Source: Tetramitus jugosus (lineage: Eukaryota; Heterolobosea; Eutetramitea; Acrasida; Vahlkampfiidae). From it: DNA of 64,000 nt. How positions within the stretch are numbered: position 1 is the stretch's first letter; every line of letters begins with the position of its first letter. Of this stretch, positions 1-64,000 are shown in pieces. The notes under the pieces were generated by a model that saw only the letters and a list, made by a program, of their open reading frames with translations, made no database searches and was not told the DNA's origin. The position numbers were made by a program, and so were the translations under genes. Location of the stretch: positions 186,001 to 250,000 of the forward strand of contig OW569380.1 in NCBI GenBank assembly GCA_937625935.1, given 5' to 3'.

Positions 1-17
1 GTACGAACATTAATAGG

Positions 18-1565
18 ATGAACATCAATATAGGAACAACATCAACACCCAATGTACAACAACCACAACAACCCATTCAATATCCTACTACAAATAACCA
101 TAACAACACTTTTCAACAACAACAACAACAATCTTATTTCAATCAACCGCAACAACAACAATTCAATCAATCAACATCAATAGCATCGTCATCGTCATCA
201 TCTCAATCTTCATCATCATCATCATCTTCACCGTCCATGGCCTCCTCTCTGTTCATTACACCATCTCAGGTGCATCAACTGAATAATAATCATTACAGTA
301 GTGGTGGTGGTGGTGGTGGAGCAGCAAGTAACGTACTTTCGAATGACATGCTTTTTGGAAATTCATCAATGATGAGCATGTTAAGTAATAATAACAATAA
401 CAGTAATACAACGATCACGACACCAGTTAATGATGAAATGTGTACGTGTCCATTGCGTTCACTGTTGAATTGTCCTTGGTATGGCAATAAGCTTTCCTTG
501 ACGGTTCATTTGGAACAGAGCTGTTTCCCGCGTTTTTTGCGGGAAAATATCACCGCGGCGGAAAATGGTCTCCCCCAACAACCACAGCACATTCTCTTCA
601 AAGTGCGGGATAATATTGTGGCGGGAATGAACCAGTATTTTTCGCGGGAAACAATACTACGGAATTGCGCCAAGCAGCTCCAAGTGCCAGAGGTAGTGTG
701 CGCTGAAGTTTGGAAATGGATGCGCTCAAGCAATGAATCCTTTTTTCATGCATATGACATGATTACTCTCGTTGTTGGTCAAATTGAAATTTTTAATGAA
801 TTAGCGCAGGAGATGCAAGCCAATCAAGACACACGCTATCATTTCAATGATCCCAACGTTGGACTGCTCTTGTCTCAACAACAACAACAACAGCAAACAC
901 AATCACAAGTGCAGCAGCAACTCCAACCACAGCAACAATTCTTGTTGCAAAATGAGAGTCCAATGGTAGGTCATCAAACAACTGACAGCTCAAATGGTGC
1001 AACATTGTCATTGGATCTATCCAATCAACTGTTGAGACAAAACTATTCTCAAGCTTTGACACAAACCGCAGGTAGTCAACTGCCAAATTCCAATGCTTCA
1101 CAACAGTGGAGTTTGTTGTCACAGTTTCAACAAATGCAGCAACAAACAACACTGGAGAACAATAACAATGGCCGAAGCAGTAGTGCGGCATTGGTCAGTC
1201 CCACAACTGCACTTTCATCGAGAAATCAACAAGTATGGATACCTCAAGCAACAAGCAGCATGACGACCAATCCAATGATGAACAGTGGCATCGCAATGGG
1301 AGGTGCTTCTGCTGTAGGTACAACTACTCCAAGCAATATTTCCCCTTTAATGGTCAATCAGTTCGTTTCTGGTGGAGCCATGGCGAATTCTAGGATGAGA
1401 AAGGATGTCACAAAGTCCAAAGCACTCAAATTCCACAACTATAAGCAACCGACAGCAACCACACCAGGAGGTGGAAGTTCGAGGAGGCGTAGTGAATCAT
1501 CCACACCCATTTCCTTTGTGAATTACAGTGTGGCAAATCCTAGGAACAACAATAACTCACAATGA
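18..1565 (+). CDS. Q/N/S-rich protein with a short Cys/His cluster, unknown function
   Basis: The 515-residue frame opens at the first ATG in the window, but the same frame is also open upstream to base 3, so the true start may lie outside the window. The N-terminal ~135 residues are low-complexity (polyQ, polyS, a G run, N runs encoded by CAA, TCA, GGT and AAT repeats). Around residues 140-170 there is a C-x-C-x7-C-x11-H-x4-C cluster in a 'CPW.G..L..H' setting that faintly recalls TRAF/SIAH half-fingers; this is followed by a helical, non-repetitive stretch to about residue 270. The rest is again Q/S/N-rich with a basic patch near residue 460 (RMRKDVTKSKALK). I do not recognise the family. 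A nuclear or regulatory role would be a guess based only on composition. Confidence 0.7.
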   Translation: MNINIGTTSTPNVQQPQQPIQYPTTNNHNNTFQQQQQQSYFNQPQQQQFNQSTSIASSSSSSQSSSSSSSSPSMASSLFITPSQVHQLNNNHYSSGGGGGGAASNVLSNDMLFGNSSMMSMLSNNNNNSNTTITTPVNDEMCTCPLRSLLNCPWYGNKLSLTVHLEQSCFPRFLRENITAAENGLPQQPQHILFKVRDNIVAGMNQYFSRETILRNCAKQLQVPEVVCAEVWKWMRSSNESFFHAYDMITLVVGQIEIFNELAQEMQANQDTRYHFNDPNVGLLLSQQQQQQQTQSQVQQQLQPQQQFLLQNESPMVGHQTTDSSNGATLSLDLSNQLLRQNYSQALTQTAGSQLPNSNASQQWSLLSQFQQMQQQTTLENNNNGRSSSAALVSPTTALSSRNQQVWIPQATSSMTTNPMMNSGIAMGGASAVGTTTPSNISPLMVNQFVSGGAMANSRMRKDVTKSKALKFHNYKQPTATTPGGGSSRRRSESSTPISFVNYSVANPRNNNNSQ

Positions 1566-1682
1566 CAGCATCAGAACATAAATGATGGTGGCAGCAATAG
1601 TTTGTTAACGATTTTTTTACAATTCCTTCTCGAATGTATCAGTGTTAGGGTCAAGGAGGATGTTTAGGGCAATCTATTAGCT

Positions 1683-2910
1683 CTACTCTTGAGTTGGAGT
1701 AGACGATGCACCGTTCGGATTCATAATCTGAGTCAAGGTGGGGTGGACAAGGTTGCTAATGAAGCGGTTTCTCTTTGAAACCTCATTGTCCTTATACTCC
1801 AGGTCTCGCTTCAGCAATTTCTTCTTGTTCTTCAATTGTTGAATCTTGTTATTCAATCGAGTCGTCAGGCTCTTCAATTCATTTATCTCGTTCCAGGCCG
1901 ATTCAAGTTGAGACACCTGGTTCTGCATATCAGCGTTCAAGTTATTGATGTGTTCAGAACTTTCATCCAACCTTGAAGCAAGAATCTTGTTCTGTTCTAT
2001 CGCACGCTCTAATTGATTCTCTAGCGCTTCGGTGTGTGTGCTATCTCCTCTAGACGATTCTCTAAGAGCTGTCTCAATAACTTGCTTTTCCAACTCGCTG
2101 ATCCGAGCTACTCCTTCTCGATTGAGCTCTTCCAAGTGTCGTATTTTTCGCTTGTACTTGTGCACTTTCAGTTGCATCAGTTTGAAACCCTCTTTGTACT
2201 TTGATTTCAATTTGGCCTTGTGTTCTCCGTATGTGGATTTCAGCTTCTCTTCCTTTGAATGTAGCTCTAGTTTCAAATTCTCAAGCTGTTGCATTTCCTT
2301 TAGTTCATGTTTCAATGATCTTTTTCGATTCGTAGCATCAACCTTGTCTTGCTTCAACTTCAAATCAAGTAATTCGGCTTCCAATTTGGCCTTTTCTCTT
2401 TCCAATTGTTTAACCTTATCTAGTGCATATTCTTTCTCTATTTTCTCATTCGTGTATTCATAGTACCAGTTCTTCTCTCTGACTTCTGGTCTCTTGTCCA
2501 TTGTTACTTCAAGCAAGCTCTGATGCATCGAGTTCAGCAACTTGTCCTGATCTTCTTGTTGCTCTGTGCAATGAAAAAGTAAAAGAGAAAGAGTTGACAA
2601 ATTCTATTTCAATCTTAAATCACCAGAGAACTTACTTACTCTTGAGCTTGGAATGCTGTGATTCCGTTAGAACCAGATACTTTTCGAGGTCAGCTACCTT
2701 GTTTCGAAACCAATTGTTCTCCGATCTCAATAATTCACACTCATTCGCCAAATATTTTCGATCCGTTTCAATCTCATGGACCTTGTCCTCAATGATTCGT
2801 ATCGCAGCATTCTCTGTCGTCATCCTGGGAGCAGTTGTGGGATAGTTAACGGGACTATTTAAGAAATGAGGTTCAGTACGTGTACTCTTTAATAGTTTGG
2901 ACTTCTTCAT
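1683..2910 (-). CDS. Coiled-coil protein (two exons), unknown function
   Basis: Two exons on the minus strand: 2910-2640 and 2563-1683, joined across a 76-base intron (2639-2564) that starts GTAAGT and ends CACAG. The join is phase 1 and keeps the frame, giving about 383 residues. From roughly residue 40 to residue 370 the protein is almost continuous charged heptad-like sequence (KLKQ, LEKQ, LNNKIQQLKNKKK), predicting a long coiled coil. The N-terminus is short and basic with S/T and P residues; the C-terminus is a short NPNGASSTPTQE tail. No motor, head or enzyme domain is visible. Cytoskeletal, centrosomal or vesicle-tether roles are all possible, and none is shown by the sequence. Confidence 0.75.
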
Positions 2911-3027
2911 TCTTGTTCGATCGGTTAGGGGAAATGAAGGGAGGACAATTGGAGAGATTATCGTTTTTTCAGTTTTAACATTCTTTCGTAGCTCGTAACG
3001 GTCAGAACAGAAAAATTCAAAAAACTG

Positions 3028-3109
3028 TGCATGCGGTGAGATTTGAACTCACGCATCCGGAGATATCCGAACTTGAGTCGGACGCCTTAGACCACTCGGC
3101 CACGCATGC
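3028..3109 (-). tRNA. tRNA-Leu(CAA)
   Basis: Read on the minus strand from 3109, the sequence folds as a class II tRNA: acceptor GCATGCG pairs with CGCATGC, the D-arm holds GAGTGGTCTAAGG, the anticodon stem TCCGA/TCGGA closes the loop CTCAAGT (anticodon CAA), then a long variable arm, the T-arm GAGTTCAAATCTC and discriminator A. A T-run typical of a Pol III terminator follows (minus strand, about 3024-3019). No intron is seen. The 5' flank of this gene is occupied by the retroelement cluster starting near 3139. Confidence 0.97.
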
Positions 3110-3148
3110 TTCTTGCATTATTTCATTTGTCTATTGTGATGTGTGATT

Positions 3149-3163
3149 GGCTCAAAAACGCAG
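3149..3163 (+). repeat. Target-site duplication of element A, 5' copy
   Basis: GGCTCAAAAACGCAG here is repeated exactly at 6628-6642, directly after the poly-A of element A. The match can be stretched by two further A residues, so the duplication is 15-17 bp. The last base of this copy is 54 bp upstream of the first tRNA-Leu nucleotide. Confidence 0.9.
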
Positions 3164-3164
3164 A

Positions 3165-6100
3165 ATGACGGACAATAACCTTTTCGATGTGAACGAAAAG
3201 CTGGGTACTGAGAGGTTCCACACCTTCTACAAGAAGGGCTCCTCTTCACGCATTGACACAGTATGGTGCAACAGAGCCGCCCTTGAAGATATAGAAGCAG
3301 TGAGAATGTACACTCAAAATGGTGTAGGCAGTGATCATGTTCCCACACTGTTGGTAGTGGAAACTGATAAGCACACTCCAACCTTAAGTGAACGCACGTC
3401 GTATCGCTTTCCAAAAGATAGGAGGGATCCTGGGTGGGTGGATTATGCAAAAAACGTTGTTAGTAAGTTGAAGAGAGGGTGGATTCAGGACTCTAACGAT
3501 GTAGATTCACAATGTGAACTTATCACCAGCACCATTCTTGAGCAGGCCCAGAAATTCCGTGATGTGAAAGCAACAAAAACATGGAGACAGAGTAGAAGGG
3601 AGAGAAGACTATTGAAACATAGAGCTTTGTTGATGAAATTTATGTCTCACCACGTATGGTGCTCCAAGCTGGACCGGATCTGCTCGTCCACCGGCAAGAA
3701 TGAACCAAGAGTCGATAGAGTATTGAGTACACTCAAATACATAAATGATTCACTCCACCAAGCAAGGGCGAAGAAGGCAACACAGAAGTACAGAAAGTGG
3801 GAGTGGGTGGCGAGAACGTCTGAATTCAGTGACCCGTCTAGATTTTTCTCTGCTGCCTCTGCAAAGAAGAGTAGTAGAGTCCGCCTTGCAAGGGTCACCA
3901 AAAACGGTATGCAGTACACAGATCCTCATATAGTTGGTGAAGTAGCAGCTGACTACTTCGAAGAGGCATTCAAGAAGGATGAAGCTAGCATGGGCTTCCT
4001 TGCACTGATGGATAGTCACAGCGATAAACACAAACTGAGGGCGGCTATCCAACCGTTCAAGACAGAAGAAGTCGCGGAAGCAATCAGATGGCTAAGGAAC
4101 AGGAAATGTCCAGGTGCTGACGGTGTTCATAACGAGATGGTCAAACTTCCTCGCACCAAGAAAAGAGACTTCAGGTGGGACTTGGCGGAGATCCTCTGCG
4201 ATTTCTTCAACAACATCACTGCTACAGGCAAGTTCCCCAGAGCTTGGAAGGAGTGTGTGATCATCCCAGCCTACAAGAAAGGGGACGTCACACGACCAGA
4301 GAACTATCGTCCTATTTGCCTTCTTAGTTCTTTGTCTAAGCTTTACACTAAGCTTTTGAATCAACGCATCTCGAAGGCGGCAGAGGAAGGAGGTGTGTTT
4401 ACGAATGTTCAAGGGGGTGCAAGAAAATTTCGGGATATCAGGGAGAAACTCTCCTTGATAAGGGGTGTAATTGACTTTGCCAACCGTCATGACAAGCAAT
4501 TGTACCTCCTATTAACGGATATCTCGAAGGCATTCGACTCGGTGCCGCACAACGCTATAGAAGCAGTGTATAGATTCTTTGGTTTTCCTGAGGGAATAGT
4601 GAAACTTGTCAGTGGTATGGTGCGTGACAATCATGCGCGGGTCTTGACCTCTTCGCTTTCGAGAAGGTTTAGAATAGGGAAGGGTACGAGACAGGGTGAT
4701 TCACTATCACCCACTACCTACATCCTGGTTCACCAAGTGGTTTTGTTATATGTGAAACATCAAGTGAAGGGATTTGGTGCAATGACTCAGAGACTGTGGA
4801 ATGCAGCATACGTGGATGATTGCAATCTGTTCGCTGAGTCCAGAGCGGGCATAGAAATTGCCGCCAAAGCAATGTCTACTGCTTTGGGCTGGCTTCGAAT
4901 GACAATGCATCCTGACAAATTGGAACTCTACGTCAGAAAAGTTGACAGTAAGTCATCGAACGACATTAATGTGGACGGCACCAGGGTGGTAGGGAGAAAC
5001 AACAGGCATGTGTTTCGTGCGCTGGGTCTGTACACGAATCTTAAGGGTGCAACCCAGAAACAGAGAGAACAAGCCTGGCAAAAGGCACAGAGGGTGGTTG
5101 TTAGGCTCAAAATAATGAGACTCACCGCAAGACAAGTGAGTCGGGTGGTGAACACGTGCATCCACCCTATATTTGCCTATGCATCAGAGTTTACTGACTG
5201 GACAGCTGAGTGGTTGGACAAAGTTAATGCACTGGGAAGATCCCTAGTGAAGTTCGGGTCGAAAGCAATGAAGATGTTCCCGACTGAACTGCTATCTATC
5301 GGCTCTGAGCTCGGATCAGTAGGACTAAAAGACATAGAAGAGACAATTGCTACACAGACTGGATGGTTCGTGTTCTCAATGATCAACGGTAAGAGAGACA
5401 CTGAAGCTCGTAGGCTGTTTCTTGACACGCTTGAGGATATTAAGCACCACCAAACATTCCAACAAGAGAATGTATTTCAGTCAAGCAACAGACTCGAGAA
5501 TGTCGCGTCAACTTACCACAAGTGGTGTGCCATCAGGATGCACACACATGGGATCAGATTAACTGTAAGTACGACTACGCAGTGTGATGAGTGCAGACTG
5601 GCAAGGTACGTGCCATCCACCACCCTCAAGAAACTCTACCTCTCAGGTATAGTAAGCCGCAATCAACTGCTTGTGGAGGAACAGCCTCTGTGCTTCAAAG
5701 AATTCAAGCAACTATTCCCAACATGTAAGATAGGTGCAAATTCGCACCAAATACTGAACATTTTGATTGCGCAGATGAGGACATGTCAGTGTCCCATAAA
5801 CCAAAACTCTACTAAAGATGAACCGGCTCTGTACAAGGGTAACCTCCGAGTCGAGAGTAGGGAACATCTGCAGTCCTTGTTCGATCAGGAGAGGAATGCA
5901 CGAGTAGAGAAGAGCGAGCGTTGGTGGATTCAAAAGGATGCCAACTACAGTGGAGCAGACTTCTGCTTTCTCAAGTACCCACACTCTGTTGACAGAAGGC
6001 TGGAATGGTTCCAGCTTCAGGTCAGAAGTGGGACTCTACATACGGAGGATGTTGTTCGATGTCTGTACAACACTTGTGATGAGCCCACAAAGTGTGTCTG

Positions 6101-6497
6101 GTGCAACAAAGAGCCCGAAAGTGTGTTGCACTGTCTCATTCGATGTCCAAGGGCTGTGTATGCAAGAAGGTGTCTAGCCTTGACAGTCAGTAAGGAGCTG
6201 ATCAGAATGGGCGTGTCAGCCAACAGCTGTATCGACATATGGTTCGATAATGTGAGACTGAAGGACGGCAAGATGGAAAAGCGTCCTTTGCGATGGACGA
6301 GCAGAGAATTTCTGAAAGGTATGATGGGCATAGAAACAAATGCCATCGAAGATGTCACCAACGGACTGGTAGAGATTGGGATCAAAACAGCAGAAGCCAG
6401 TAAGAAAGCTAAAACCTATGTGAATGGGGTGAAACGGAGATGTCTCACGACTCTCCTTCACCTCTTCACAACAACAAAAGCGAAACAACAGCAATGA
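3165..6497 (+). CDS. LINE ORF2, 5'-truncated: partial endonuclease + reverse transcriptase
   Basis: The first ATG is the junction ATG at 3165, giving about 1110 residues. Only the last endonuclease motifs remain (SRIDTVWCN and SDHVP near residues 25-60). The reverse transcriptase is complete: YRPICLLSSLSKLYTKLL, LLTDISKAFDSVPH, GTRQGDSLSP and the catalytic AAYVDD (about base 4807). A C-x2-C-x8-H-x4-C zinc knuckle (CVWCNKEPESVLHCLIRC) lies about 135 residues from the C-terminus. Compared with ORF2 of element D the layout is the same, but identity appears only moderate, so A and D are different subfamilies. With no complete endonuclease this copy should not be autonomous. Whether it is translated at all is unknown. 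Confidence 0.9.
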   Translation: MTDNNLFDVNEKLGTERFHTFYKKGSSSRIDTVWCNRAALEDIEAVRMYTQNGVGSDHVPTLLVVETDKHTPTLSERTSYRFPKDRRDPGWVDYAKNVVSKLKRGWIQDSNDVDSQCELITSTILEQAQKFRDVKATKTWRQSRRERRLLKHRALLMKFMSHHVWCSKLDRICSSTGKNEPRVDRVLSTLKYINDSLHQARAKKATQKYRKWEWVARTSEFSDPSRFFSAASAKKSSRVRLARVTKNGMQYTDPHIVGEVAADYFEEAFKKDEASMGFLALMDSHSDKHKLRAAIQPFKTEEVAEAIRWLRNRKCPGADGVHNEMVKLPRTKKRDFRWDLAEILCDFFNNITATGKFPRAWKECVIIPAYKKGDVTRPENYRPICLLSSLSKLYTKLLNQRISKAAEEGGVFTNVQGGARKFRDIREKLSLIRGVIDFANRHDKQLYLLLTDISKAFDSVPHNAIEAVYRFFGFPEGIVKLVSGMVRDNHARVLTSSLSRRFRIGKGTRQGDSLSPTTYILVHQVVLLYVKHQVKGFGAMTQRLWNAAYVDDCNLFAESRAGIEIAAKAMSTALGWLRMTMHPDKLELYVRKVDSKSSNDINVDGTRVVGRNNRHVFRALGLYTNLKGATQKQREQAWQKAQRVVVRLKIMRLTARQVSRVVNTCIHPIFAYASEFTDWTAEWLDKVNALGRSLVKFGSKAMKMFPTELLSIGSELGSVGLKDIEETIATQTGWFVFSMINGKRDTEARRLFLDTLEDIKHHQTFQQENVFQSSNRLENVASTYHKWCAIRMHTHGIRLTVSTTTQCDECRLARYVPSTTLKKLYLSGIVSRNQLLVEEQPLCFKEFKQLFPTCKIGANSHQILNILIAQMRTCQCPINQNSTKDEPALYKGNLRVESREHLQSLFDQERNARVEKSERWWIQKDANYSGADFCFLKYPHSVDRRLEWFQLQVRSGTLHTEDVVRCLYNTCDEPTKCVWCNKEPESVLHCLIRCPRAVYARRCLALTVSKELIRMGVSANSCIDIWFDNVRLKDGKMEKRPLRWTSREFLKGMMGIETNAIEDVTNGLVEIGIKTAEASKKAKTYVNGVKRRCLTTLLHLFTTTKAKQQQ

Positions 6498-6605
6498 CGT
6501 TCTGCGAGCGTCATTGGGAATTAATCAGAAGACCAAGAGCCATCGCTCAATGAGCGATGGTTGATGAATATGTATTGATAATAAAGTGAGCAACCGCAAT
6601 GGTTG
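6492..6605 (+). other. Three hairpins in the 3' end of element A
   Basis: Hairpin I: CAATGACGTTC (6492-6502) pairs with GAGCGTCATTG (6506-6516) around a 3-base loop, with one G-U pair, and contains the TGA stop. Hairpin II: CCATCGCTC (6540-6548) pairs with GAGCGATGG (6552-6560) around AAT. Hairpin III: CAACC (6591-6595) pairs with GGTTG (6601-6605) right before TATT and the poly-A. Element D has hairpins in the same places with other sequences. A role as the structure bound by the element's own reverse transcriptase is inferred. Confidence 0.75.
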
Positions 6606-6627
6606 TATTAAAAAAAAAAAAAAAAAA

Positions 6628-6642
6628 GGCTCAAAAACGCAG
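6628..6642 (+). repeat. Target-site duplication of element A, 3' copy
   Basis: Exact second copy of the 15-bp site at 3149-3163, immediately after the element A poly-A tract. It is followed by the leader of element B, showing that A entered B. Confidence 0.9.
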
Positions 6643-6657
6643 AAAAAACGGAATCAC

Positions 6658-7392
6658 ATGTCTGGTGATTCAACAAATTTGGTGAAGGAATACGGCAACA
6701 GCCGTTATGCAGTGTGGACCACTGCACGGAAAGGCTCTAGGCCAAGTGACAGAGAGGTGGTCATTACTGGCAACGGTAATGGTGTCTCTCAGTCATCTTT
6801 GGCAAGAAAGATAGGAGAGGAGTTTGGTGACTGGCTCAATCGAGTCCAGGTCATCAAGAGGAAAGGCCAGCAACGCTTTGTTGCATGGGTGACGGTCAAG
6901 GGTGACCGCATCTATGAGTTTGTAGAGCTATTCAACAAACAGAGGAGGATTGGCAACAGCACTGCTGCACCCAAGCGCAGTGTTGATTGCACAAGAAAGG
7001 TGGTCGTCCATGGCATGAAGAACATGTCAGTGGACGACATCAAGAAGCTACTGGGACCTGAGAAGGTTGCCAGTGTGCTACAGAAGCGTGACACTGCTTT
7101 CGTGGTCATGGGTGATGAAACCTATGCACGGGCAGTGCTCAGCGGAGAGAACAAGGTCAAGGTCACGGTCATTCGATACGCCGAGAGACCACATGATCCT
7201 CTCAAGGCTGTCAACAAGAGGTTGACGAAGATGTACGAGGAGCTGCTGATGGTGGTTGACGGACTGCGTCGACAGGTCACAGAACTCACCAAGGAATTGG
7301 CAAAGACAAAGGGTCAAGGGGGCAACAAACAGGTTCCAATGCCGGAACAAGAATTGCCCAAGCCACTGCTAGGATGGAGACTCCTGAGCTAG
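6658..7392 (+). CDS. LINE ORF1-like RNA-binding protein (element B)
   Basis: About 244 residues from the first good ATG, after the A-rich leader. The sequence follows ORF1 of element D: a motif like 'YGNSRYAVWT..' near the start, then REVVITGN...VQVIKRK...FVAWVTVKGDRIYEFVELF, then KVVVHGMKNMSVDDIKKLLG...TAFVVMGDETYARAVL. Both blocks have the beta-alpha-beta-beta-alpha spacing of RRM-like folds. A short coiled coil (PLKAVNKRLTKMYEELLMVVDGLRRQVTELTKEL region) follows. In other LINEs, ORF1 proteins bind element RNA as multimers; that role is inferred here. It stops 19 bases into the next ORF. Confidence 0.75.
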   Translation: MSGDSTNLVKEYGNSRYAVWTTARKGSRPSDREVVITGNGNGVSQSSLARKIGEEFGDWLNRVQVIKRKGQQRFVAWVTVKGDRIYEFVELFNKQRRIGNSTAAPKRSVDCTRKVVVHGMKNMSVDDIKKLLGPEKVASVLQKRDTAFVVMGDETYARAVLSGENKVKVTVIRYAERPHDPLKAVNKRLTKMYEELLMVVDGLRRQVTELTKELAKTKGQGGNKQVPMPEQELPKPLLGWRLLS

Positions 7393-7760
7393 TGGAGGCA
7401 GGAGAACAGAGGACTGTAGCAACACCACTGCCATCAGTGCCTTTTGTGCAGCTCAGTGCGGAGAACCGGCGAATTCTGGAGCAAGTGAATGCCACTTCTC
7501 CAGTGTTCGCCAGAGTGAAAAAGGAAATTGCTGCATTGGCTCTAGCTGCTGCACGCAAAAGGTATGGTTTGACTGAGGACGAACCAGTCATTGTGGATGT
7601 GGATGATGACTCTGAAAAGGAGATTCAGAGTCCACAACTCAATGACAACAAGAAGAGGAGTGCTAGGGTCACACTGGGTGATCTGATGAGCAACAAAGCC
7701 CAAAACAAGAAAACAACAAAAGATGGCTCTGTGTCCATCACTCACAAAACAAGTCAATAA
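7374..7760 (+). CDS. Second small ORF of element B, unknown
   Basis: A 128-residue frame whose ATG overlaps the last 19 bases of the preceding ORF, in the +1 frame. It may be the C-terminal part of ORF1 after a frameshift, or a separate second protein. It is acidic in the middle (VDVDDDSEKE) and basic toward the end, with no recognised domain. D's ORF1 also has a long low-complexity charged C-terminal part, which favours the frameshift reading. The stop lies just before the conserved 3' end of the element. Confidence 0.45.
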   Translation: METPELVEAGEQRTVATPLPSVPFVQLSAENRRILEQVNATSPVFARVKKEIAALALAAARKRYGLTEDEPVIVDVDDDSEKEIQSPQLNDNKKRSARVTLGDLMSNKAQNKKTTKDGSVSITHKTSQ

Positions 7761-7849
7761 ATGAGCAATCGTGCGCAAGCACACATGGTTGTATGGAAAA
7801 AAATAAAAAAATGTGTGATTCGCCCACAAAAAGAAGTCGCAGAAAAAAG

Positions 7850-8475
7850 GTGCGAGTGCGATTGATAATGGTGTGCATGCAGAATTCACAACCATGAAAT
7901 ACGTGTTGTCACCAAAACTACTCGCTCATACTGTGATAGTTGTTGATTGGACAGGTATGTACCAAGTGCAATTCTCAAGAAGCTTTACCAAGCTGGTATC
8001 ACAAACCGTGCGCAACTAATGGTTGAAGATCACCCTCTGTGTCTGAAGGAATTCAAACATATCTTCCCGCCTGCAAGGTCGTTTGAGGTGCTGAAAGTGG
8101 GTGTGGATGTGCCGAAAGGAAGAGGTCAGTCGAAAGTGCAGAACTGGACTTACACCAGGGTAATCTGTATGTGGAAAGTAGATCTACACTCTATTCGACC
8201 AAGAAAGAACTGCAAGAGTAGATGAAGACGAGCGGCGTTGGCTACAGCGGGCAGCAAATAACAGTGGCTCAGATTTTAGCTTCCTCAAATACCCCCATGG
8301 TATAGACAGGAAGCTGGAATGGTTTCAGTGGAACACTACACACAGCAGAGGTTGTACGGTATCTATACAACATTGGTGATGTGTAGGTCATGTGTAGCTG
8401 GTGTCAGAGTTAGCCCGAGAGTGTGCTCCACTGTTTGATCAGTTGCTCGGAATGGGTTATTGCGAGCCATGGTGA
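7850..8475 (+). mobile_element. Element C: decayed 3' half of a LINE ORF2
   Basis: Conceptual reading gives fragments that line up in order with element A's ORF2 C-terminal part: WCA.RIHNHEIRVVT, DRYVPSAILKKLYQAG, VEDHPLCLKEFKHIFP, SGSDFSFLKYPHGIDRKLEWFQ, then PESVLHCLI. Stops and frameshifts break the frame many times, and no clear 3' hairpin or poly-A remains. It is the oldest of the three insertions stacked upstream of tRNA-Leu(CAA), and it points the same way as A and B. Confidence 0.8.
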
Positions 8476-8519
8476 AACAGTAAATGAAGTGAACAACCTA
8501 TGCAACCGGTTTCTTCCCG

Positions 8520-9035
8520 AATCAATTGTTCTTGCAGCATTGTAAGGTTATCTGGATGTTGACCTTGACAGAGTGCCATATGTGAATGAAAAGCAGGAAT
8601 GTCAAACGATTGAATTTGCAGAATTTCGATTTCGATAGATTGGTAACATCCACTGCGGCTTTGTTCATCGCTTCCTTAATCTCGTCTTCGTAGTAGTGCT
8701 CCAAGTGGGTGAGCATCTTTCCACACCAAACCTCTAATGCTAATTCATCTCCCAAACAATCCAGAGCAGGGATGTATATGACAAGCCAGCCAGTCTGAGA
8801 ACAATATTGGGTCATAAGGAATAGTAAACTAGCTCCCTCTGCTCCATAGGGCATGTCCCAAACTATCGATCATGTTTTCAGTGTCAAATTGACGCGACCA
8901 ATCATCAATGATGGCAAAGAGATAAAGAGCATCCTTTCTGAGCACCAAGGTGAATTGGCCATCTTGATTTGGCTTCAATTCTGTTGTAAATAAAAGAAAC
9001 ATGATGGTTAAAGTATGATCATTAGAAAGTCCCAC
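8520..9035 (-). pseudogene. Decayed P-loop NTPase gene, possibly mitochondrial ribosomal protein S29 (DAP3)-like
   Basis: Two minus-strand fragments in different frames make a plausible protein remnant: LVLRKDALYLFAIIDDWSRQF, then, after a frameshift, MPYGAEGASLLFLMTQYCSQTGWLVIYIPALDCLG in two short blocks. The second block looks like a GxxGxGKS Walker A helix followed by a 'GW.V.YIP' strand as in the DAP3 family, but the lysine of the P-loop is lost (GAEGAS). A likely 3' splice site (TTTATTTACAACAG) precedes the first fragment. No intact version exists in the window. The family name is a weak call; decay is better supported. Confidence 0.35.
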
Positions 9036-9245
9036 TAAATCCGATAATTGAAAAGTATTGGTTGGCTACCGGAATCTTGGCTCAGTCATCACTTTTGCTT
9101 TTTTGTTGGTCTATTGGATTCATTGGCGCGTGTCTTTCGTGACGAGTCTGGCTATCTTTTCCTTGGTCTAAAAATCAAGCCCTAACTTTTTCGTGTTTTG
9201 CTGGGGAACCAATTTACTGCATTCGAACAAAACATGCACTTATAT

Positions 9246-10481
9246 TTACATTGATTTTCTCCATTTTACCGTACCACATATCTTGTTCACCTCGCGATGT
9301 TGTTCTAGGAGCCAATTGAAACTGGCTTGACACACTATCATCAAAGCTTCATCATTGTTGAAATCCTTTTCGACCAAATACAAATCCTCCAATTCATAAT
9401 GAGGTAAGTGCGTACTTATCTGACTCCATATGTGAGCTATCAGTCTGTCCAGTGTTATTTGCCCCGCTACTTGGAAATTTGTCTCCAACATGAACACTTT
9501 ACTGAGAGTGAACAGTGTGACATGAAATGTTGAAACTTTTTGTTGAATTATCTGTTGTTTCTGTGGCTGCGGTTGCTTTTGAGGTTGGATATGTGGCTGT
9601 GGCTGGACTTGTCTCTGTTGTGTCTGTGGTTGCATAGGTGCGACTTGAGTTAGAGGTGACGACGCGACATCAGTGGACGCTGATGACAGTGGAGAACTAG
9701 GTGATCTCTCTGTATCATTCGTATCTAATCTAGTTTTTGGTGGAGTCCTTTCCATATAACTTGCTATATTGGCTTGTTTTTTCGCATCTGGTACGACAGT
9801 GCACGAGGAGCACAACCATTTTGGCGAATACTTTTTCAGTTTTTCTTGGTACCGAGAGAGACATCGTTGATGACTTGCCACACCACACATACTGCACCGA
9901 TAAAACACATTATTGCCCTCTCCACCTTCATCTTCATTCTCACGACTACAAATCGAACAACGAATACACTCACCACAGTACCAATTCTCAACAATTGCAT
10001 CATACGTCGTATAGGGCAATCCACAGCACTGCAAATGCACACACTTATCACACGCCTTACACATGATCAACAAGCTCTGTTTTTCACATCCTTGTTCACA
10101 CACTGAACAAACTTCCTTGCCTGTCATCATCATCATCGTCATCATCTCCTCCTCCAATTCTTCCTCTTGTTCTTCTTCGTCATCTTCATCATCTTCATCA
10201 TACTCTTCATCATCATCTTCATCGTCACTATCATTTCCAGCATTCTCAGCATGTTGGATTCTCTCTCTATAACGACGAGACAGATCCTTCTGGCTATTGG
10301 GAAACTGACGTGTCATTCCCAATTGTGATAAATGAAAGCCTTCATCGAGAATGTCGAGATCTAGCATGGAAGAAGCGAGTTCGTCATCAAACTCGTCCTC
10401 TTCTTCTTCACTTTCGGATCCGATATCTTCTTCTTCTTCTTCTTCGTCTTCAATTAATGGGTCATTGTAGAATGGGTTCAT
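9246..10481 (-). CDS. Acidic protein with tandem PHD-type zinc fingers
   Basis: I start the protein at the ATG at 10481 (MNPFYND), giving 411 residues; the frame is open further upstream, but that part has no protein-like composition. Residues 11-115 are very acidic (E/D runs). Residues about 125-228 carry two adjacent PHD-like fingers: CSVCEQGCEK...CKACDKCVHLQCC...WYCGEC, then CSICSR...YRCSMCGVASHQRC...WLCSSC. A Q/P-rich linker follows, and the last 100 residues are a compact helical region. PHD pairs commonly read histone H3 tails, so a chromatin role is likely but inferred. The 288-bp gap to the next gene, transcribed divergently, probably holds both promoters. A missed 3' exon is possible. 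Confidence 0.75.
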   Translation of the reverse strand: MNPFYNDPLIEDEEEEEEDIGSESEEEEDEFDDELASSMLDLDILDEGFHLSQLGMTRQFPNSQKDLSRRYRERIQHAENAGNDSDDEDDDEEYDEDDEDDEEEQEEELEEEMMTMMMMTGKEVCSVCEQGCEKQSLLIMCKACDKCVHLQCCGLPYTTYDAIVENWYCGECIRCSICSRENEDEGGEGNNVFYRCSMCGVASHQRCLSRYQEKLKKYSPKWLCSSCTVVPDAKKQANIASYMERTPPKTRLDTNDTERSPSSPLSSASTDVASSPLTQVAPMQPQTQQRQVQPQPHIQPQKQPQPQKQQIIQQKVSTFHVTLFTLSKVFMLETNFQVAGQITLDRLIAHIWSQISTHLPHYELEDLYLVEKDFNNDEALMIVCQASFNWLLEQHREVNKICGTVKWRKSM

Positions 10482-10768
10482 TTTTCGTGCTTTGTGTGGA
10501 ATTGTCGGATGATCGGTGAATCTGTGTGAAAATTCTATTTTTGATTGTTCGAATTCAATTAGGTTATAAATTGTATGGGATTGTTGTTTACAACGGGAAG
10601 TCTGAAAAAGAATCCTTGCTTTCAGGGTGTCAATTATTAGAAAGGGCTTCTCTTCACAGAAAGTTGTTCTTCTTTTATCAGTTGGAGGATACAGACTGAA
10701 CAAGAAGAAAACAGATACAACCGATACTTTCGCACAAACAACAACAGTTAAGAACAAATCGTTTAACA

Positions 10769-11629
10769 ATGGTCGAAAGCAACAAGATTAGTAAAGTTAA
10801 GAAAGGAAAAGAAGTCAATAAGATGGAGAAAACAGAGACATCCGTTGTGGCATCTGATACCATTGACATGCTCTCTATTAACCAAGGAATGAAAGAGCAA
10901 ATGGAAAAGATGGAAGAGGAGAAAATTGAGGCATCAAAGCACCCAGATAACGAAGAACCTCTCAAAGTTCTCGTAGAAACCGAAAAGGAAAAGAAGGATG
11001 TTGAGAAACTGGCTGAATCAATTGGAGCTGAAGTGGTGGAACAAGAGCAACAACCTGATCAGAACAAGAAGAAAAAGAAGGACAGAAAGAGCCCTACTAA
11101 AGAACACAACAAGGAGGAATTCCAAGAGGTAGATGTCAAGGAAGCGTTCCAAGAAGCAAAGAAAGAGGTTTTTGAAGCCAAAGAACAATTACATTCACTG
11201 GAAGATAGCCTCAATCCAACACAGAGAAATGCATATGAGCTTCGATTGAAGCAGCATGATCCATCACAGCACCGAGCCTTCCCTACTCAGAGCGAGCATG
11301 CAATTGACATTGGTAGTCAACAACCATCTCAAGAAGAGCCAGTTCAGAAGGAGAGTAGTTGGATCAGTGAGGGAATCTCTGAAGTAACAGAGGAAGCCAA
11401 GGAGATGGTGAACGATGCAATTTCTTTTGTCAAGGGAATCTTCAATCCAAAGGAAGAAGAACCGAAGGAAGAAGACAATGAAGACAACAGCCTTGATAGA
11501 GATATGAATCAACTCTCCATTACGGAGAAGATTATGAATACAATAGACTCTGGTAAGGAACGTGTGTACAATGCCTTTGGATACGATAAATCCAACCAGG
11601 AAGAAAAGAAGGAAGAAGGAGATAATTGA
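10769..11629 (+). CDS. Highly charged K/E-rich protein, unknown
   Basis: A 286-residue, intron-free frame. Composition is dominated by K, E, Q and D, with a lysine-rich block near residue 100 (KKKKKDRKSP). The C-terminal third holds an amphipathic stretch (SWISEGISEVTEEAKEMVNDAISFVKGIF) that looks like repeated 11-mer amphipathic helices of the kind found in LEA-like or apolipoprotein-like proteins. No signal peptide, TM segment or enzyme motif is visible. It lies head-to-head with the PHD protein and converges on the membrane protein downstream. Probably largely disordered; function unknown. Confidence 0.65.
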   Translation: MVESNKISKVKKGKEVNKMEKTETSVVASDTIDMLSINQGMKEQMEKMEEEKIEASKHPDNEEPLKVLVETEKEKKDVEKLAESIGAEVVEQEQQPDQNKKKKKDRKSPTKEHNKEEFQEVDVKEAFQEAKKEVFEAKEQLHSLEDSLNPTQRNAYELRLKQHDPSQHRAFPTQSEHAIDIGSQQPSQEEPVQKESSWISEGISEVTEEAKEMVNDAISFVKGIFNPKEEEPKEEDNEDNSLDRDMNQLSITEKIMNTIDSGKERVYNAFGYDKSNQEEKKEEGDN

Positions 11630-11716
11630 GCACATGAACTTCAAAATACATTGTAACAACAATAACAAACCAATCAATATAAGTCACAAAACAAACAAAC
11701 AAAACCCTTTTGTCCT

Positions 11717-12181
11717 TTACTTTGTCTTCTTCTTTTCAACAGCACCACTGTCTCTTGTCGTCACAATCAAAAACTCATAACCAGTCAACGAGATGCCCAC
11801 CGTGTACAGCACAAATGGCACTAGATACGGAGCTCCAAACAAGAAAACGAACAAAAATCGGAAGCTACCAAATGCCGCCAACGACATTGTCGCCCAAAAA
11901 GCAAAGTAGTAAAGGGAATGAGGCGCCAAAAGTGAAGAATAATCCACTTGTGATTTTGGCGCCATCATGGAACTGACAACAGCAAAAACCTGTATCAATA
12001 AATAAGCAAATACCATCAACATATCAATCAATGAGAAGAATGAGTGATTATTCTTCTGATATCGATTGATTGTGAGAAGGAATATGAGAGCTCCTACTCC
12101 AATGTTGACAAATCGTCCAGCCTTGTTTGCCAACTGTTGTGCTTGAGAGAACACTTGTTCAATGGGTTTGCTACTTTGCAT
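11717..12181 (-). CDS. Small four-TM membrane protein
   Basis: 154 residues with four hydrophobic segments at about 27-40, 52-70, 87-112 and 113-137, a short polar N-terminus (residues 1-25, helical, QAQQLANKAG) and a basic KKKTK C-terminal tail that could serve as an ER-retrieval or cytosolic anchor. The layout resembles small tetraspanning families such as MARVEL or ORM/reticulon-like proteins, but no signature is decisive. The gene is convergent with the charged protein upstream, with 87 bp between stops. Confidence 0.65.
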   Translation of the reverse strand: MQSSKPIEQVFSQAQQLANKAGRFVNIGVGALIFLLTINRYQKNNHSFFSLIDMLMVFAYLLIQVFAVVSSMMAPKSQVDYSSLLAPHSLYYFAFWATMSLAAFGSFRFLFVFLFGAPYLVPFVLYTVGISLTGYEFLIVTTRDSGAVEKKKTK

Positions 12182-12387
12182 GATGAGATCTTGTTTCTGG
12201 TCGTTTTTGTGTGCGTTGGGTTGAAATTTCTTCTCTCGTGAGAAAAATTTCCTTTTCTTTTAAAAAACTTCAAGCGTTGAAATGAGGTCGTAAGACGAGG
12301 GTTTGTTTCACTTCCTTTAACACCTCAGAGGGCGAGGTTGAGTCATGAACTTGAACTGTTGATACTCTCAAAAGAAAAAGAAAAAAT

Positions 12388-13308
12388 TTATGGATATGTA
12401 ATGTCCCAATGGTTTCCTTCGTGGGCATAGATGCTTCCAGAGGATGCCTTATACATCAGAGCTCCATCACCTCTTCTGCCAATGTAAGGAAAACTAGAAG
12501 TGATATACTTGTTGATGCAAGAGTTCAATGAGATATCTAGCTTGAAACCATTGCCGTGGCTTAACGGCATGATTGCATGACCAACCTCAGTTCCTCCAGT
12601 GATGTTAATTGGACATCCAGAGGCTCTCTTGAGAGTCACAATCATGTCAATGGTCCTAGTGTTGACTTGATCCAGAGAGGTGCATCTAACACTGTTTCTA
12701 TTGGGACATATCTGATTGTAAATAGTTATACCAGCAGAACGAACCTTGTTCAAAGCATCAGCATTGGACATCTTGCCGCCGCCTCCACCTCCACCTCCAC
12801 CAACAACAGTGACAAAGTTGCTTGCGACCCATCCACCATTGATCGAGTACCAAGTGTAACCACATCCAGCCGCAGTTTGACCAGTGAAGGTTGCAGTATG
12901 ACCTGGAGACAATACTCTGACGACAGAGTTGGTGGTACATGGACCAGAACGGATATTTAAATGAGTTGTAGCTTTCAATGTAGCACCATTGGAGATGGAT
13001 GCATCAGAGAGAGTCTCTTCAGTTGGAGTGGCAGTTTCAGTGGTCTTCTTGGTGCCCTTCTTGAAGGAATAAGCAATCTTTCTGGCGTTTTCAGCCTTTC
13101 GAATCGCCTTGTTCAACTTTTCAATCAGCTTCTTGACCTCTGGGTCAGTGATCTTTGACAAGTCAACAGATCGTCTGGCTTGGACAGCCTTCGTAACCCA
13201 ATGGTTAGGCTGCTTTCTGGCAAGCTTGTTGTGTGAGGCAGCCTGGGAGACAGTCAACAATGCCAACAACAGAACTGCAACGATTGCAATCATAGAGATT
13301 CTCATCAT
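12388..13308 (-). CDS. Secreted SH3b-domain peptidase with an M15-like (peptidoglycan endopeptidase) C-terminal domain
   Basis: 306 residues. A clear signal peptide occupies residues 1-23 (ISMIAIVAVLLLALLTVSQA). After a basic linker, residues ~110-165 form a bacterial-type SH3 domain (LNIRSGPCTTNSVVRVL...WYSINGGWVASNFV), then a run of nine glycines, then a domain with SHGNGFKLDI and, near the end, EGNHWDI. These fit the zinc-binding pattern of M15 peptidases (SHxxGxxxD ... ExxHW.D), which cut peptidoglycan stem peptides. SH3b domains bind cell walls, so the protein looks like a secreted endolysin. Cysteines suggest disulfides. This family is typical of bacteria and phages; in an amoeba it probably came by transfer and helps to lyse bacterial food. 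Substrate is inferred. Confidence 0.7.
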   Translation of the reverse strand: MMRISMIAIVAVLLLALLTVSQAASHNKLARKQPNHWVTKAVQARRSVDLSKITDPEVKKLIEKLNKAIRKAENARKIAYSFKKGTKKTTETATPTEETLSDASISNGATLKATTHLNIRSGPCTTNSVVRVLSPGHTATFTGQTAAGCGYTWYSINGGWVASNFVTVVGGGGGGGGGKMSNADALNKVRSAGITIYNQICPNRNSVRCTSLDQVNTRTIDMIVTLKRASGCPINITGGTEVGHAIMPLSHGNGFKLDISLNSCINKYITSSFPYIGRRGDGALMYKASSGSIYAHEGNHWDITYP

Positions 13309-13718
13309 TGGTTAGGATAATGTAGTGTGATATGTTTTATGTCAAAGAATGGATGATGGTTGAAAGAATTGAGTCGCCGCTACGTTGCTGATTTTATGGA
13401 GGATGATGTGGTGGTTCACGCTTGAAAGTCCCGATAAGGTGATTGAGCCGCGAAGGGAGGGTTTGTTTGGAAGCTCAGTCGGACCATGGTTGTCACCTTT
13501 CTCGAAATTATTGACAGGATCACAGACATCGCACATGCACTCATGCTGGCATTGTTTGTTTGAATTTGGGTGACTGGAGTTTTTACATGTCTCCGATGAA
13601 AGGCATCAAGTAAAAGCTTGTTTTGATATTCTATTGTTTTATTCTAATAAATTACAGGAGAGATAACGGGAGTGGAGAATGTGGTGAAAAAGTGAGAGGT
13701 GGCTCTAGAGTCAGAAAT
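13309..13718. other. Intergenic, no gene seen
   Basis: This 410-bp stretch separates the start of the secreted peptidase from the stop of histone H1. It should hold the peptidase promoter and 5' UTR and the histone 3' UTR. Short open frames occur on both strands, but none has protein-like composition or a splice-supported extension. Confidence 0.5.
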
Positions 13719-14315
13719 CTAGTTCTTTCTGGCAGCAGCAGTTCTCTTCGTTCTAACGGTACGTGCAGCAGTTCTTGCCTTCTTAACTCTGTCAGCACTC
13801 GTCTTTTTCTTGGCAACAGCAGAGCTCTTGAGTGGCTTTCTGGTTCTTGGACCATCAGTCGACTCTTCTTCTTCCTTCTTTGTTGATTTGGTTGCTCCTC
13901 TCTTCTTTGCGACTCTTGGTTCAGGTTGTTCCTTCTTTGCTCTTGGCACAGCGGCTGCCTTCTTCTTTGGTTCAGGCTTCGTCTCTTCGACTTCAGATTC
14001 GCTCTCCTCGTCACTGGCATCCTTCATTGCCTTGAGCACTTCTCTCTTGTATGATTGAGAGAACTTGTAGGATTGGCTGGTCACCTTCTCAAGCTTTGTC
14101 TCTTCGACCATCTTGGCCAATGCTTGCTTCAAGTGAACATTAAAGTTGTCTGGCAAGTCATAGTGCTCTTCTAGGTAGGACTTGATGGCAGCCAAGCTGA
14201 CACCACCTCTCTTGGATTGCTTGTGCACAGCCTTGGTGACCATCTCACGGTAAGTTGGATGGGAAGCGGAGGAGGCCTTTGATTTGGATTTGGATTGAGT
14301 TCTAACTTCAGTCAT
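13719..14315 (-). CDS. Linker histone H1
   Basis: 198 residues. A short basic N-terminal tail is followed at about residues 18-90 by the winged-helix H15 domain (HPTYREMVTKAVHKQ...GVSLAAIKSYLEEHY...NVHLKQALAKMVEE.KL). The C-terminal tail is rich in K, R, A, P and S (PKKKAAAVPRAKK, TAARTVRTKRTAAARKN) with an acidic insert near residue 100. Size and layout match eukaryotic H1 proteins that bind nucleosome linker DNA and compact chromatin. It carries no intron, as is common for histone genes. Confidence 0.93.
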   Translation of the reverse strand: MTEVRTQSKSKSKASSASHPTYREMVTKAVHKQSKRGGVSLAAIKSYLEEHYDLPDNFNVHLKQALAKMVEETKLEKVTSQSYKFSQSYKREVLKAMKDASDEESESEVEETKPEPKKKAAAVPRAKKEQPEPRVAKKRGATKSTKKEEEESTDGPRTRKPLKSSAVAKKKTSADRVKKARTAARTVRTKRTAAARKN

Positions 14316-14520
14316 GTTTGGAGATATGATACTACTAATTACTACTACTTTACGATTCTTCGGTTTGTTTGTATGTGATAAAGAAAACAGTTGTCTGGTA
14401 ATCTGGTAATTCTATTTATTCCAAGTGAAAAAGAGAACTTGCACTGTGATAAAAAAGTAACGGATTTTACTTTCAACTCCGATCACAAAATCCGATAACG
14501 AGAAACACCGCCTCCTCCCC

Positions 14521-16248
14521 ATGCTTTGCAGCAAAAACAACAGAACCAAAAATCAAATGTTCAAAGTGCCCAATGCCCCTCCATCAAAACACCATCAGTC
14601 TTCTCTCAAGAGAGAAAGATCATCATCATCCTCACCCACCACATCCACCACCAAAAAAGCAAAACTATCATCATCACCCAATGAAGACCTAACTTTGCAA
14701 CTCAAAAAAACAATCAAGCAACTCACTCAACAATCGGAGATTAATCTCGAGCGGAGAAATAAATACCCCACCGATCCAAATCAATGGCTAGAGAGTGAAC
14801 TAAAGATTGACGAGTCATTGAAGCAAATGCAAGACTTATCACTCCACAACTCACTATATCCTCAAATGGTTCAATTAGAGTTGATACCCGTACTGAGTCA
14901 ATTGCTGTCACATGAGAATGTAGATGTCGTTTTGGATGTCATTGATTTGTTGATTGAATTTACAGAATTTGATGATGATGATGAGAATGATGAGAATAAG
15001 AGGATAGAAATGATGAATCCCATGTTGGATGCCATTTTTGAGTGTGAAGTTTTGCAAATTTTGGTGAGTTTATTGAACGAAGAGAATCGTCGATTGAACC
15101 GATTCAAGCAATCACTCATTTTGCAAATTATTGAAAATTTGCATCGCTGGGATGCGCAACGCACGATTCGCGCTACGATTTTACCCGAGTCCAAAACAAA
15201 ATTTTGCGAATGGATCATGAGTGAAATTAGTATGGACGATCAAAACAAGAGTGCAAAAAATTGGGATGAGTTGCATGCATATGTGTTTGAGATTTTGGCA
15301 GTGATGGCTGCGACAGAGTTGGACAATGATGAATCGCATCGAATTACGATTGGTCAACACACGGAAACCATGTTGAACACGATGAATTATTTTCGAAAGA
15401 ATAAGCCTAGGTCAATGGACGAAGAAGAAATGGTGCATAATTTGTTTGATTGTCTGTGTTCGTGTCTCATGACTCGTGAGACTCAGGATCTTTTGAGATT
15501 GTTGGAAGGATTGGAGTTGTTGATTCTCGTGACGCGTGAGAGCTCAAAAATGAGACATGCAGCCATTAAAGCCATCAGTTTTGCACTGTTGAACAATAGA
15601 GAAAATTGTGTAAAGTTTATGGATATTGGTGGGCATGCGACATTGTTTGCCGTGTTTATGAAGATTGGAGCGCAGGAGAAGAAACAAAAGGGAAAAGGCA
15701 AGAAGAAGGAAAGTACGAACAAGAAGAAGGAGATGGAGAGTCAAGAGCTGAATGATCAGTTGGAGGAGCACATCATATCGATCCTTGTGTCTCTATTCAT
15801 TCATACCACTGATCAAGATCAATACTTTAATACTTTGATTAAGAAGTTTTCAGAGAATCAATTTGAAAAGACAAGTGTGCTCATGAGTTTGTTCCGCAAG
15901 TATTACACTCGTGTGTACCTGTTTGATCATCGAGTGGAGAGTGGAGCTTGGGATCGCGATTATGGTTTTCTAGGGATGGACGAAGAGCAGAGAGAGGCGC
16001 TCATCTACTCGGAGCGGCTGAAAGAAGGTTTGTTTCTTGTGCAGCGAATGTGTATTATCATTGCATTTCTTCATGGCGATTCATCCATTCGAGAGCAGTT
16101 GTTGTCCAAGCTTTCTGAACTACAAGTGAATATTGCGACTGTTCACGCAATCTTGCAAGATGCCGGCTATGGAGATGAGGATGAGGAGGGAGATGACGAG
16201 GCTTCAAAACGATTGAATAATATCGTCAAACTACTTGTTTCTGCCTGA
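14521..16248 (+). CDS. CTNNBL1: Beta-catenin-like protein 1 (CTNNBL1) homologue, spliceosome-associated
   Basis: 575 residues from the first ATG; the ATG at 14557 (MFKVPNAP) is an equally good start. After a basic, S-rich nuclear-localisation-like N-terminus (PTTSTTKKAKL), the armadillo-type fold follows: W.ESELKIDESLKQMQ, LIPVLSQLLSHENVDVVLDVIDLL.EFT, LFDCLCSCLM, KFMDIGGHATLFAVFMK, EEHIISILVSLF, and RLKEGLFLVQRMC near the C-terminus. Order and length match human CTNNBL1 (about 563 residues). The family binds the Prp19/CDC5L complex and acts in pre-mRNA splicing in the nucleus. An acidic insert (DDDDENDEN) and a lysine-rich insert (KKQKGKGKKKE) are lineage extras. Confidence 0.88.
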   Translation: MLCSKNNRTKNQMFKVPNAPPSKHHQSSLKRERSSSSSPTTSTTKKAKLSSSPNEDLTLQLKKTIKQLTQQSEINLERRNKYPTDPNQWLESELKIDESLKQMQDLSLHNSLYPQMVQLELIPVLSQLLSHENVDVVLDVIDLLIEFTEFDDDDENDENKRIEMMNPMLDAIFECEVLQILVSLLNEENRRLNRFKQSLILQIIENLHRWDAQRTIRATILPESKTKFCEWIMSEISMDDQNKSAKNWDELHAYVFEILAVMAATELDNDESHRITIGQHTETMLNTMNYFRKNKPRSMDEEEMVHNLFDCLCSCLMTRETQDLLRLLEGLELLILVTRESSKMRHAAIKAISFALLNNRENCVKFMDIGGHATLFAVFMKIGAQEKKQKGKGKKKESTNKKKEMESQELNDQLEEHIISILVSLFIHTTDQDQYFNTLIKKFSENQFEKTSVLMSLFRKYYTRVYLFDHRVESGAWDRDYGFLGMDEEQREALIYSERLKEGLFLVQRMCIIIAFLHGDSSIREQLLSKLSELQVNIATVHAILQDAGYGDEDEEGDDEASKRLNNIVKLLVSA

Positions 16249-16390
16249 TTTTTCCACTTCCAGGATATCAATACAATTTTGAATTGTTGTAAGACCATTT
16301 ATTTGTTCATAGTTTTGGAATCATCAATCAGTCCATAAGAAAATTATGAGAGCCAGTAATTACATTAGAATTCATTGTAAAAGGAATTGT

Positions 16391-18835
16391 TTATTGGAAC
16401 AAGTCGCCATTAGGATTCATGACATCAGCGAGTTCGACTGGATCAGCGTTGTGCTTCAAGCAATAGTCATCATGCTTTCTGAGCAAATATTGGAAGTATG
16501 GAATCTTGATTGGTGCATCTACGGCAATTCTAGGATTGTATGGAGTAACCTTGTTGATTGCTTCAATACAAATGTCGAATCTGCTGGCCTTGTTAGCTGT
16601 CAACATTCTGAATGGAGTAGTGGTTGTACCTTCTTCAATGTAACCGAGCACTTCGAATCGTTGAATATGCTTTCTACCAAAGAGCAATTGCTTGACAGCG
16701 GATGGATAACCATGGAAGTTAAAAATACATGGCTTATCATTGGTAAGCAAAGCATTGAACAGCACTTCGGTCAAACCGTGAGGATGTCTTCCATTGACAT
16801 CCAAAATCATCAAATCGGTAATGTTGACAACACGAACAGTCATTGCTGGGCAGTGTTTCTTCAACAATTGAGCTGCTGCGATCACTTCGGTTGTGGTTTC
16901 ATTACCAATACCAACAAGAACTACATCTGGTTCAACACCATCTTGCTCAGTACCTGCCCACTTCCAAATGGAAGCACCAGCTCTGCAATGTTCAACTGCT
17001 TCATCCATTGACAACCAGTTGGATCCTTCATTCTTTGAAGAAATAATCAAGTTAATGTAATCCTTACTCCTCAAACAGTGGTCCAAGGTGGAAACCAAGC
17101 AGTTGGCATCTGGAGGCAAGTATACTCTGACAACATCACTCTTCATGTTGATCAACGTATTGATGAAACCAGGGTTCTGGTGACTGAAACCGTTGTGTTC
17201 TTGTCTCCACAATGTACTGGAGGCAATATAGTTGAAGGAGGCAACAGGATTTCTCCATGGAATCTCCTTTGAAATCTTCATGAACTTTGCATATTGGGTC
17301 ATCATTGTGGCAACAATGCCCAAGAAAGCTTCATAACTTGGGAACAAAGCAAATCTACCGGTCAAAATGTATCCTTGCATCATTGCTTGGCATGTGTGCT
17401 CAGACAAGATTTCAATGACACCGCCATCATCATTGGCAGTAGGTTCCCACCATTGATAGTTACGGTGAGTGGTCTTGAATACACCATGCAGCTTATTGCT
17501 CTCCAACTCATCTGGACTGAAAATCTTGAATCTAGTCAAGTTCTTCTCAAACACCTCAGCCATATAGTTACCGCCTTGTTGGGTAGCGCTGACTGCTAGC
17601 TTCCCTCTCGAGTTGTTATCAATTTTAACAGTGTAGTTGAAGATGTCAGGCAAATCCATTGGCTTGAACTTTGGTTGAACGTGTCTATTGGCACCCATTC
17701 TTCTGTGTCCAGTTGGGCAAGTGTCACGAATCACTTGCTTGATAGTACCATTCGCATCGAACAAATTATCAACGTTGTATGATCTCAACCATGATTCCAA
17801 GAGTGATAATTCCTCAGGATCTTCACGTACCTTTGGTGCAGGAACTTGATGACTGAGGCAGTTGCCCTCAATCTTCTTGCCATGTAATTGCTTAATGCCA
17901 GTCCATCCCTTTGGTGTCTTCATAATGATCATTGGCCATCTTGGCTTAAAGATTGGCTTTCCACTTCTGGCTGCTTGTTGAATCTTTCTAATCTCAGAGT
18001 AAGCCCACTCCATTGCGTCCATCATATCAATATCGACTCTTGCCAAATCATTACCAACAATTCTTGGTTGATAGCCATAACCAATGAACAAGTGAATCAA
18101 ATTCTTGTCACTCATGGTACCGTACAGAGTTGGAGAAGAAATCTTGTAGCCGTTCAAGTGAACAATAGGGATCACAGCACCACTTGCTCTTGGATCGATA
18201 AACTTGTGTGCATGCCATGCAGTAGCAGTTGGTCCAGTCTCACACTCACCATCACCAACGAGAACAGTTGTAATGAGATCAGGGTTGTTCAAAACGGAGC
18301 CATAAGCCACACCTAGAGCATAACCCAATTCACCACCTTCGTGCAAAGTTCCTGGAAGCATTGGATTCACGTGACTTGGGAATCCACCATGTCTAGAGAA
18401 ATCTCTAATCAACAAACTGACTCCCTTTTCATCAAACTCATACTGTGGATAATGCTCAGTCAATTCACCAGAAATGTACAAGTTGGCAACCACAGCTGGA
18501 GCACCGTGACCTGGACCCAAGATAAAGATCATATCCACATCTTCGTGCTTCCTGATCAAGTAGTTGCAATGGCCATAGACCAGATTAATACCAGGACAAG
18601 TACCCCAATGACCCAACAATCTAGTTTTGATGTGATCCACAGTCAATGGCTCTCTCAACAAGCAATTCTTGTTCAAGTAGATTTGAGCAGCAGACAAATA
18701 GTTGGCACAGTCTCTTTGGAGCTTCAAGGCATCCAAATCCTTCTTTTGTTCCTCTGTAAGGGAACGTTCCACCTGATCAATGTTGGTAAAGTGGGCATCA
18801 ATTGGAGAATCTACCTCTTGGTCTACGTTGCTCAT
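16391..18835 (-). CDS. Xylulose-5-phosphate/fructose-6-phosphate phosphoketolase
   Basis: 814 residues, no intron, full family length. Thiamine-diphosphate enzyme that splits xylulose-5-P (or fructose-6-P) with phosphate into acetyl-phosphate and an aldose phosphate. Seen motifs: GPGHGAPAVVANLYISG, FSRHGGFPSHVNPMLPGTLHEGGELGYALG, the TPP/Mg motif VGDGECETGPTATAWHAHKF, then LNGYKISSPTLYG, and in the C-terminal half FPSYEAFLGIVATMMTQYAKF and WRQEHNGFSHQNPGF. No targeting peptide is evident, so it is probably cytosolic. It lies head-to-head with acetate kinase, its natural partner, with 490 bp between the two starts. Phosphoketolases are mainly bacterial and fungal; presence here suggests ancient transfer. 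Confidence 0.95.
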   Translation of the reverse strand: MSNVDQEVDSPIDAHFTNIDQVERSLTEEQKKDLDALKLQRDCANYLSAAQIYLNKNCLLREPLTVDHIKTRLLGHWGTCPGINLVYGHCNYLIRKHEDVDMIFILGPGHGAPAVVANLYISGELTEHYPQYEFDEKGVSLLIRDFSRHGGFPSHVNPMLPGTLHEGGELGYALGVAYGSVLNNPDLITTVLVGDGECETGPTATAWHAHKFIDPRASGAVIPIVHLNGYKISSPTLYGTMSDKNLIHLFIGYGYQPRIVGNDLARVDIDMMDAMEWAYSEIRKIQQAARSGKPIFKPRWPMIIMKTPKGWTGIKQLHGKKIEGNCLSHQVPAPKVREDPEELSLLESWLRSYNVDNLFDANGTIKQVIRDTCPTGHRRMGANRHVQPKFKPMDLPDIFNYTVKIDNNSRGKLAVSATQQGGNYMAEVFEKNLTRFKIFSPDELESNKLHGVFKTTHRNYQWWEPTANDDGGVIEILSEHTCQAMMQGYILTGRFALFPSYEAFLGIVATMMTQYAKFMKISKEIPWRNPVASFNYIASSTLWRQEHNGFSHQNPGFINTLINMKSDVVRVYLPPDANCLVSTLDHCLRSKDYINLIISSKNEGSNWLSMDEAVEHCRAGASIWKWAGTEQDGVEPDVVLVGIGNETTTEVIAAAQLLKKHCPAMTVRVVNITDLMILDVNGRHPHGLTEVLFNALLTNDKPCIFNFHGYPSAVKQLLFGRKHIQRFEVLGYIEEGTTTTPFRMLTANKASRFDICIEAINKVTPYNPRIAVDAPIKIPYFQYLLRKHDDYCLKHNADPVELADVMNPNGDLFQ

Positions 18836-19325
18836 CTTGTATGTTGCTATAGTGTGTCTTTGGTTGGTTTGTTGTGATGGTTTGGTTGTTAGATGGGTGT
18901 GGTGCTTTGTTGGTTGTTAATTTTGGGTTTAGCACAGTGCTGAGGATCTCGTCATCTACGAATTATAAACCAATCTCAGGGACCAAATTTAACAAAACTT
19001 TTGGGTATTCATTGGATGTTTCGATCAGGTATTGTCGGGGAAAATTGGTCCCTACAAAGAAACGTCCGAGAATGGCCATAGTGTTGTCCTAGGTGGGCAA
19101 AAACACCTGGGCGTTTCAGTCACCGCGGAACTGTCCTACCTAACTGATAGTGAATATCTTCTCAAGGGCAACGTGCAAGACCAATGCGTAAAGAGCCCTT
19201 GAATTACGGTTCTGTAGTCCAGGCAGAGTTGGTTCCGACCATTCATTCTTCTGTGTGTATTTTTACTTGCACACGGATCTTTGAGCTTACCGGATATCAC
19301 AAAAAACACGAACTTCACAGCAGAC
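18836..19325. promoter_or_regulatory. Shared intergenic promoter region between phosphoketolase and acetate kinase
   Basis: 490 bp between two divergent starts whose products act in sequence. It should hold both promoters, perhaps with common control sites. No element can be named from sequence alone. The only long frames here are the non-ATG extension of acetate kinase and its antisense shadows. Confidence 0.5.
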
Positions 19326-20663
19326 ATGAGTGCACCAAAACATCATATACTAATTCTCAATCTGGGCAGCTCTTCCCTCAAGTTTCACTTGTATCACGTA
19401 TCAGATGGCTCTGATCAGAGCAGTGTCAGATCAAGTCAAATTTCGCTCCTGTATCATGGACTCGTGGAACGCATTGGTGAGTTAAAGGGTAGTGCTATCA
19501 AACTTCGAAGCAATGTGGACAATCAGAAGAAGAAGGAACAATGGGACGAAAAAATGGACTCGCATGCAGATGCCATTGACAAGGTGTTTGAAATCTTGAA
19601 AGACAAGGACATTAAGGATATTAAGGACTCTTTGTTGTTCATTGGTCATCGTGTCGTTCATGGGGGTCAATCGTTCCACGACAAGAATTCTGCTCATTTG
19701 ATCAATGATGACACTGTGCAGGAGATTGAAAAGGTGTCAGAGCTCGCACCACTGCACAATCCAGTCAACCTCAAGGGTATTGTCGAATGCAGGAAAAAGT
19801 TTGAGGATACACCGCAGATTGCAGTGTTTGACACGAGCTTTCATCACACTTTACCTCCAGTGGCCTTCACATATGCATTACCAAAGGATATTGTCGATCG
19901 TCAAGTAAGAAAATATGGTTTCCATGGTATCTCGCACGAGTATGTATCTCATGAAGCGACCAAGTTCCTTCGAGAGAGAGCAAGTCGTAACAGTGGTAGC
20001 GCCAATGAAGATGATGAAGAACTAAAGTTGATCACACTGCATTTGGGCAATGGTTGCAGTGCTTGTGCAATCAAGGGAGGCAAAAGCATTGAAACATCGA
20101 TGGGAATGACACCACTACAGGGATTGGTGATGGGAACGAGGTGTGGAGATATCGACCCAGAATTCATCTTTTATACGTTGAGAAAGCATGATAATACAGT
20201 GAATCGCGACACTGTGTATGCGATTGAGAAGATGTTGAATGGAAAGAGTGGACTCAAAGGCGTGTGTGGAGTCAATGACATGAGAAGTGTAATTGAACAA
20301 ATGAATAGTGGCAGTGAAGATGCAAAGTTAGCATTTGAGCTCTTTTGCTATCGTATTAAGCAATACATTGGTTCCTACTTTGTAACATTGAGCGGATGTA
20401 ATGCCATAGTGTTCACTGCTGGTATCGGAGAGAACTCTGCTGATGTGAGAAGAGAGGTTTGCAAGCAATTGACATGCATTGGTGTTGAGTTGGATGATGA
20501 GTTGAACTCCAGTCAGGATCACGACTCAAGTGCAGTGCGTGATGTTGCAACAGCAAACAGTGCCGTACGGATCCTGGTTGTACCAACTGACGAAGAACGG
20601 CAGATTGCTCTCATGGGACTACAGTTGCTCGCAGAGAGGAAGGATGCCACAGTAAACTCATAA
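19326..20663 (+). CDS. ackA: Acetate kinase
   Basis: 445 residues from the ATG at 19326; no upstream in-frame ATG was needed. Acetate kinase moves phosphate between acetyl-phosphate and ADP to give acetate and ATP. Motifs of the acetate/propionate kinase (ASKHA) fold: ILNLGSSSLKF at the N-terminus (phosphate 1), FIGHRVVHGG, FDTSFHHTLPP, YGFHGISHEYVS, TLHLGNGCSACAIKGGKSIETSMGMTPLQGLVMGTRCGDIDP in parts, and FTAGIGENSADVR. A 25-residue insert (NSGSANEDDEE region) is low-complexity. Together with the divergent phosphoketolase it forms a two-step route from pentose phosphate to acetate plus ATP. It looks intact and cytosolic. Confidence 0.95.
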   Translation: MSAPKHHILILNLGSSSLKFHLYHVSDGSDQSSVRSSQISLLYHGLVERIGELKGSAIKLRSNVDNQKKKEQWDEKMDSHADAIDKVFEILKDKDIKDIKDSLLFIGHRVVHGGQSFHDKNSAHLINDDTVQEIEKVSELAPLHNPVNLKGIVECRKKFEDTPQIAVFDTSFHHTLPPVAFTYALPKDIVDRQVRKYGFHGISHEYVSHEATKFLRERASRNSGSANEDDEELKLITLHLGNGCSACAIKGGKSIETSMGMTPLQGLVMGTRCGDIDPEFIFYTLRKHDNTVNRDTVYAIEKMLNGKSGLKGVCGVNDMRSVIEQMNSGSEDAKLAFELFCYRIKQYIGSYFVTLSGCNAIVFTAGIGENSADVRREVCKQLTCIGVELDDELNSSQDHDSSAVRDVATANSAVRILVVPTDEERQIALMGLQLLAERKDATVNS

Positions 20664-21156
20664 TTCCAACAAGTTCATTTGTAGAACACTCACGTTTGCG
20701 ATCATAACCCAATATGAGAGAACTGTTACCTTCATTTCTCGAGCTGTAATAATCTTTGTTTACACGGAATATCATGTTTGCTTGTTACTTCAGATCTGTT
20801 TGCTCCAAAGATGCATCATGATACTTATCCACCAACTCTGGAACAACATGTTTGCTATTAATTGTACTGACTAAACTCATTTGAAAACATTTGCAATCAT
20901 AACTCACTCTGAGAGAAGAACTTCTGATACTTTGTTTATTTTCTTTCAGACATCTTGTCGGTCTCATATACTTTGGAAATGAACGAGCAAAACCTTGGTC
21001 TCATTGTGCTTTCATTCAGAATTTCATCGTGTCCATCCATTGTTACCTTCATTTCTCGAGCTCTATTGGAGAGAATGTTTCTTTAGTAGCTACTTAGACG
21101 CGCACTATCTGTTTGTTCTCTGTTCGAACTCTATGGCGCTTCACTGGTCATGAAGC
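20664..21156. other. Intergenic with a 22-bp direct repeat; no convincing gene
   Basis: About 490 bp after acetate kinase. It contains two exact copies of a 22-bp sequence starting TGTTACCTTCATTTCTCGAG (20724-20745 and 21041-21062), and a looser similarity between the bases following the first copy and those near 20885-20950. A 60-codon minus-strand frame (20785-20967) has no recognisable features. It may be a decayed segment. Confidence 0.4.
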
Positions 21157-21423
21157 TTACACAATTGGGTTTTGATTCGTTGTAAAATTCGTGTTCGAAG
21201 TGACCTGATTGTTCTTTGTCAACACTGTCGCATCTGAATGCTTGACTATTGGATCATGCAAAATCAAGCTCTCTGGCAACAATTGAACAAAATTGTCATT
21301 CAAATGTCTCACTCGATAGTAGTGCTCGTGGTCTCTGCTGAATGGATTGGATGGAGCTCTATTCTCTACAATGTACACATGAGGTGCATCTGCAAACTTT
21401 CTAATGGTGCCAGTCAATGTCAT
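21157..21423 (-). CDS. Small protein of unknown function
   Basis: 88 residues with an ordinary amino-acid mix: charged and aromatic residues in the middle (VENRAPSNPFSRDHEHYYRV), then a hydrophobic LLPESLILHDP stretch and an N/T-rich C-terminus. No signal, TM segment or known motif. The composition is more protein-like than that of chance frames of this size, but the case rests on that alone. It might also be one exon of a larger gene. Confidence 0.35.
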   Translation of the reverse strand: MTLTGTIRKFADAPHVYIVENRAPSNPFSRDHEHYYRVRHLNDNFVQLLPESLILHDPIVKHSDATVLTKNNQVTSNTNFTTNQNPIV

Positions 21424-21671
21424 TGCTATCTTGTATCGCTTGAATGTAGGTTGGTTCTTTGTTGTAGTTTGTGGTTACGTGTTGGTTCGTTTATTTGTGC
21501 CAATGTGAGCTCGAATATAAATTTGAATTGAGGGTGTGTGGTGGTACCTTGGTGATTAGTCTGAATTATCTGCCAGGTGTCGCTCCACGTTTCCTAAAGA
21601 CAAAAAAAGGCAATGGATTCAATCATTTGCAATCAAAAAGATCGCCGCTGGATGGAAACTCAAAAAAACAA

Positions 21672-21715
21672 CTAAAGGCAGGCCCAACCGAGAATCGAAC
21701 CCTTACCTTTGTCTC
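21672..21715 (-). pseudogene. 3' part of a decayed tRNA gene
   Basis: On the minus strand the stretch carries a tRNA-like T-arm (GGGTTCGATTCTC) followed by an acceptor-like TTGGGCC, and then a T7 run (plus-strand A-run at about 21662-21668) like a Pol III terminator. No D-arm, anticodon arm or matching 5' acceptor could be found in the next 60 bases, and the T-stem has two mismatches. I read it as a broken tRNA gene. Its 5' side faces the LINE relic that begins at about 21770. Confidence 0.4.
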
Positions 21716-21769
21716 TATTTTTGCCGCTTTGGAGAAATCACTACGCAGATGGAATCATCAAGATCGTCG

Positions 21770-21990
21770 ATAGTACTAACTTCATGTGGCCCATGCCGAG
21801 GAAGTCGAGCAGAGAGTACCTCATGGGAATGATGGGATTAGAGAACGACGCTGTCGACCAGGTGGCAGATGCGCTGATGAAAAATGGGATGAAACAAGAA
21901 GTAGCGCATCGAAAGGCCCGTAGTTTTGTGTGCACACAAAAGCAGAATTGGCATGTGCAACCAGCTTGTAGTAACAGGAGAACTCCATGA
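21770..21990 (+). mobile_element. Element E: short relic of a LINE ORF2 C-terminus
   Basis: Conceptual translation gives SSREYLMGMMGLENDAVDQV followed by ADALMKNGM and a KARSFV segment. It aligns with the C-terminal region of element A (SREFLKGMMGIETNAIEDV) and element D (SKEYMLGMLGIETRALKQV). Only about 60 residues of similarity remain, so it is heavily 5'-truncated, and no 3' hairpin or poly-A is evident. It points away from the tRNA relic at 21672-21715, the same geometry as the other copies. Confidence 0.7.
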
Positions 21991-22052
21991 AGAATTGGAT
22001 TGGCTGGCTCAACAACTAAAAGTATAGGGCGAACAGAGAACAATAATTTTGA

Positions 22053-23630
22053 TTAGTATGAGCATGTTCGACGATGTTGTTGTGCTTGATCCGGGTCTCG
22101 GTAGCTCCTCAAACAACACCAAAAGAATTCATAGGTACAGGATCCACATGTCATATGCATGCACCTACCATTCTTTTCTATTGCCACGCTACAGCGTGGA
22201 CAAGATTTGGTGTGGCTCAAGATCCAAGCTTCTGATGTTTGCTGATCTTTCTTTTTCTGCAGTTGCCTCTTTTGGTCCTCATCATATCCAGCACATGATA
22301 AACCTCTGTGCCAAACCATTTCATGTTCTGTGCAAATGATCTGATCACAAGCCTTGCAGAGTTCTTTTGGTTTTGAAGCGTTAGGCACATGAATTTCTTC
22401 ACAACCAGGAGAGGGACACCAAATCCAATCCCTTCTTACATCAGTCGATTGAATTGATTCAAAGAATACGGAATTCCTACGAGCCTCCAAATGCTCTGTT
22501 CTTTTGGATGTTTCATAAATCTTGAATTCAGCATCACTAATTAGTCCATTCTTCAATGCAGCTCGAATATCTAGGTAAGTGATCAATTTTCCACAATTCA
22601 TAGCACATGTAATGTTTGAACTCTGATTATTCATTATTTTTGTCCTCAACTGGGTTGAAAAGCATGTAGGGCAAACCTCGCACTCCTTACTACATCTGGA
22701 AGCACAAATGAAAGCCTCTTCACGCTCCATATAGCAGATGTTGCATGTTTTAACTCTGTTGTCATGAATAGTGGGGATAACAATATCTGAAGTACCAGTA
22801 GATGTACCTGTTTTTCCCTTTCTCCAATCAGATCTGAGTGACTTTCCTTGGGCGACCGATGGGGAAGTGTGCCCTGCTTCTTCAGGGATATGGGAGAAAG
22901 AACTTCGCAATGATCCAAAGTATTCGGAGCGGTTAGATATCAGCGAATCTGTGTTGATCTGAGTATTTTGATTTGTATCAGGTTTCGTGTGACTATCTCT
23001 GGACTTTCCACAGTTTCTACATGTCTTTTTCCAGATGTGCTCTTCATAATTCGAACAACCAAGAGAATTGGTAGTTAGTGGCACTACCTCGTTTGAAACT
23101 GTGATTCTTTCACTTTGAGGAGATCGATTTGTGACAACACTAGGTCTGTTCACCGAAATGTCAGCTTGGGAAGAAATAGTTTGCCTCTTGGTGTGTTGCA
23201 CATCAGTTGATTGCAGAGCTATAGGTTCTGCAACGTGTTCTTCCCTAGTTCTGCCACAGCTCTTGCAAGTCTTTTTCCAAGTGTGCTCATATCTTGTGCA
23301 ATGGATGTCTCTTGGCTCCGGATTCATGACATCCGAGTGTTTCTTTTGACTGCTATCATGTGGCTCTGATCTAGCAACTTGGTGGGAAGTAATTGAGTTT
23401 TCCTCCTTGATGTGGCCATGTTTTCTCTCTGCTGAACCGAATTCTACTCTCGAATTGACTCGCTGGGAACTCTCTGAACGGCCATGTGACAGTACATTTG
23501 CTCTTGTTGGAGAATTTTCAACAGTGACCGACTGACCTACTCCTTGTTGAGATTGTTCAAGTCGAAGAACACTTGCAGTCACTAAAAAACCTTGATTCAC
23601 CAAATACCTATGAATTGATTCCAAATCCAT
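22053..23630 (-). CDS. RBR-type E3 ubiquitin ligase with a LisH-like N-terminus and two CCCH motifs
   Basis: 525 residues. Residues 3-26 look like a LisH dimerisation helix pair (ESIHRYLVNQGFLVTASVLRL). Two near-identical motifs follow at about 111-132 and 192-214: C..YE.H.WKKTC..CG..R..H, which could each hold one zinc. Residues ~296-350 form RING1 (CNICYMEREE...CPTCF), 403-446 an IBR (WCPSPGC...CKACDQIICTEHEMVWH), and 477-506 RING2 (CPRCSVAIEKNGRCMHMTC). Cys490, in the NGRCMHM motif, matches the catalytic cysteine of parkin-type ligases, so the enzyme should pass ubiquitin through a thioester. The family call is strong; the substrate is unknown. Confidence 0.85.
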   Translation of the reverse strand: MDLESIHRYLVNQGFLVTASVLRLEQSQQGVGQSVTVENSPTRANVLSHGRSESSQRVNSRVEFGSAERKHGHIKEENSITSHQVARSEPHDSSQKKHSDVMNPEPRDIHCTRYEHTWKKTCKSCGRTREEHVAEPIALQSTDVQHTKRQTISSQADISVNRPSVVTNRSPQSERITVSNEVVPLTTNSLGCSNYEEHIWKKTCRNCGKSRDSHTKPDTNQNTQINTDSLISNRSEYFGSLRSSFSHIPEEAGHTSPSVAQGKSLRSDWRKGKTGTSTGTSDIVIPTIHDNRVKTCNICYMEREEAFICASRCSKECEVCPTCFSTQLRTKIMNNQSSNITCAMNCGKLITYLDIRAALKNGLISDAEFKIYETSKRTEHLEARRNSVFFESIQSTDVRRDWIWCPSPGCEEIHVPNASKPKELCKACDQIICTEHEMVWHRGLSCAGYDEDQKRQLQKKKDQQTSEAWILSHTKSCPRCSVAIEKNGRCMHMTCGSCTYEFFWCCLRSYRDPDQAQQHRRTCSY

Positions 23631-23780
23631 TGTTTTTGTTTGTTCCGTTCACAAGTTTTGACGTGGTGAAATGTGAAGGAAGACTTCGGACAAAATTCTA
23701 GTTCCCATTCCACAAAGTACATGCACGACGAAGAACTCAATGAGCCAATGTAACAGGAACCAAGGAAAAGGTCAAAACTC

Positions 23781-23860
23781 TGACGAGGGCGGGATTTGAA
23801 CCCGCGCCCCGAAGGACTGCGGCCTTAACACAGCGTCTTAGACCACTCGACCACCTCGCC
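23781..23860 (-). tRNA. tRNA-Leu(AAG)
   Basis: Minus strand from 23860: acceptor GGCGAGG pairs with CCTCGTC (one G-U), the D-arm holds GAGTGGTCTAAG, the anticodon stem CTGTG/CGCAG closes the loop TTAAGGC (anticodon AAG), a class II variable arm (TCCTTCGGGG) and T-arm GGGTTCAAATCCC follow, with discriminator A. A TTTT terminator lies at about 23777-23774 on the minus strand. No intron. The full-length LINE begins 56 bp upstream of the first base. Confidence 0.96.
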
Positions 23861-23901
23861 ATTTCGATAATTTTGCTCCGAAAGTAGACCAGCTCCAGTT
23901 T

Positions 23902-23916
23902 TTTGGAATGAATTTC
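23902..23916 (+). repeat. Target-site duplication of element D, 5' copy
   Basis: TTTGGAATGAATTTC here recurs exactly at 28995-29009, right after the element's poly-A. The end of this copy is 56 bp from the tRNA-Leu(AAG) start. Confidence 0.93.
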
Positions 23917-23926
23917 AAAAAAACAG

Positions 23927-25039
23927 ATGCAAACAAACGAAATCATTCCATCCTCTCAAGGGGTGCGCGAGTATGTCAAAAACAGGCATGCGGTATGGAC
24001 TGCACTTCCCACAGGAGGTACAGTCAACAAACGTGAAGTGGTCATTAAGGGTAGTAACCAACAGGGCTCGGTCATGGAGGTTGCGAGGCATGTCGCAAGC
24101 AGGTGTTCACCTTGGGCCACTAGAGTCCAGGTGATCAAATGGGAGAAAGATGAGTACATTGCATGGCTCAACATCAAGAAAGACGAGATCTATGAGTTTG
24201 TGGAGCATTTCAACACAACAAAGTGTGTGAAAAATGCCAAGGCATTCATCAAGAGAGGATTAGACAATGACAAGAAGCTTGTTATGCATGGTGTAGAAGG
24301 AAAAACTACGGAGGAGATTGCAAGACTTGTTGGAACTGAGAAAGTACAACAAGTGGTGAAGAACAGTAATACGGCCTTTGTTACAATGAGGTCACCAACA
24401 TACGCGCAAGCACTGATTGAAGATTCTCGTCTCAGTGTGAAGGTGAGCAAGTACACTGAAAGAAGGGAGGAACCAATCATGGTGGTTAACCGAAGATTGG
24501 AAACCACTAGAAAACAACTCACTCTAATGGTCGAGTCTCTTACAAGAAAAATGAACAAGTTGGAACTGGAGTTGAATAAGCTCAAAGTAAATGCTTCTAT
24601 TCAGCAAGAGGAGCCACAAAGGAAGATACAGAAGAGGACGACTAAGAAGCGAGCATCGAACCAGTCAAGAGACGGGGCTGAAGCAACACAAACCACTGCG
24701 GAGCTAGCAGTGGAAACAGATAATTGGGACTCAGTTTTACTTCCTGATGTAAGAGACGATATGCTAGATGATCTAGGCCACTCCCCTCAAAGACGTAGAA
24801 GTAAGAGCACGAGTGCACTAGGAAGCAGGTCAGCTTTCGAGGAACTGGCCGAGATGTGTCTCGTGAATGGCGGAGACACTCCTGTGAAGAGTAATGGCAA
24901 GAGGTGCTCCACCACGCAACTGGATGAACAAAATCAGAGAAAGAGGCAATTGGTCAACACTCCGATCAGATTGCCGTCTTTAAGAAGCAGAAGGGCACCT
25001 GAAGCGGAAGTGCCGAGGAGAGTTCCGAACCAATGTTAG
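23927..25039 (+). CDS. LINE ORF1 RNA-binding protein (element D)
   Basis: 370 residues. The N-terminal half has two blocks with RRM-like spacing: REVVIKGSNQQGSV...VQVIKWEKDEYIAWLNIKKDEIYEF, and KLVMHGVEGKTTEEIARLVG...TAFVTMRSPTYAQALI. A leucine-rich amphipathic segment (RKQLTLMVESLTRKMNKLELEL) could trimerise or dimerise it. The C-terminal half is charged, K/R/Q/S-rich and probably disordered. No CCHC knuckles are present. The presumed role is coating the element RNA and delivering it to chromatin. The stop codon overlaps the ORF2 start (ATGTTAG at 25033-25039), so ORF2 is likely made by termination and re-initiation. Confidence 0.88.
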   Translation: MQTNEIIPSSQGVREYVKNRHAVWTALPTGGTVNKREVVIKGSNQQGSVMEVARHVASRCSPWATRVQVIKWEKDEYIAWLNIKKDEIYEFVEHFNTTKCVKNAKAFIKRGLDNDKKLVMHGVEGKTTEEIARLVGTEKVQQVVKNSNTAFVTMRSPTYAQALIEDSRLSVKVSKYTERREEPIMVVNRRLETTRKQLTLMVESLTRKMNKLELELNKLKVNASIQQEEPQRKIQKRTTKKRASNQSRDGAEATQTTAELAVETDNWDSVLLPDVRDDMLDDLGHSPQRRRSKSTSALGSRSAFEELAEMCLVNGGDTPVKSNGKRCSTTQLDEQNQRKRQLVNTPIRLPSLRSRRAPEAEVPRRVPNQC

Positions 25040-28000
25040 AAATCATGTGGTACAATGTCAACGGACTGCCTGGTAAATCCGTCGACATACTCAACATGTT
25101 GGAGCAGGAGGACATCGATGTGCTTTTGCTGCAAGAAACAAGAATATTACACCAGGTGCAACTGACGCGGTTGCAAAAACAATTGGCAGCACTGAATTAT
25201 GCAATCCTATGCGAATTTCCCAGTCGATATCTGGCTACGATTATCAACACGAAGAACGTCACCAGTTATGGCAGTGTCCACAACGGGGAACGCCTCCAAG
25301 TGGTGAGAGTAGAATGTGCCAGTGAAACCATTTACATTGCTAATCATTACGGTCCACACAAGATTGATGTTCCCCACTACAACTACGTCAAAGAAACAAT
25401 GAGCAGTATCGCATCATCTGGTAAGGTCCTATTTGGAGGTGATCATAATGCAGTGGTCGCTAAGGAGGACAGAACATCGGGTCGCAAAGATCCGAATACG
25501 AATTGTCTGATCAGCTCCATGTATAGTTGTAACATGCAGGATATCAACCGGGTGTTAGGAGTGCATAAATTCCACACCTACTTCAAGAGGACTATGTCAT
25601 CTAGAATTGATTCTACATGGGCCAACAAGGCAGCTCTAAGTGTCGTCCGAAATATAGAAGCGTTCACAAGAAACGGGGCTCTGACTGATCACATACCAAC
25701 GAAGGTGTCAGTGGAAGTGGAACACAAGACTGATGGCTGTGACAAGGATGATAGAACAAGCATGGTCTTCCCCAAGAACAAACTGGACAGTAGATGGGCG
25801 AACTACGCCACTGAAGTGCTGTCTGATCTGTCTAAGCAACGGATAGAGGATATGAGTGACCCACAAACACAATGCGAAATGTTGACCAAAGTCCTGGTTA
25901 CTCGGGCTGTGGAGTTCTTTGGCGAACAGAGCACTACAAAGCGCTGGGTGGATAATAGGCGTGTGAGAAGACTCATCCAGAGCAGAAAACTTGTGCTCGA
26001 TTATCTAGTCAGCGGTACTGTCGGCGAGCATTTGTGTAAAGTACTCACTAACTATGGTGGACAAACAGAAATAGGAAGAGAGTCAGTATGGTCGACACTG
26101 GGAATAATCAATCAGAGATTGTATCAAGAGAGGACTAGACACACGTGTAAGAGATTCAGACGGTGGGAGTGGGTTGCAAGAACATCAGAGTTCGTAAACC
26201 CGAGTAAGTTCTTCTCTACGGCAAGCGCAAAGAAATCTAACCGAATCAGGCTTAACACCATTGAAGAAGAGGGCATGACTCACACCGACCCAGAAAAGGT
26301 AAGCAGCAAGGCGGCAGAATATTTTGAGTCGGCCTTCTCACATTCCTATGCGGACATGAGCTATCTTAGTGAGCTTGAAGCTCCCAGAATGGAGGAAATG
26401 ATTAAGAAGGAGTATACGGAGATCACGGTGGAAGAAGTTCGTAATGCAGTTAAATGGCTGAGGAATAGGAAATGCCCGGGGCCTGATGGCATTCACAACG
26501 AAATGCTCAAAATGCCAGTGACTGAAAGCAGAGATTACAGTTGGGAACTAGCAGAAGTGCTGGCCCACCTTTTCAACAACATACTGGTGAGTGGGGTGTT
26601 CCCCACCGTGTGGAAGGAGTGTACGATTATTCCGGCGTACAAGAAAGGGAGTGCACAAGACATTGCGAACTACAGGCCCATCTGCCTCCTCAGCTCAGTG
26701 GCTAAGTTGTTCACCAGATTGCTTAACACCAGAGTGTCTAAGGCAGCGGAAGCGGCTTCGATATTCACAAATACTCAAGGAGGAGGTAGGAAATTCAGGG
26801 ACATCAGAGAGAAGCTATCGATTATGAGGGGTGTTATCGACCATGCAAACAGGAACGATAGCCAGTTGTATTTGTTGCTGACCGATATTGCGAAAGCTTT
26901 TGATTCTGTCCCACACAACGCCATCAGGGAAGTGTACTCGTTCTTTGGATTCCCAAGTAGTATCGTCGGACTGGTACACGATATGGTTACAAACAATTGG
27001 GCCCGAGTGATGACGGGAACATTATCGCGACGTTTTTCAATAGGTAAGGGTACAAGGCAGGGTGATTCGTTGTCACCAACTACGTACGTTCTAGTCCATC
27101 AAACTGTGCTACTGTATACTGCCAGGCTTGCTAAGGGTTACCCGGCAGGGACTCAAAACATTTGGAATGTTGCGTACGTGGACGATTGTAATCTCATGTC
27201 AAGTGATAGAAATGACATCGAGATGACTGCAAACCGCATGAACGAGGTTTTGGGTAAGTTAAAGATGACCATGCACCCCACCAAGCTGGAATTGTATGTC
27301 AGAAAACATGGAAAAACACCATCAGACCATAATATAATGGTCAATGGAGTGGTTGTGGCTGCAAATGGAAGTAGGAAAGTTTTCAGGGCACTAGGACTCT
27401 TCACGAACCTAAATGGTTGCACTGTCAAACAGAAAGAGCAAGCCCGAGACAAGGTGGAAAGGGTCATCAAGCGACTCCACATTATGAGACTAACTGCCAG
27501 ACAAGTAGCGAGGATCGTCAACACATGCATCCACCCGGTGTTTCTTTACGCTTCCGAGTTCACTGAGTGGGGGGCAGGGTGGATCAACCGAGTGAATCAT
27601 ATAGGCAAAGCATTGATCAAACGGGGTTCTGTTGCAATGCGGAGGTACCCCTCAGAATTGTTGCATGTGGCGTGCGATAATGGTGGCTTCGGTCTCCGTA
27701 GATTTGAGGAATCATTGCTGGTGAACACTGCTTGGTTCATCATCAACATGCTGAAAGGGAAGCATGATGGCGAGGCTCACAGACTGTTGTTGGATACGCT
27801 TGAGGAGATCAGGCATCTACAAACATTCCAGGTAGAGAATGTATTCCAATCCAACAACAGGATTGAGCTCGTCGCACATAGCTATCTTAAGTGGTGTGCT
27901 GTCCGTATGCACACCAACCACCTCACTATTTCTTGTGGGAATGAGGTCAACTGTCTGAGTTGCAATCTGGCACTCTCTCAGCCAAATGACATCATCAAAA

Positions 28001-28884
28001 GGTTGTTCAAGGTGGGAATAGGGCTGAGGAGTCAATTGACAGTGGGTGGAAAGTGGATCAGGCATAGCGAATTGATCAAAAGGCATGGAAATTTTGGAAT
28101 TAGTTCTCGCAGATACAAGTACTTGACAAGTGACCTTGAAATGCTACAGTGCAATGGAAATCACGAGCATTCAGCCGACACTACCCCAAGGTTAATGTAC
28201 AATGATAGTTTTGAGGTCGTAGAGAAGGAACAGTTGTGGCGAGTCTTCTTGCGACGACATAGGGATAGGGTGAAAGAGGAGAAGGTATGGTGGATACAGT
28301 CTAAGTGTTTAGGAGGTGCTGTAGATTTTAAATTTATGAGATGCCCTTTCAGGGTCGACCGTGCACTGGAATGGTTTGTGGCTCAGGTGAAAAGTCACAC
28401 AATTCACACTAAGGCCGTTGTCCAACATCTCTATGGAGTAGTGGACATGGATACGCTATGTCCCAAATGCAAATTTGAACAGGAAACGGTGTTACATTGT
28501 CTCGTTAGATGCCCGGTGGCGATAATGGCCAGAAAACTGTTGGTGAAGGAAGTTTCCACCAAGCTGAGTAAAATGGGTCTTCACAAGGACCAAAGAGTAG
28601 ACATGTGGTTCGACAACCAACGATGGAGCAACGGCGCATTACTAGTCAATAAGCGGAGGAAAACTAGCAAGGAATACATGCTTGGCATGTTGGGTATTGA
28701 AACAAGGGCGCTGAAACAAGTGATCAAAGGACTGACGAAGAGTGGAATAGAGAAGAAGAAGGCAAGGGAGAAGGCCCAACAATTTGTCGATCATACAAAG
28801 AGGAGATGTGTGGAGGTGATGCGACGCCTCTTCACGAGTTCAAAGGAGATTGCTGGTTGGTTGCTAATGCTCTACGAGCATTAG
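25033..28884 (+). CDS. LINE ORF2: APE-type endonuclease, reverse transcriptase and CCHC knuckle (element D)
   Basis: 1283 residues, open throughout. Endonuclease motifs at about residues 1-230: WYNVNGL, LLLQETR, FGGDHNA, SRIDSTW and TDHIP, covering the expected Asn, Glu, Asp/Asn and Asp-His sites. The reverse transcriptase lies at about 480-760: YRPICLLSSVAKLFTRLL, LLTDIAKAFDSVPH, GTRQGDSLSPTTY and the catalytic VAYVDDCN. Near residue 1145 there is a C-x2-C-x8-H-x4-C knuckle (CPKCKFEQETVLHCLVRC). No integrase or RNase H domain was recognised. The enzyme should nick target DNA and copy the element RNA from the 3' end. How it finds sites beside tRNA genes, perhaps by binding TFIIIB or TFIIIC, is not shown. 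Confidence 0.93.
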   Translation: MLEIMWYNVNGLPGKSVDILNMLEQEDIDVLLLQETRILHQVQLTRLQKQLAALNYAILCEFPSRYLATIINTKNVTSYGSVHNGERLQVVRVECASETIYIANHYGPHKIDVPHYNYVKETMSSIASSGKVLFGGDHNAVVAKEDRTSGRKDPNTNCLISSMYSCNMQDINRVLGVHKFHTYFKRTMSSRIDSTWANKAALSVVRNIEAFTRNGALTDHIPTKVSVEVEHKTDGCDKDDRTSMVFPKNKLDSRWANYATEVLSDLSKQRIEDMSDPQTQCEMLTKVLVTRAVEFFGEQSTTKRWVDNRRVRRLIQSRKLVLDYLVSGTVGEHLCKVLTNYGGQTEIGRESVWSTLGIINQRLYQERTRHTCKRFRRWEWVARTSEFVNPSKFFSTASAKKSNRIRLNTIEEEGMTHTDPEKVSSKAAEYFESAFSHSYADMSYLSELEAPRMEEMIKKEYTEITVEEVRNAVKWLRNRKCPGPDGIHNEMLKMPVTESRDYSWELAEVLAHLFNNILVSGVFPTVWKECTIIPAYKKGSAQDIANYRPICLLSSVAKLFTRLLNTRVSKAAEAASIFTNTQGGGRKFRDIREKLSIMRGVIDHANRNDSQLYLLLTDIAKAFDSVPHNAIREVYSFFGFPSSIVGLVHDMVTNNWARVMTGTLSRRFSIGKGTRQGDSLSPTTYVLVHQTVLLYTARLAKGYPAGTQNIWNVAYVDDCNLMSSDRNDIEMTANRMNEVLGKLKMTMHPTKLELYVRKHGKTPSDHNIMVNGVVVAANGSRKVFRALGLFTNLNGCTVKQKEQARDKVERVIKRLHIMRLTARQVARIVNTCIHPVFLYASEFTEWGAGWINRVNHIGKALIKRGSVAMRRYPSELLHVACDNGGFGLRRFEESLLVNTAWFIINMLKGKHDGEAHRLLLDTLEEIRHLQTFQVENVFQSNNRIELVAHSYLKWCAVRMHTNHLTISCGNEVNCLSCNLALSQPNDIIKRLFKVGIGLRSQLTVGGKWIRHSELIKRHGNFGISSRRYKYLTSDLEMLQCNGNHEHSADTTPRLMYNDSFEVVEKEQLWRVFLRRHRDRVKEEKVWWIQSKCLGGAVDFKFMRCPFRVDRALEWFVAQVKSHTIHTKAVVQHLYGVVDMDTLCPKCKFEQETVLHCLVRCPVAIMARKLLVKEVSTKLSKMGLHKDQRVDMWFDNQRWSNGALLVNKRRKTSKEYMLGMLGIETRALKQVIKGLTKSGIEKKKAREKAQQFVDHTKRRCVEVMRRLFTSSKEIAGWLLMLYEH

Positions 28885-28974
28885 CAACTACTTGAATCAA
28901 TAATGACGGCATTCTGCCGTCACGAAACCGATACAGAGAATCAACAAAGAAGTAAAATGAGCAACCAATGGTTG
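28860..28974 (+). other. Three hairpins in the 3' end of element D
   Basis: Hairpin I: GTTGCTAATGCTC (28860-28872) pairs perfectly with GAGCATTAGCAAC (28876-28888) around TAC and contains the ORF2 stop TAG. Hairpin II: TGACGGCA (28904-28911) pairs with TGCCGTCA (28915-28922) around TTC. Hairpin III: CAACC (28962-28966) pairs with GGTTG (28970-28974) around AAT, just before TATTT and the poly-A. Stem sequences of I and II differ from element A, yet position and loop size agree. Confidence 0.8.
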
Positions 28975-28994
28975 TATTTAAAAAAAAAAAAAAA

Positions 28995-29009
28995 TTTGGA
29001 ATGAATTTC
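28995..29009 (+). repeat. Target-site duplication of element D, 3' copy
   Basis: Exact repeat of 23902-23916 directly after the poly-A of element D. Confidence 0.93.
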
Positions 29010-29228
29010 CAAAGTCCTTTCGGCCGGAAGTGACGTTACGCCTTTGTGATGCTGCTATCAATCTTTGAGAAACTCAACCCGGATTCACAAATGAGGCGTT
29101 TCAGGAGAGAACTTCCGGAAGTTGCCGTCTCGCAAATTTCGTCATCGGATAAAAAAACTCAGGAAGATCAAATCCGAAGAAAGGCCCAACAAAACAAAAA
29201 ACAAACCAAAGAACAAACCATAAAAAGA

Positions 29229-30152
29229 ATGCATCGTGTTTCTTCACAATTGTGTCGCCCTTCATCTCTCAGGTCATCATTGATCAACAAGAGTACTCCA
29301 TCCACACTCTCCCGCCATTTTTCATTTCTCCGCTCCGATCTCACTGTTTACAGTAACAACAATCACAATATCATCAAAAGAAGAACAATAACTTGTCCAT
29401 GTCATCACTCTCACCATTGTCCACTCGTTCGATCCTACACATCCACCACCACCACCACCACTACTACTACTACTACTTCAAACAACAATAATAATTCAAC
29501 TTCACAAGAACCAATGATTGGTGCAGAGGAAGACCTAGTGATTGTGGATGATGCGACTCCACTCTTTCATCAACATCATGAACATGACATGGAAAATCAA
29601 GTTCAATCATCATCAGTAAGTGCTGCTGAAACAACAACAACTGAAAATGTCATGGCCAACAAAAAATATGCCATTGGAAAAGTGGATCAATACATGGCAG
29701 CAGAGTTCAAGTGTGGAAAATGCAAAACACACAATACACATGTGTTTTTGAAGAAATCGTATGAACAGGGAGAGGTCATTGTGAGATGTCCTGGTTGTAA
29801 ACACTTGCATCTGATGGCCGATAATAAAGGATGGTTCGGTGAAGCGAAAAATGTGGAGGAAATTCTAAAGGCACAAGGAAAACCTGTTCGACGCATGAGC
29901 GCCAACCAAGTTTTGGAGGCGACTACGGGAAGCTCGAAAACAGTTGCGAGTGAAAGTGTTGGCACTGAAGGTCCAGTGTTCAACGCTCAAAATTTGTCAG
30001 TCATACAGGATATGATTGATCGGAGAGTGGCTCGGACCAGAGAGCGCATTGTTGCCGAGGAACAAAAGTTGAAGCGAATTTTGAGTGCTCAAGCAGAAGA
30101 AGATTATGCACCGATTGTTGTGCCCGAATCAACCAAGGCAAATGAACAATAA
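29229..30152 (+). CDS. DNLZ: Mitochondrial DNL-type zinc-finger protein (Zim17/HEP1/DNLZ family)
   Basis: 307 residues from the ATG at 29229 (MHRVSSQLCR); an upstream in-frame ATG at 29049 would add a stretch that is not targeting-like. The start gives an R/S-rich, acid-free N-terminus, typical of mitochondrial import. After low-complexity T/N runs, residues ~155-215 carry the DNL finger: CGKCKTHNTHVFLKKSYEQG, VIVRCPGC..LHLMADNKGWFG. Two CxxC pairs bind zinc. The family keeps mitochondrial Hsp70 soluble and helps import into the matrix. A charged C-terminal helix (RTRERIVAEEQKLKRIL) is an extension beyond the short yeast protein. The 3' end of element D sits 220 bp upstream. Confidence 0.85.
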   Translation: MHRVSSQLCRPSSLRSSLINKSTPSTLSRHFSFLRSDLTVYSNNNHNIIKRRTITCPCHHSHHCPLVRSYTSTTTTTTTTTTTSNNNNNSTSQEPMIGAEEDLVIVDDATPLFHQHHEHDMENQVQSSSVSAAETTTTENVMANKKYAIGKVDQYMAAEFKCGKCKTHNTHVFLKKSYEQGEVIVRCPGCKHLHLMADNKGWFGEAKNVEEILKAQGKPVRRMSANQVLEATTGSSKTVASESVGTEGPVFNAQNLSVIQDMIDRRVARTRERIVAEEQKLKRILSAQAEEDYAPIVVPESTKANEQ

Positions 30153-30311
30153 AACAATACTGCAGCTCTAATAACCTAGATTATCCTAGTGTTGTCTTTA
30201 TAGATGAATATAAATTGGGAATCCTAATCCACAAGCGCTTACTTTGCTCGGTCGTTCTTGTGCGGTCACTTTCGTGTTGGTTGAGCTCGTATTGGCTTTG
30301 TGGTTGACCGC

Positions 30312-33209
30312 TTAGAGCAAATAGATGGCGAATCTTGTCTTGGGTTCGATTGGGAACTCGTCAAAGCAATCGTCCTCCAAAAATCCAACGTGTAGCTCTC
30401 TGCCCCACTTGTCCTGTTCGACCATGGTTAGATGAGAGATTCTCTTGGATTCAGATATCATATTCTGATCACAAAACTTGTTCAAAATCTCCTCTGCTAC
30501 TCTCAGTAGCTCCGAGTGTGTTGACTGAGAGTCGACACTTTGTCTGAATGATGTGACAAGATCGGTTTGCTCGCTGGTATTATTGTTGGATAAGCTCTTG
30601 TCTCTAATTTCAAAGAGCGCCAAAACAGACTCGCCATTTCTAGGTGCTTGTTGCTGTTGTCCTGTTGAAGATTGACCAGAGGATCTTCTTGATCTCTTGC
30701 TCTGTGGTTCCTCATCAGACAAGTTTTGTGCGTCAGGTGTACCAGATGTTCTGCGCTTCTTGCTTGCAGAATCAGAAGTCTTCAACATACCATTTCTCTT
30801 CTTAAAGTTCCTAAGCTTTCTATAACATGCGGGACAGACATGACCACTGTTGGTGTCATTCTTGACATCAGGGCACATGGCCTTATACTCATCTGCATTA
30901 CTGGCATACAGATAATTGAACTGTGGATGGAGACGCAGCTTGCACAGAACACACTTCTCTCCGGCCTTTGCAGGATCTGAATCAACAGAGCTATTCGAGC
31001 TGGCCTTTGTCATCGAGACGGCATCAGCAGGATTATTATTGAGTTCGACATTGTTGCCAACATTGCCTGAGACACGACGCTCTGTAGCTCCATCCATAGG
31101 AAGAGGAGTAGATGGAGTGCTCACATTGTTTGTTGCTTCTCGTTCGCTGCTAGAACCAGCAAAAACAACAACAGAAGCAGCAGTAGGTGTAACTGGAGTA
31201 GTAGAAACAGAATGAGATGGTGGCACAAAATCCTTCTCATTGCCTCCTAAAGAGGACCTAGATGAGTCAATGAGTACGGTAGAAGCCGAGGAAGGGTGTT
31301 CAAAGTGATGAGCAATGGATGTAGTGGTGTTGGCACTCATGGCCAATGGAACAGCAGAGAAGGGAGTACGAGGAGAGAGTGTCGTCGGTGTGCTGCATGG
31401 ACTAATCGTTTCATTGCCATTCTCCATTTTGGACTGTCTCATCTTGAAGCACTTTCTGTAGCAACCGTGACAGACCATGCTATCTTCGCTAATCTCAGTC
31501 ACATCTGGATACAGCTTCTGATAATCAGCGGCATAGCTCGAGTACTTGTATGTATGTTTGCCCTGTTTCGAACAGCAGACACAAGTTGAGATATTGTTTG
31601 TCTTTTCTTCGGATTTAACAATGGATGGAGAATCACCTGCCAGCATCATTACCGTACCATCTGGACCAGCAACTACCATACCATTTCCAGGAGAAGCAGT
31701 ACCCGGATGACCAAAGCCTATGCTACCAGTGGAGATTGGAGTACCAGGAGCACTACCAATCATACTAGTGCCGTTCACGCCAGCAGTTGCAGCACACACA
31801 CCCATCATCAATTGACCTTCCTTCAACTTCTTGTTATGCAACTTTTTAATGTTCATATTGTTCTTCTTTCTGTACGCATAGCACTTTGCATAGCACGATG
31901 CACACAAAATACCATCTTCAATCGAATGATCACCAAAACACAATCGATACACTTCCAATATGGAACCTGTTGTGTAATTTCTCTGGAAACTGACGCCATC
32001 GGAGCCTTTTCGATGACAGACGACACAAGATGGATCTCCCTTGAGCCAATTCTTCTTCCGAGGTGGTCTCTTGTCACCCAAATGGTGAATTCCACCAACC
32101 ATTGTATGAATACCACTGTGACCACTGTGACTACCACCGACTCCAACTGCAGAACCAGCTCCCATATGAGAACCAAGCATCATCATGAGACCCGAGTGAG
32201 AAGCCGATGCGGGAGACACTGGAGAGTACTGATCTTCCATGTCGTCCATCATCATCATTCCATCGTCCATCATTTCATCTTCTTCTTCTTCATCATCATT
32301 TTCATCGTCATTTTCATCAAATCTGCTGTCACTGCTGCTGTTGCTATTGTGATTGACACTGGTTGGTGTCATCATTTCTCCTGATGATAAATGTCTATGC
32401 TGTTGAAGATGAGGATGACTATTGTTGTCATACATGTACGGTGGAGACGAAGATGTGGCCGATAATGGATAATGTGCATGAGAATGCTGTTGTTGCTGGT
32501 GATGATGATGATGGTGATAATGACCATATTGGTGATGACCAACATGTTGCTGATGTTGTTCACTATGTGTTATCTGATTATGATAATGAGTACCATGTTG
32601 TTGTTGTTGTTGCTGTTGCTGTGATGATGATGATGGAGATCCTTTGTCATCCGATGAAACACCCACTACTGTCGGAGTAATAACCGTCGATGGTGCGGCA
32701 TCAACAGCGGTAGGAGTAATGGTAGAAACAGGTCCTTCTGACTCTGCACTTGCATGTGGTTGATGTGGTTGTTGTTGTTGTTGTTGAGAAAAGTGTTGTT
32801 GATAACGATGATAGTGACGCTTGAGTGGTGGAATAGATAGCATGGGAGGTGCAGAGTGATTTCCTTGAGAATAGTGCAACCGATTGATAATGCCCATGCC
32901 TTGTTGATGATGTGAATGTGGTGAATGTGAGTGGTAGTTGTTGTTGTTTTCATCTGTTGGTGTAGTAGTTGTTGAGCTATCCTCAATTTTGGAATGTTCA
33001 CTCACTATTGAGGTGTTGTCGAGTTCTTGTTGTGGTGAAGTACCAACATGATGATGATGATGTAGTTGTTTAGCTGCTATTGAGTTTGTTTCGCTGGAAA
33101 CAACAAGTGTAGCTTCACATGGAGTAGAGCTACTATCATTGTTACTCAACTGATCAGAAGTGGCAAAATGTGCTTGCGGTTGTTCTGAATTTTCAACGTT
33201 GTTGGTCAT
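30312..33209 (-). CDS. Large low-complexity protein with three related C2-C2 zinc modules
   Basis: 965 residues, intron-free. The N-terminal 320 residues are rich in H, Q, S, N and D. Three related modules follow: CVVCHRKGSD...LYRLCFGD-type text ending CASCYAKCYAYRKK near residue 400; CVCCSKQGKHTYKYS...CHGCYRKCFKMRQ near residue 560; CVLCKLRLHPQFNYLYAS...CPACYRKLRNFKKR near residue 775. Each is CxxC, 25-50 residues with an aromatic 'Y.Y/LY' centre, then CxxCYRK and a basic tail. Spacing and a K/R-rich end suggest DNA binding. A nuclear signal (ASKKRRTSG) comes after the last module. I do not recognise the family; transcription-factor-like function is inference. Confidence 0.75.
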   Translation of the reverse strand: MTNNVENSEQPQAHFATSDQLSNNDSSSTPCEATLVVSSETNSIAAKQLHHHHHVGTSPQQELDNTSIVSEHSKIEDSSTTTTPTDENNNNYHSHSPHSHHQQGMGIINRLHYSQGNHSAPPMLSIPPLKRHYHRYQQHFSQQQQQQPHQPHASAESEGPVSTITPTAVDAAPSTVITPTVVGVSSDDKGSPSSSSQQQQQQQQHGTHYHNQITHSEQHQQHVGHHQYGHYHHHHHHQQQQHSHAHYPLSATSSSPPYMYDNNSHPHLQQHRHLSSGEMMTPTSVNHNSNSSSDSRFDENDDENDDEEEEDEMMDDGMMMMDDMEDQYSPVSPASASHSGLMMMLGSHMGAGSAVGVGGSHSGHSGIHTMVGGIHHLGDKRPPRKKNWLKGDPSCVVCHRKGSDGVSFQRNYTTGSILEVYRLCFGDHSIEDGILCASCYAKCYAYRKKNNMNIKKLHNKKLKEGQLMMGVCAATAGVNGTSMIGSAPGTPISTGSIGFGHPGTASPGNGMVVAGPDGTVMMLAGDSPSIVKSEEKTNNISTCVCCSKQGKHTYKYSSYAADYQKLYPDVTEISEDSMVCHGCYRKCFKMRQSKMENGNETISPCSTPTTLSPRTPFSAVPLAMSANTTTSIAHHFEHPSSASTVLIDSSRSSLGGNEKDFVPPSHSVSTTPVTPTAASVVVFAGSSSEREATNNVSTPSTPLPMDGATERRVSGNVGNNVELNNNPADAVSMTKASSNSSVDSDPAKAGEKCVLCKLRLHPQFNYLYASNADEYKAMCPDVKNDTNSGHVCPACYRKLRNFKKRNGMLKTSDSASKKRRTSGTPDAQNLSDEEPQSKRSRRSSGQSSTGQQQQAPRNGESVLALFEIRDKSLSNNNTSEQTDLVTSFRQSVDSQSTHSELLRVAEEILNKFCDQNMISESKRISHLTMVEQDKWGRELHVGFLEDDCFDEFPIEPKTRFAIYLL

Positions 33210-33798
33210 GAAATAATTTGTGCTTGTTGTGGACAGACAAAAAATGTTTTAAGCTTATGTGTGTTGTTCTTGTTTGGGTGAAGATGAAGGGTTGAAAGCT
33301 CGTATGACAGTACACAACTGAGAAGAAAGTTGTCGGTTGTGTTGGTTAGGTTATGGCTGTTGTTTTGTTTTTTGAGCTAAAGGGTGTGTCCTCAGAGAGG
33401 TAGGTAGGTGGATATGTTCTGCGCAACAATATTGAAGCTGAGAAAATTGGGTGTGTGTGAAAAAGCACAACCAATGGTTTTGCTTCAAGCTAAGCCACCC
33501 AGAAATTGCCGCCAAGAAACACAAAATGGCCGACACAGGAAGAATGGACACTTCGAGGTGTGTCAAATTGGATGTCCTAGAGCAAACAGGGTCCCCCCTG
33601 CGGTGGTCGCAATCTCTCTTCTGAATTCTAATAGGTCCAGTACATAACAAGTATTGCTGTGATACTCCCCTATTTCCAAGAGAACAAACTAACTACACAA
33701 CTAGCTAACATAAATACAAAGCTTCTTCATTACTATAATAATTCGAATTTTACAAAATGATGAGAATGAACTTTCTTTTTCCAAACAAAAAACACTTC
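33210..33798. other. Intergenic, no gene seen
   Basis: 589 bp between the start of the triple-zinc protein and the stop of cytochrome b5, both on the minus strand. It should contain the promoter and 5' UTR of the zinc protein. Two overlapping short frames (about 33350-33650, one per strand) show no protein-like features or splice signals. Confidence 0.5.
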
Positions 33799-34230
33799 CT
33801 ACTTTGGCGACGCAATCAAAAACTTTTGCAAACCATAAGCAGCAGCAAAAATGATAGCAGGCACCAAAATGTACTTGATCAAACCAGCACTTCCTGATGC
33901 ATTCTTGGCCGTCTCCGAATCAGTGCTTGAGCTTGATGATGCAGAGCTTGACTTTTTGAGTCCTGCAGCATCATCAGGATGAAGCTCACCAATTGCATAT
34001 TCCAACATGGTCTCACGTGCCTCCTTGGAATGACCTACACTGTTGAAGCTATCAGTTCCATCAGCTCCTGCGTGTTCCAACAGGATCTCATCACCTCCTG
34101 GATGTTGGAACTTGTAATTTGTAATGTCAATGATTTTTCCGTCGATTAACGTCCATTGTTCTTCATGATCAATGTCGTGTAACTCAAGTTCTGCCTTGGT
34201 AATGTATCTGACTGACTTTTCTTCTGCCAT
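33799..34230 (-). CDS. Cytochrome b5, tail-anchored
   Basis: 143 residues from the ATG at 34230 (MAEEKSVRYIT). The frame continues upstream, but that part lies in the leader. The heme-binding domain covers about residues 7-82, with ligand histidines in FQHPGGDEIL and VGHSKEAR. A serine-rich linker (SSSASSSSSTDS) leads to one C-terminal TM segment (YILVPAIIFAAAYGLQKFL) with a short tail, the layout of microsomal cytochrome b5. It would give electrons to desaturases, P450s or other ER enzymes. Orientation: catalytic domain in the cytosol, anchored in the ER or outer mitochondrial membrane. Confidence 0.95.
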   Translation of the reverse strand: MAEEKSVRYITKAELELHDIDHEEQWTLIDGKIIDITNYKFQHPGGDEILLEHAGADGTDSFNSVGHSKEARETMLEYAIGELHPDDAAGLKKSSSASSSSSTDSETAKNASGSAGLIKYILVPAIIFAAAYGLQKFLIASPK

Positions 34231-34483
34231 TGTTGTTTTTTTCCGTGTGTTGTTGTTGTTGTTGTGTGATTTTGTTTTGTTTTCTTTTTTCTCGTGTGTG
34301 GAAACGAAGAAGAAGAGACGGAGGACTGGCGGAACAACCAATTGCCTGAATCCACAAAAATCAAGCCGAGGCGGGATTTCGGATGCACCTCGCTGGAGGC
34401 TGGAATCTGCGTACCAAAGGACAGCGTGATACACTCAAGGCGAGGATGCGAGATTACGTTAATGGTATATTGATTTTATTCAT

Positions 34484-36574
34484 TTAGTAGACTCCTTCAA
34501 GGATCAATTTCTTTTCTTCAATGGCTGCAGTTCTGTATGACAAGCCACATGCGATACTGTTCCAGAGAATGACAACCAACATGATAGCTGCGTTGACTGA
34601 GAAAGCAGTGTAGAAAATGGCAACGAATCCCTTTCTGACATTCATGTTTTCTTGTTCGCAATCCACTTGCCACAAACCACTGTGAGCAGTTCTAAACTTC
34701 AATGCCTTCACCTTCTTTGTTGGAGGAGCAGTGGTTGGAGCGTCGAAAATGCATCCAAGCAAGTAATCTTCACGAATCTTGTATCTCTCAGTGTCGATTG
34801 GAACCTTCAAGAGAGCACGCTTGATCAAGGTGACAGTGTTACTTCCAGAGTATCCAACACGGAGGTTGTACAATTGATTGTGTTGGTCAACATTCATCAA
34901 ATCTTCCATGGATGGAGCACCAGTGTTGTTTTGAGAAGGCAACTCAATCAAGAACAATCTTCCATCGGCAGCATATGGAGAGTCATATCTGACAATGCTT
35001 CCACCCAAAGTAATAGTGGATCCAACAACGAGGGTATTGAGAGAGAATGCACCAGCATAGGCAACAAATCTTTGGTTGGCATTAAAGTTCTTTGGTGTAC
35101 CAGGGAGTTGGTAGGTCTTGGCAACACCGGAGATTGTGTCAACCATGGAGACGAATGGAACTTGAGCTTCAGAGATGATACCGTTGAAGGCAAAGTTGTC
35201 AGAGTTACCAGTGACCAAAACATGGGACTCCTTAACGTCCATTGAAGTGGCAAAAGCAGTCTTCAATGTGAGTTGAATGGACAAGTTCTCAACGAGGATC
35301 ACCTTTCCAGTAGTGATGTCAATCTTGATGAACAAGACTGCGTCTTCTTGAGACTCGGAGAAGGCAACTTCAACATCATGAACAGCCTTAAATGCAGCAA
35401 TCTGTCTCTTGTTCAATGTGGCAACAGCAAAAACGCTCTCTCCATCAGTGCTCAACTCGATTCTAGCACCCAAATTGTTATTCTCAATAAAGTTGAACTC
35501 ATCGGATGAGTCGACTCTTGGGATCAAAATGGTCTTGAAGACAACATCACGCGACACAACAGTGTGTCCTTGAGATTTAACATTGTATCTGACCAACTTT
35601 GTGCTTCCCTGAGTGGTCACCAATGCGACATATTGAGTGGCAAATGATGGCGAGGCCTTGGCACGAGCATCAATGGATGCAACAGAGATGACTCTGAGAC
35701 GAACAGTGTTGTCTTGACTAGCTTGAGCAACACTTCTAATATCGGTCAAGTTGACCATGCTTTGTTCGAAACCAGTTGGTTGATCACCCAGAACAACACC
35801 ATTCTCATTGTAAATCTTTTCTTCACCTTGATTGAATGGATAGGTAAACTTGTGAACACCAAAAGTACCATTCAAATTCTTGATTGTCTCTGTTTGAGAA
35901 TCAAAGAACATGAAGAGAACGTGAGCGTATCCAGTGTGCTCTCCACAAGGCTTCAAAACAGAAGAGGCAGTATAGCCAGCAATCACATGAACCAGTGAAG
36001 AAGAAGCAGCAGCATCAGAAGAAGCATCAACAGACAAATCAACTGCATTTTCAGTCTTCAAAATCTTCGAGTTGATAAAGTGAGTATTGTCCTCTTCGTC
36101 ATTGACATCTTGCACATCACTCACAGAGTCACCATTCGCATTGGCCAACAAATCATACTCGACATTGACCACGTTGGAGATGGACCAAACCAATGGATAA
36201 GTTTTTGGTCCTTCTTCAGCAGCCATTGTTGACAATAGAGTGTCAGTGATAATGTTGGTGGAGGTTGCTTTTGATCCCATATCGACACGCAACACTCGAG
36301 TGTTTCTTGGCTTCAACTCCAATGATGTCATGTCCATTGTTTGAATGTGAAGTATTTGAAGGTTTGTGCTCTGATAAACGGCACCACTTGGTGCAATCAC
36401 TGGTTGTAAATCTCCAAGGTATTGTTGATAAAAACTTTCTGCACGGAATTGAGCGACAGCATTGAGAGCTTTGCATTGTCCATTGCTTTTGGCGTTGGTG
36501 ATGTGTGCAAGGACAAACAAAATGGCGAGTAACAACAGTGTCGTCACTTGCTTTTGCTGTTGTTGTTGACTCAT
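34484..36574 (-). CDS. Secretory-pathway protein with one C-terminal TM segment, unknown
   Basis: 696 residues. A Q-rich start is followed by a signal peptide (TTLLLLAILFVLAHITNA). The long luminal or extracellular part (about 30-640) has repeated beta-strand-like segments ending in hydrophobic-glycine turns (FVAYAGAFSLNTLVVGSTITLGG, VLVTGNSDNFAFNG), compatible with a beta-propeller, plus N-glycosylation sites such as NLT, NGT and NNT. One TM helix near residue 660 (FYTAFSVNAAIMLVVILWNSIA) and a short C-terminal tail (LILEGVY) follow. A type I membrane protein is likely. No family assigned; similar SBBP-like repeat proteins are numerous in free-living amoebae. Confidence 0.75.
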   Translation of the reverse strand: MSQQQQQKQVTTLLLLAILFVLAHITNAKSNGQCKALNAVAQFRAESFYQQYLGDLQPVIAPSGAVYQSTNLQILHIQTMDMTSLELKPRNTRVLRVDMGSKATSTNIITDTLLSTMAAEEGPKTYPLVWSISNVVNVEYDLLANANGDSVSDVQDVNDEEDNTHFINSKILKTENAVDLSVDASSDAAASSSLVHVIAGYTASSVLKPCGEHTGYAHVLFMFFDSQTETIKNLNGTFGVHKFTYPFNQGEEKIYNENGVVLGDQPTGFEQSMVNLTDIRSVAQASQDNTVRLRVISVASIDARAKASPSFATQYVALVTTQGSTKLVRYNVKSQGHTVVSRDVVFKTILIPRVDSSDEFNFIENNNLGARIELSTDGESVFAVATLNKRQIAAFKAVHDVEVAFSESQEDAVLFIKIDITTGKVILVENLSIQLTLKTAFATSMDVKESHVLVTGNSDNFAFNGIISEAQVPFVSMVDTISGVAKTYQLPGTPKNFNANQRFVAYAGAFSLNTLVVGSTITLGGSIVRYDSPYAADGRLFLIELPSQNNTGAPSMEDLMNVDQHNQLYNLRVGYSGSNTVTLIKRALLKVPIDTERYKIREDYLLGCIFDAPTTAPPTKKVKALKFRTAHSGLWQVDCEQENMNVRKGFVAIFYTAFSVNAAIMLVVILWNSIACGLSYRTAAIEEKKLILEGVY

Positions 36575-36817
36575 TTTTTTTTCACAATTTGCTGTTGTAC
36601 TTGTTTTTTGAGTCGAAATCGTTGTTATTGTTGGATGGAAAAAGCTTTCTGTTTCGCAGTTTTGTTTGTGATGATACTCCGAGTTGGTGTGTGAAAGGGA
36701 GAGGCGCGTGTTGGAAACACGTCAAGCGCTTTAAAGTTTCGCGCTTTATACATGGCGCATTTACAATAGTTGTGTATCATAATCCTAGAGTCTTATCTAT
36801 GTACACACATAAATTGT

Positions 36818-39193
36818 CTATTGCTGCTCCATGGACCAGTTGAACTGATCCATGTGAATACTTAAATCTCTCTCGCAACATAGCTTCAGAGTGGGATTGA
36901 TCAGTGCGAGTGACATCCCACAAAACAAGTAGAATTGCCACAGGCAAGGTACCTGCTTGAGTGTATCACAATCTTGAAAGGCCATTCGAAGTTCCTTGCG
37001 TCTGTATTCTCTACCCGATGGAAACTTGATTCCTTGCAGGGCGTACTCGAGTCTCTCCTTTAAAATCTGGAAAACAAAGGAACCAAAGTTGCCATGCTCC
37101 TGGAAGTAGTCCATTGTTTCATTTTTGTCAATCAATAAATGTTCATAGAAGCTTCTAAAGTCTTTAAAGAAGTAGAAGCTACCCTCCATCATTTGAGTCG
37201 GGTCAATGAACAATTGAGCTGTCTGAGCATTGGTAACACTTAGAATGAACGAGAAGGCTTCATCAAATCTCAACTTCATAATATCCAAGATACTCACTCG
37301 TTGTACTCTTGGCAGTTCATACACTCTATGAAGATCTTTCAGACAAGGACAAGCTCGCATCTCTAAATTGAGAGTCAGTAGATTAGGGCACATGGATGAA
37401 AGCGAATCGTAGAATCGAGCATATCCTCTCTGTGTTGATGGAACAATATGATCTGACTCCATATTGGACAATTTCAGATGCTTCAAGTTGGGAGAAGCCG
37501 AAAACAGAGTGATAAAGAATGCGCAAGTGAGAGCAGAGTCTTGAACCTCGAGATCAACAATCTTTGTTCGCCTTGTTTCCTGTGGTATCGGAGGAAGTTT
37601 GAGTGCCTTTGAACTATTTGATTCACAGAACACATAGGCAAACTTTAAGATTTCTAGATTGGGTAGTGAGAAGATGAGCGATGTGAGCTTCTTTGTCTTT
37701 GCAAAGCTAACATTCTCCAGAAACAGCACCTTGAGTGAGCTCCATACGAATGGGGGACGCTTCAAATAGTTGTCCATCTTTTCATTGATGCCAAACACTA
37801 CTGCCTTTTCCAAATTTGGACTACATCCCTGAAACTGCGAACACACGCTGAATGGCAAGTTGGACGTACTAACTTGTTTCAAATTAGGGTACTGCTTACC
37901 AGGGAAGAACTGAAAAGCTTTCTTCAGTGGGAAACGATTCCGTGACAAGTCTTCGTAATATTGAGGCACATTCAATGACAATATCTGAAGTGACTTCGTA
38001 CAATTGTTCACAATATTCGTGATCAGTGGTGTCATCATTGGCTCCACATTGTGCAATCGAAGTACTTGCAAGTGACACATATTCAACGCCTCAATCGTCT
38101 GATTTGACGAAGAAGAGTCTTGCAGAGCCTCATCATACATATTCATCCACTGCAGAGGATCCATCAACGATGGTTCAAATCGCAGAGACAACTCTCTCAG
38201 CGACGAAGACTGAGGCATTCTTGCAATTCTCTGCAACAGAGCTTGGTTGCAAATGCCGCGACAGCTCTGTAAATTCATCGAGTTCCACTGTGGCTTTGAC
38301 GTGTAGAGCTCAAAAAACTCATCCAACAACAGTTCGTCCATGCCCAACAGCGACAAATTACAGAGTTTCGGTTGCGCAAAAATCAATTTTGCCGTATCGA
38401 GATTGGCGCAGTTCTGAGTTGCAAATTGCACCGTTTCCAACTGAGGACACTTCCTCAGTATAGCTCCTAGCACTTGATTCGACAATTGGACCGTTCCAAA
38501 ATGAACGTGCACCCATCGCAACGAAACACAATGATCCAAATTGCTCCATTCATTGTCCCACAACGTACCTTTGACAAATTCTTCACTCAATGCTACATCA
38601 AGATCATACACCTCTAATTGACTCAGTGAGACATTGACCACATTTTGATTAGAGAACAAGAGAGAGGCCAATTGTGAGAGCTGAATGCGAGTAGAGCTCA
38701 ACTCTAAAACAGTCAAGTTTTCAGAGTGATAAAACGCACGATACAATTGAAAGTTGTGTCTCTTGATTTGCACGTGATTCAGAGCTCGCATAATTCCACT
38801 CAAGGGAATCTGCTCCATTGTGCGATCAATCACAAAGACGCGATTGCGCCAAGTGAGCTCACTGTGCACAATAGAGTGCGTCATGCGATTCACCGCCGTA
38901 AAACTCTCCAACAAAAAGCGCTGATCCAAATAGCTCAAAATTTTTTCAAAGAGCTCAATCGGAAGTTGAAGGAACAGCGGAGAAACTTCCTCACATTGAA
39001 ATGAGGTGTTACTGCTTTCATCATCAACAACAATCATCAATGGACTCGTTGTGCTGAGAATGCTACTTGTTTCATCGTCATTGCTTTGATGAGATTTTTG
39101 TCGTTTGCTCGGTGGAGAAGAGTGATGACGAAGAGGTGAAGAGGAGGATGAAGATGAGGAAGGAGAAGAAGAGACGGATTGCCTTCGCTTCAT
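36818..39193 (-). CDS. F-box and leucine-rich-repeat protein
   Basis: 791 residues, no intron. The N-terminus is S/K-rich (RRQSVSSSPSSSS). Residues ~72-120 hold an F-box (LQLPIELFEKILSYLDQRFLLESFTAVNRM). From about 150 to 690 there are many irregular leucine-rich repeats (VLELSSTRIQLSQLASLLF, LETVQFATQNC, LKVLFLENVSF, LEILKFAYVFC, LKHLKLSNMES, LLTLNLEMRAC). Such proteins normally bring substrates to an SCF ubiquitin ligase through Skp1. The substrate is unknown. It is one of two F-box proteins on this strand here, the other being the kinase fusion immediately upstream of it in minus-strand order (larger coordinates). Confidence 0.82.
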   Translation of the reverse strand: MKRRQSVSSSPSSSSSSSSPLRHHSSPPSKRQKSHQSNDDETSSILSTTSPLMIVVDDESSNTSFQCEEVSPLFLQLPIELFEKILSYLDQRFLLESFTAVNRMTHSIVHSELTWRNRVFVIDRTMEQIPLSGIMRALNHVQIKRHNFQLYRAFYHSENLTVLELSSTRIQLSQLASLLFSNQNVVNVSLSQLEVYDLDVALSEEFVKGTLWDNEWSNLDHCVSLRWVHVHFGTVQLSNQVLGAILRKCPQLETVQFATQNCANLDTAKLIFAQPKLCNLSLLGMDELLLDEFFELYTSKPQWNSMNLQSCRGICNQALLQRIARMPQSSSLRELSLRFEPSLMDPLQWMNMYDEALQDSSSSNQTIEALNMCHLQVLRLHNVEPMMTPLITNIVNNCTKSLQILSLNVPQYYEDLSRNRFPLKKAFQFFPGKQYPNLKQVSTSNLPFSVCSQFQGCSPNLEKAVVFGINEKMDNYLKRPPFVWSSLKVLFLENVSFAKTKKLTSLIFSLPNLEILKFAYVFCESNSSKALKLPPIPQETRRTKIVDLEVQDSALTCAFFITLFSASPNLKHLKLSNMESDHIVPSTQRGYARFYDSLSSMCPNLLTLNLEMRACPCLKDLHRVYELPRVQRVSILDIMKLRFDEAFSFILSVTNAQTAQLFIDPTQMMEGSFYFFKDFRSFYEHLLIDKNETMDYFQEHGNFGSFVFQILKERLEYALQGIKFPSGREYRRKELRMAFQDCDTLKQVPCLWQFYLFCGMSLALINPTLKLCCERDLSIHMDQFNWSMEQQ

Positions 39194-39748
39194 GGAAAAT
39201 TCGTTTGACTTTGGTTTGTTTTCGCAAGTGAAGAGTATCCAGAAAAAATGTTATTGATGTTTTTGATTGAAGTTGTTGTTGAGGAGGAAGCGGTGCGCGA
39301 AGATAGCTCGGGAATTTTAGCGAGGGATTCCCTTTTGATGGAATCAAAAATACAGCAGAGATATTGGTCACCATTCGACCAGTGATGGACATGAAAAGGT
39401 GTGCTTAAGGGTTGAGTGAAGGACATGAGATGAATGAAAATCCTAGGGAAACGGGAGGCTGGATAACTGTAGGTTGTGTCGAATTCTTCTGTCCTCGACT
39501 GCACGAAGCGGCAAGGAATTATGTAATTTGATTGGATTATCCCATTGACCTAAAACAGCTGGAGAATTTCATTCGAACGACGTTAATAATACATTCGCTT
39601 TTATCCAGTCTTGTACTCATCGAGTGAATGCTAGCTTTGTGAGTCGCTTCAAGTACAGAACATTCTTCTTCGTTACTCTCATCACTTGCGCGACTGCTCT
39701 TTCGCTTGTTTCATCACCAAAAGCTTTCCTTTTGAACTCATTCAGCTC
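39194..39748. other. Intergenic, no gene seen
   Basis: 555 bp between the start of the F-box/LRR gene and the stop of the kinase fusion, both on the minus strand. Promoter and UTR sequence are expected. The short frames present look random. Confidence 0.5.
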
Positions 39749-42361
39749 TTAATTGTTGTCATTAATATAGATATCATCTGATCTCTGCATGACAAAAAAT
39801 GGATGCTTGTGCTTGTCGTTCTTACCTCTCGTCAAATGCGATTCATCCTTGAGCATAAAACCATGCCGCAGGAAGAAGCTCACATTTGCTGGGTCAACAG
39901 GCATACTATAGCACGATAGTCCATTTTCATTGGCTATCCTGAGTACTGGTTGAGTGACGAGAGAGCCAAATCCATGATTAACCATGGATGGCAACACTCC
40001 GACTGCATACATGAGCCAGTGATGATCTGATTTTGTTTGTTGGGAGGTTGCCAAATGAACACGATGTAGAACATCGATTAGCTGCAGTATCCGATTACAT
40101 GTTTTGATGCTGACAAGTTTCATCAGTTGAGAGTATAGCTTAATAGAGCGTAACCGATTTCTAGTCTCTTGCCAGAAGCAAATTGGATCTGGTTTTGGAT
40201 GCTGCCATATTGATACAGCTTGAACGGCCGACTGGCCGTACAGGTCATGATTTGTGAGAACATAGATACGACCATGGCTGATGGCTACACGTATCAACTC
40301 TCCCATAACCAAAAGTAACACCTTTTGTTGCTTGTATGTGAGCTCAGGTAGTTCACAACTCCTTGATCGTGCATACAGATTGGCAAACTTTTCTTCTTTG
40401 ACTCTGTTGATTAACAATTCATTGACTTCATCAATAGAACGTGGTTGAGCATCGATTGAGCGCTGAAAGTCCATTGATGATAGTGCAACTGAGTAATCAT
40501 GGTCTGCCCTGTTTAAATTTTCTGCCTTCTCCTTGCTTTCTAATTGAAACAGGATCCGGATGAATGAGTGACTAGAGAATGCCTGGGCCATGACTTGAAT
40601 ACATTGATCAACTTGATTTGGCAGCATTTCATGCACCATTTTCTTTCCTAGTGTTGACTTTTTTCTCTTCGCCAACGCCTTCTTCTTATGCTTGAAGTAA
40701 TACTTTAGATATCGCTGAAGTGTTTCTGATGTGTGCGTTGAATTCACACTTGGTTTGACATGAGAACTTTTCTCGTTCAGAGCTCTCTTTGTTCCAAAAT
40801 CTGGTTTCTGTACTTGATTACCTAGAGTACGTTCGCAAATGCTTCTCCATAATGTTTGATTCTGACACAGTTGGTACCATTGTCGATTGGCACGCATAAT
40901 ATTATACAAGGAAGATAGACCCAAGAAAGATAGGATGTGGACTTTGATCGATTCGGATTGAATCATTGAATCGAACGATACCAAACTGATCAGTGGGCTC
41001 GAGGAGTAAAATGAATGCTGGTTATGAGCATCATCCAGCGCCGGAGTATGTGAATCATAGAGCATCTGCTGTAGAATCGTTATACATTCGAACGCACTTG
41101 GTCTATCCTTTGGGTTATAGGATAACAGTCGCTTCATAAAGTCAAACAGTGCCACCCTATATCCATATTGTTCACAGATCTTTACTCGCAAATTATCAAA
41201 GAATTCCGAGAGACCAATCATAGAGTCATGCCCATTGTTCGTTGTTGTTGTGGCATAGAGATCTGTACCATTCTTCCTTCCGGATGTAGAGCTATTCCAT
41301 TGCTTCGTGAGCATGCATGTTTTTCCAGTCAGCATGTTCATCAAAATCATTCCTAACGAATAGATATCAATCTTCTCGTTGTAAGGTTCGTTGAGCAAGA
41401 CTTCAATTGCAATAAAGTCGGGTGTTCCACACAATGTGTATGCCTTGTACGAATCCTCTCTCCTCAATTGCTTCACAGTTCCAAAATCTGCAATTTTCAA
41501 AATATTGTCCCGCGAAATGAGCACATTTGATGGTTTCAAATCTCTGTGTAGCAATCCATTTTCGTGCAATTGATTGAGACCATTTGCAATCTGAATCAAA
41601 AATTGAATCACTATTCTTTCCTTGATGGGCTGATAGCAAGAATACGCTCCATTCCCACCACTGGTAACTATTGTCCTTCTTCTCATCATTTCCGTTGCAC
41701 CTCCACTCGAATCAATCGCGAGGATAGGGATACTATCATCATTTGAAAAAACAGATGCTTCAAGGTGTTGACTCGTACTCGTGCTACTCGTACTACCGCT
41801 ACTACTTGTATTGGAGCTACGCATATGATTGTGATTATTATGACTAAGAAAAGGATTCCAATGTCTCTGAATAAAAGAACTAAGATCTCCACCCTCACAA
41901 TACTCCATCACTAAACAAATATACATTGTATGTGCCTTTTGTAAACGATCGTGTCAGTGACATCAAATGTCATCCGCCAACACAAAAAATAAAAAATGAA
42001 ATATTTGTTCCAACACGACCGACACACAACATACAGCAGGATATCGATGCAAAAAAACTCTCTTGTACTCGACTAGATTGTTTTCATCAATCAGTGCACT
42101 GCGATTCGAATTATTACTGGTACTAGTGGTAGTAGCAGTACCCTGTTGGGAGTCTGACTTGTTATTTGTTATTTGAAAGTTTCGCCTATTCGTCAACAGC
42201 ATAAACGACGTTGCCTCATTCATGTGTAAATTGGCCTTTTCCATACTTGAAATTTCCATTCTCTTGATGGCCAACAACTCGTGAGTCGTCTTGTTCTGGC
42301 ACTGTAGGACATGACCTTCGGCACCCTGTCCTAACAACTTGACAACAAAATATTGATCCAT
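39749..42361 (-). CDS. Protein kinase fused to an F-box and a GNAT acetyltransferase-like domain (two exons)
   Basis: Exons 42361-42035 and 41935-39749 join across a 99-base intron (GTATGT...AAAAG, 42034-41936), phase 0, giving about 837 residues. The kinase spans ~1-400: LGQGAEGHV, LLAIKRM (Lys), VMEYCEGGDL, HRDLKPSN (239), DFG (259) and GTPDFIAIEVLL, with two low-complexity inserts. It looks most like NEK- or STE-type kinases and appears catalytically complete. At ~430-479 there is an F-box-like helix set (ESIKVHILSFLGLSSLYNIM, WYQLC.NQTLWRSI). Residues ~542-807 look like a GNAT domain: IQVMAQAFSSHSF at the start, then VLPSMVNHGFGSLVTQPVL, then NVSFFLRHGF. The three domains sit in one unbroken exon 2 frame, apart from the kinase N-lobe. 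Confidence 0.8.
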
Positions 42362-42502
42362 TCAATGAACATAACAACTGGACTTCTGCGGTTTGGTGAG
42401 GTTTTGCAGTCCGGATGTGGGATATCGGGAAGAGATGTCAAAAGTCATCGGACAAATAAAAGTAAAAATCCAGTCTATCGGAAAATTAATGATAACATCC
42501 AA

Positions 42503-42575
42503 AGCATCTTGGCGCAGCGGTTAGCGCGACGGGCTCATAACCCGTAGGTCCCAGGATCGATACCTGGAGATGCTA
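42503..42575 (+). tRNA. Initiator tRNA-Met(CAT)
   Basis: Folds as a standard 73-base tRNA: acceptor AGCATCT/AGATGCT, anticodon stem ACGGG/CCCGT with loop CTCATAA (anticodon CAT). Three features mark it as the initiator and not the elongator: an A1-T72 first pair, three G-C pairs next to the anticodon loop, and a T-loop ATCGATA with A at positions 54 and 60. A TTTT terminator follows at 42584-42587. It sits between the kinase fusion (divergent) and the thioesterase gene. Its 5' flank carries no LINE. Confidence 0.95.
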
Positions 42576-42638
42576 ATCAACCCTTTTGTTTCTGGGCGAT
42601 TGATTGAAAAGCAAAGCCACAAAAGCACAAAAACCATC

Positions 42639-44192
42639 ATGCAACAATCGTCCAAATTGATCTCTCAAGCGTCTGCTGTGCTGCTCAAGCGATCCTCTCC
42701 ATTGATCAGGTCATCAAGAAATTGTGGAACCAAAGCACCATTCCTCAAGCATTACTCCAATGATGCTTCTTCTGAAGAAACAGAAGTGAAACCAAGTCAC
42801 TTGCAATCAAGTGGTGTCAAGACAACTCCAGCTGTTGCAGAACAATCGTTCAACACTGTTTTTATTGAACAAATGAGAGTCGCTTCAGAGTAAGTCGTTT
42901 AGTTGGAGTTATTGTAATCATAACTCCTTGACATTTTTTTGTTGGTTTTTTTGTAAGCTCAGAGAAGAAATTTACAAGTTTTTTTTGTCTTTTTTCTCAC
43001 TAATTACAGCATGGATTATCATTTGAATGTTGGAAGACACAAGAGAAAGCAAGAATCACAAGAATTGGAAGAAAAGAGAGTACAGGATGAACAAAAGGCG
43101 GGAAAGAATGTCTCAGTGTTTGAATTAAAAACAAGAAAGCCAAGTGACTCTATTGTGGAGTACTCGTTGCCATTCTCGACAGATGCTCGTCTGAGAGACA
43201 TGTATACCACAGAGGGACAACGTGGTATTCGCATTGGTCGTCTCTTGGAGGATTTGGATGCTCTGGCAGGAGAAATTGCTTACAAGCATGCAGAAGGTAC
43301 ACATCCTGCTCGCCCAATCACAATCGTCACTGCCAGTGTCGATCGTATCGAGCTACAAAGAAATTTGTGGCCATTCTTTGATTTGAGATTCAGAGGATGG
43401 GTTACATGGGTCGGTAGTTCGTCCATGGAAGTACGAATCGATGTGCAGCACGTGGATTCTACTGGTAAGGAACAAAAGGCAATGGTTGCCTATTTTATGA
43501 TGGTGGCAAGAGACAAGTACTCCAACAAGGCCGTTCCTGTGCACTCGCTGAGCCCTGAAACAGAGCAAGACAAGAAATTGTATAGATTGGGTGAGGAGAA
43601 CAAGCAGAGAAGAAAGACAACTGGTGATCAATCATTGACAATTTCACCTCCGTCCAGTGAAGAAGCCAAGCTCATTCACGAACTCTTCTTAGAACAGCAA
43701 AAGCAAAAGCGCATGAGGTTGGTCAGCTCTGAAGATGTACCAATGTCTCAAACCGTTGTTGATAGCACATACCTCATGCAACCACAACAGAGAAACATTC
43801 ATAACAAGATTTTTGGTGGTTACATCATGAGAAAGGGATTCGAGCTTGCCTATACTGCTTCTTGGATTTTCAGCAAGCACAGACCTAGATTCATTGCTCT
43901 GGATGATAACACTTTCCTGAAGCCAGTCGAGATCGGATCTGTGGTTACCTTTACTGCGACTGTCGTTTATGCTGAAGGTGACTCCTGTACAGTTGTTGTC
44001 AAAGTGGAAGTTTTGCACCCAGAGACTGGCAAGAAGGAAACCACAAACATTTTCTATTTCTCATTCGGTATTCCAGTTCAAAACAGGATTGTCCCAGAGA
44101 CCTACCAGGAAGCAATGATGTTCATTGAGGGAAAGAGAATACATGAGAAATCGAGAAAAATGTCCCATATTCTCATGACCACAACACATTAA
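42639..44192 (+). CDS. ACOT9: Mitochondrial acyl-CoA thioesterase, ACOT9-type (two exons)
   Basis: Exons 42639-42889 and 43010-44192 join across a 120-base intron (GTAAGT...TTACAG), phase 2, giving about 477 residues. The N-terminus (MQQSSKLISQASAVLLKRSSPLIRS in two parts) lacks acids and is rich in S, K and R, so mitochondrial import is likely. Two HotDog domains follow: the first near 175-250 (NLWPFFDLRFRGWVTWVGSSSMEV), the second near 345-445 (QQRNIHNKIFGGYIMRKGFELAY, ALDDNTFLKPVEIGSVVTF), the latter a strong match to ACOT9. The enzyme hydrolyses acyl-CoAs to acid and CoA. The start lies 64 bp after the initiator tRNA. Confidence 0.9.
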
Positions 44193-44281
44193 TCGGACAC
44201 AACCTTTTGGAAAAGGGATACAATACAAAAATTAAACCATAAATCTATGCTCATTTGATAGACGACAGACACCGTAAGCAT

Positions 44282-46807
44282 TTATTCTGGCTTGATTTGC
44301 CATTCTTGCTTGTAAAGAATCTTGTCTTGGCTTGGAAGACTCCATCCCCAGAAGGTAACTCTTCCTTGCTTGTCCCACTTGCAGTCAAAGAACTTCAAGA
44401 AGTGGCAAACCTTGGTTGCATAATAGCCTTCCAAAGCAGCACTCATTGGCTGAGTCTGCAACTTGACGTCAATTCCGACAGTGCATGTAGTTCCGTGAAT
44501 GTATGCCTGAGGGATGACATCAGCATTGAACCTGGCGTTCAATTCAATACCTCCTCTGACAATCAACAAATTAATTTCAGCATTACCAGCAAGCACAACT
44601 GTTGCACTTGGCACAATTTGGGCCATTGCACTCAATTGGCTGTCACATATTTGCCAACCCCATGAGGCATCGAGAATCAAAGAAGCAGAAGCCTTGAAGG
44701 TAACTGGGACAACACTGATCCAAACAGTATAGGACAGTGAGACACCAGGTGCAGCATGATACAAGTGATAAGAGTGTTCGCCGCAGTCAACCAAGGCCAA
44801 GCTCTTTTGATAGACAACCTTGCCAAACACAGAAAGGAACAACTCATTACCAATCACTTGACCGCCTCTCTTTCCATAAACGGCTCTTGCGTCGAGCGCT
44901 GGTTGAGGGATGCCCAAGATGTTAATGTTTGCTGTAGCTTCAGCCAAAGCCTTGTAGTTGAAGCTTGGGTGATTGCAGTCAAAGTTGGTGCCGACGAACA
45001 AGTTAGCATTGAAATCAGCACTAATCTTTTCGCCACCAATAGTGTAATCTACGGTGTAGTTCTTGTTGTATGGGAAATCTGGGTCAGAGGCAAATGGATA
45101 AGTTCTCATCATATTTTGAGCAACCTCAGGATAACTGCTTGGTTCATAGTTCTTGAGTGCGAAAGCAGCAGCCATTCTGACACGCAAATCACCACTAGTG
45201 AAAGCAGCAGCTGGGATAGCAGACAATGGAACAAGAGAGCTACCAGCATTGCTGATGGCACCAAGTGCAGAAACAGCAATGGTGGTGTTAGCAGTCTTGA
45301 TGGACTGAGCCAATACCTTGATCAAGTTGCTAGCTCCTTCTTGAGCGATGGCTTTGTCAACATTGTTCTGTGACAACAAAGAACCAAAGGCCAACAAAGT
45401 AGCATCACTCATCTCAGCATCATTAATATTGGCATAGAAATGTTGCAAGATTGAGGTAATCAAGAATGAGGATGGTTGCTTGACGCCAGAACCAATAGAG
45501 ACAATAGAGTGATATCTCGATTGTCTATCCTTGTTCTTCAAACCATACTTGATGAGCAGATTGTGAACATTCTCTCTGTTCATTCCAGTAGCAATAAACA
45601 ACAATTTTTCTCTGTAGATCTTATCGTTGCTTCTTGCCTCTTGGAATTCAACAAAGAATGGCTCCAACAGAGCATTGACTGGCAAGGTTTCGTCTTGATT
45701 CAAATGAATAATCAAGTTTTGAATGGTGTTGTAGTGCTTCTTGATGCAACCACTGTCCATCATAACCTGCTTCAATACGATAGATGGAGAATCAGACAGG
45801 ATTGGCAATTGAGTAGCCTTTGAAATGGCAACAGCATCCGATGCAATATCAAACAAGGTACCAGTCTGGAGGGACTCTTCGTTGCTCAAAGCAGCCTTGT
45901 TCATTGACATGACACCCTCAGCAAAGTAATCATTGTTTGTAGCACTCACAATGGATTGACTCTTCATAGCAATGGACAAAACACCACGAGACTTCATATC
46001 CATATCGAATCCAATTTGATCAGAGTTGGATGGAGAAGCAGAGGAGGAGGATTGACGAGCCATATTCACAAAAAGAACAGTCTGTTCAACAGTAGATCCA
46101 GCAATCAAACCAGAGGAATGAATGTTGGTGCTTGTAGTAGCTTGAACAGCCACATTCTTCTTTGTCAAGCTTGGATCAGCAAACTTTTCAAAATCTTGTT
46201 GATCAAATGTCTTGATCACATGAACGGAATCGTCGTTGCTTGCACTGGAAACAGATCCAACGAATTGAGACAAGTGAACACCAGATGGATCTTGTTCAAC
46301 AGCAGATTGAGATTGACCAGGTTGAGTAACTCTAGTTTGAAGACTGTTGATGGCAGAAAGCTTCACATTGAGCACATAGGACTCATCCTTCTTGTTGTAC
46401 CAAATCGTGGTGATCTCACCAGATTTTTGTTGCTCAAAATAAACATCGTAGCCCAATGGTTGCGCGCCAGAAGCCGTTGGAAGAGCAAAGAGCGGCAATT
46501 TTCTGCTTGTTCTTTCTTGTTCGACATGAACACTTGTGTCGAACATGTTGGACACAAACAAAAAGGAGTTTGGTCTGACTTCTTGACATAGAATCACGAG
46601 AGTGGATGTCATGGAAGAAACGGAACCACTTGTTTGTGCAGAGGTGGACATGACCTGACCTCTGGCATCGATATTTGCGTTCAAGCTATAGACAATTTGT
46701 TGACCCTTTGTAAAGTTGAGTTGAGTTGGTGCAGCTGCATTCATTAGCATTGCAGAGCTAGTGAACAGAGCAACCAACACCCACAGGAAAATGAGGGAAG
46801 GTTTCAT
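44282..46807 (-). CDS. Secreted large lipid-transfer (vitellogenin-N-like) protein
   Basis: 841 residues, no intron. Signal peptide at 1-25 (LIFLWVLVALFTSSAMLMNA). Residues ~30-340 form the beta-barrel part of the lipid-transfer module: FTKGQQIVYSLNANI, GEITTIWYNKKDESYVLNVKL and AINSLQTRV, the pattern of vitellogenin/MTP-type proteins. Residues ~350-600 form helical repeats (LIKYGLKNKDRQSRYHSIV, AISNAGSSLVPLSAIP, VRMAAAFALKNYEPSSYPEV). The rest is a C-terminal region with paired cysteines (CGEHSY, CDSQ, CTVG) and an FFDCKWDKQG end. These proteins carry lipid through the secretory pathway in animals; related secreted proteins in amoebae are less studied. Lipid binding is inferred. Confidence 0.7.
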   Translation of the reverse strand: MKPSLIFLWVLVALFTSSAMLMNAAAPTQLNFTKGQQIVYSLNANIDARGQVMSTSAQTSGSVSSMTSTLVILCQEVRPNSFLFVSNMFDTSVHVEQERTSRKLPLFALPTASGAQPLGYDVYFEQQKSGEITTIWYNKKDESYVLNVKLSAINSLQTRVTQPGQSQSAVEQDPSGVHLSQFVGSVSSASNDDSVHVIKTFDQQDFEKFADPSLTKKNVAVQATTSTNIHSSGLIAGSTVEQTVLFVNMARQSSSSASPSNSDQIGFDMDMKSRGVLSIAMKSQSIVSATNNDYFAEGVMSMNKAALSNEESLQTGTLFDIASDAVAISKATQLPILSDSPSIVLKQVMMDSGCIKKHYNTIQNLIIHLNQDETLPVNALLEPFFVEFQEARSNDKIYREKLLFIATGMNRENVHNLLIKYGLKNKDRQSRYHSIVSIGSGVKQPSSFLITSILQHFYANINDAEMSDATLLAFGSLLSQNNVDKAIAQEGASNLIKVLAQSIKTANTTIAVSALGAISNAGSSLVPLSAIPAAAFTSGDLRVRMAAAFALKNYEPSSYPEVAQNMMRTYPFASDPDFPYNKNYTVDYTIGGEKISADFNANLFVGTNFDCNHPSFNYKALAEATANINILGIPQPALDARAVYGKRGGQVIGNELFLSVFGKVVYQKSLALVDCGEHSYHLYHAAPGVSLSYTVWISVVPVTFKASASLILDASWGWQICDSQLSAMAQIVPSATVVLAGNAEINLLIVRGGIELNARFNADVIPQAYIHGTTCTVGIDVKLQTQPMSAALEGYYATKVCHFLKFFDCKWDKQGRVTFWGWSLPSQDKILYKQEWQIKPE

Positions 46808-47053
46808 TTTTTATAAAATAACAATTATTAATGAATTCGGTAATAGTTGATGTTGGATTTTGTTGTTGGCAGATGTTGGAGGTTGAAGCTGTGAAACACG
46901 ACTGTGTGCAGGGGCTCGGGACTTCCATTCACAGATGACATGTAGCGGGTAAAAAACACGCTCTCAAGATAAAAATAAGAATTAAATTCCACCGCTTCCG
47001 GAGAAAATTATCGGAGGAATAGAGAATCAAACAACGAAGAAAAAAAAAGGAAA

Positions 47054-48790
47054 ATGATCAACGCTCAATTGTCATCAAAGAAACGCAAGCGTGACACGGC
47101 ACCCTTCATTGACAATGAAGATGACGATGAAGACGACGACGATGAAGAGGAAGAATACACTTCCAACCATTTTTTTTCACCATCGTCATCCTCCTCCTCA
47201 TATGATCTCCAAAATAGACCCTATCTCGTTCAAGCAACCATGACTCAAAACAGTACAAATCATAACAGTCAACAAAATTCCAATAGTAACTCCACCAATA
47301 ATAATAATAATAATAAGAATAGTAGTAGTGGAGAACAAAGTAACAGCACCACTTCGAGTGACAATAATCGATCTGCGAGTAGTGCATCTGGTGCCAAATA
47401 TCACTGTAATGGATGTGGAAAAGACATTACAAACAAGGTGAGAATCAAGTGTGCACAGTGTCAAGACTTTGATTTGTGTGTCGATTGTTTTTTCGTCGGA
47501 GTCGAAACAGCGCCTCACAAGAACAATCATTCGTATCGGATCATGGACGATTTGAGTGCTCCATTGTATACGAGTCGTTGGAGTGCAGATGAAGAGTTGT
47601 TGTTGTTGGAGGGTATTGAACAGTTTGGACTGGGAAATTGGTTAGATATTTCGGAGCATGTCGGTACAAAGAATCGATTTGAATGCGAGTATCACTATTG
47701 GACAGTGTATATTGATGTTCCGACTTTTCCTGTTCCTCCACCGAGAAAAGCAATTGTAGAGGATGTGACCATCAAGTTGGATGATGTCAAGAAGAATGAT
47801 GATGGAATGTTGTTGTGCTTGGAGAAGGATAAGCCACGAGTGGAGAAGAAGAGAAAGTTGAATACGAAATTGATCAACATGGGTGCTGAATTGGAGTACA
47901 TGCCACTGAGAGGTGATTTTACAGTGGAGTTTGAGAATGAGGCAGAGGATTTGATTGCTGAGATGGAAATTACGGGGAATGACTCGGAAACTGAACGTCA
48001 ACGAAAACTACAAATGCTCTCGACATATGATTTTATATTGGATGAGAGAGAAAAGAGGAAACGATTCGCGTTGGAGAGAGGTGTGATCACTGATTGGAAA
48101 AATTTGACAAAGGATGATAAGAAGCGACCAAAACCCGAGATGGAGCTGTATGAAAAGTATCGAAGATATGCTCGATTCACGACACCAGAGGTCTTCTCTT
48201 CACTGATTGAGAGTTTGATTGAGGAGAGAAGAATTGCGAAACGTATTGAGCAGTTGCAAAACTATAGAAGAAGTGGTATCATGTCTCTCGAACAGGGAGA
48301 GGAGAAGAGGGAGAGTGGATTAGCAAAGAAGACAACAACGTCTACGATTGGATCTGTTGCTGGAGTACTTTCCTTATCAAGTAGCATGACTCGAACACAA
48401 TATCACTATGTCTCACGATCAAAGTCAGCCAGTAACAGATATAGAGCAGATTACGATGGTGCGTTCGATATTCGTCTTTATCCGGGAGCTGAGCTATTAT
48501 CTCAGAGAGAACGAGAGATATGTATCGAGATCAAGATGCCTCCAAAGGTCTATCTTGCATCCAAGGATGCACTCATACGAGAATCGTTCAGACTGAGTCA
48601 AATGGGCACTACACTCAACAAGAAACAAGCCTGTGACTTGATATGTAATTTAACAAGAGGAGATAACGAAGAAGCCAACGATTTGAGTCATGATCTTCCA
48701 GATAGAGGACAGATTAGTGTCATATACGACTTTTGCGTGCTCAGTGGATGGATCAGCAGTGCTGCTCACCATTCCTCTTCTTCCATGTAA
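47054..48790 (+). CDS. ADA2: Transcriptional adaptor ADA2
   Basis: 578 residues, one exon. The N-terminal 110 residues are low-complexity: a D/E run (residues 22-34) and N/S runs. ZZ zinc finger at ~115-160 (CNGCGKDITNKVRIKCAQC.DFDLCVDCF), then a SANT domain at ~175-220 (WSADEELLLLEGIEQFGLGNWLDIS). A middle region with 'MPLRGDFTVEFENEAE' is typical of ADA2, and the C-terminal ~80 residues form a SWIRM domain (LLSQREREICIEIKMPPKVYL). ADA2 partners with the histone acetyltransferase Gcn5 and Ada3 in SAGA/ADA complexes in the nucleus. All expected domains are present. Confidence 0.93.
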   Translation: MINAQLSSKKRKRDTAPFIDNEDDDEDDDDEEEEYTSNHFFSPSSSSSSYDLQNRPYLVQATMTQNSTNHNSQQNSNSNSTNNNNNNKNSSSGEQSNSTTSSDNNRSASSASGAKYHCNGCGKDITNKVRIKCAQCQDFDLCVDCFFVGVETAPHKNNHSYRIMDDLSAPLYTSRWSADEELLLLEGIEQFGLGNWLDISEHVGTKNRFECEYHYWTVYIDVPTFPVPPPRKAIVEDVTIKLDDVKKNDDGMLLCLEKDKPRVEKKRKLNTKLINMGAELEYMPLRGDFTVEFENEAEDLIAEMEITGNDSETERQRKLQMLSTYDFILDEREKRKRFALERGVITDWKNLTKDDKKRPKPEMELYEKYRRYARFTTPEVFSSLIESLIEERRIAKRIEQLQNYRRSGIMSLEQGEEKRESGLAKKTTTSTIGSVAGVLSLSSSMTRTQYHYVSRSKSASNRYRADYDGAFDIRLYPGAELLSQREREICIEIKMPPKVYLASKDALIRESFRLSQMGTTLNKKQACDLICNLTRGDNEEANDLSHDLPDRGQISVIYDFCVLSGWISSAAHHSSSSM

Positions 48791-48966
48791 AACAACAACC
48801 CACCATCACTTTTCGTTCCATGTGGAAGTTGAACTTTCAACAAAAATCGGGATTACAACAAAAAAAGCTTCACACACAAACTTTCCCCGCCAACAGAACA
48901 ACGAAGGCTCAAATCACACCGGTATTCAATTTTTTTTAATTTCACAACACAACACCTGATCAAAAT

Positions 48967-49850
48967 ATGACCGTTCAAATTGGAAACTTTACTTATGACA
49001 AGGACGACGTAGCTGATGCTTATGATCCAAACTTGGCACAACACTTGGAAAAATATCTTGAAACGAGCGCATATGACAAGAGTGCCAATCTACGATTGTT
49101 GAAGCTCTATCAATTCTATCCAAATTTGGTCAACTTGAATGCTGTTCAAGGATGTTTGCTAAGAGCTTTGATGTACGGTCTTCCTGATACTGACTTTACC
49201 CTGTGTCTATATTTGCTAAGTGAGAAGAATGTATGTGTTGATGATTGTGTTTTTAGTTTTTGTTGGTGTGCCATGCAGTGTTGTTGTTGATTTTTATTGT
49301 GATTGGTGACAACATACATATTCAGAAGCTCATGCTGTTTTTTTTTAATTTTTGTAATGACAGTTGCAAGAGGAAACTGTTGCCAAGTTGATTCAGATGC
49401 AAACCTGTTTGGAGGAGGGCCAATTCTCCACATTCTGGACTTTGAAGGCTCAAGCTACCGGCATTACCTTCCCAACCAACTTTGATGACTCTATTCAGAA
49501 CTGTACGTTTTTTTTCGCTCGCGAGTTGTGAAGAAGCTTTTGTCTGTTGTTTTTTTGGTCAAAGTGGTTTGCTTACGACATTTATTTTTTTTCTTGTTTG
49601 TATTTTAGTTATTGTAAAGGTGTTGAGCATGACCTACACTGTCATCTCATCTGCAGTCTTCAAACAACAATTGAACAATGGTGATGTTGCACAATTGACC
49701 AAGAAGTACGCAGAGTTGATTGATGTTGCATCTTCTCAAGGTGAATCCGTCACCTTCTTGCCTAATGCATACAACAAGATTGTTGAGAAGAAGCACGTTA
49801 AGAATGTGACCTATGAGCGCCTCTATGGTCTCATTGCCGAATTGAAGTAA
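48967..49850 (+). CDS. EIF3K: Translation initiation factor eIF3 subunit K (three exons)
   Basis: Exons 48967-49230, 49364-49502 and 49609-49850. Introns are 133 bases (GTATGT...GACAG, phase 0) and 106 bases (GTACGT...TTTTAG, phase 1). The product is 214 residues, close to human eIF3k (218). The N-terminal HAM domain has AYDKSANLRLLKLYQFYPN and TDFTLCLYLLSEKN; the middle has CLEEGQFSTFWTLK; the C-terminal winged helix ends with a short KNVTYERLYGLIAELK. It is part of the eIF3 complex that brings initiator tRNA and mRNA to the 40S subunit. Three exons make it the most intron-rich gene in the window. Confidence 0.88.
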
Positions 49851-49945
49851 AATGAAAATTTATTTTTTTACACGTCCACGCACACAATACACTCATATTT
49901 ACAATGAAACTTCCTGCAGTTTTGGCAGAGAAGTTCTGAGCCATT

Positions 49946-50335
49946 TCAAGCATTGGGTTCGTCCTGTTGTGGTGGTGCACGACGATGATCAACAACTGGA
50001 TGATTGACGACAATGTTCAGTGGACTCTGCTGCAAGAAATGAGTCAATTGAAGTATTCTCATCATATGACCATCACACATTTTCTTGCGCAACAAACATT
50101 CGTACTCTCGTCTCTCAATTTCTCTCGCAATCATGTTGCAGTGGGTCTCATTCTGTAGATCCATCTCATAGAGGTTCAGATGTGTGATTTGAGATCGTAT
50201 CTCTTGCATTTCCAGAGCATGGTTCGGACAGAACAAACCTCCATAGATTTCAGTTAGTTTACTCCTCTTACGGCAGGTTATTCGATGACAAATCGACACT
50301 CCGTGTTGGTTCTCCAGGTCATAAGCTTTTGACAT
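49946..50335 (-). CDS. Small protein with a putative zinc cluster, unknown
   Basis: 129 residues from the ATG at 50335 (MSKAYDLENQ). A possible zinc cluster lies at residues 16-38: ICHRITCRKRSKLTEIYGGLFCPNH, seen as C-x4-C, 14 residues, C-x2-H. A helical region follows (LYEMDLQNETHCNMIAREIERREYE). The C-terminus is P/H/Q-rich. Convergent with eIF3k, 95 bp between stops. No family recognised; codon use and composition are protein-like. Confidence 0.55.
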   Translation of the reverse strand: MSKAYDLENQHGVSICHRITCRKRSKLTEIYGGLFCPNHALEMQEIRSQITHLNLYEMDLQNETHCNMIAREIERREYECLLRKKMCDGHMMRILQLTHFLQQSPLNIVVNHPVVDHRRAPPQQDEPNA

Positions 50336-51176
50336 CTTCAAATTTGAGTCGTTCTTTGTCCAGGTGATGGAAAAAAAGAACTGTGAACGCAAGAGAAGTT
50401 CTCAACTTGGGAACGGAGAAATATAGAAGGAGGCCCAAGTTTATTGTATCAATTTCTCTCTTGTCTTTCTGCGACTACTCACCAATACACTTCTTTTCAC
50501 ACAATATCTCTACAGTGAAAACCGTTGTCAAAAGACCCCATCGCTACCCAATCCAAATTGCAGAGTGGGTGACGACCGACACCTTGCCGCGAACTAAATT
50601 GATTTTTGGCGGACCGAATTTCACACCGCGGACCAAAATGCAACCCTGCGTGGAACTAATAAAGCACTGCGATCGCAGCATTGCTTGCACCCGCTTGTTG
50701 TTTATTTGTGAAAACAACACAACACCTCCTCTAACAAGGTCTATATCCATTAAGGAGCTCTATTGCCAGATTGGCTATTAACAAGTGTCCTTATCTCCCA
50801 AAAACACTCCCCACACGAAGTGTTTGAGTTTAAAAGATTAGCTTTTATTTTTTTTGATAATACTTGTTGTTGTCGTACGCACAACCAACCAACCACAGAG
50901 CAAGTTGAAGTTTTCCAGTCATTCCTAAAGGAAATCTTTATTACTGACCAAAACAGTTCAGTTGAATCATTGAAGTTCATTTGTAGGTTTCCTATGTCTA
51001 TGTTACATATCTCTCATTTTCATGTTTCGTGCATGTGTGTGTTGTCAAGCTGTCTGTTTCTCCCAAACACAATTTGACATAGAAACTAACCTTTCCATTT
51101 TGGCGACGACAATTTCTCACCCTACCACACCCCCCAATACAATTTTTATTGTAATGTGGTTAGTTCTCTGCTGAAA
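50336..51176. other. Intergenic with no firm gene; one possible exon-like stretch
   Basis: 841 bp between two divergent genes, longer than most gaps here. Around 50899-50985 a plus-strand stretch (QVEVFQSFLKEIF, ITDQNSSVESLKF) follows a CCACAG acceptor and runs into a GTAGGT donor, so it could be an exon or a relic. No supporting flanking exons were found. A 12-bp palindrome (CTGCGATCGCAG) lies at 50667-50678. Confidence 0.35.
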
Positions 51177-52556
51177 ATGGCGCCAAGTTTGAAAGACACA
51201 AGCTCTACGGCAAGTAGTGGTAGCAATCACTCTAACAGTGGTGATGCCACGACTCAAAAGACCTTGAACGTGAATGAACACACTGTACAGGAAGAAGAGG
51301 AGACTCACTACCTGCCATTTGTTCTCTTTAGCATCATGATGCTAATCACAATTGTCGTTATTCTCCTGTCAGGATACATCCTAAAGGTCAGTGTGCTTCA
51401 TCGTGTTCTCACTCGAGAGTACTCACAGGGTGAATTGTTGAACGTTGGTGGAGCTACTACAACCACAACTATGCTATTACCTGTGCACAAGAAGAATCAA
51501 TTGGTCAAGAGAAAGGATAACAAGAACAACAACAAGATTGGTGATCGAAGGATCGATTTGTACGTTAGTAACTTCCCTGCTTCCGTCTCCAATATCAACG
51601 TTTACACGTTGAATGCTCTCCCAACACAATTTGTGTCATTGTCGTGGAACTACACTGTGGAGGGTTCTATGGCAAGAGAGCTACAGACAGGATCTGTGGG
51701 TAGAATGGTGTTGAACAAGAACAGGTTTGCGATCAGAAACAACACCAAGTTAAATGTAAAATACAATGTACAGCAAGAAACAGAGAACTGCTCGTCATGT
51801 CGAGTTCGGTTAACTGCCACAAAGTTTGGCGCCAATGAAGAGGATGAAGAACAAACGTTTGGTTCCTCACCATCAACTGACAGCTCTAAAGCTTTAGTGT
51901 TGGTCTCTGAGAACTTGACTCCGTCTCAGGATGGATCACTCAATTTTGAGCTCTATTGGAGTGGAGAAGATGATCAGAGCACAGAACGGTACTTTGAGTT
52001 TGCAGTAGAATACGAAAACTATGATCCAAATGCATCTAGATTGAATCAGCTAGATATGGAGTTGCACTTTGAGATTCCTTCACTGGCGATTCCTACCCAA
52101 TACTCGAAAAAGTATGAGAATGTGAACTCTCAAACAAGAATCGAATATTGCAAGTTCATGCTCATTGAATATCAATTTGCGAGTGACTCGAAGCACATCC
52201 CTTCATTGGAGGGAAAGATCAAGTACATGAAACTGGCTGCAGAGTCGAGACTAGGAATTGTAGGCGCAATCTGTTTAGTGGTTGCTTGCATCGTTGCAGA
52301 CATGCTTGTTATGATTGGATACTGCTGTTGCTGTTGCTGGAACAGGATTGGCGACAACGAAGAACAAGATGAACTCCCTCTATTCCCAGCTGCAGATTCA
52401 CCACAGCCAGATCAGAGCAAGGACAAGCCATCCGAAGCTGACTCTTTGCTGCGATCTCCAAAGAAGCACAAGAACAACAAACCAACGACAGAATACTACA
52501 CGTGTTCCATCAATCCAGATCAAGTTTTGCTCACAAAGGCCGACAAGCAAGTCTGA
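51177..52556 (+). CDS. Two-TM membrane glycoprotein, unknown
   Basis: 459 residues from the ATG at 51177 (MAPSLKDTSS). The first TM segment lies at ~50-75 (LPFVLFSIMMLITIVVILLSGYI), the second near 365-395 (GIVGAICLVVACIVADMLVMIGYCC), followed by a run of cysteines that could be palmitoylated. The ~290-residue loop between them has NYT, NNT, NCS and NLT glycosylation sites and should lie outside the cytosol, with both tails inside. The C-terminal tail is acidic then basic and P/S-rich. No family recognised. It may be a surface receptor or adhesion protein. Confidence 0.7.
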   Translation: MAPSLKDTSSTASSGSNHSNSGDATTQKTLNVNEHTVQEEEETHYLPFVLFSIMMLITIVVILLSGYILKVSVLHRVLTREYSQGELLNVGGATTTTTMLLPVHKKNQLVKRKDNKNNNKIGDRRIDLYVSNFPASVSNINVYTLNALPTQFVSLSWNYTVEGSMARELQTGSVGRMVLNKNRFAIRNNTKLNVKYNVQQETENCSSCRVRLTATKFGANEEDEEQTFGSSPSTDSSKALVLVSENLTPSQDGSLNFELYWSGEDDQSTERYFEFAVEYENYDPNASRLNQLDMELHFEIPSLAIPTQYSKKYENVNSQTRIEYCKFMLIEYQFASDSKHIPSLEGKIKYMKLAAESRLGIVGAICLVVACIVADMLVMIGYCCCCCWNRIGDNEEQDELPLFPAADSPQPDQSKDKPSEADSLLRSPKKHKNNKPTTEYYTCSINPDQVLLTKADKQV

Positions 52557-52730
52557 GCTACTGCTGTCCTTTTATTTTACCTTACATTTTTGCATAAATT
52601 ATTGTTTCATTTCAAATGTCACTCGATTGCTCGGACGCGAAAAGTTCCATCTCGCTCATTTTCACACAGAAAAAAACAACCTTTGTTCTTTCTCTCGAAA
52701 AACAAACAACAACAAACAACCAACAACAAA

Positions 52731-53540
52731 ATGAGTTCACCAAGCCTCAGCAAGATTCAACAAGAACACATGGATCAGTGGACATCCACTCGATTGAGGA
52801 GTTTGAGCAGTGGAACTCCTCCTCCCGTTTCCACCTTACAAAATTATCGGACTAAACAATTACCCGCCGAAACTACGGAAGAAGAAAATTCGCCGCCATT
52901 CATCATTGGCATTTGTGGCGGCAGCGCCAGTGGAAAAACTACGGTGTGTCGGGAAATTATCGACACGTTGTCTCACAAGCGTGTGGTAACCATCTCTCAA
53001 GACTCATTCTACAGAAATTTGACAGAGGAGGAGAATGAGAGAGCTTTTGCTTCTGATTTCAACTTTGATTCGCCAGATGCCTTTGATTATGAAGCTTTTG
53101 AGCAAGTCGTGTCAGAGCTAAAGAGTGGAAAACAGAATATTGATATTCCAGTCTATGATTTCAAGACCAATGCGCGAGTGGATGGAGAGTCGTATCAGTT
53201 GCCTTCTGCCGACGTGATTTTAATTGAGGGAATTCTCGTTTTTTATTCAAAGGCGTTGCGCGAATCCATGGACATGAAGATTTTTGTGGACACGGATCCC
53301 GATGTCAGTTTGGCCAGAAGAATCCGAAGAGATATCAAGGAACGTGGAAGAGATTTGGACGGAGTGTTGACACAGTACGAAAGGTTTGTGAAGCCATCCT
53401 ATGATGATTTTATTACTCCTACGAAGAAGTATGCCGATCTTATTATTCCAAGAGGTGGTGCGAATCGAGTGGCCATTGATCTCATTGCACAACATGTCAA
53501 GTTGAAGCTCAAGACAGAGGGAGATGCGTCATCCGAATAA
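52731..53540 (+). CDS. UCK: Uridine kinase
   Basis: 269 residues from the ATG at 52731, preceded by an A/C-rich leader. Uridine kinase phosphorylates uridine and cytidine with ATP or GTP in the pyrimidine salvage pathway. Seen: the P-loop GICGGSASGKTTVCREI (residues ~60-76), SQDSFYR, NFDSPDAFDYEAFEQVVSEL, IPVYDFKTNARVD, VILIEGILVFYSKALRE, FVDTDPDVSLARRIRRDIKERGRDLDGVLTQYERFVKP in parts, and the C-terminal IIPRGGANRVAIDLIAQH. All family landmarks are present. A Q/S/T-rich 50-residue N-terminal extension is the only addition. Probably cytosolic. Confidence 0.95.
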   Translation: MSSPSLSKIQQEHMDQWTSTRLRSLSSGTPPPVSTLQNYRTKQLPAETTEEENSPPFIIGICGGSASGKTTVCREIIDTLSHKRVVTISQDSFYRNLTEEENERAFASDFNFDSPDAFDYEAFEQVVSELKSGKQNIDIPVYDFKTNARVDGESYQLPSADVILIEGILVFYSKALRESMDMKIFVDTDPDVSLARRIRRDIKERGRDLDGVLTQYERFVKPSYDDFITPTKKYADLIIPRGGANRVAIDLIAQHVKLKLKTEGDASSE

Positions 53541-53625
53541 AACAGAATATTTTTCCCATGTGTGGGGAACAATATTGAACTGAAACTGAAACTGGATCGA
53601 TCGAGGTGTGAGAAGGTTGTGTATT

Positions 53626-55104
53626 TTACAACTTGCGTTTCTTGGAGAGTGTCTCTGGTTCTTCATCGCTGCTCTCATCCTCTGAGGACGATAGATCAAA
53701 GGTTATGGTTTTATCCTGTTCGATGCCTCGTCCCAGTTTCGGTATGAATGAGTTGTTGGACGATTGAACAATTTTGGAAGCAATCTCACGTGATAAGTTA
53801 GACAGTCCCTTTGTTTTAACGAGGGCTTTTTCAATGGCCTGCTCGCAGTTCTTTCGATTTTGTTCGAGAATGAGCTGAGCTCCTCGAGAATTGTTGCCTG
53901 TGCTAGAGATGTTATCGAGCATGGCGGCCACTATGGCTGGATTTCTCTTGGTCAGTTTCTTGGCTGTGGTTCTTCTTTGTGATTCAATCAGCATCTCACG
54001 TCTTCTGTGGAGCTTCGTGTTGATTTGAGGATCGATGAACACTTGAATATCTTCGGTATCGTAAGGAGCGAGAAATACGAGAGGCTTCGTGTACAGGCTC
54101 GCTTGCTGTGACATAATAGGTTTCACAAAAGATGTTCCACACAGCTCTAATCTCGAGCCACAAACATCATCTGATCTCTTAAGTACATGATGAGTGCAGT
54201 ATTTGCTCACATCGGTATCCACTGGTGAGTAGCACTTTAAAACATCGGCAAGAAACTTTTTGGCAACTGCAGGTTTCTTTGCCGATGATGAATTTGTTGA
54301 TACGAGTGAATCATAGGCCATCTTGTCCTCATATTCAGGTCCATATGTCACATGCTTACAGATTCCAAAGTTCGAGGCACGACCAATCAAATGCACTCTA
54401 TCTTGGAGATTCACTAAAAGTCCAATGGGAGCAATACTGACAACTGTTTGTGCTTTAACTTGTCTTATTCCATCATCTGGCTCTTGTTGTTCATTATCTT
54501 CATTGGAGAGCCCAGCAATTTTATTCGCCAGCTGATGTTCTTCGCATTTCAGCTTTCGTTTTAATACTTGTGGTGATTGCACGACAATGACCTGTCCAGG
54601 AACGATATCCTTCTTAATATCCTTTCGAACGAATAATATGGCTGGACAATCGCCCACCGACTCGGAAACTCTAAAAATCTTGTACTGTTCACTCGCCTTC
54701 TTGTTCCATGTGGCACATTGAGACTTGAAGCTCACAAAAGAATTGGTAGGCACAAACGTGGAGGATTGATTTGCACTCTGTGCTCCCTCCTTTGTCCGTT
54801 TCAGATGATTATTCTTGGCAGCAGACGCAGTCTTCGATTTCTGGGTTGCACTTGCACCACCTGGAGCAACTCGAATCTCTTCAATAATAACTACAGAGGT
54901 AGACCAGGGTTGTTTGTCCTTGACTACAGAGGATTTCACATTGGTCTTTGTTCGAACAACTTGAGTTTCCTCTTTGAAGACAGTGCTCAGATTCTTGTGG
55001 GGAAAATGTTCGGTTAGACTTTCTATTGAGATTGGAGGTTCATTAGGCAGAATATCCAAAGCCGAATAGGAGGGTGTTTCTTGTTGTTGTTCTTCAGTCT
55101 TCAT
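53626..55104 (-). CDS. MCM10: Mcm10-like replication protein
   Basis: 492 residues. The N-terminal 120 residues are disordered. From ~135 there is an OB-fold-like stretch (YKIFRVSESVGDCPAILFVRKDI, ...VSIAPIGLLVNLQDRVHLIGRASNFGIC in order), followed by a Cys/His set: C249, C291, C303 and H306 (KCYSPVDTDVSKYCTHH), then short helical regions and a basic tail (LSKKRKL) after an acidic S/D/E patch. This order (OB-fold, 'IG.A...G.C', C-C-C-H finger) is that of Mcm10, which binds CMG helicase and DNA polymerase alpha. Spacing in the finger is longer than in the human protein. The call is plausible but not certain. Confidence 0.55.
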   Translation of the reverse strand: MKTEEQQQETPSYSALDILPNEPPISIESLTEHFPHKNLSTVFKEETQVVRTKTNVKSSVVKDKQPWSTSVVIIEEIRVAPGGASATQKSKTASAAKNNHLKRTKEGAQSANQSSTFVPTNSFVSFKSQCATWNKKASEQYKIFRVSESVGDCPAILFVRKDIKKDIVPGQVIVVQSPQVLKRKLKCEEHQLANKIAGLSNEDNEQQEPDDGIRQVKAQTVVSIAPIGLLVNLQDRVHLIGRASNFGICKHVTYGPEYEDKMAYDSLVSTNSSSAKKPAVAKKFLADVLKCYSPVDTDVSKYCTHHVLKRSDDVCGSRLELCGTSFVKPIMSQQASLYTKPLVFLAPYDTEDIQVFIDPQINTKLHRRREMLIESQRRTTAKKLTKRNPAIVAAMLDNISSTGNNSRGAQLILEQNRKNCEQAIEKALVKTKGLSNLSREIASKIVQSSNNSFIPKLGRGIEQDKTITFDLSSSEDESSDEEPETLSKKRKL

Positions 55105-55185
55105 TTTCTCATTTGAGTTTCTTCAACGTTATTTTTTTCTTTCAAAAAGGCGCCGTTTTTATAGTCCGCCCAATGAGGAATACAC

Positions 55186-57530
55186 TCAGGTATCCAGTCG
55201 AGAAGCATAGCGGAGAGTACGAACACTTTCACTAAAATGTTCCGCGTCAGATAAGACACAGAAGTAGAAAAGAATGTAGGTTTCAGGTACTTGGAGATAG
55301 TTAGCCACCGTCGAAAAACACGAGGAAAAAAGAACGAAGAGTACTTACAGAGTATGTCGCTGAGAAAGTTTGTAAACTTGGATGTTCGGTAGGGCACCAT
55401 TGGCTGGTTCAGAGACTTCTTTGTATCAGAGAAACTATTTGTTCTCAAAGAGTGATTCAGTTTCTTGTGCAATGCTGATATCACTAGATTTAGTGAATCA
55501 AAGTTCTTCTGGGCGGTGGTAAACTCCCTTCGAGCTTCCCTTCCTTTCACATTTATCTGCATTTCTGAACTCGCAAGATCAATAAATGATACACTTCTTT
55601 GAGTGGTTAACAGAGTGACCGTGTTTGATATGTTTAGATGAATTGTTATGACCAAGGTCCGCTTCACATCAATCTTGCTTCCAAATAAAGCATCATATGT
55701 GTCGTTGTTCTGGGAATCTTTAAAGGGGTTCCTGTTTCTATGAATTGATTTCATGATTTTCCAAAACTCATCAAGGGTACTAAAGGTCTTTGAAGACAGA
55801 TGTTGTTTCAAGAGAGTGTTCTGAAACATTCGATTCTGGGGGGTGATAATATCTCTCAGTACCTCTCCTTTCAATTCCGCGCATTGTATCGAAAAATGGT
55901 ACTGAATAGTTTCTGTTTCTCGTCTGTTGAACAGTAGTTCCAAAACTTTTGGCAGTATGCCTCTCTCTGCATCTTCAGCTTCATTCAACAGAGTATATGT
56001 TTTTCCTGATGCCTTTTGACCGTAAGCAAAGAAGCATAGATTGTTCACATCTCCATGCACTAATCTCTCCACTATATCTCGAGCATCTTCCCATAAATCA
56101 TCCTGGTTGTTAGAAGGACCATACACACGATCGAACGAGAAGGTAGAGTACTCTGCATATCGAGAGGCCTGGATAGTATTATAATCGAGGAGACGTAGAC
56201 AGTTTTCGTGCACCTTTCGAGGAACTTTCATCCGCACATAGACAAACACTCTCTTGTCCAAAATCATTGGATGTTCGGTCTGTTCTGGAAACAGAATGTC
56301 TGATTGTTGTTCCTGGATGCTTACATCTTGTTCGAATGATGAAAAACCATAGACATTGTCACTTGACTTATCTGTCGAATTGATCCGCGCAACAACATTA
56401 TGGAATTCTTGAGAATAAAAATCTATCATATCCTGAAAGTCTTTTGTAAACTTACAGATATCATCTCGAACTCTCAAGTACATCTTCTTAATTGTTTCTT
56501 GTTCTTTCCTCACGATATGAATTTTTGATGCTAGAAGATCAGGACGAACATGTTCCATAGGCTCAGATTGAGAGTTTTGGTTTTGTTTTGATTCCAATGA
56601 TTGAATTCGTGTTGTTAATCCTTGCAAGGTCTCGCGGAGCCATACCTTCTCCATTCTATCATCCTCCGCCTTGTTTCGCATAGATTGAACTTTCTCAATG
56701 ACAAGAGCGTCTACTTCGTCTTCAGATAATGGAGCTACAATTCCATTATTTGAGTTCGGTGATTTTCCTCGAATAACCTTAACTAAATCACGAGTATCAG
56801 GCTGTTGTTCCTCAGTAAGCTGAGATATTTCAGAAGAAACAACTTCTGAAACAAGTTCCAAGGAGTCTTTTCCATATGTGTACGAGTTAGAGTCTACAGT
56901 TTCTATTCTTACTAGTAGATTATCGTTTTCCCGTCTTTCGTTCTTCTTTTCCGTGACCTCTCTTCTCAATGACTTCTCGATACTTCGAAATGTTTTTCTG
57001 CCCACTCGCTCCCTTACACGAAACAGTATCTCTAATTCATGATCAGTCAATACTTCTCCGTTCATATTTTTTCTGACAAGCTCTTTGAAATCTTTCTTAT
57101 CCATGTTGAAGTTTTGTGAAAGAACAGATCTTAACGATACACGCTCAGTTTTCTCTTCGCTGGTGGCAACAGAAGAAGAAGTTTGAGCTAAATCAAGAGA
57201 TTTTTCCTCTGAATCCAAGGGATTGTTTGGAGTAACAGTATTCAATACTTGTAACTGAGCGATATCGAGCTTTTCTGGGAGCTCGGTGCCAGTTTTCCCT
57301 AGTGATACAATGTTCATTGAGTTTGAATGACCAGAATCAATAGGAGGAAGATCAAAATCATCCATTAAGTCGTCAATGTTGCTTGCTATCATAATTTCAT
57401 CACAGTAAGAGCTACTACTTGGAGCATTGTTTCCTGGCCTTACCGCACTAGATGCACGACAACTATTCTCATTCTTGGAAGAGTGATTCTTGAAACCAGT
57501 GAAAAGTTTCTTCATTTTGAATTGTTGCAT
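55186..57530 (-). CDS. Divergent C-terminal-motor kinesin (two exons)
   Basis: Exons 57530-55349 and 55289-55186 join across a 59-base intron (GTAAGT...CCAAG, 55348-55290), phase 1; the second exon restores the last motor helix (SESVRTLRYASRLDT), where the protein ends. About 761 residues. The N-terminal ~330 residues are charged and partly coiled, and the motor starts near 425 (KRVFVYVRMKVP), so this is a C-terminal motor as in kinesin-14. Motor motifs are unusual: the P-loop is AYGQKASGKTYT instead of GQTGSGKT, switch II is DLASSE instead of DLAGSE, and switch I (NxxSSRSH) is not evident (KIDVKRTLVIT in its place). It may bind nucleotide weakly or be a non-motile kinesin. Confidence 0.8.
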
Positions 57531-57602
57531 CAAACAGGGAATTCTTTATCAATGATGCAATGTAATTTTTGCTCAACAGCGGCAATATTATGGCAGTTAC
57601 TG

Positions 57603-58724
57603 TCAGTTGAGTTGTTCAATTTGCTTGGTTCGATCTTGGTAAAGACAGTCCAAAATATGAAGCCTCCTCTGTTCTTTGGTTAATGATGGATCGCAGAGGT
57701 GTTTCTTTGGTTGAAGGTTTTTGTAACCTCCTTTCTTGGTATTCTTTGGGGAAGTAGTTGTTCTATATTGAGACACTAAAAGGTCATTCGCTACACTGGG
57801 TGCTGCTGGTGGTGTTAATCCCTCGAGAGATTGACGAAACTTTTGGCGATGAGGAAATACTTGCCGTATTGGCTTGGTTGTGCTCAGATATTGCTTTGTG
57901 AGATACTTTTGCGTCTCCAAGTAATCATTTGGATACCCAATAGTACTATTGTCAACAGGGTGAAGCAGGGAAGTACGCCGTGATTCCCTCTCGAAAACAA
58001 TATCATTCATGGTATTGTTGTTCGAATAGTGAATTACTGGATCAGGAGTGCCACTAAAGTCTCTCAGATTGGATCGATCGGACATGAAGCGAGATGATGT
58101 GGGTTGGAAGAAATTGTGAATCACAGGAGATGGGTGAATGTTCTGACTCTCTTTTTGATCAGAGGAGCAGGATTGTTTTGGTTCGGATGATACTGATCGA
58201 GCACTTCTTCTGCCCTTTGGACGTTCGAGTGTCACCTCCTTATTGTCCAGTACCATAGTTGAGGAAGGATGTTCTTCCTCAACTTGAAAGTCAATCAGGG
58301 CTCTCAAGTTTGCTCTGATGATTCCTACAGAAAGACCTTCTCCACATTGTGCGCTTTTTCTTTCTCTGGTCTGTATGGCGAGGTACAATTCCTTCCATTT
58401 GTTGTTGAGAGATTTCACTTCCTTCTCCAACAAATCTCGATTGAAGGGATTACTAATCGCTCTTACCTGGGCTTTTGTTTTCTTCATCTTTTCCTTCTGT
58501 CTGGCCAGTATCGTTCGTCGTTGTACTCTAATGTTGGTGGGATCTCTAGCTTTCACATCCATCGGAGCACTGTTTGCGAGAACGAGCTGACCAAACAGAG
58601 CAACACTGTTCAAACACGTTCCTTTTGAGTTGGTGTGACTCTCTGATACCATCCTTTCAATCTTACTTGTAGTAGTTGGTTGATTAACCGATCTCGCGTC
58701 ATCAGATTCTTCTTCCGATATCAT
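57603..58724 (-). CDS. Basic, partly coiled protein of unknown function
   Basis: 373 residues. A short helical coil lies at about 80-135 (ARQKEKMKKTKAQVRAI, LLEKEVKSLNNKWKELYLAIQ). The rest is S/T/P/R-rich and looks disordered, with a basic end (KKGGYKNLQPKKHL, EQRRLHILDCLYQDR). The gene ends 72 bp before the kinesin start on the same strand. The two might be co-regulated or even parts of one longer protein, but no clean splice pair joins them. No domain recognised. Confidence 0.6.
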   Translation of the reverse strand: MISEEESDDARSVNQPTTTSKIERMVSESHTNSKGTCLNSVALFGQLVLANSAPMDVKARDPTNIRVQRRTILARQKEKMKKTKAQVRAISNPFNRDLLEKEVKSLNNKWKELYLAIQTRERKSAQCGEGLSVGIIRANLRALIDFQVEEEHPSSTMVLDNKEVTLERPKGRRSARSVSSEPKQSCSSDQKESQNIHPSPVIHNFFQPTSSRFMSDRSNLRDFSGTPDPVIHYSNNNTMNDIVFERESRRTSLLHPVDNSTIGYPNDYLETQKYLTKQYLSTTKPIRQVFPHRQKFRQSLEGLTPPAAPSVANDLLVSQYRTTTSPKNTKKGGYKNLQPKKHLCDPSLTKEQRRLHILDCLYQDRTKQIEQLN

Positions 58725-58883
58725 GTATCGATCAATGGGTGTCTCTCAAAAACTAACTCGAATCAATCAGTATGTTCAGAAATTGAGATAATGTTTCCAA
58801 ATTTTTGATATCGATTATTGCAAGCAGGCTGCGAAGCGGGTAACATTTGACACACGTCAGTATGTGATCTCATAACCTATCAT

Positions 58884-60614
58884 TTATTTTTTCAGTCGCT
58901 GTAAAAGCAGAAAACCGGTCACACTCACCAGAACTACGACTGAACCAATAATTTGATAGATGTTGCAAATCCACTCATTCAGCAAAAATCCGGCAAAAAT
59001 AATAGCACTCACAAGACGTAGAGCTAACATACTTCCTGCGTTGGCAGCTCCTAAGACTTGCATTCCGATGAAAGAACACTGTGACGCTACCAGAGTAACC
59101 AGAACGCCAGTCATCGAAAAAATCACCCAGTCCACGGGTTTCAAATACAACCACCGACTCCAGTCTTCGATAAGTATACTTGGAAGCAACAGGAAGCATG
59201 GAATAGCAATCATTTGTGAATAGAAAAAGGCTTCAGCACCAAATGGATTAGTTTTGAGCCATAGCGACTTCTTTTCCTTTTGAGCATCTTCTTGTGTGTC
59301 CATTGGTGCGTCTGTTTGTTGGTCAGAGTATTCACTCAGAGAAACACTCGACAAACTTGGCTCCAATGGATTATTTCTCTCCTTCTCTCTTATTTTCCGA
59401 CGGAAATCGACTGCCATTGCACCAACCTTGACAGTAATGTTCATGCATGCCAATGCAACAGTTGATCCAAGTGATAAACAGATTCCTAGTATGTCATAAA
59501 CGGAGAAAGTTTTCGATAGAGCAGCCAAGTCGATTGTCCAATAAAATGTATAACCGCTTGATTCCTCAATTCCACTGCCATTAAGCGCACGAATTTCATC
59601 ATATCCTAACGAAATGCTATCAAAGCCACTAATACTACTAAATGAGAGAGCACTGCCGTTGTTGACACTGGGAAGCTTAGGAGTATTGAAACTGCCCAAC
59701 ACCACTAACACACCTCCACCCACAATCGCTGCGAGAGCAACTAATGAAATGATTGTAATCTTTTCCTTCAAAATCGGATATCCAAGGATCAATATCATAA
59801 ACGGCAAAACCAACATGACCAATTGTGAAATGGTAGAACTGGTGAATCTGGTAGAATAAAAGGCACCGACGACTCTTGCTGTCACGAGAACAGCAAAAAC
59901 AAAAAAGAGCCAACCATGAACAATCACTCTCGGATTCTTCCAAACCTTCAATAAAAAGTACGTCTTTTCATCATCGTTTTCGTCGTCTTCGCCTTCTCCT
60001 CCACCACTTTCATCATTCGAATTCGTTACTGCGTTACTCTTCAATTCTCTCCGTAAATTACCATCCTTGTACTCATCTTCATTATTGAGCAATTCGTTCA
60101 TTTCAAATACTCGACTATCCACCTGTTTCATCGATAAAGTACTACTACTCCCATCATTATCACCCTCATTATTCAAACTCTGTACAGAACTACTCAAACT
60201 GCTCGTACTCTGCAAAGATTGCATTTTTCGCTGCCTTCTCTGTTTTTGTTGCCTATACTGAACCCATATTCGATAAAATAAATAAAAAGTTCTCGGCGAG
60301 TACAATATCAATGATAAAACATGTGCATTGATCAGTACAGAAAGTGCCGGAAGCTTTGATTTTCGTTGGAGGTACCGTGAGAGAACAACATCCAATCCAA
60401 ATGTCAAATGCGCAATGCAGTTGGCCAATAGACCAAACAAGAACACACGCGTAGTCATTCCACCATTTCCAGTACCAGTGCCAGTTGTAGTCGTAGATTT
60501 TGGTTCGATCGGCGTTTCATTTTCGTCCAAATTTAAATCTTGTTCAACAACAACATGTTCATTCAAGTTCTCAAAGTTGCTGTTGTTGTCCACAAAATCA
60601 GCAGACTTGGTCAT
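58884..60614 (-). CDS. Drug/metabolite-transporter (DMT/EamA)-like membrane protein
   Basis: 576 residues with about ten hydrophobic helices: one near 60 (VFLFGLLANCIAHLTFGL), a pair near 90-115, four near 230-310 (LFFVFAVLVTARVVGAFY, QLVMLVLPFMILILG, ISLVALAAIVGGGVLVVLG), one near 375 (ILGICLSLGSTVALACM), and four in the C-terminal third (FYSQMIAIPCFLLLPSILI, IFSMTGVLVTLVASQCSFIG, MLALRLVSAIIFAGFLL, IIGSVVVLVSVTGFLLL). The last third matches the EamA half-repeat ('ALRLVSAIIFAGFLLNEWI.. QIIGSVVVL'). The S/N/D/E-rich loop at ~135-215 is cytosolic and disordered. Substrate cannot be read from the sequence; nucleotide-sugar, thiamine and other carriers share this fold. Confidence 0.78.
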   Translation of the reverse strand: MTKSADFVDNNSNFENLNEHVVVEQDLNLDENETPIEPKSTTTTGTGTGNGGMTTRVFLFGLLANCIAHLTFGLDVVLSRYLQRKSKLPALSVLINAHVLSLILYSPRTFYLFYRIWVQYRQQKQRRQRKMQSLQSTSSLSSSVQSLNNEGDNDGSSSTLSMKQVDSRVFEMNELLNNEDEYKDGNLRRELKSNAVTNSNDESGGGEGEDDENDDEKTYFLLKVWKNPRVIVHGWLFFVFAVLVTARVVGAFYSTRFTSSTISQLVMLVLPFMILILGYPILKEKITIISLVALAAIVGGGVLVVLGSFNTPKLPSVNNGSALSFSSISGFDSISLGYDEIRALNGSGIEESSGYTFYWTIDLAALSKTFSVYDILGICLSLGSTVALACMNITVKVGAMAVDFRRKIREKERNNPLEPSLSSVSLSEYSDQQTDAPMDTQEDAQKEKKSLWLKTNPFGAEAFFYSQMIAIPCFLLLPSILIEDWSRWLYLKPVDWVIFSMTGVLVTLVASQCSFIGMQVLGAANAGSMLALRLVSAIIFAGFLLNEWICNIYQIIGSVVVLVSVTGFLLLQRLKK

Positions 60615-60883
60615 CTCTCAACAAAGTAGCTTTGGTGTTTGTGAGCAAAAACAACTGTTTTGAGGCAAAAGAGCTCGATTTGTGCGCTTCAATGAAGAAA
60701 CAGCGGAGGAACGGATGTTTCAACGAAGAGGATGAACAAGGACTTGAACCGTTTGCTTAGGAGAATTTTTGATTTGCCTAATGCGAACATCGAGGGCGAC
60801 GTGAGAGTGATGGAAGATTGTCGCGCCAATCGGTTGATCGAACTTGAGCTGGAAGCTCGTTGGACAGATAACTTTTGCAAAAC
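60615..60883. promoter_or_regulatory. Divergent promoter region
   Basis: 269 bp between the transporter and the EGF/GPS protein, transcribed in opposite directions. Both promoters should be here. No box can be named from the sequence alone. Confidence 0.45.
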
Positions 60884-63800
60884 ATGTCACACATTCATGG
60901 AAATTTAACCTTGACTCTTGTAGCTCTTGCAACACTGGCAGTCTTTGTTGTTTGTTGGTTTCCATCGTTTGCTTACAGTAACCAGAGCATTACGTTTGGT
61001 AAAATAGAGATTTTTGACGATGTCACTGATGATTATCAAGTCACTGGACTAAAAGTTTACAACCAATCCACAATCTATCGATCCCTCATGAACAAGGATG
61101 TGCCAACAGGAAACTTCACCAAGAAAACCATTCTGGCCAAATACAATGCCAAGATAACAAAGTATGACTGGATGATTGATATTGACACTGGTGATGAGCA
61201 CTTTGTTCCCATCTTCTTGCCTTGTTGTGATCAGAGAAGTGTCATTGTGGTATTTCCAAACTGCACGAATGACGTTCTTCCGTTTCATCAGAGAGTCAAG
61301 GGTGATGAAAGTCCTTTTACATTAATGATAAAGTTGGATGACTTGGGTGAAGTGGTTTGGAACAGGACAGTGAATTCAACTGTTCCAAACACTGGTGGTG
61401 TTGTGACAACGAGTGTTCATAATGTTTGCAATGGCACTGACGATATCATTTACCTCGCTGGTCCTATGAATCGAACCATTCCATTCGATTGCGAAATCGC
61501 CAATTCGGATCCTGATGGCAACAGTATTGTCTCACAATTTAGTCATAGAGGATATTGTATGTGGGTTACATCCTTGTCAAATGCAACAGTGACAGCACTT
61601 GAATGCAATTATGATCCTATTTACGTGACAGGCAATCAGGACGACGGATCCTTTCCTTCGCTTTTCATTGCAAAGTTGGATACTTCAAATGGTGCACGTG
61701 GAGGTTCGTTCACTATTTTCAACTACAATGATGCTATTCCGGTTGGCATATCAGTAAGCGATGCGGATCTAGGGTCACTATATCTCATGACTCCACTTTC
61801 ATCCTCTGCTTACTTTGAGAAACAACATTTCGACAAGTTAACCCTGTATTTCGAAAGTAGAGAAACTCTTTTTGACAAACCAAGTGAGATTTCTGGAATG
61901 GAGTATGGCTTGAATGAAACAATATATTTGACTGGATCGTTGTTCCAGCTTAATTCTTTGACTGGATCTGAAATTGCCTTCGTTGCCAAATTGAACACCA
62001 GTGACAGGAATTATGACATAATTATGGTGTACAACAATGTGTCTTCAACTGGCATGGTAATATCAGTTGGAAACGATGGTTATGTTTCTGCATTGGGGCG
62101 CAGTGAATCTCCTCTTTCACTAACATATCCTTCAAATAGAACTCTCTCCAGTAACTCGACATTTAACTTTATCGCGGAGATTTTAGAGAGCCCTCAACTC
62201 ACTTGCTTTGGATATGATAAATCTGATTCACGTGTTTGTAGCGGTAGAGGAAAGTGTTGGCAGAACAATATTTGCAATTGCGACGATGGATACTCAGGTA
62301 GCAAGTGTCAATACCTTCTATGCAACGGCATCTCCTCGAATGATACTACTGTGTGTAATGGAAGAGGCTCTTGTGAATTGAATGACACTTGTGTCTGTGA
62401 AAAAGGATATGTGGGACAGAAGTGCGAGGCGTCTAACGCAACCCTCTGGCTCAGCTCTAATACGATTGGAGACTATCTTTTTGATGATTCATTGATATTG
62501 AAGGCAACAGTCGAGTATGCAGGAATCTTTCCTGTGAATGTCTACACTCACTGGATCTTATTTGATGTTGTTGCAGGAACTCAACGAATTTACAATGAAT
62601 CCTACACTCTTCACTCTCCGATTCAATTGATGCAAATGAACATCACAGATCTCATCCAACTTCGTCAATACAATGCTACTACCACAATTCAGATCGAGAA
62701 CACGACAAACATCGTCTCATCTGAAACACTCTCCATATGGGTACCAATCCGCATCGAGATGAAGTCTCTGACAGTCATACCCACATCTGGCGCCATTCTC
62801 TATGATCACTTTTTGTTGGTTACAAATCGCACTGGTGGACCAAGAGTTATGTCTTATCGCTTTGGGTATTTTGATGGAAACAATCGAGTGCTTCTAACCG
62901 ATTGGATACGGAGTACTGGTTACAACTTGAATACCACACTTCCTATTCTTGGAAATGTCACCTTGTTCGCTCAGGTGTTACGACAGGCGGATGGCAAAAT
63001 ATTTGAAGCCACAACCACTGTGACAGTGCACAAAGGAGAATCATCAAAAGTGACAGATGTTTTGACTGAACAAGCCAATAATCTATTTCACACCAATGGA
63101 ACTCAGTTCGAAGCTCAATTGACCACCTACACCAATTCTTTGATCAATTCTATTCAAGTCATCTCTGCCAATCAAACATCTCATTTGTTGAGTAATCTGA
63201 TCAATATTGTGCAATCGAAGCAAGATGAACTGAGTGCAACTGTTCAAATCGAAACGATCAGAGCCATCGCTCAACAGTATCTTTATCTCTCAGAAGCATC
63301 AACAGTTCAGACGTCTCTCATCTTGATCAACTCCATTCAAAGAAATGATTCAAAGATAAGTGATTCCATCAGTGTTGCTCACAACTTGGCCAATGTGATG
63401 ATATCAACAAACAGTTCAATGGCTCAAAGAGAATCCTTCTCATCAATGGTGGTTGTGCTGACAGACAAAGTTCGTCAGAACATGACTGATGGTCAAACAG
63501 AAGAAATCTCACTTCCAAACCTTGAAACCGTGATTTCAAGATTGAATTCAACCTCAATGAATGCCAACTCCACAGTGCTTGTGAGACATCCATCTTCAAG
63601 TGACACCAACACAAACACTAAGTTTGTCCAGATTGTTCTCAATCGAGATGTTCTTGCTGATTCTGGAGTTGCCTTTGTTCAAGGTCAAGTGATTGCAAAT
63701 CCTCCAAATCAGTATTCAGACAAGTGCAACACAAGTGGAGTGTCTCCAACTGTCTCAACCACGTTGTTCACAAAGAATCAACAACAAGTTCAGCCAATTG

Positions 63801-64000
63801 ATTCTTCAACTCCATTGAGTGAAGCCTCGCTCGTACTTCCCAGCATCTCTTCACTTCGCAATCGATCCGACGATTATCAATATGCTTGCAAGTATTTGAA
63901 CTCTGAAAACAAGAAATGGTTGAGTAATTCCAACATCTGTCGAACCGTGACAATGTCAAAGAGCAACACAACAAGTGAGAATGTGGTTGTTCAATGCGTG
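60884..64000 (+). CDS. Secreted/receptor-like protein with EGF repeats and a probable GAIN/GPS region, cut by the window end
   Basis: An open frame of 1039 codons runs from the ATG at 60884 to the last base with no stop. Signal peptide near residues 7-30 (LTLTLVALATLAVFVVCW). Residues ~35-430 are an N-glycosylation-rich beta region. Residues ~440-520 carry two EGF-like units (CSGRGKCWQNNICNCDDGYSGSKC and CNGRGSCELNDTCVCEKGYVGQKC, read in parts). The next 400 residues are rich in N-x-S/T sites with helical hydrophobic repeats (SLINSIQVIS, LLSNLINIVQ, MISTNSSMA), as in GAIN or REJ-type domains. The last 40 residues have CKYLNSENKKW, NSNICRTV and VVVQC, a partial GPS pattern (C...W...C...C). An adhesion-GPCR or polycystin-like receptor is likely, but the TM part lies beyond the window. 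Confidence 0.72.
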   Translation, partial: MSHIHGNLTLTLVALATLAVFVVCWFPSFAYSNQSITFGKIEIFDDVTDDYQVTGLKVYNQSTIYRSLMNKDVPTGNFTKKTILAKYNAKITKYDWMIDIDTGDEHFVPIFLPCCDQRSVIVVFPNCTNDVLPFHQRVKGDESPFTLMIKLDDLGEVVWNRTVNSTVPNTGGVVTTSVHNVCNGTDDIIYLAGPMNRTIPFDCEIANSDPDGNSIVSQFSHRGYCMWVTSLSNATVTALECNYDPIYVTGNQDDGSFPSLFIAKLDTSNGARGGSFTIFNYNDAIPVGISVSDADLGSLYLMTPLSSSAYFEKQHFDKLTLYFESRETLFDKPSEISGMEYGLNETIYLTGSLFQLNSLTGSEIAFVAKLNTSDRNYDIIMVYNNVSSTGMVISVGNDGYVSALGRSESPLSLTYPSNRTLSSNSTFNFIAEILESPQLTCFGYDKSDSRVCSGRGKCWQNNICNCDDGYSGSKCQYLLCNGISSNDTTVCNGRGSCELNDTCVCEKGYVGQKCEASNATLWLSSNTIGDYLFDDSLILKATVEYAGIFPVNVYTHWILFDVVAGTQRIYNESYTLHSPIQLMQMNITDLIQLRQYNATTTIQIENTTNIVSSETLSIWVPIRIEMKSLTVIPTSGAILYDHFLLVTNRTGGPRVMSYRFGYFDGNNRVLLTDWIRSTGYNLNTTLPILGNVTLFAQVLRQADGKIFEATTTVTVHKGESSKVTDVLTEQANNLFHTNGTQFEAQLTTYTNSLINSIQVISANQTSHLLSNLINIVQSKQDELSATVQIETIRAIAQQYLYLSEASTVQTSLILINSIQRNDSKISDSISVAHNLANVMISTNSSMAQRESFSSMVVVLTDKVRQNMTDGQTEEISLPNLETVISRLNSTSMNANSTVLVRHPSSSDTNTNTKFVQIVLNRDVLADSGVAFVQGQVIANPPNQYSDKCNTSGVSPTVSTTLFTKNQQQVQPIDSSTPLSEASLVLPSISSLRNRSDDYQYACKYLNSENKKWLSNSNICRTVTMSKSNTTSENVVVQCV

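Follow-up and report, generated by a model that had tools for sequence, protein, structure and literature searches.

The window, a stretch of 64,000 nt of DNA, contains five LINE elements (A to E) beside tRNA genes or a tRNA relic, and the question raised by this locus is whether such positions are chosen by the elements and, if so, what is recognized there. The initial annotation had read the elements as a LINE family that targets the 5' flank of tRNA genes and is guided by the distance to a transcription complex rather than by sequence. The assembly to which the window belongs (26.35 Mb, 56 contigs) was searched for further copies, and their distance and orientation to Pol III genes were determined.

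Elements beside tRNA genes in the window

The tRNA genes, the elements and their target-site duplications (TSDs) are listed below; negative positions are counted upstream of the gene.

3027..3109, minus strand: tRNA-Leu(CAA), target gene of the A/B/C stack (ARAGORN)
3140..3153, plus strand: left TSD copy of element B, about -31..-44
3149..3165, plus strand: left TSD copy of element A, spanning -40..-56 (script-compared junctions)
3166..6627, plus strand: element A, 5'-truncated, ORF2 with RT, A-tail (Pfam RVT_1, sequence)
6628..6644, plus strand: right TSD copy of element A
6633..7811, plus strand: element B, ORF1-only class, tail TGGTTGTATGG followed by an A-rich stretch
7812..7825, plus strand: right TSD copy of element B, differing from the left copy at 2 of 14 positions
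7869..8470, plus strand: element C, remnant of a decayed ORF2, stacked with A and B (tblastn)
21687..21702, minus strand: tRNA relic near E, T-arm/B-box, 15/16 nt identical
21781..21933, plus strand: element E, 3' ORF2 remnant, 153 bp
23780..23861, minus strand: tRNA-Leu(AAG), target gene of element D (ARAGORN)
23902..23916, plus strand: left TSD copy of element D, -41..-55
23917..28994, plus strand: element D, ORF1 and ORF2 both open, ORF1 preceded by a 10-nt leader, A-tail
23927..25039, plus strand: ORF1 of element D, 370 aa
25033..28884, plus strand: ORF2 of element D, 1283 aa, AP-type endonuclease and RT
28995..29009, plus strand: right TSD copy of element D
42503-42575, plus strand: tRNA-Met, third tRNA of the window (ARAGORN)

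As first described, all five elements lie beside a tRNA gene or relic and run away from it, E being the weakest of the five because its junction is not definable. The elements A and D, both oriented away from their tRNAs, both carry RT domains (Pfam). The TSD of A is 17 bp long (GGCTCAAAAACGCAGAA) and lies at -40..-56, and that of D is 15 bp long, or 19 bp with a chance extension to -59; the junction distances of 54 bp (A) and 56 bp (D) reported earlier were correct within a few bases of junction ambiguity. The position of B needs a correction. B was not inserted at the position of A; its own TSD lies nearer to the gene, and A entered the leader of B later. The first 12 nt of B are found also at 3154-3165, via the TSD of A, and the ORF1 of B starts at 6658, its open frame stopping at codon 244.

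The hallmarks of a LINE are present, namely, RT, endonuclease, A-tail, TSDs, and 5' truncations, and no LTRs were seen in the sequence of A, B and D. Three hairpins were predicted in the 3' UTR of A (window 6490-6615; fold z -6.0) and of D (window 28850-28984; fold z -5.5), the sequences of which are largely different. The three-hairpin 3' UTR is perhaps a recognition structure for the RT.

Coding capacity of the elements

The ORF1 of D gave no significant family in Pfam, and no ORF1 homologues were found in a set of 5.8 billion proteins at E ≤ 0.001. A low-confidence model shows strands and helices in an RRM-like order and, in addition, a long helix; the AlphaFold prediction, made from two input sequences, was poor (pLDDT 49). 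A search of the assembly with ORF1 gave 111 hits, 64 of which lie in open frames of at least 380 aa. The ORF2 of D, read in the -1 frame, shares 7 nt with ORF1. Homologues of ORF2 comprised nine proteins at E ≤ 0.001 with one query and 11 at E ≤ 1e-5 with a profile, among them P0010 with 52% identity across 53% of the query. A C-terminal Cys/His motif in ORF2 was recognized by eye, the zf-RVT match in Pfam reaching E 0.05-1, and no RNase H was reported in the Pfam scan of two ORF2 proteins.

Association with Pol III genes across the assembly

The 3'-terminal hairpin pattern GCAACC-N0-10-GGTTGTATT matched the assembly 114 times (100 places listed), and the reversed-pattern control gave no match. 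Together with two relaxed patterns and a DNA search, the pattern yielded 127 compiled 3' ends. The loci read were the 10-kb surroundings of the first 21 of these 127 in contig order, plus 30 three-kb loci. A tRNA or 5S gene stood head-to-head on the 5' side of the element in 18 of the 21: 16 copies face a tRNA gene (ARAGORN), three of them sharing one Asp gene, and two face a 5S gene in opposite orientation (Rfam). Neither 5S gene is perfect, as one has an 8-nt internal deletion (L033) and the other differs in its last 5 nt (L049). The copy in L039 lies beside a tRNA-Gly relic that consists of the 5'-most 35 nt of the gene at 100% identity, and the TSD of this copy is at about -40..-54. The copy C4:352964 closes a stack of element pieces, all on one strand, that takes up the greater part of its locus. 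The stack is directed toward a tRNA in the right orientation 10.2 kb off, of which distance the last 2 kb were unread. The tblastn pieces were inspected in 10 of 20 ten-kb loci, and the remaining loci rest on hairpin, A-tail, and TSD. One 3'-end hit, C1:351356, was rejected as a chance motif in a locus without element coding sequence and is still counted among the 21.

In the three-kb loci, a tRNA gene was present in 12 of 30 and was head-to-head in all 12. Seven of the 18 loci without a tRNA were run through Rfam, and two of these seven showed a 5S gene; in the other tRNA-less loci, the flank of 1.5 kb was too short to judge. When each tRNA gene of L001-L050 was counted once, 24 of 25 were head-to-head (p = 7e-14 against 1/4), the sole exception being a tRNA-Val beside the tRNA-Trp target in L044.

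The elements were also compared with partial lists of Pol III genes, comprising 53 nuclear tRNAs, 5S genes, and 100 listed of 243 B-box tRNA hits (control 24), for which the gene starts are approximate because of a fixed 51-nt offset. The 5S core motif occurs in 103 exact copies and, among the 100 listed, is dispersed across many contigs. Within 6 kb, 39 of 52 element/gene pairs were head-to-head on the 5' side against 3.6 expected; the other 13 were in other arrangements, several of these having a head-to-head gene listed as well. The ORF1 hits gave a sharper result. A listed Pol III gene lay within 300 bp of 23 of the 111 hits, and all 23 pairs were head-to-head (0.16 expected), with none in the three other arrangements; 21 of the 23 genes had been listed irrespective of elements, and two (those of window D and L040) were found beside elements. 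The head-to-head arrangement noted in the window is thus beyond chance, and the copies sampled do not lie far from Pol III genes. The gene lists reach 37 of the 127 3' ends. The 90 3' ends without a listed head-to-head gene within 6 kb and the 88 ORF1 hits without a listed Pol III gene within 300 bp are to be regarded as unplaced, not as misses, because the gene lists are incomplete. In a by-eye comparison of the lists, the two U6 copies had no listed element nearby, and two copies test little.

Landing distance and target-site duplications

A total of 39 junctions were compared using a script, and 28 reached the TSD score cut-off of at least 11. By comparison, 10 of 312 mismatched flank pairs and 41 of 1474 pairs of all from different loci reached the cut-off, many of them because the flank holds an older element. 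The 11 junctions without a confident TSD were those of L025, L034, L038, L046, L048, L050, L049, C12:264900, and C11:514333, and one row each of L040 and L042; weak repeats are present at the usual TSD place in L025, L034, L046, and L050.

At tRNA genes, the proximal edge of the TSD lies 39-42 bp upstream in 12 of 13 unambiguous cases (the other at 72) and the distal edge at 52-57 in 19 of 22 (the others at 44, 59, and 87), the 22 including two rows of L042 and the tRNA-Gly relic. The three distal outliers are an ORF1-only copy (44), D with its chance extension (59), and a copy beside a long T-tract (87). At 5S genes, the proximal edge lies 34-36 bp upstream in five of six unambiguous cases (the other at 49) and the distal edge at 48-51 in five of six (the other at 64). 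The tRNA and 5S distal edges differ with all outliers kept (Mann-Whitney p = 0.025). Distances spread evenly were not found in the part read; the edges are narrow.

The 5' end of a 5S gene is the transcription start, whereas a mature tRNA begins several bases downstream of the start. Therefore, a distance that is 6 bp shorter at 5S genes fits a ruler anchored at the start of transcription (TFIIIB) and not in gene sequence. Moreover, the tRNA-Ser gene in L013 has an intron and its distal edge stays at -54, which speaks against a distance measured from the B box. The earlier idea of guidance by complex distance, not by sequence, is strengthened by the 5S genes, which are hit at a start-site-equivalent distance despite their different internal promoter. 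The same genes make the earlier term tRNA-targeting too narrow; tRNA genes are indeed targeted, and with 5S genes among the targets the behavior is to be described as Pol III-gene targeting.

Three distant copies, the ORF2 of which is 42% identical to that of D at the amino acid level, occupy comparable places. The distance from the start of their ORF1 to the gene or relic is 61 bp in L051 (tRNA-Leu with intron), 65 bp in L052 (tRNA-Ser), and 59 bp in L053 (tRNA-Trp relic of 14 nt, at 89-102).

Several loci showed altered genes or distances. In L037, the tRNA-Arg(TCT) gene and the element are separated by a long T-tract, and the TSD is shifted to -72..-87, as though the tract had lengthened after insertion. 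At L033:7867-7978, the element adjoining the 5S gene with the 8-nt internal deletion has its TSD displaced to -49..-64. Among the relics beside elements, the 5' end of the gene alone is left in two (L039:4586-4620 and L053) and the T-arm alone in one (window 21687-21702); such target genes may have been lost through deletion after insertion.

The ORF1-only class and stacked insertions

Element B belongs to a class of ORF1-only copies, together with those in L040, L021, and L008. The leader common to the four is 25-29 nt long (A-rich, CGCAG, A-rich, CGGAATCAC), and their ORF1 has 382-388 aa, the frame of the window copy B being interrupted at codon 244. In B, L040, and L008, a distance of 1.1-1.3 kb separates the ORF1 start from the 3' end and the A-rich tail, and no ORF2 lies in this interval. 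The copy in L021 is without the 3' part, and its leader starts at -44 with no 3' flank to define a TSD. Over 690 nt, dN/dS was 0.11-0.39 in the six pairs of the four copies, which suggests selection on the ORF1 of this class.

The junctions defined by TSDs lie at -44 (window B, with two mismatches), -44 (L040), and -43 (L008). Consequently, the ORF1-only class stands about 10-11 bp, or one DNA turn, closer to the gene than the ORF2-bearing class (p = 0.006; n = 17 vs 3). This closer position, the 5S targets, and the leaders of about 10-29 nt go beyond what had been noted before. In the stacks, the newest insertion is nearest to the gene: A sits in the leader of B, and the same order was found in L008 and L021.

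The 20 ORF1 hits with a near-complete N-terminus start 64-109 bp from the gene. Since the leaders measure 10 nt in D and 25-29 nt in the class of B, little room is left for a conventional 5' promoter in the element. The promoter must sit in the 40-55 bp beside the gene, inside ORF1, or far away.

Alternative explanations of the insertion pattern

The pattern would also arise if the endonuclease recognized a particular DNA sequence which by coincidence occurs in front of Pol III genes. At the two bases next to the proximal nick, T is frequent (15/19 and 12/19), so a mild local preference is possible; this set is biased, as most sites starting with A were left out, and for that reason no endonuclease consensus is claimed. 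The confident TSDs come from 10 tRNA isotypes and from 5S genes and differ in sequence, save for those of A, L008, L021, and L042, which share letters because they lie in or beside the leader of an older element. The TSD sequences are thus not all independent, yet no common motif at the nick was seen in the upstream listing, and recognition of a sequence is very improbable.

Even less probable is random insertion followed by survival under selection only beside Pol III genes. In a compact genome, purging elsewhere is likely to operate too, but selection would hardly yield a proximal edge fixed within 3-4 bp and one orientation. The recurrence of Leu(CAA) and Asp(GTC) genes among the targets could further point to duplication of tRNA-element units in place of independent insertions; as the sites differ in isotype, TSD, truncation point, and subfamily, this is the least probable of the three. 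Sequence-specific targeting, survivorship, and segmental duplication were accordingly rejected on the diversity of the TSDs, the fixed edge and orientation, and the differing sites, respectively.

Comparison with known systems

The closest parallel is TRE5-A of Dictyostelium. According to the accessible text of three papers (PMC5391098, PMC5911963, PMC5006619), TRE5-A inserts upstream of its targets, at 47 ± 3 bp from tRNA genes and at 37-42 bp from 5S genes, with its 5' end facing the gene; its promoter is an A-module, its ORF1 protein binds subunits of TFIIIB, and besides the autonomous TRE5-A.1 there is a non-autonomous form with ORF1 alone (TRE5-A.2). The elements described here likewise insert about 50 bp upstream of tRNA genes, direct their 5' end toward the 5' end of the gene (24/25 tRNA genes and 23/23 ORF1 hits), and land closer at 5S genes (48-51 bp). 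As far as TRE5 is described in that text, an AP endonuclease and an RT in ORF2, here found in D, and ORF1-only derivatives are also shared. The zinc-finger-like motif of the TRE5 ORF2 has a possible counterpart in the C-terminal Cys/His motif of D (zf-RVT at E 0.05-1). The differences from the TRE5-A there described are that the 5' junction lies at about 54-55 bp, which is about 8 bp further out, that leaders of 10 nt (D) and 25-29 nt (class of B) stand in place of the A-module promoter, and that the ORF1-only class is about 10-11 bp closer, whereas TRE5-A.2 behaves like TRE5-A.1. Moreover, the host group differs, and the 5S targets here are dispersed genes (103 exact core motifs). In position, orientation, and the use of 5S genes, the clan behaves as TRE5-A does.

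Membership in, or relationship to, the dictyostelid TRE5 lineage by vertical or horizontal descent would account for the same position and orientation, the use of 5S genes, the AP endonuclease with RT, the -1 frame of ORF2, and the presence of ORF1-only members resembling TRE5-A.2. However, the host is discobid-like (cox11 on mitochondrial-type contigs, see below), there is no room for a TRE5-like 5' promoter module, and the ORF1-only class is in a different register. Such descent is considered unlikely.

Other systems resemble the clan in part. NLTR-B of Polysphondylium pallidum is, in the accessible descriptions, a LINE found about 50 bp upstream of tRNA genes, but it has an RNase H domain, none being reported for the ORF2 here; in this respect the elements differ from NLTR-A/NLTR-B, in which RNase H lies downstream of the RT. 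Ty3, Tj1, and DGLT-A also target Pol III genes, Ty3 through TFIIIB; in the same descriptions, these are LTR retrotransposons that land nearer to the start site, whereas the present element is a LINE. The RT is detectably similar to that of R2-type LINEs (R2 proteins in the PDB). R2 recognizes a 28S sequence, whereas the endonuclease here is AP-type and the targets differ in sequence, so that a fixed target is not seen. No LINE with Pol III-gene targeting outside dictyostelids was found among the open-access PMC matches listed, which is weak evidence of absence, and in the accessible part of a review table the LINEs targeting Pol III genes are all from dictyostelids.

Proposed mechanism and its significance

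Insertions of several subfamilies, including the ORF1-only class, lie at a fixed distance from tRNA and 5S genes, in a single orientation, and in targets that differ in sequence. It is highly probable that a multi-subfamily AP-endonuclease LINE clan integrates at Pol III initiation complexes, along their upstream edge. Integration presumably proceeds by target-primed reverse transcription. The element RNP would dock on gene-bound TFIIIB, probably through ORF1; Pol III or another factor at the start site is a less likely docking partner, and TFIIIC, on both gene classes, is a further candidate. The endonuclease would place its first nick on the strand reading like the tRNA, some 35 bp upstream of the start site, and with this geometry the A-tail would join the far side and the 5' end of the element would face the gene. 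Each new insertion would take the same slot and push older copies outward. Full-length copies, having almost no 5' leader, may use a borrowed promoter, that is, promoter activity diverging from the target site.

A wider reading is offered tentatively. The elements would be an independently evolved Pol III-docking LINE clan outside Amoebozoa that has dispensed with a promoter of its own. By landing in a single orientation directly upstream of the slot of TFIIIB, it would be expressed by transcription diverging from the Pol III gene, the promoter being taken over by each new arrival. On one and the same complex, ORF2-bearing and ORF1-only members would dock in two registers that differ by one DNA turn.

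Pol III-gene targeting by LINEs in a second eukaryotic group is a natural replicate of dictyostelid targeting. The features common to both (orientation, distance, and the closer position at 5S genes) are probably dictated by the Pol III machinery, and those that differ (register and leader length) are up to the element. As possible targets, the genome offers some 200 or more B-box tRNA hits together with the 103 5S core motifs in dispersed positions. The insertions read out the position of the initiation complex for each gene class, and the binding partner of ORF1 is directly testable.

Host of the elements

The cox11 gene was found on contigs C54 and C56, both with the same tRNA hits at the same coordinates; these are probably the mitochondrial genome assembled twice. 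In the accessible text of two papers (PMC7050145, PMC4202320), cox11 is encoded by the mitochondrial DNA in a jakobid and, as the text implies, in Naegleria, but not in Acrasis. Thus, cox11 on mitochondrial-type contigs indicates that the host is probably a discobid, perhaps a heterolobosean. The GC content of the host is 43%, as against 35-37% given for three Naegleria species in the accessible part of PMC6125883. As the host is probably not a dictyostelid and the 5' leader is very short, the independent evolution of this LINE clan, already proposed in the initial annotation, is plausible.

The window also contains an acetate kinase gene (19281-20663), the best solved-structure match of which is 1g99, presumably a Methanosarcina protein; acetate kinase is uncommon in eukaryotes.
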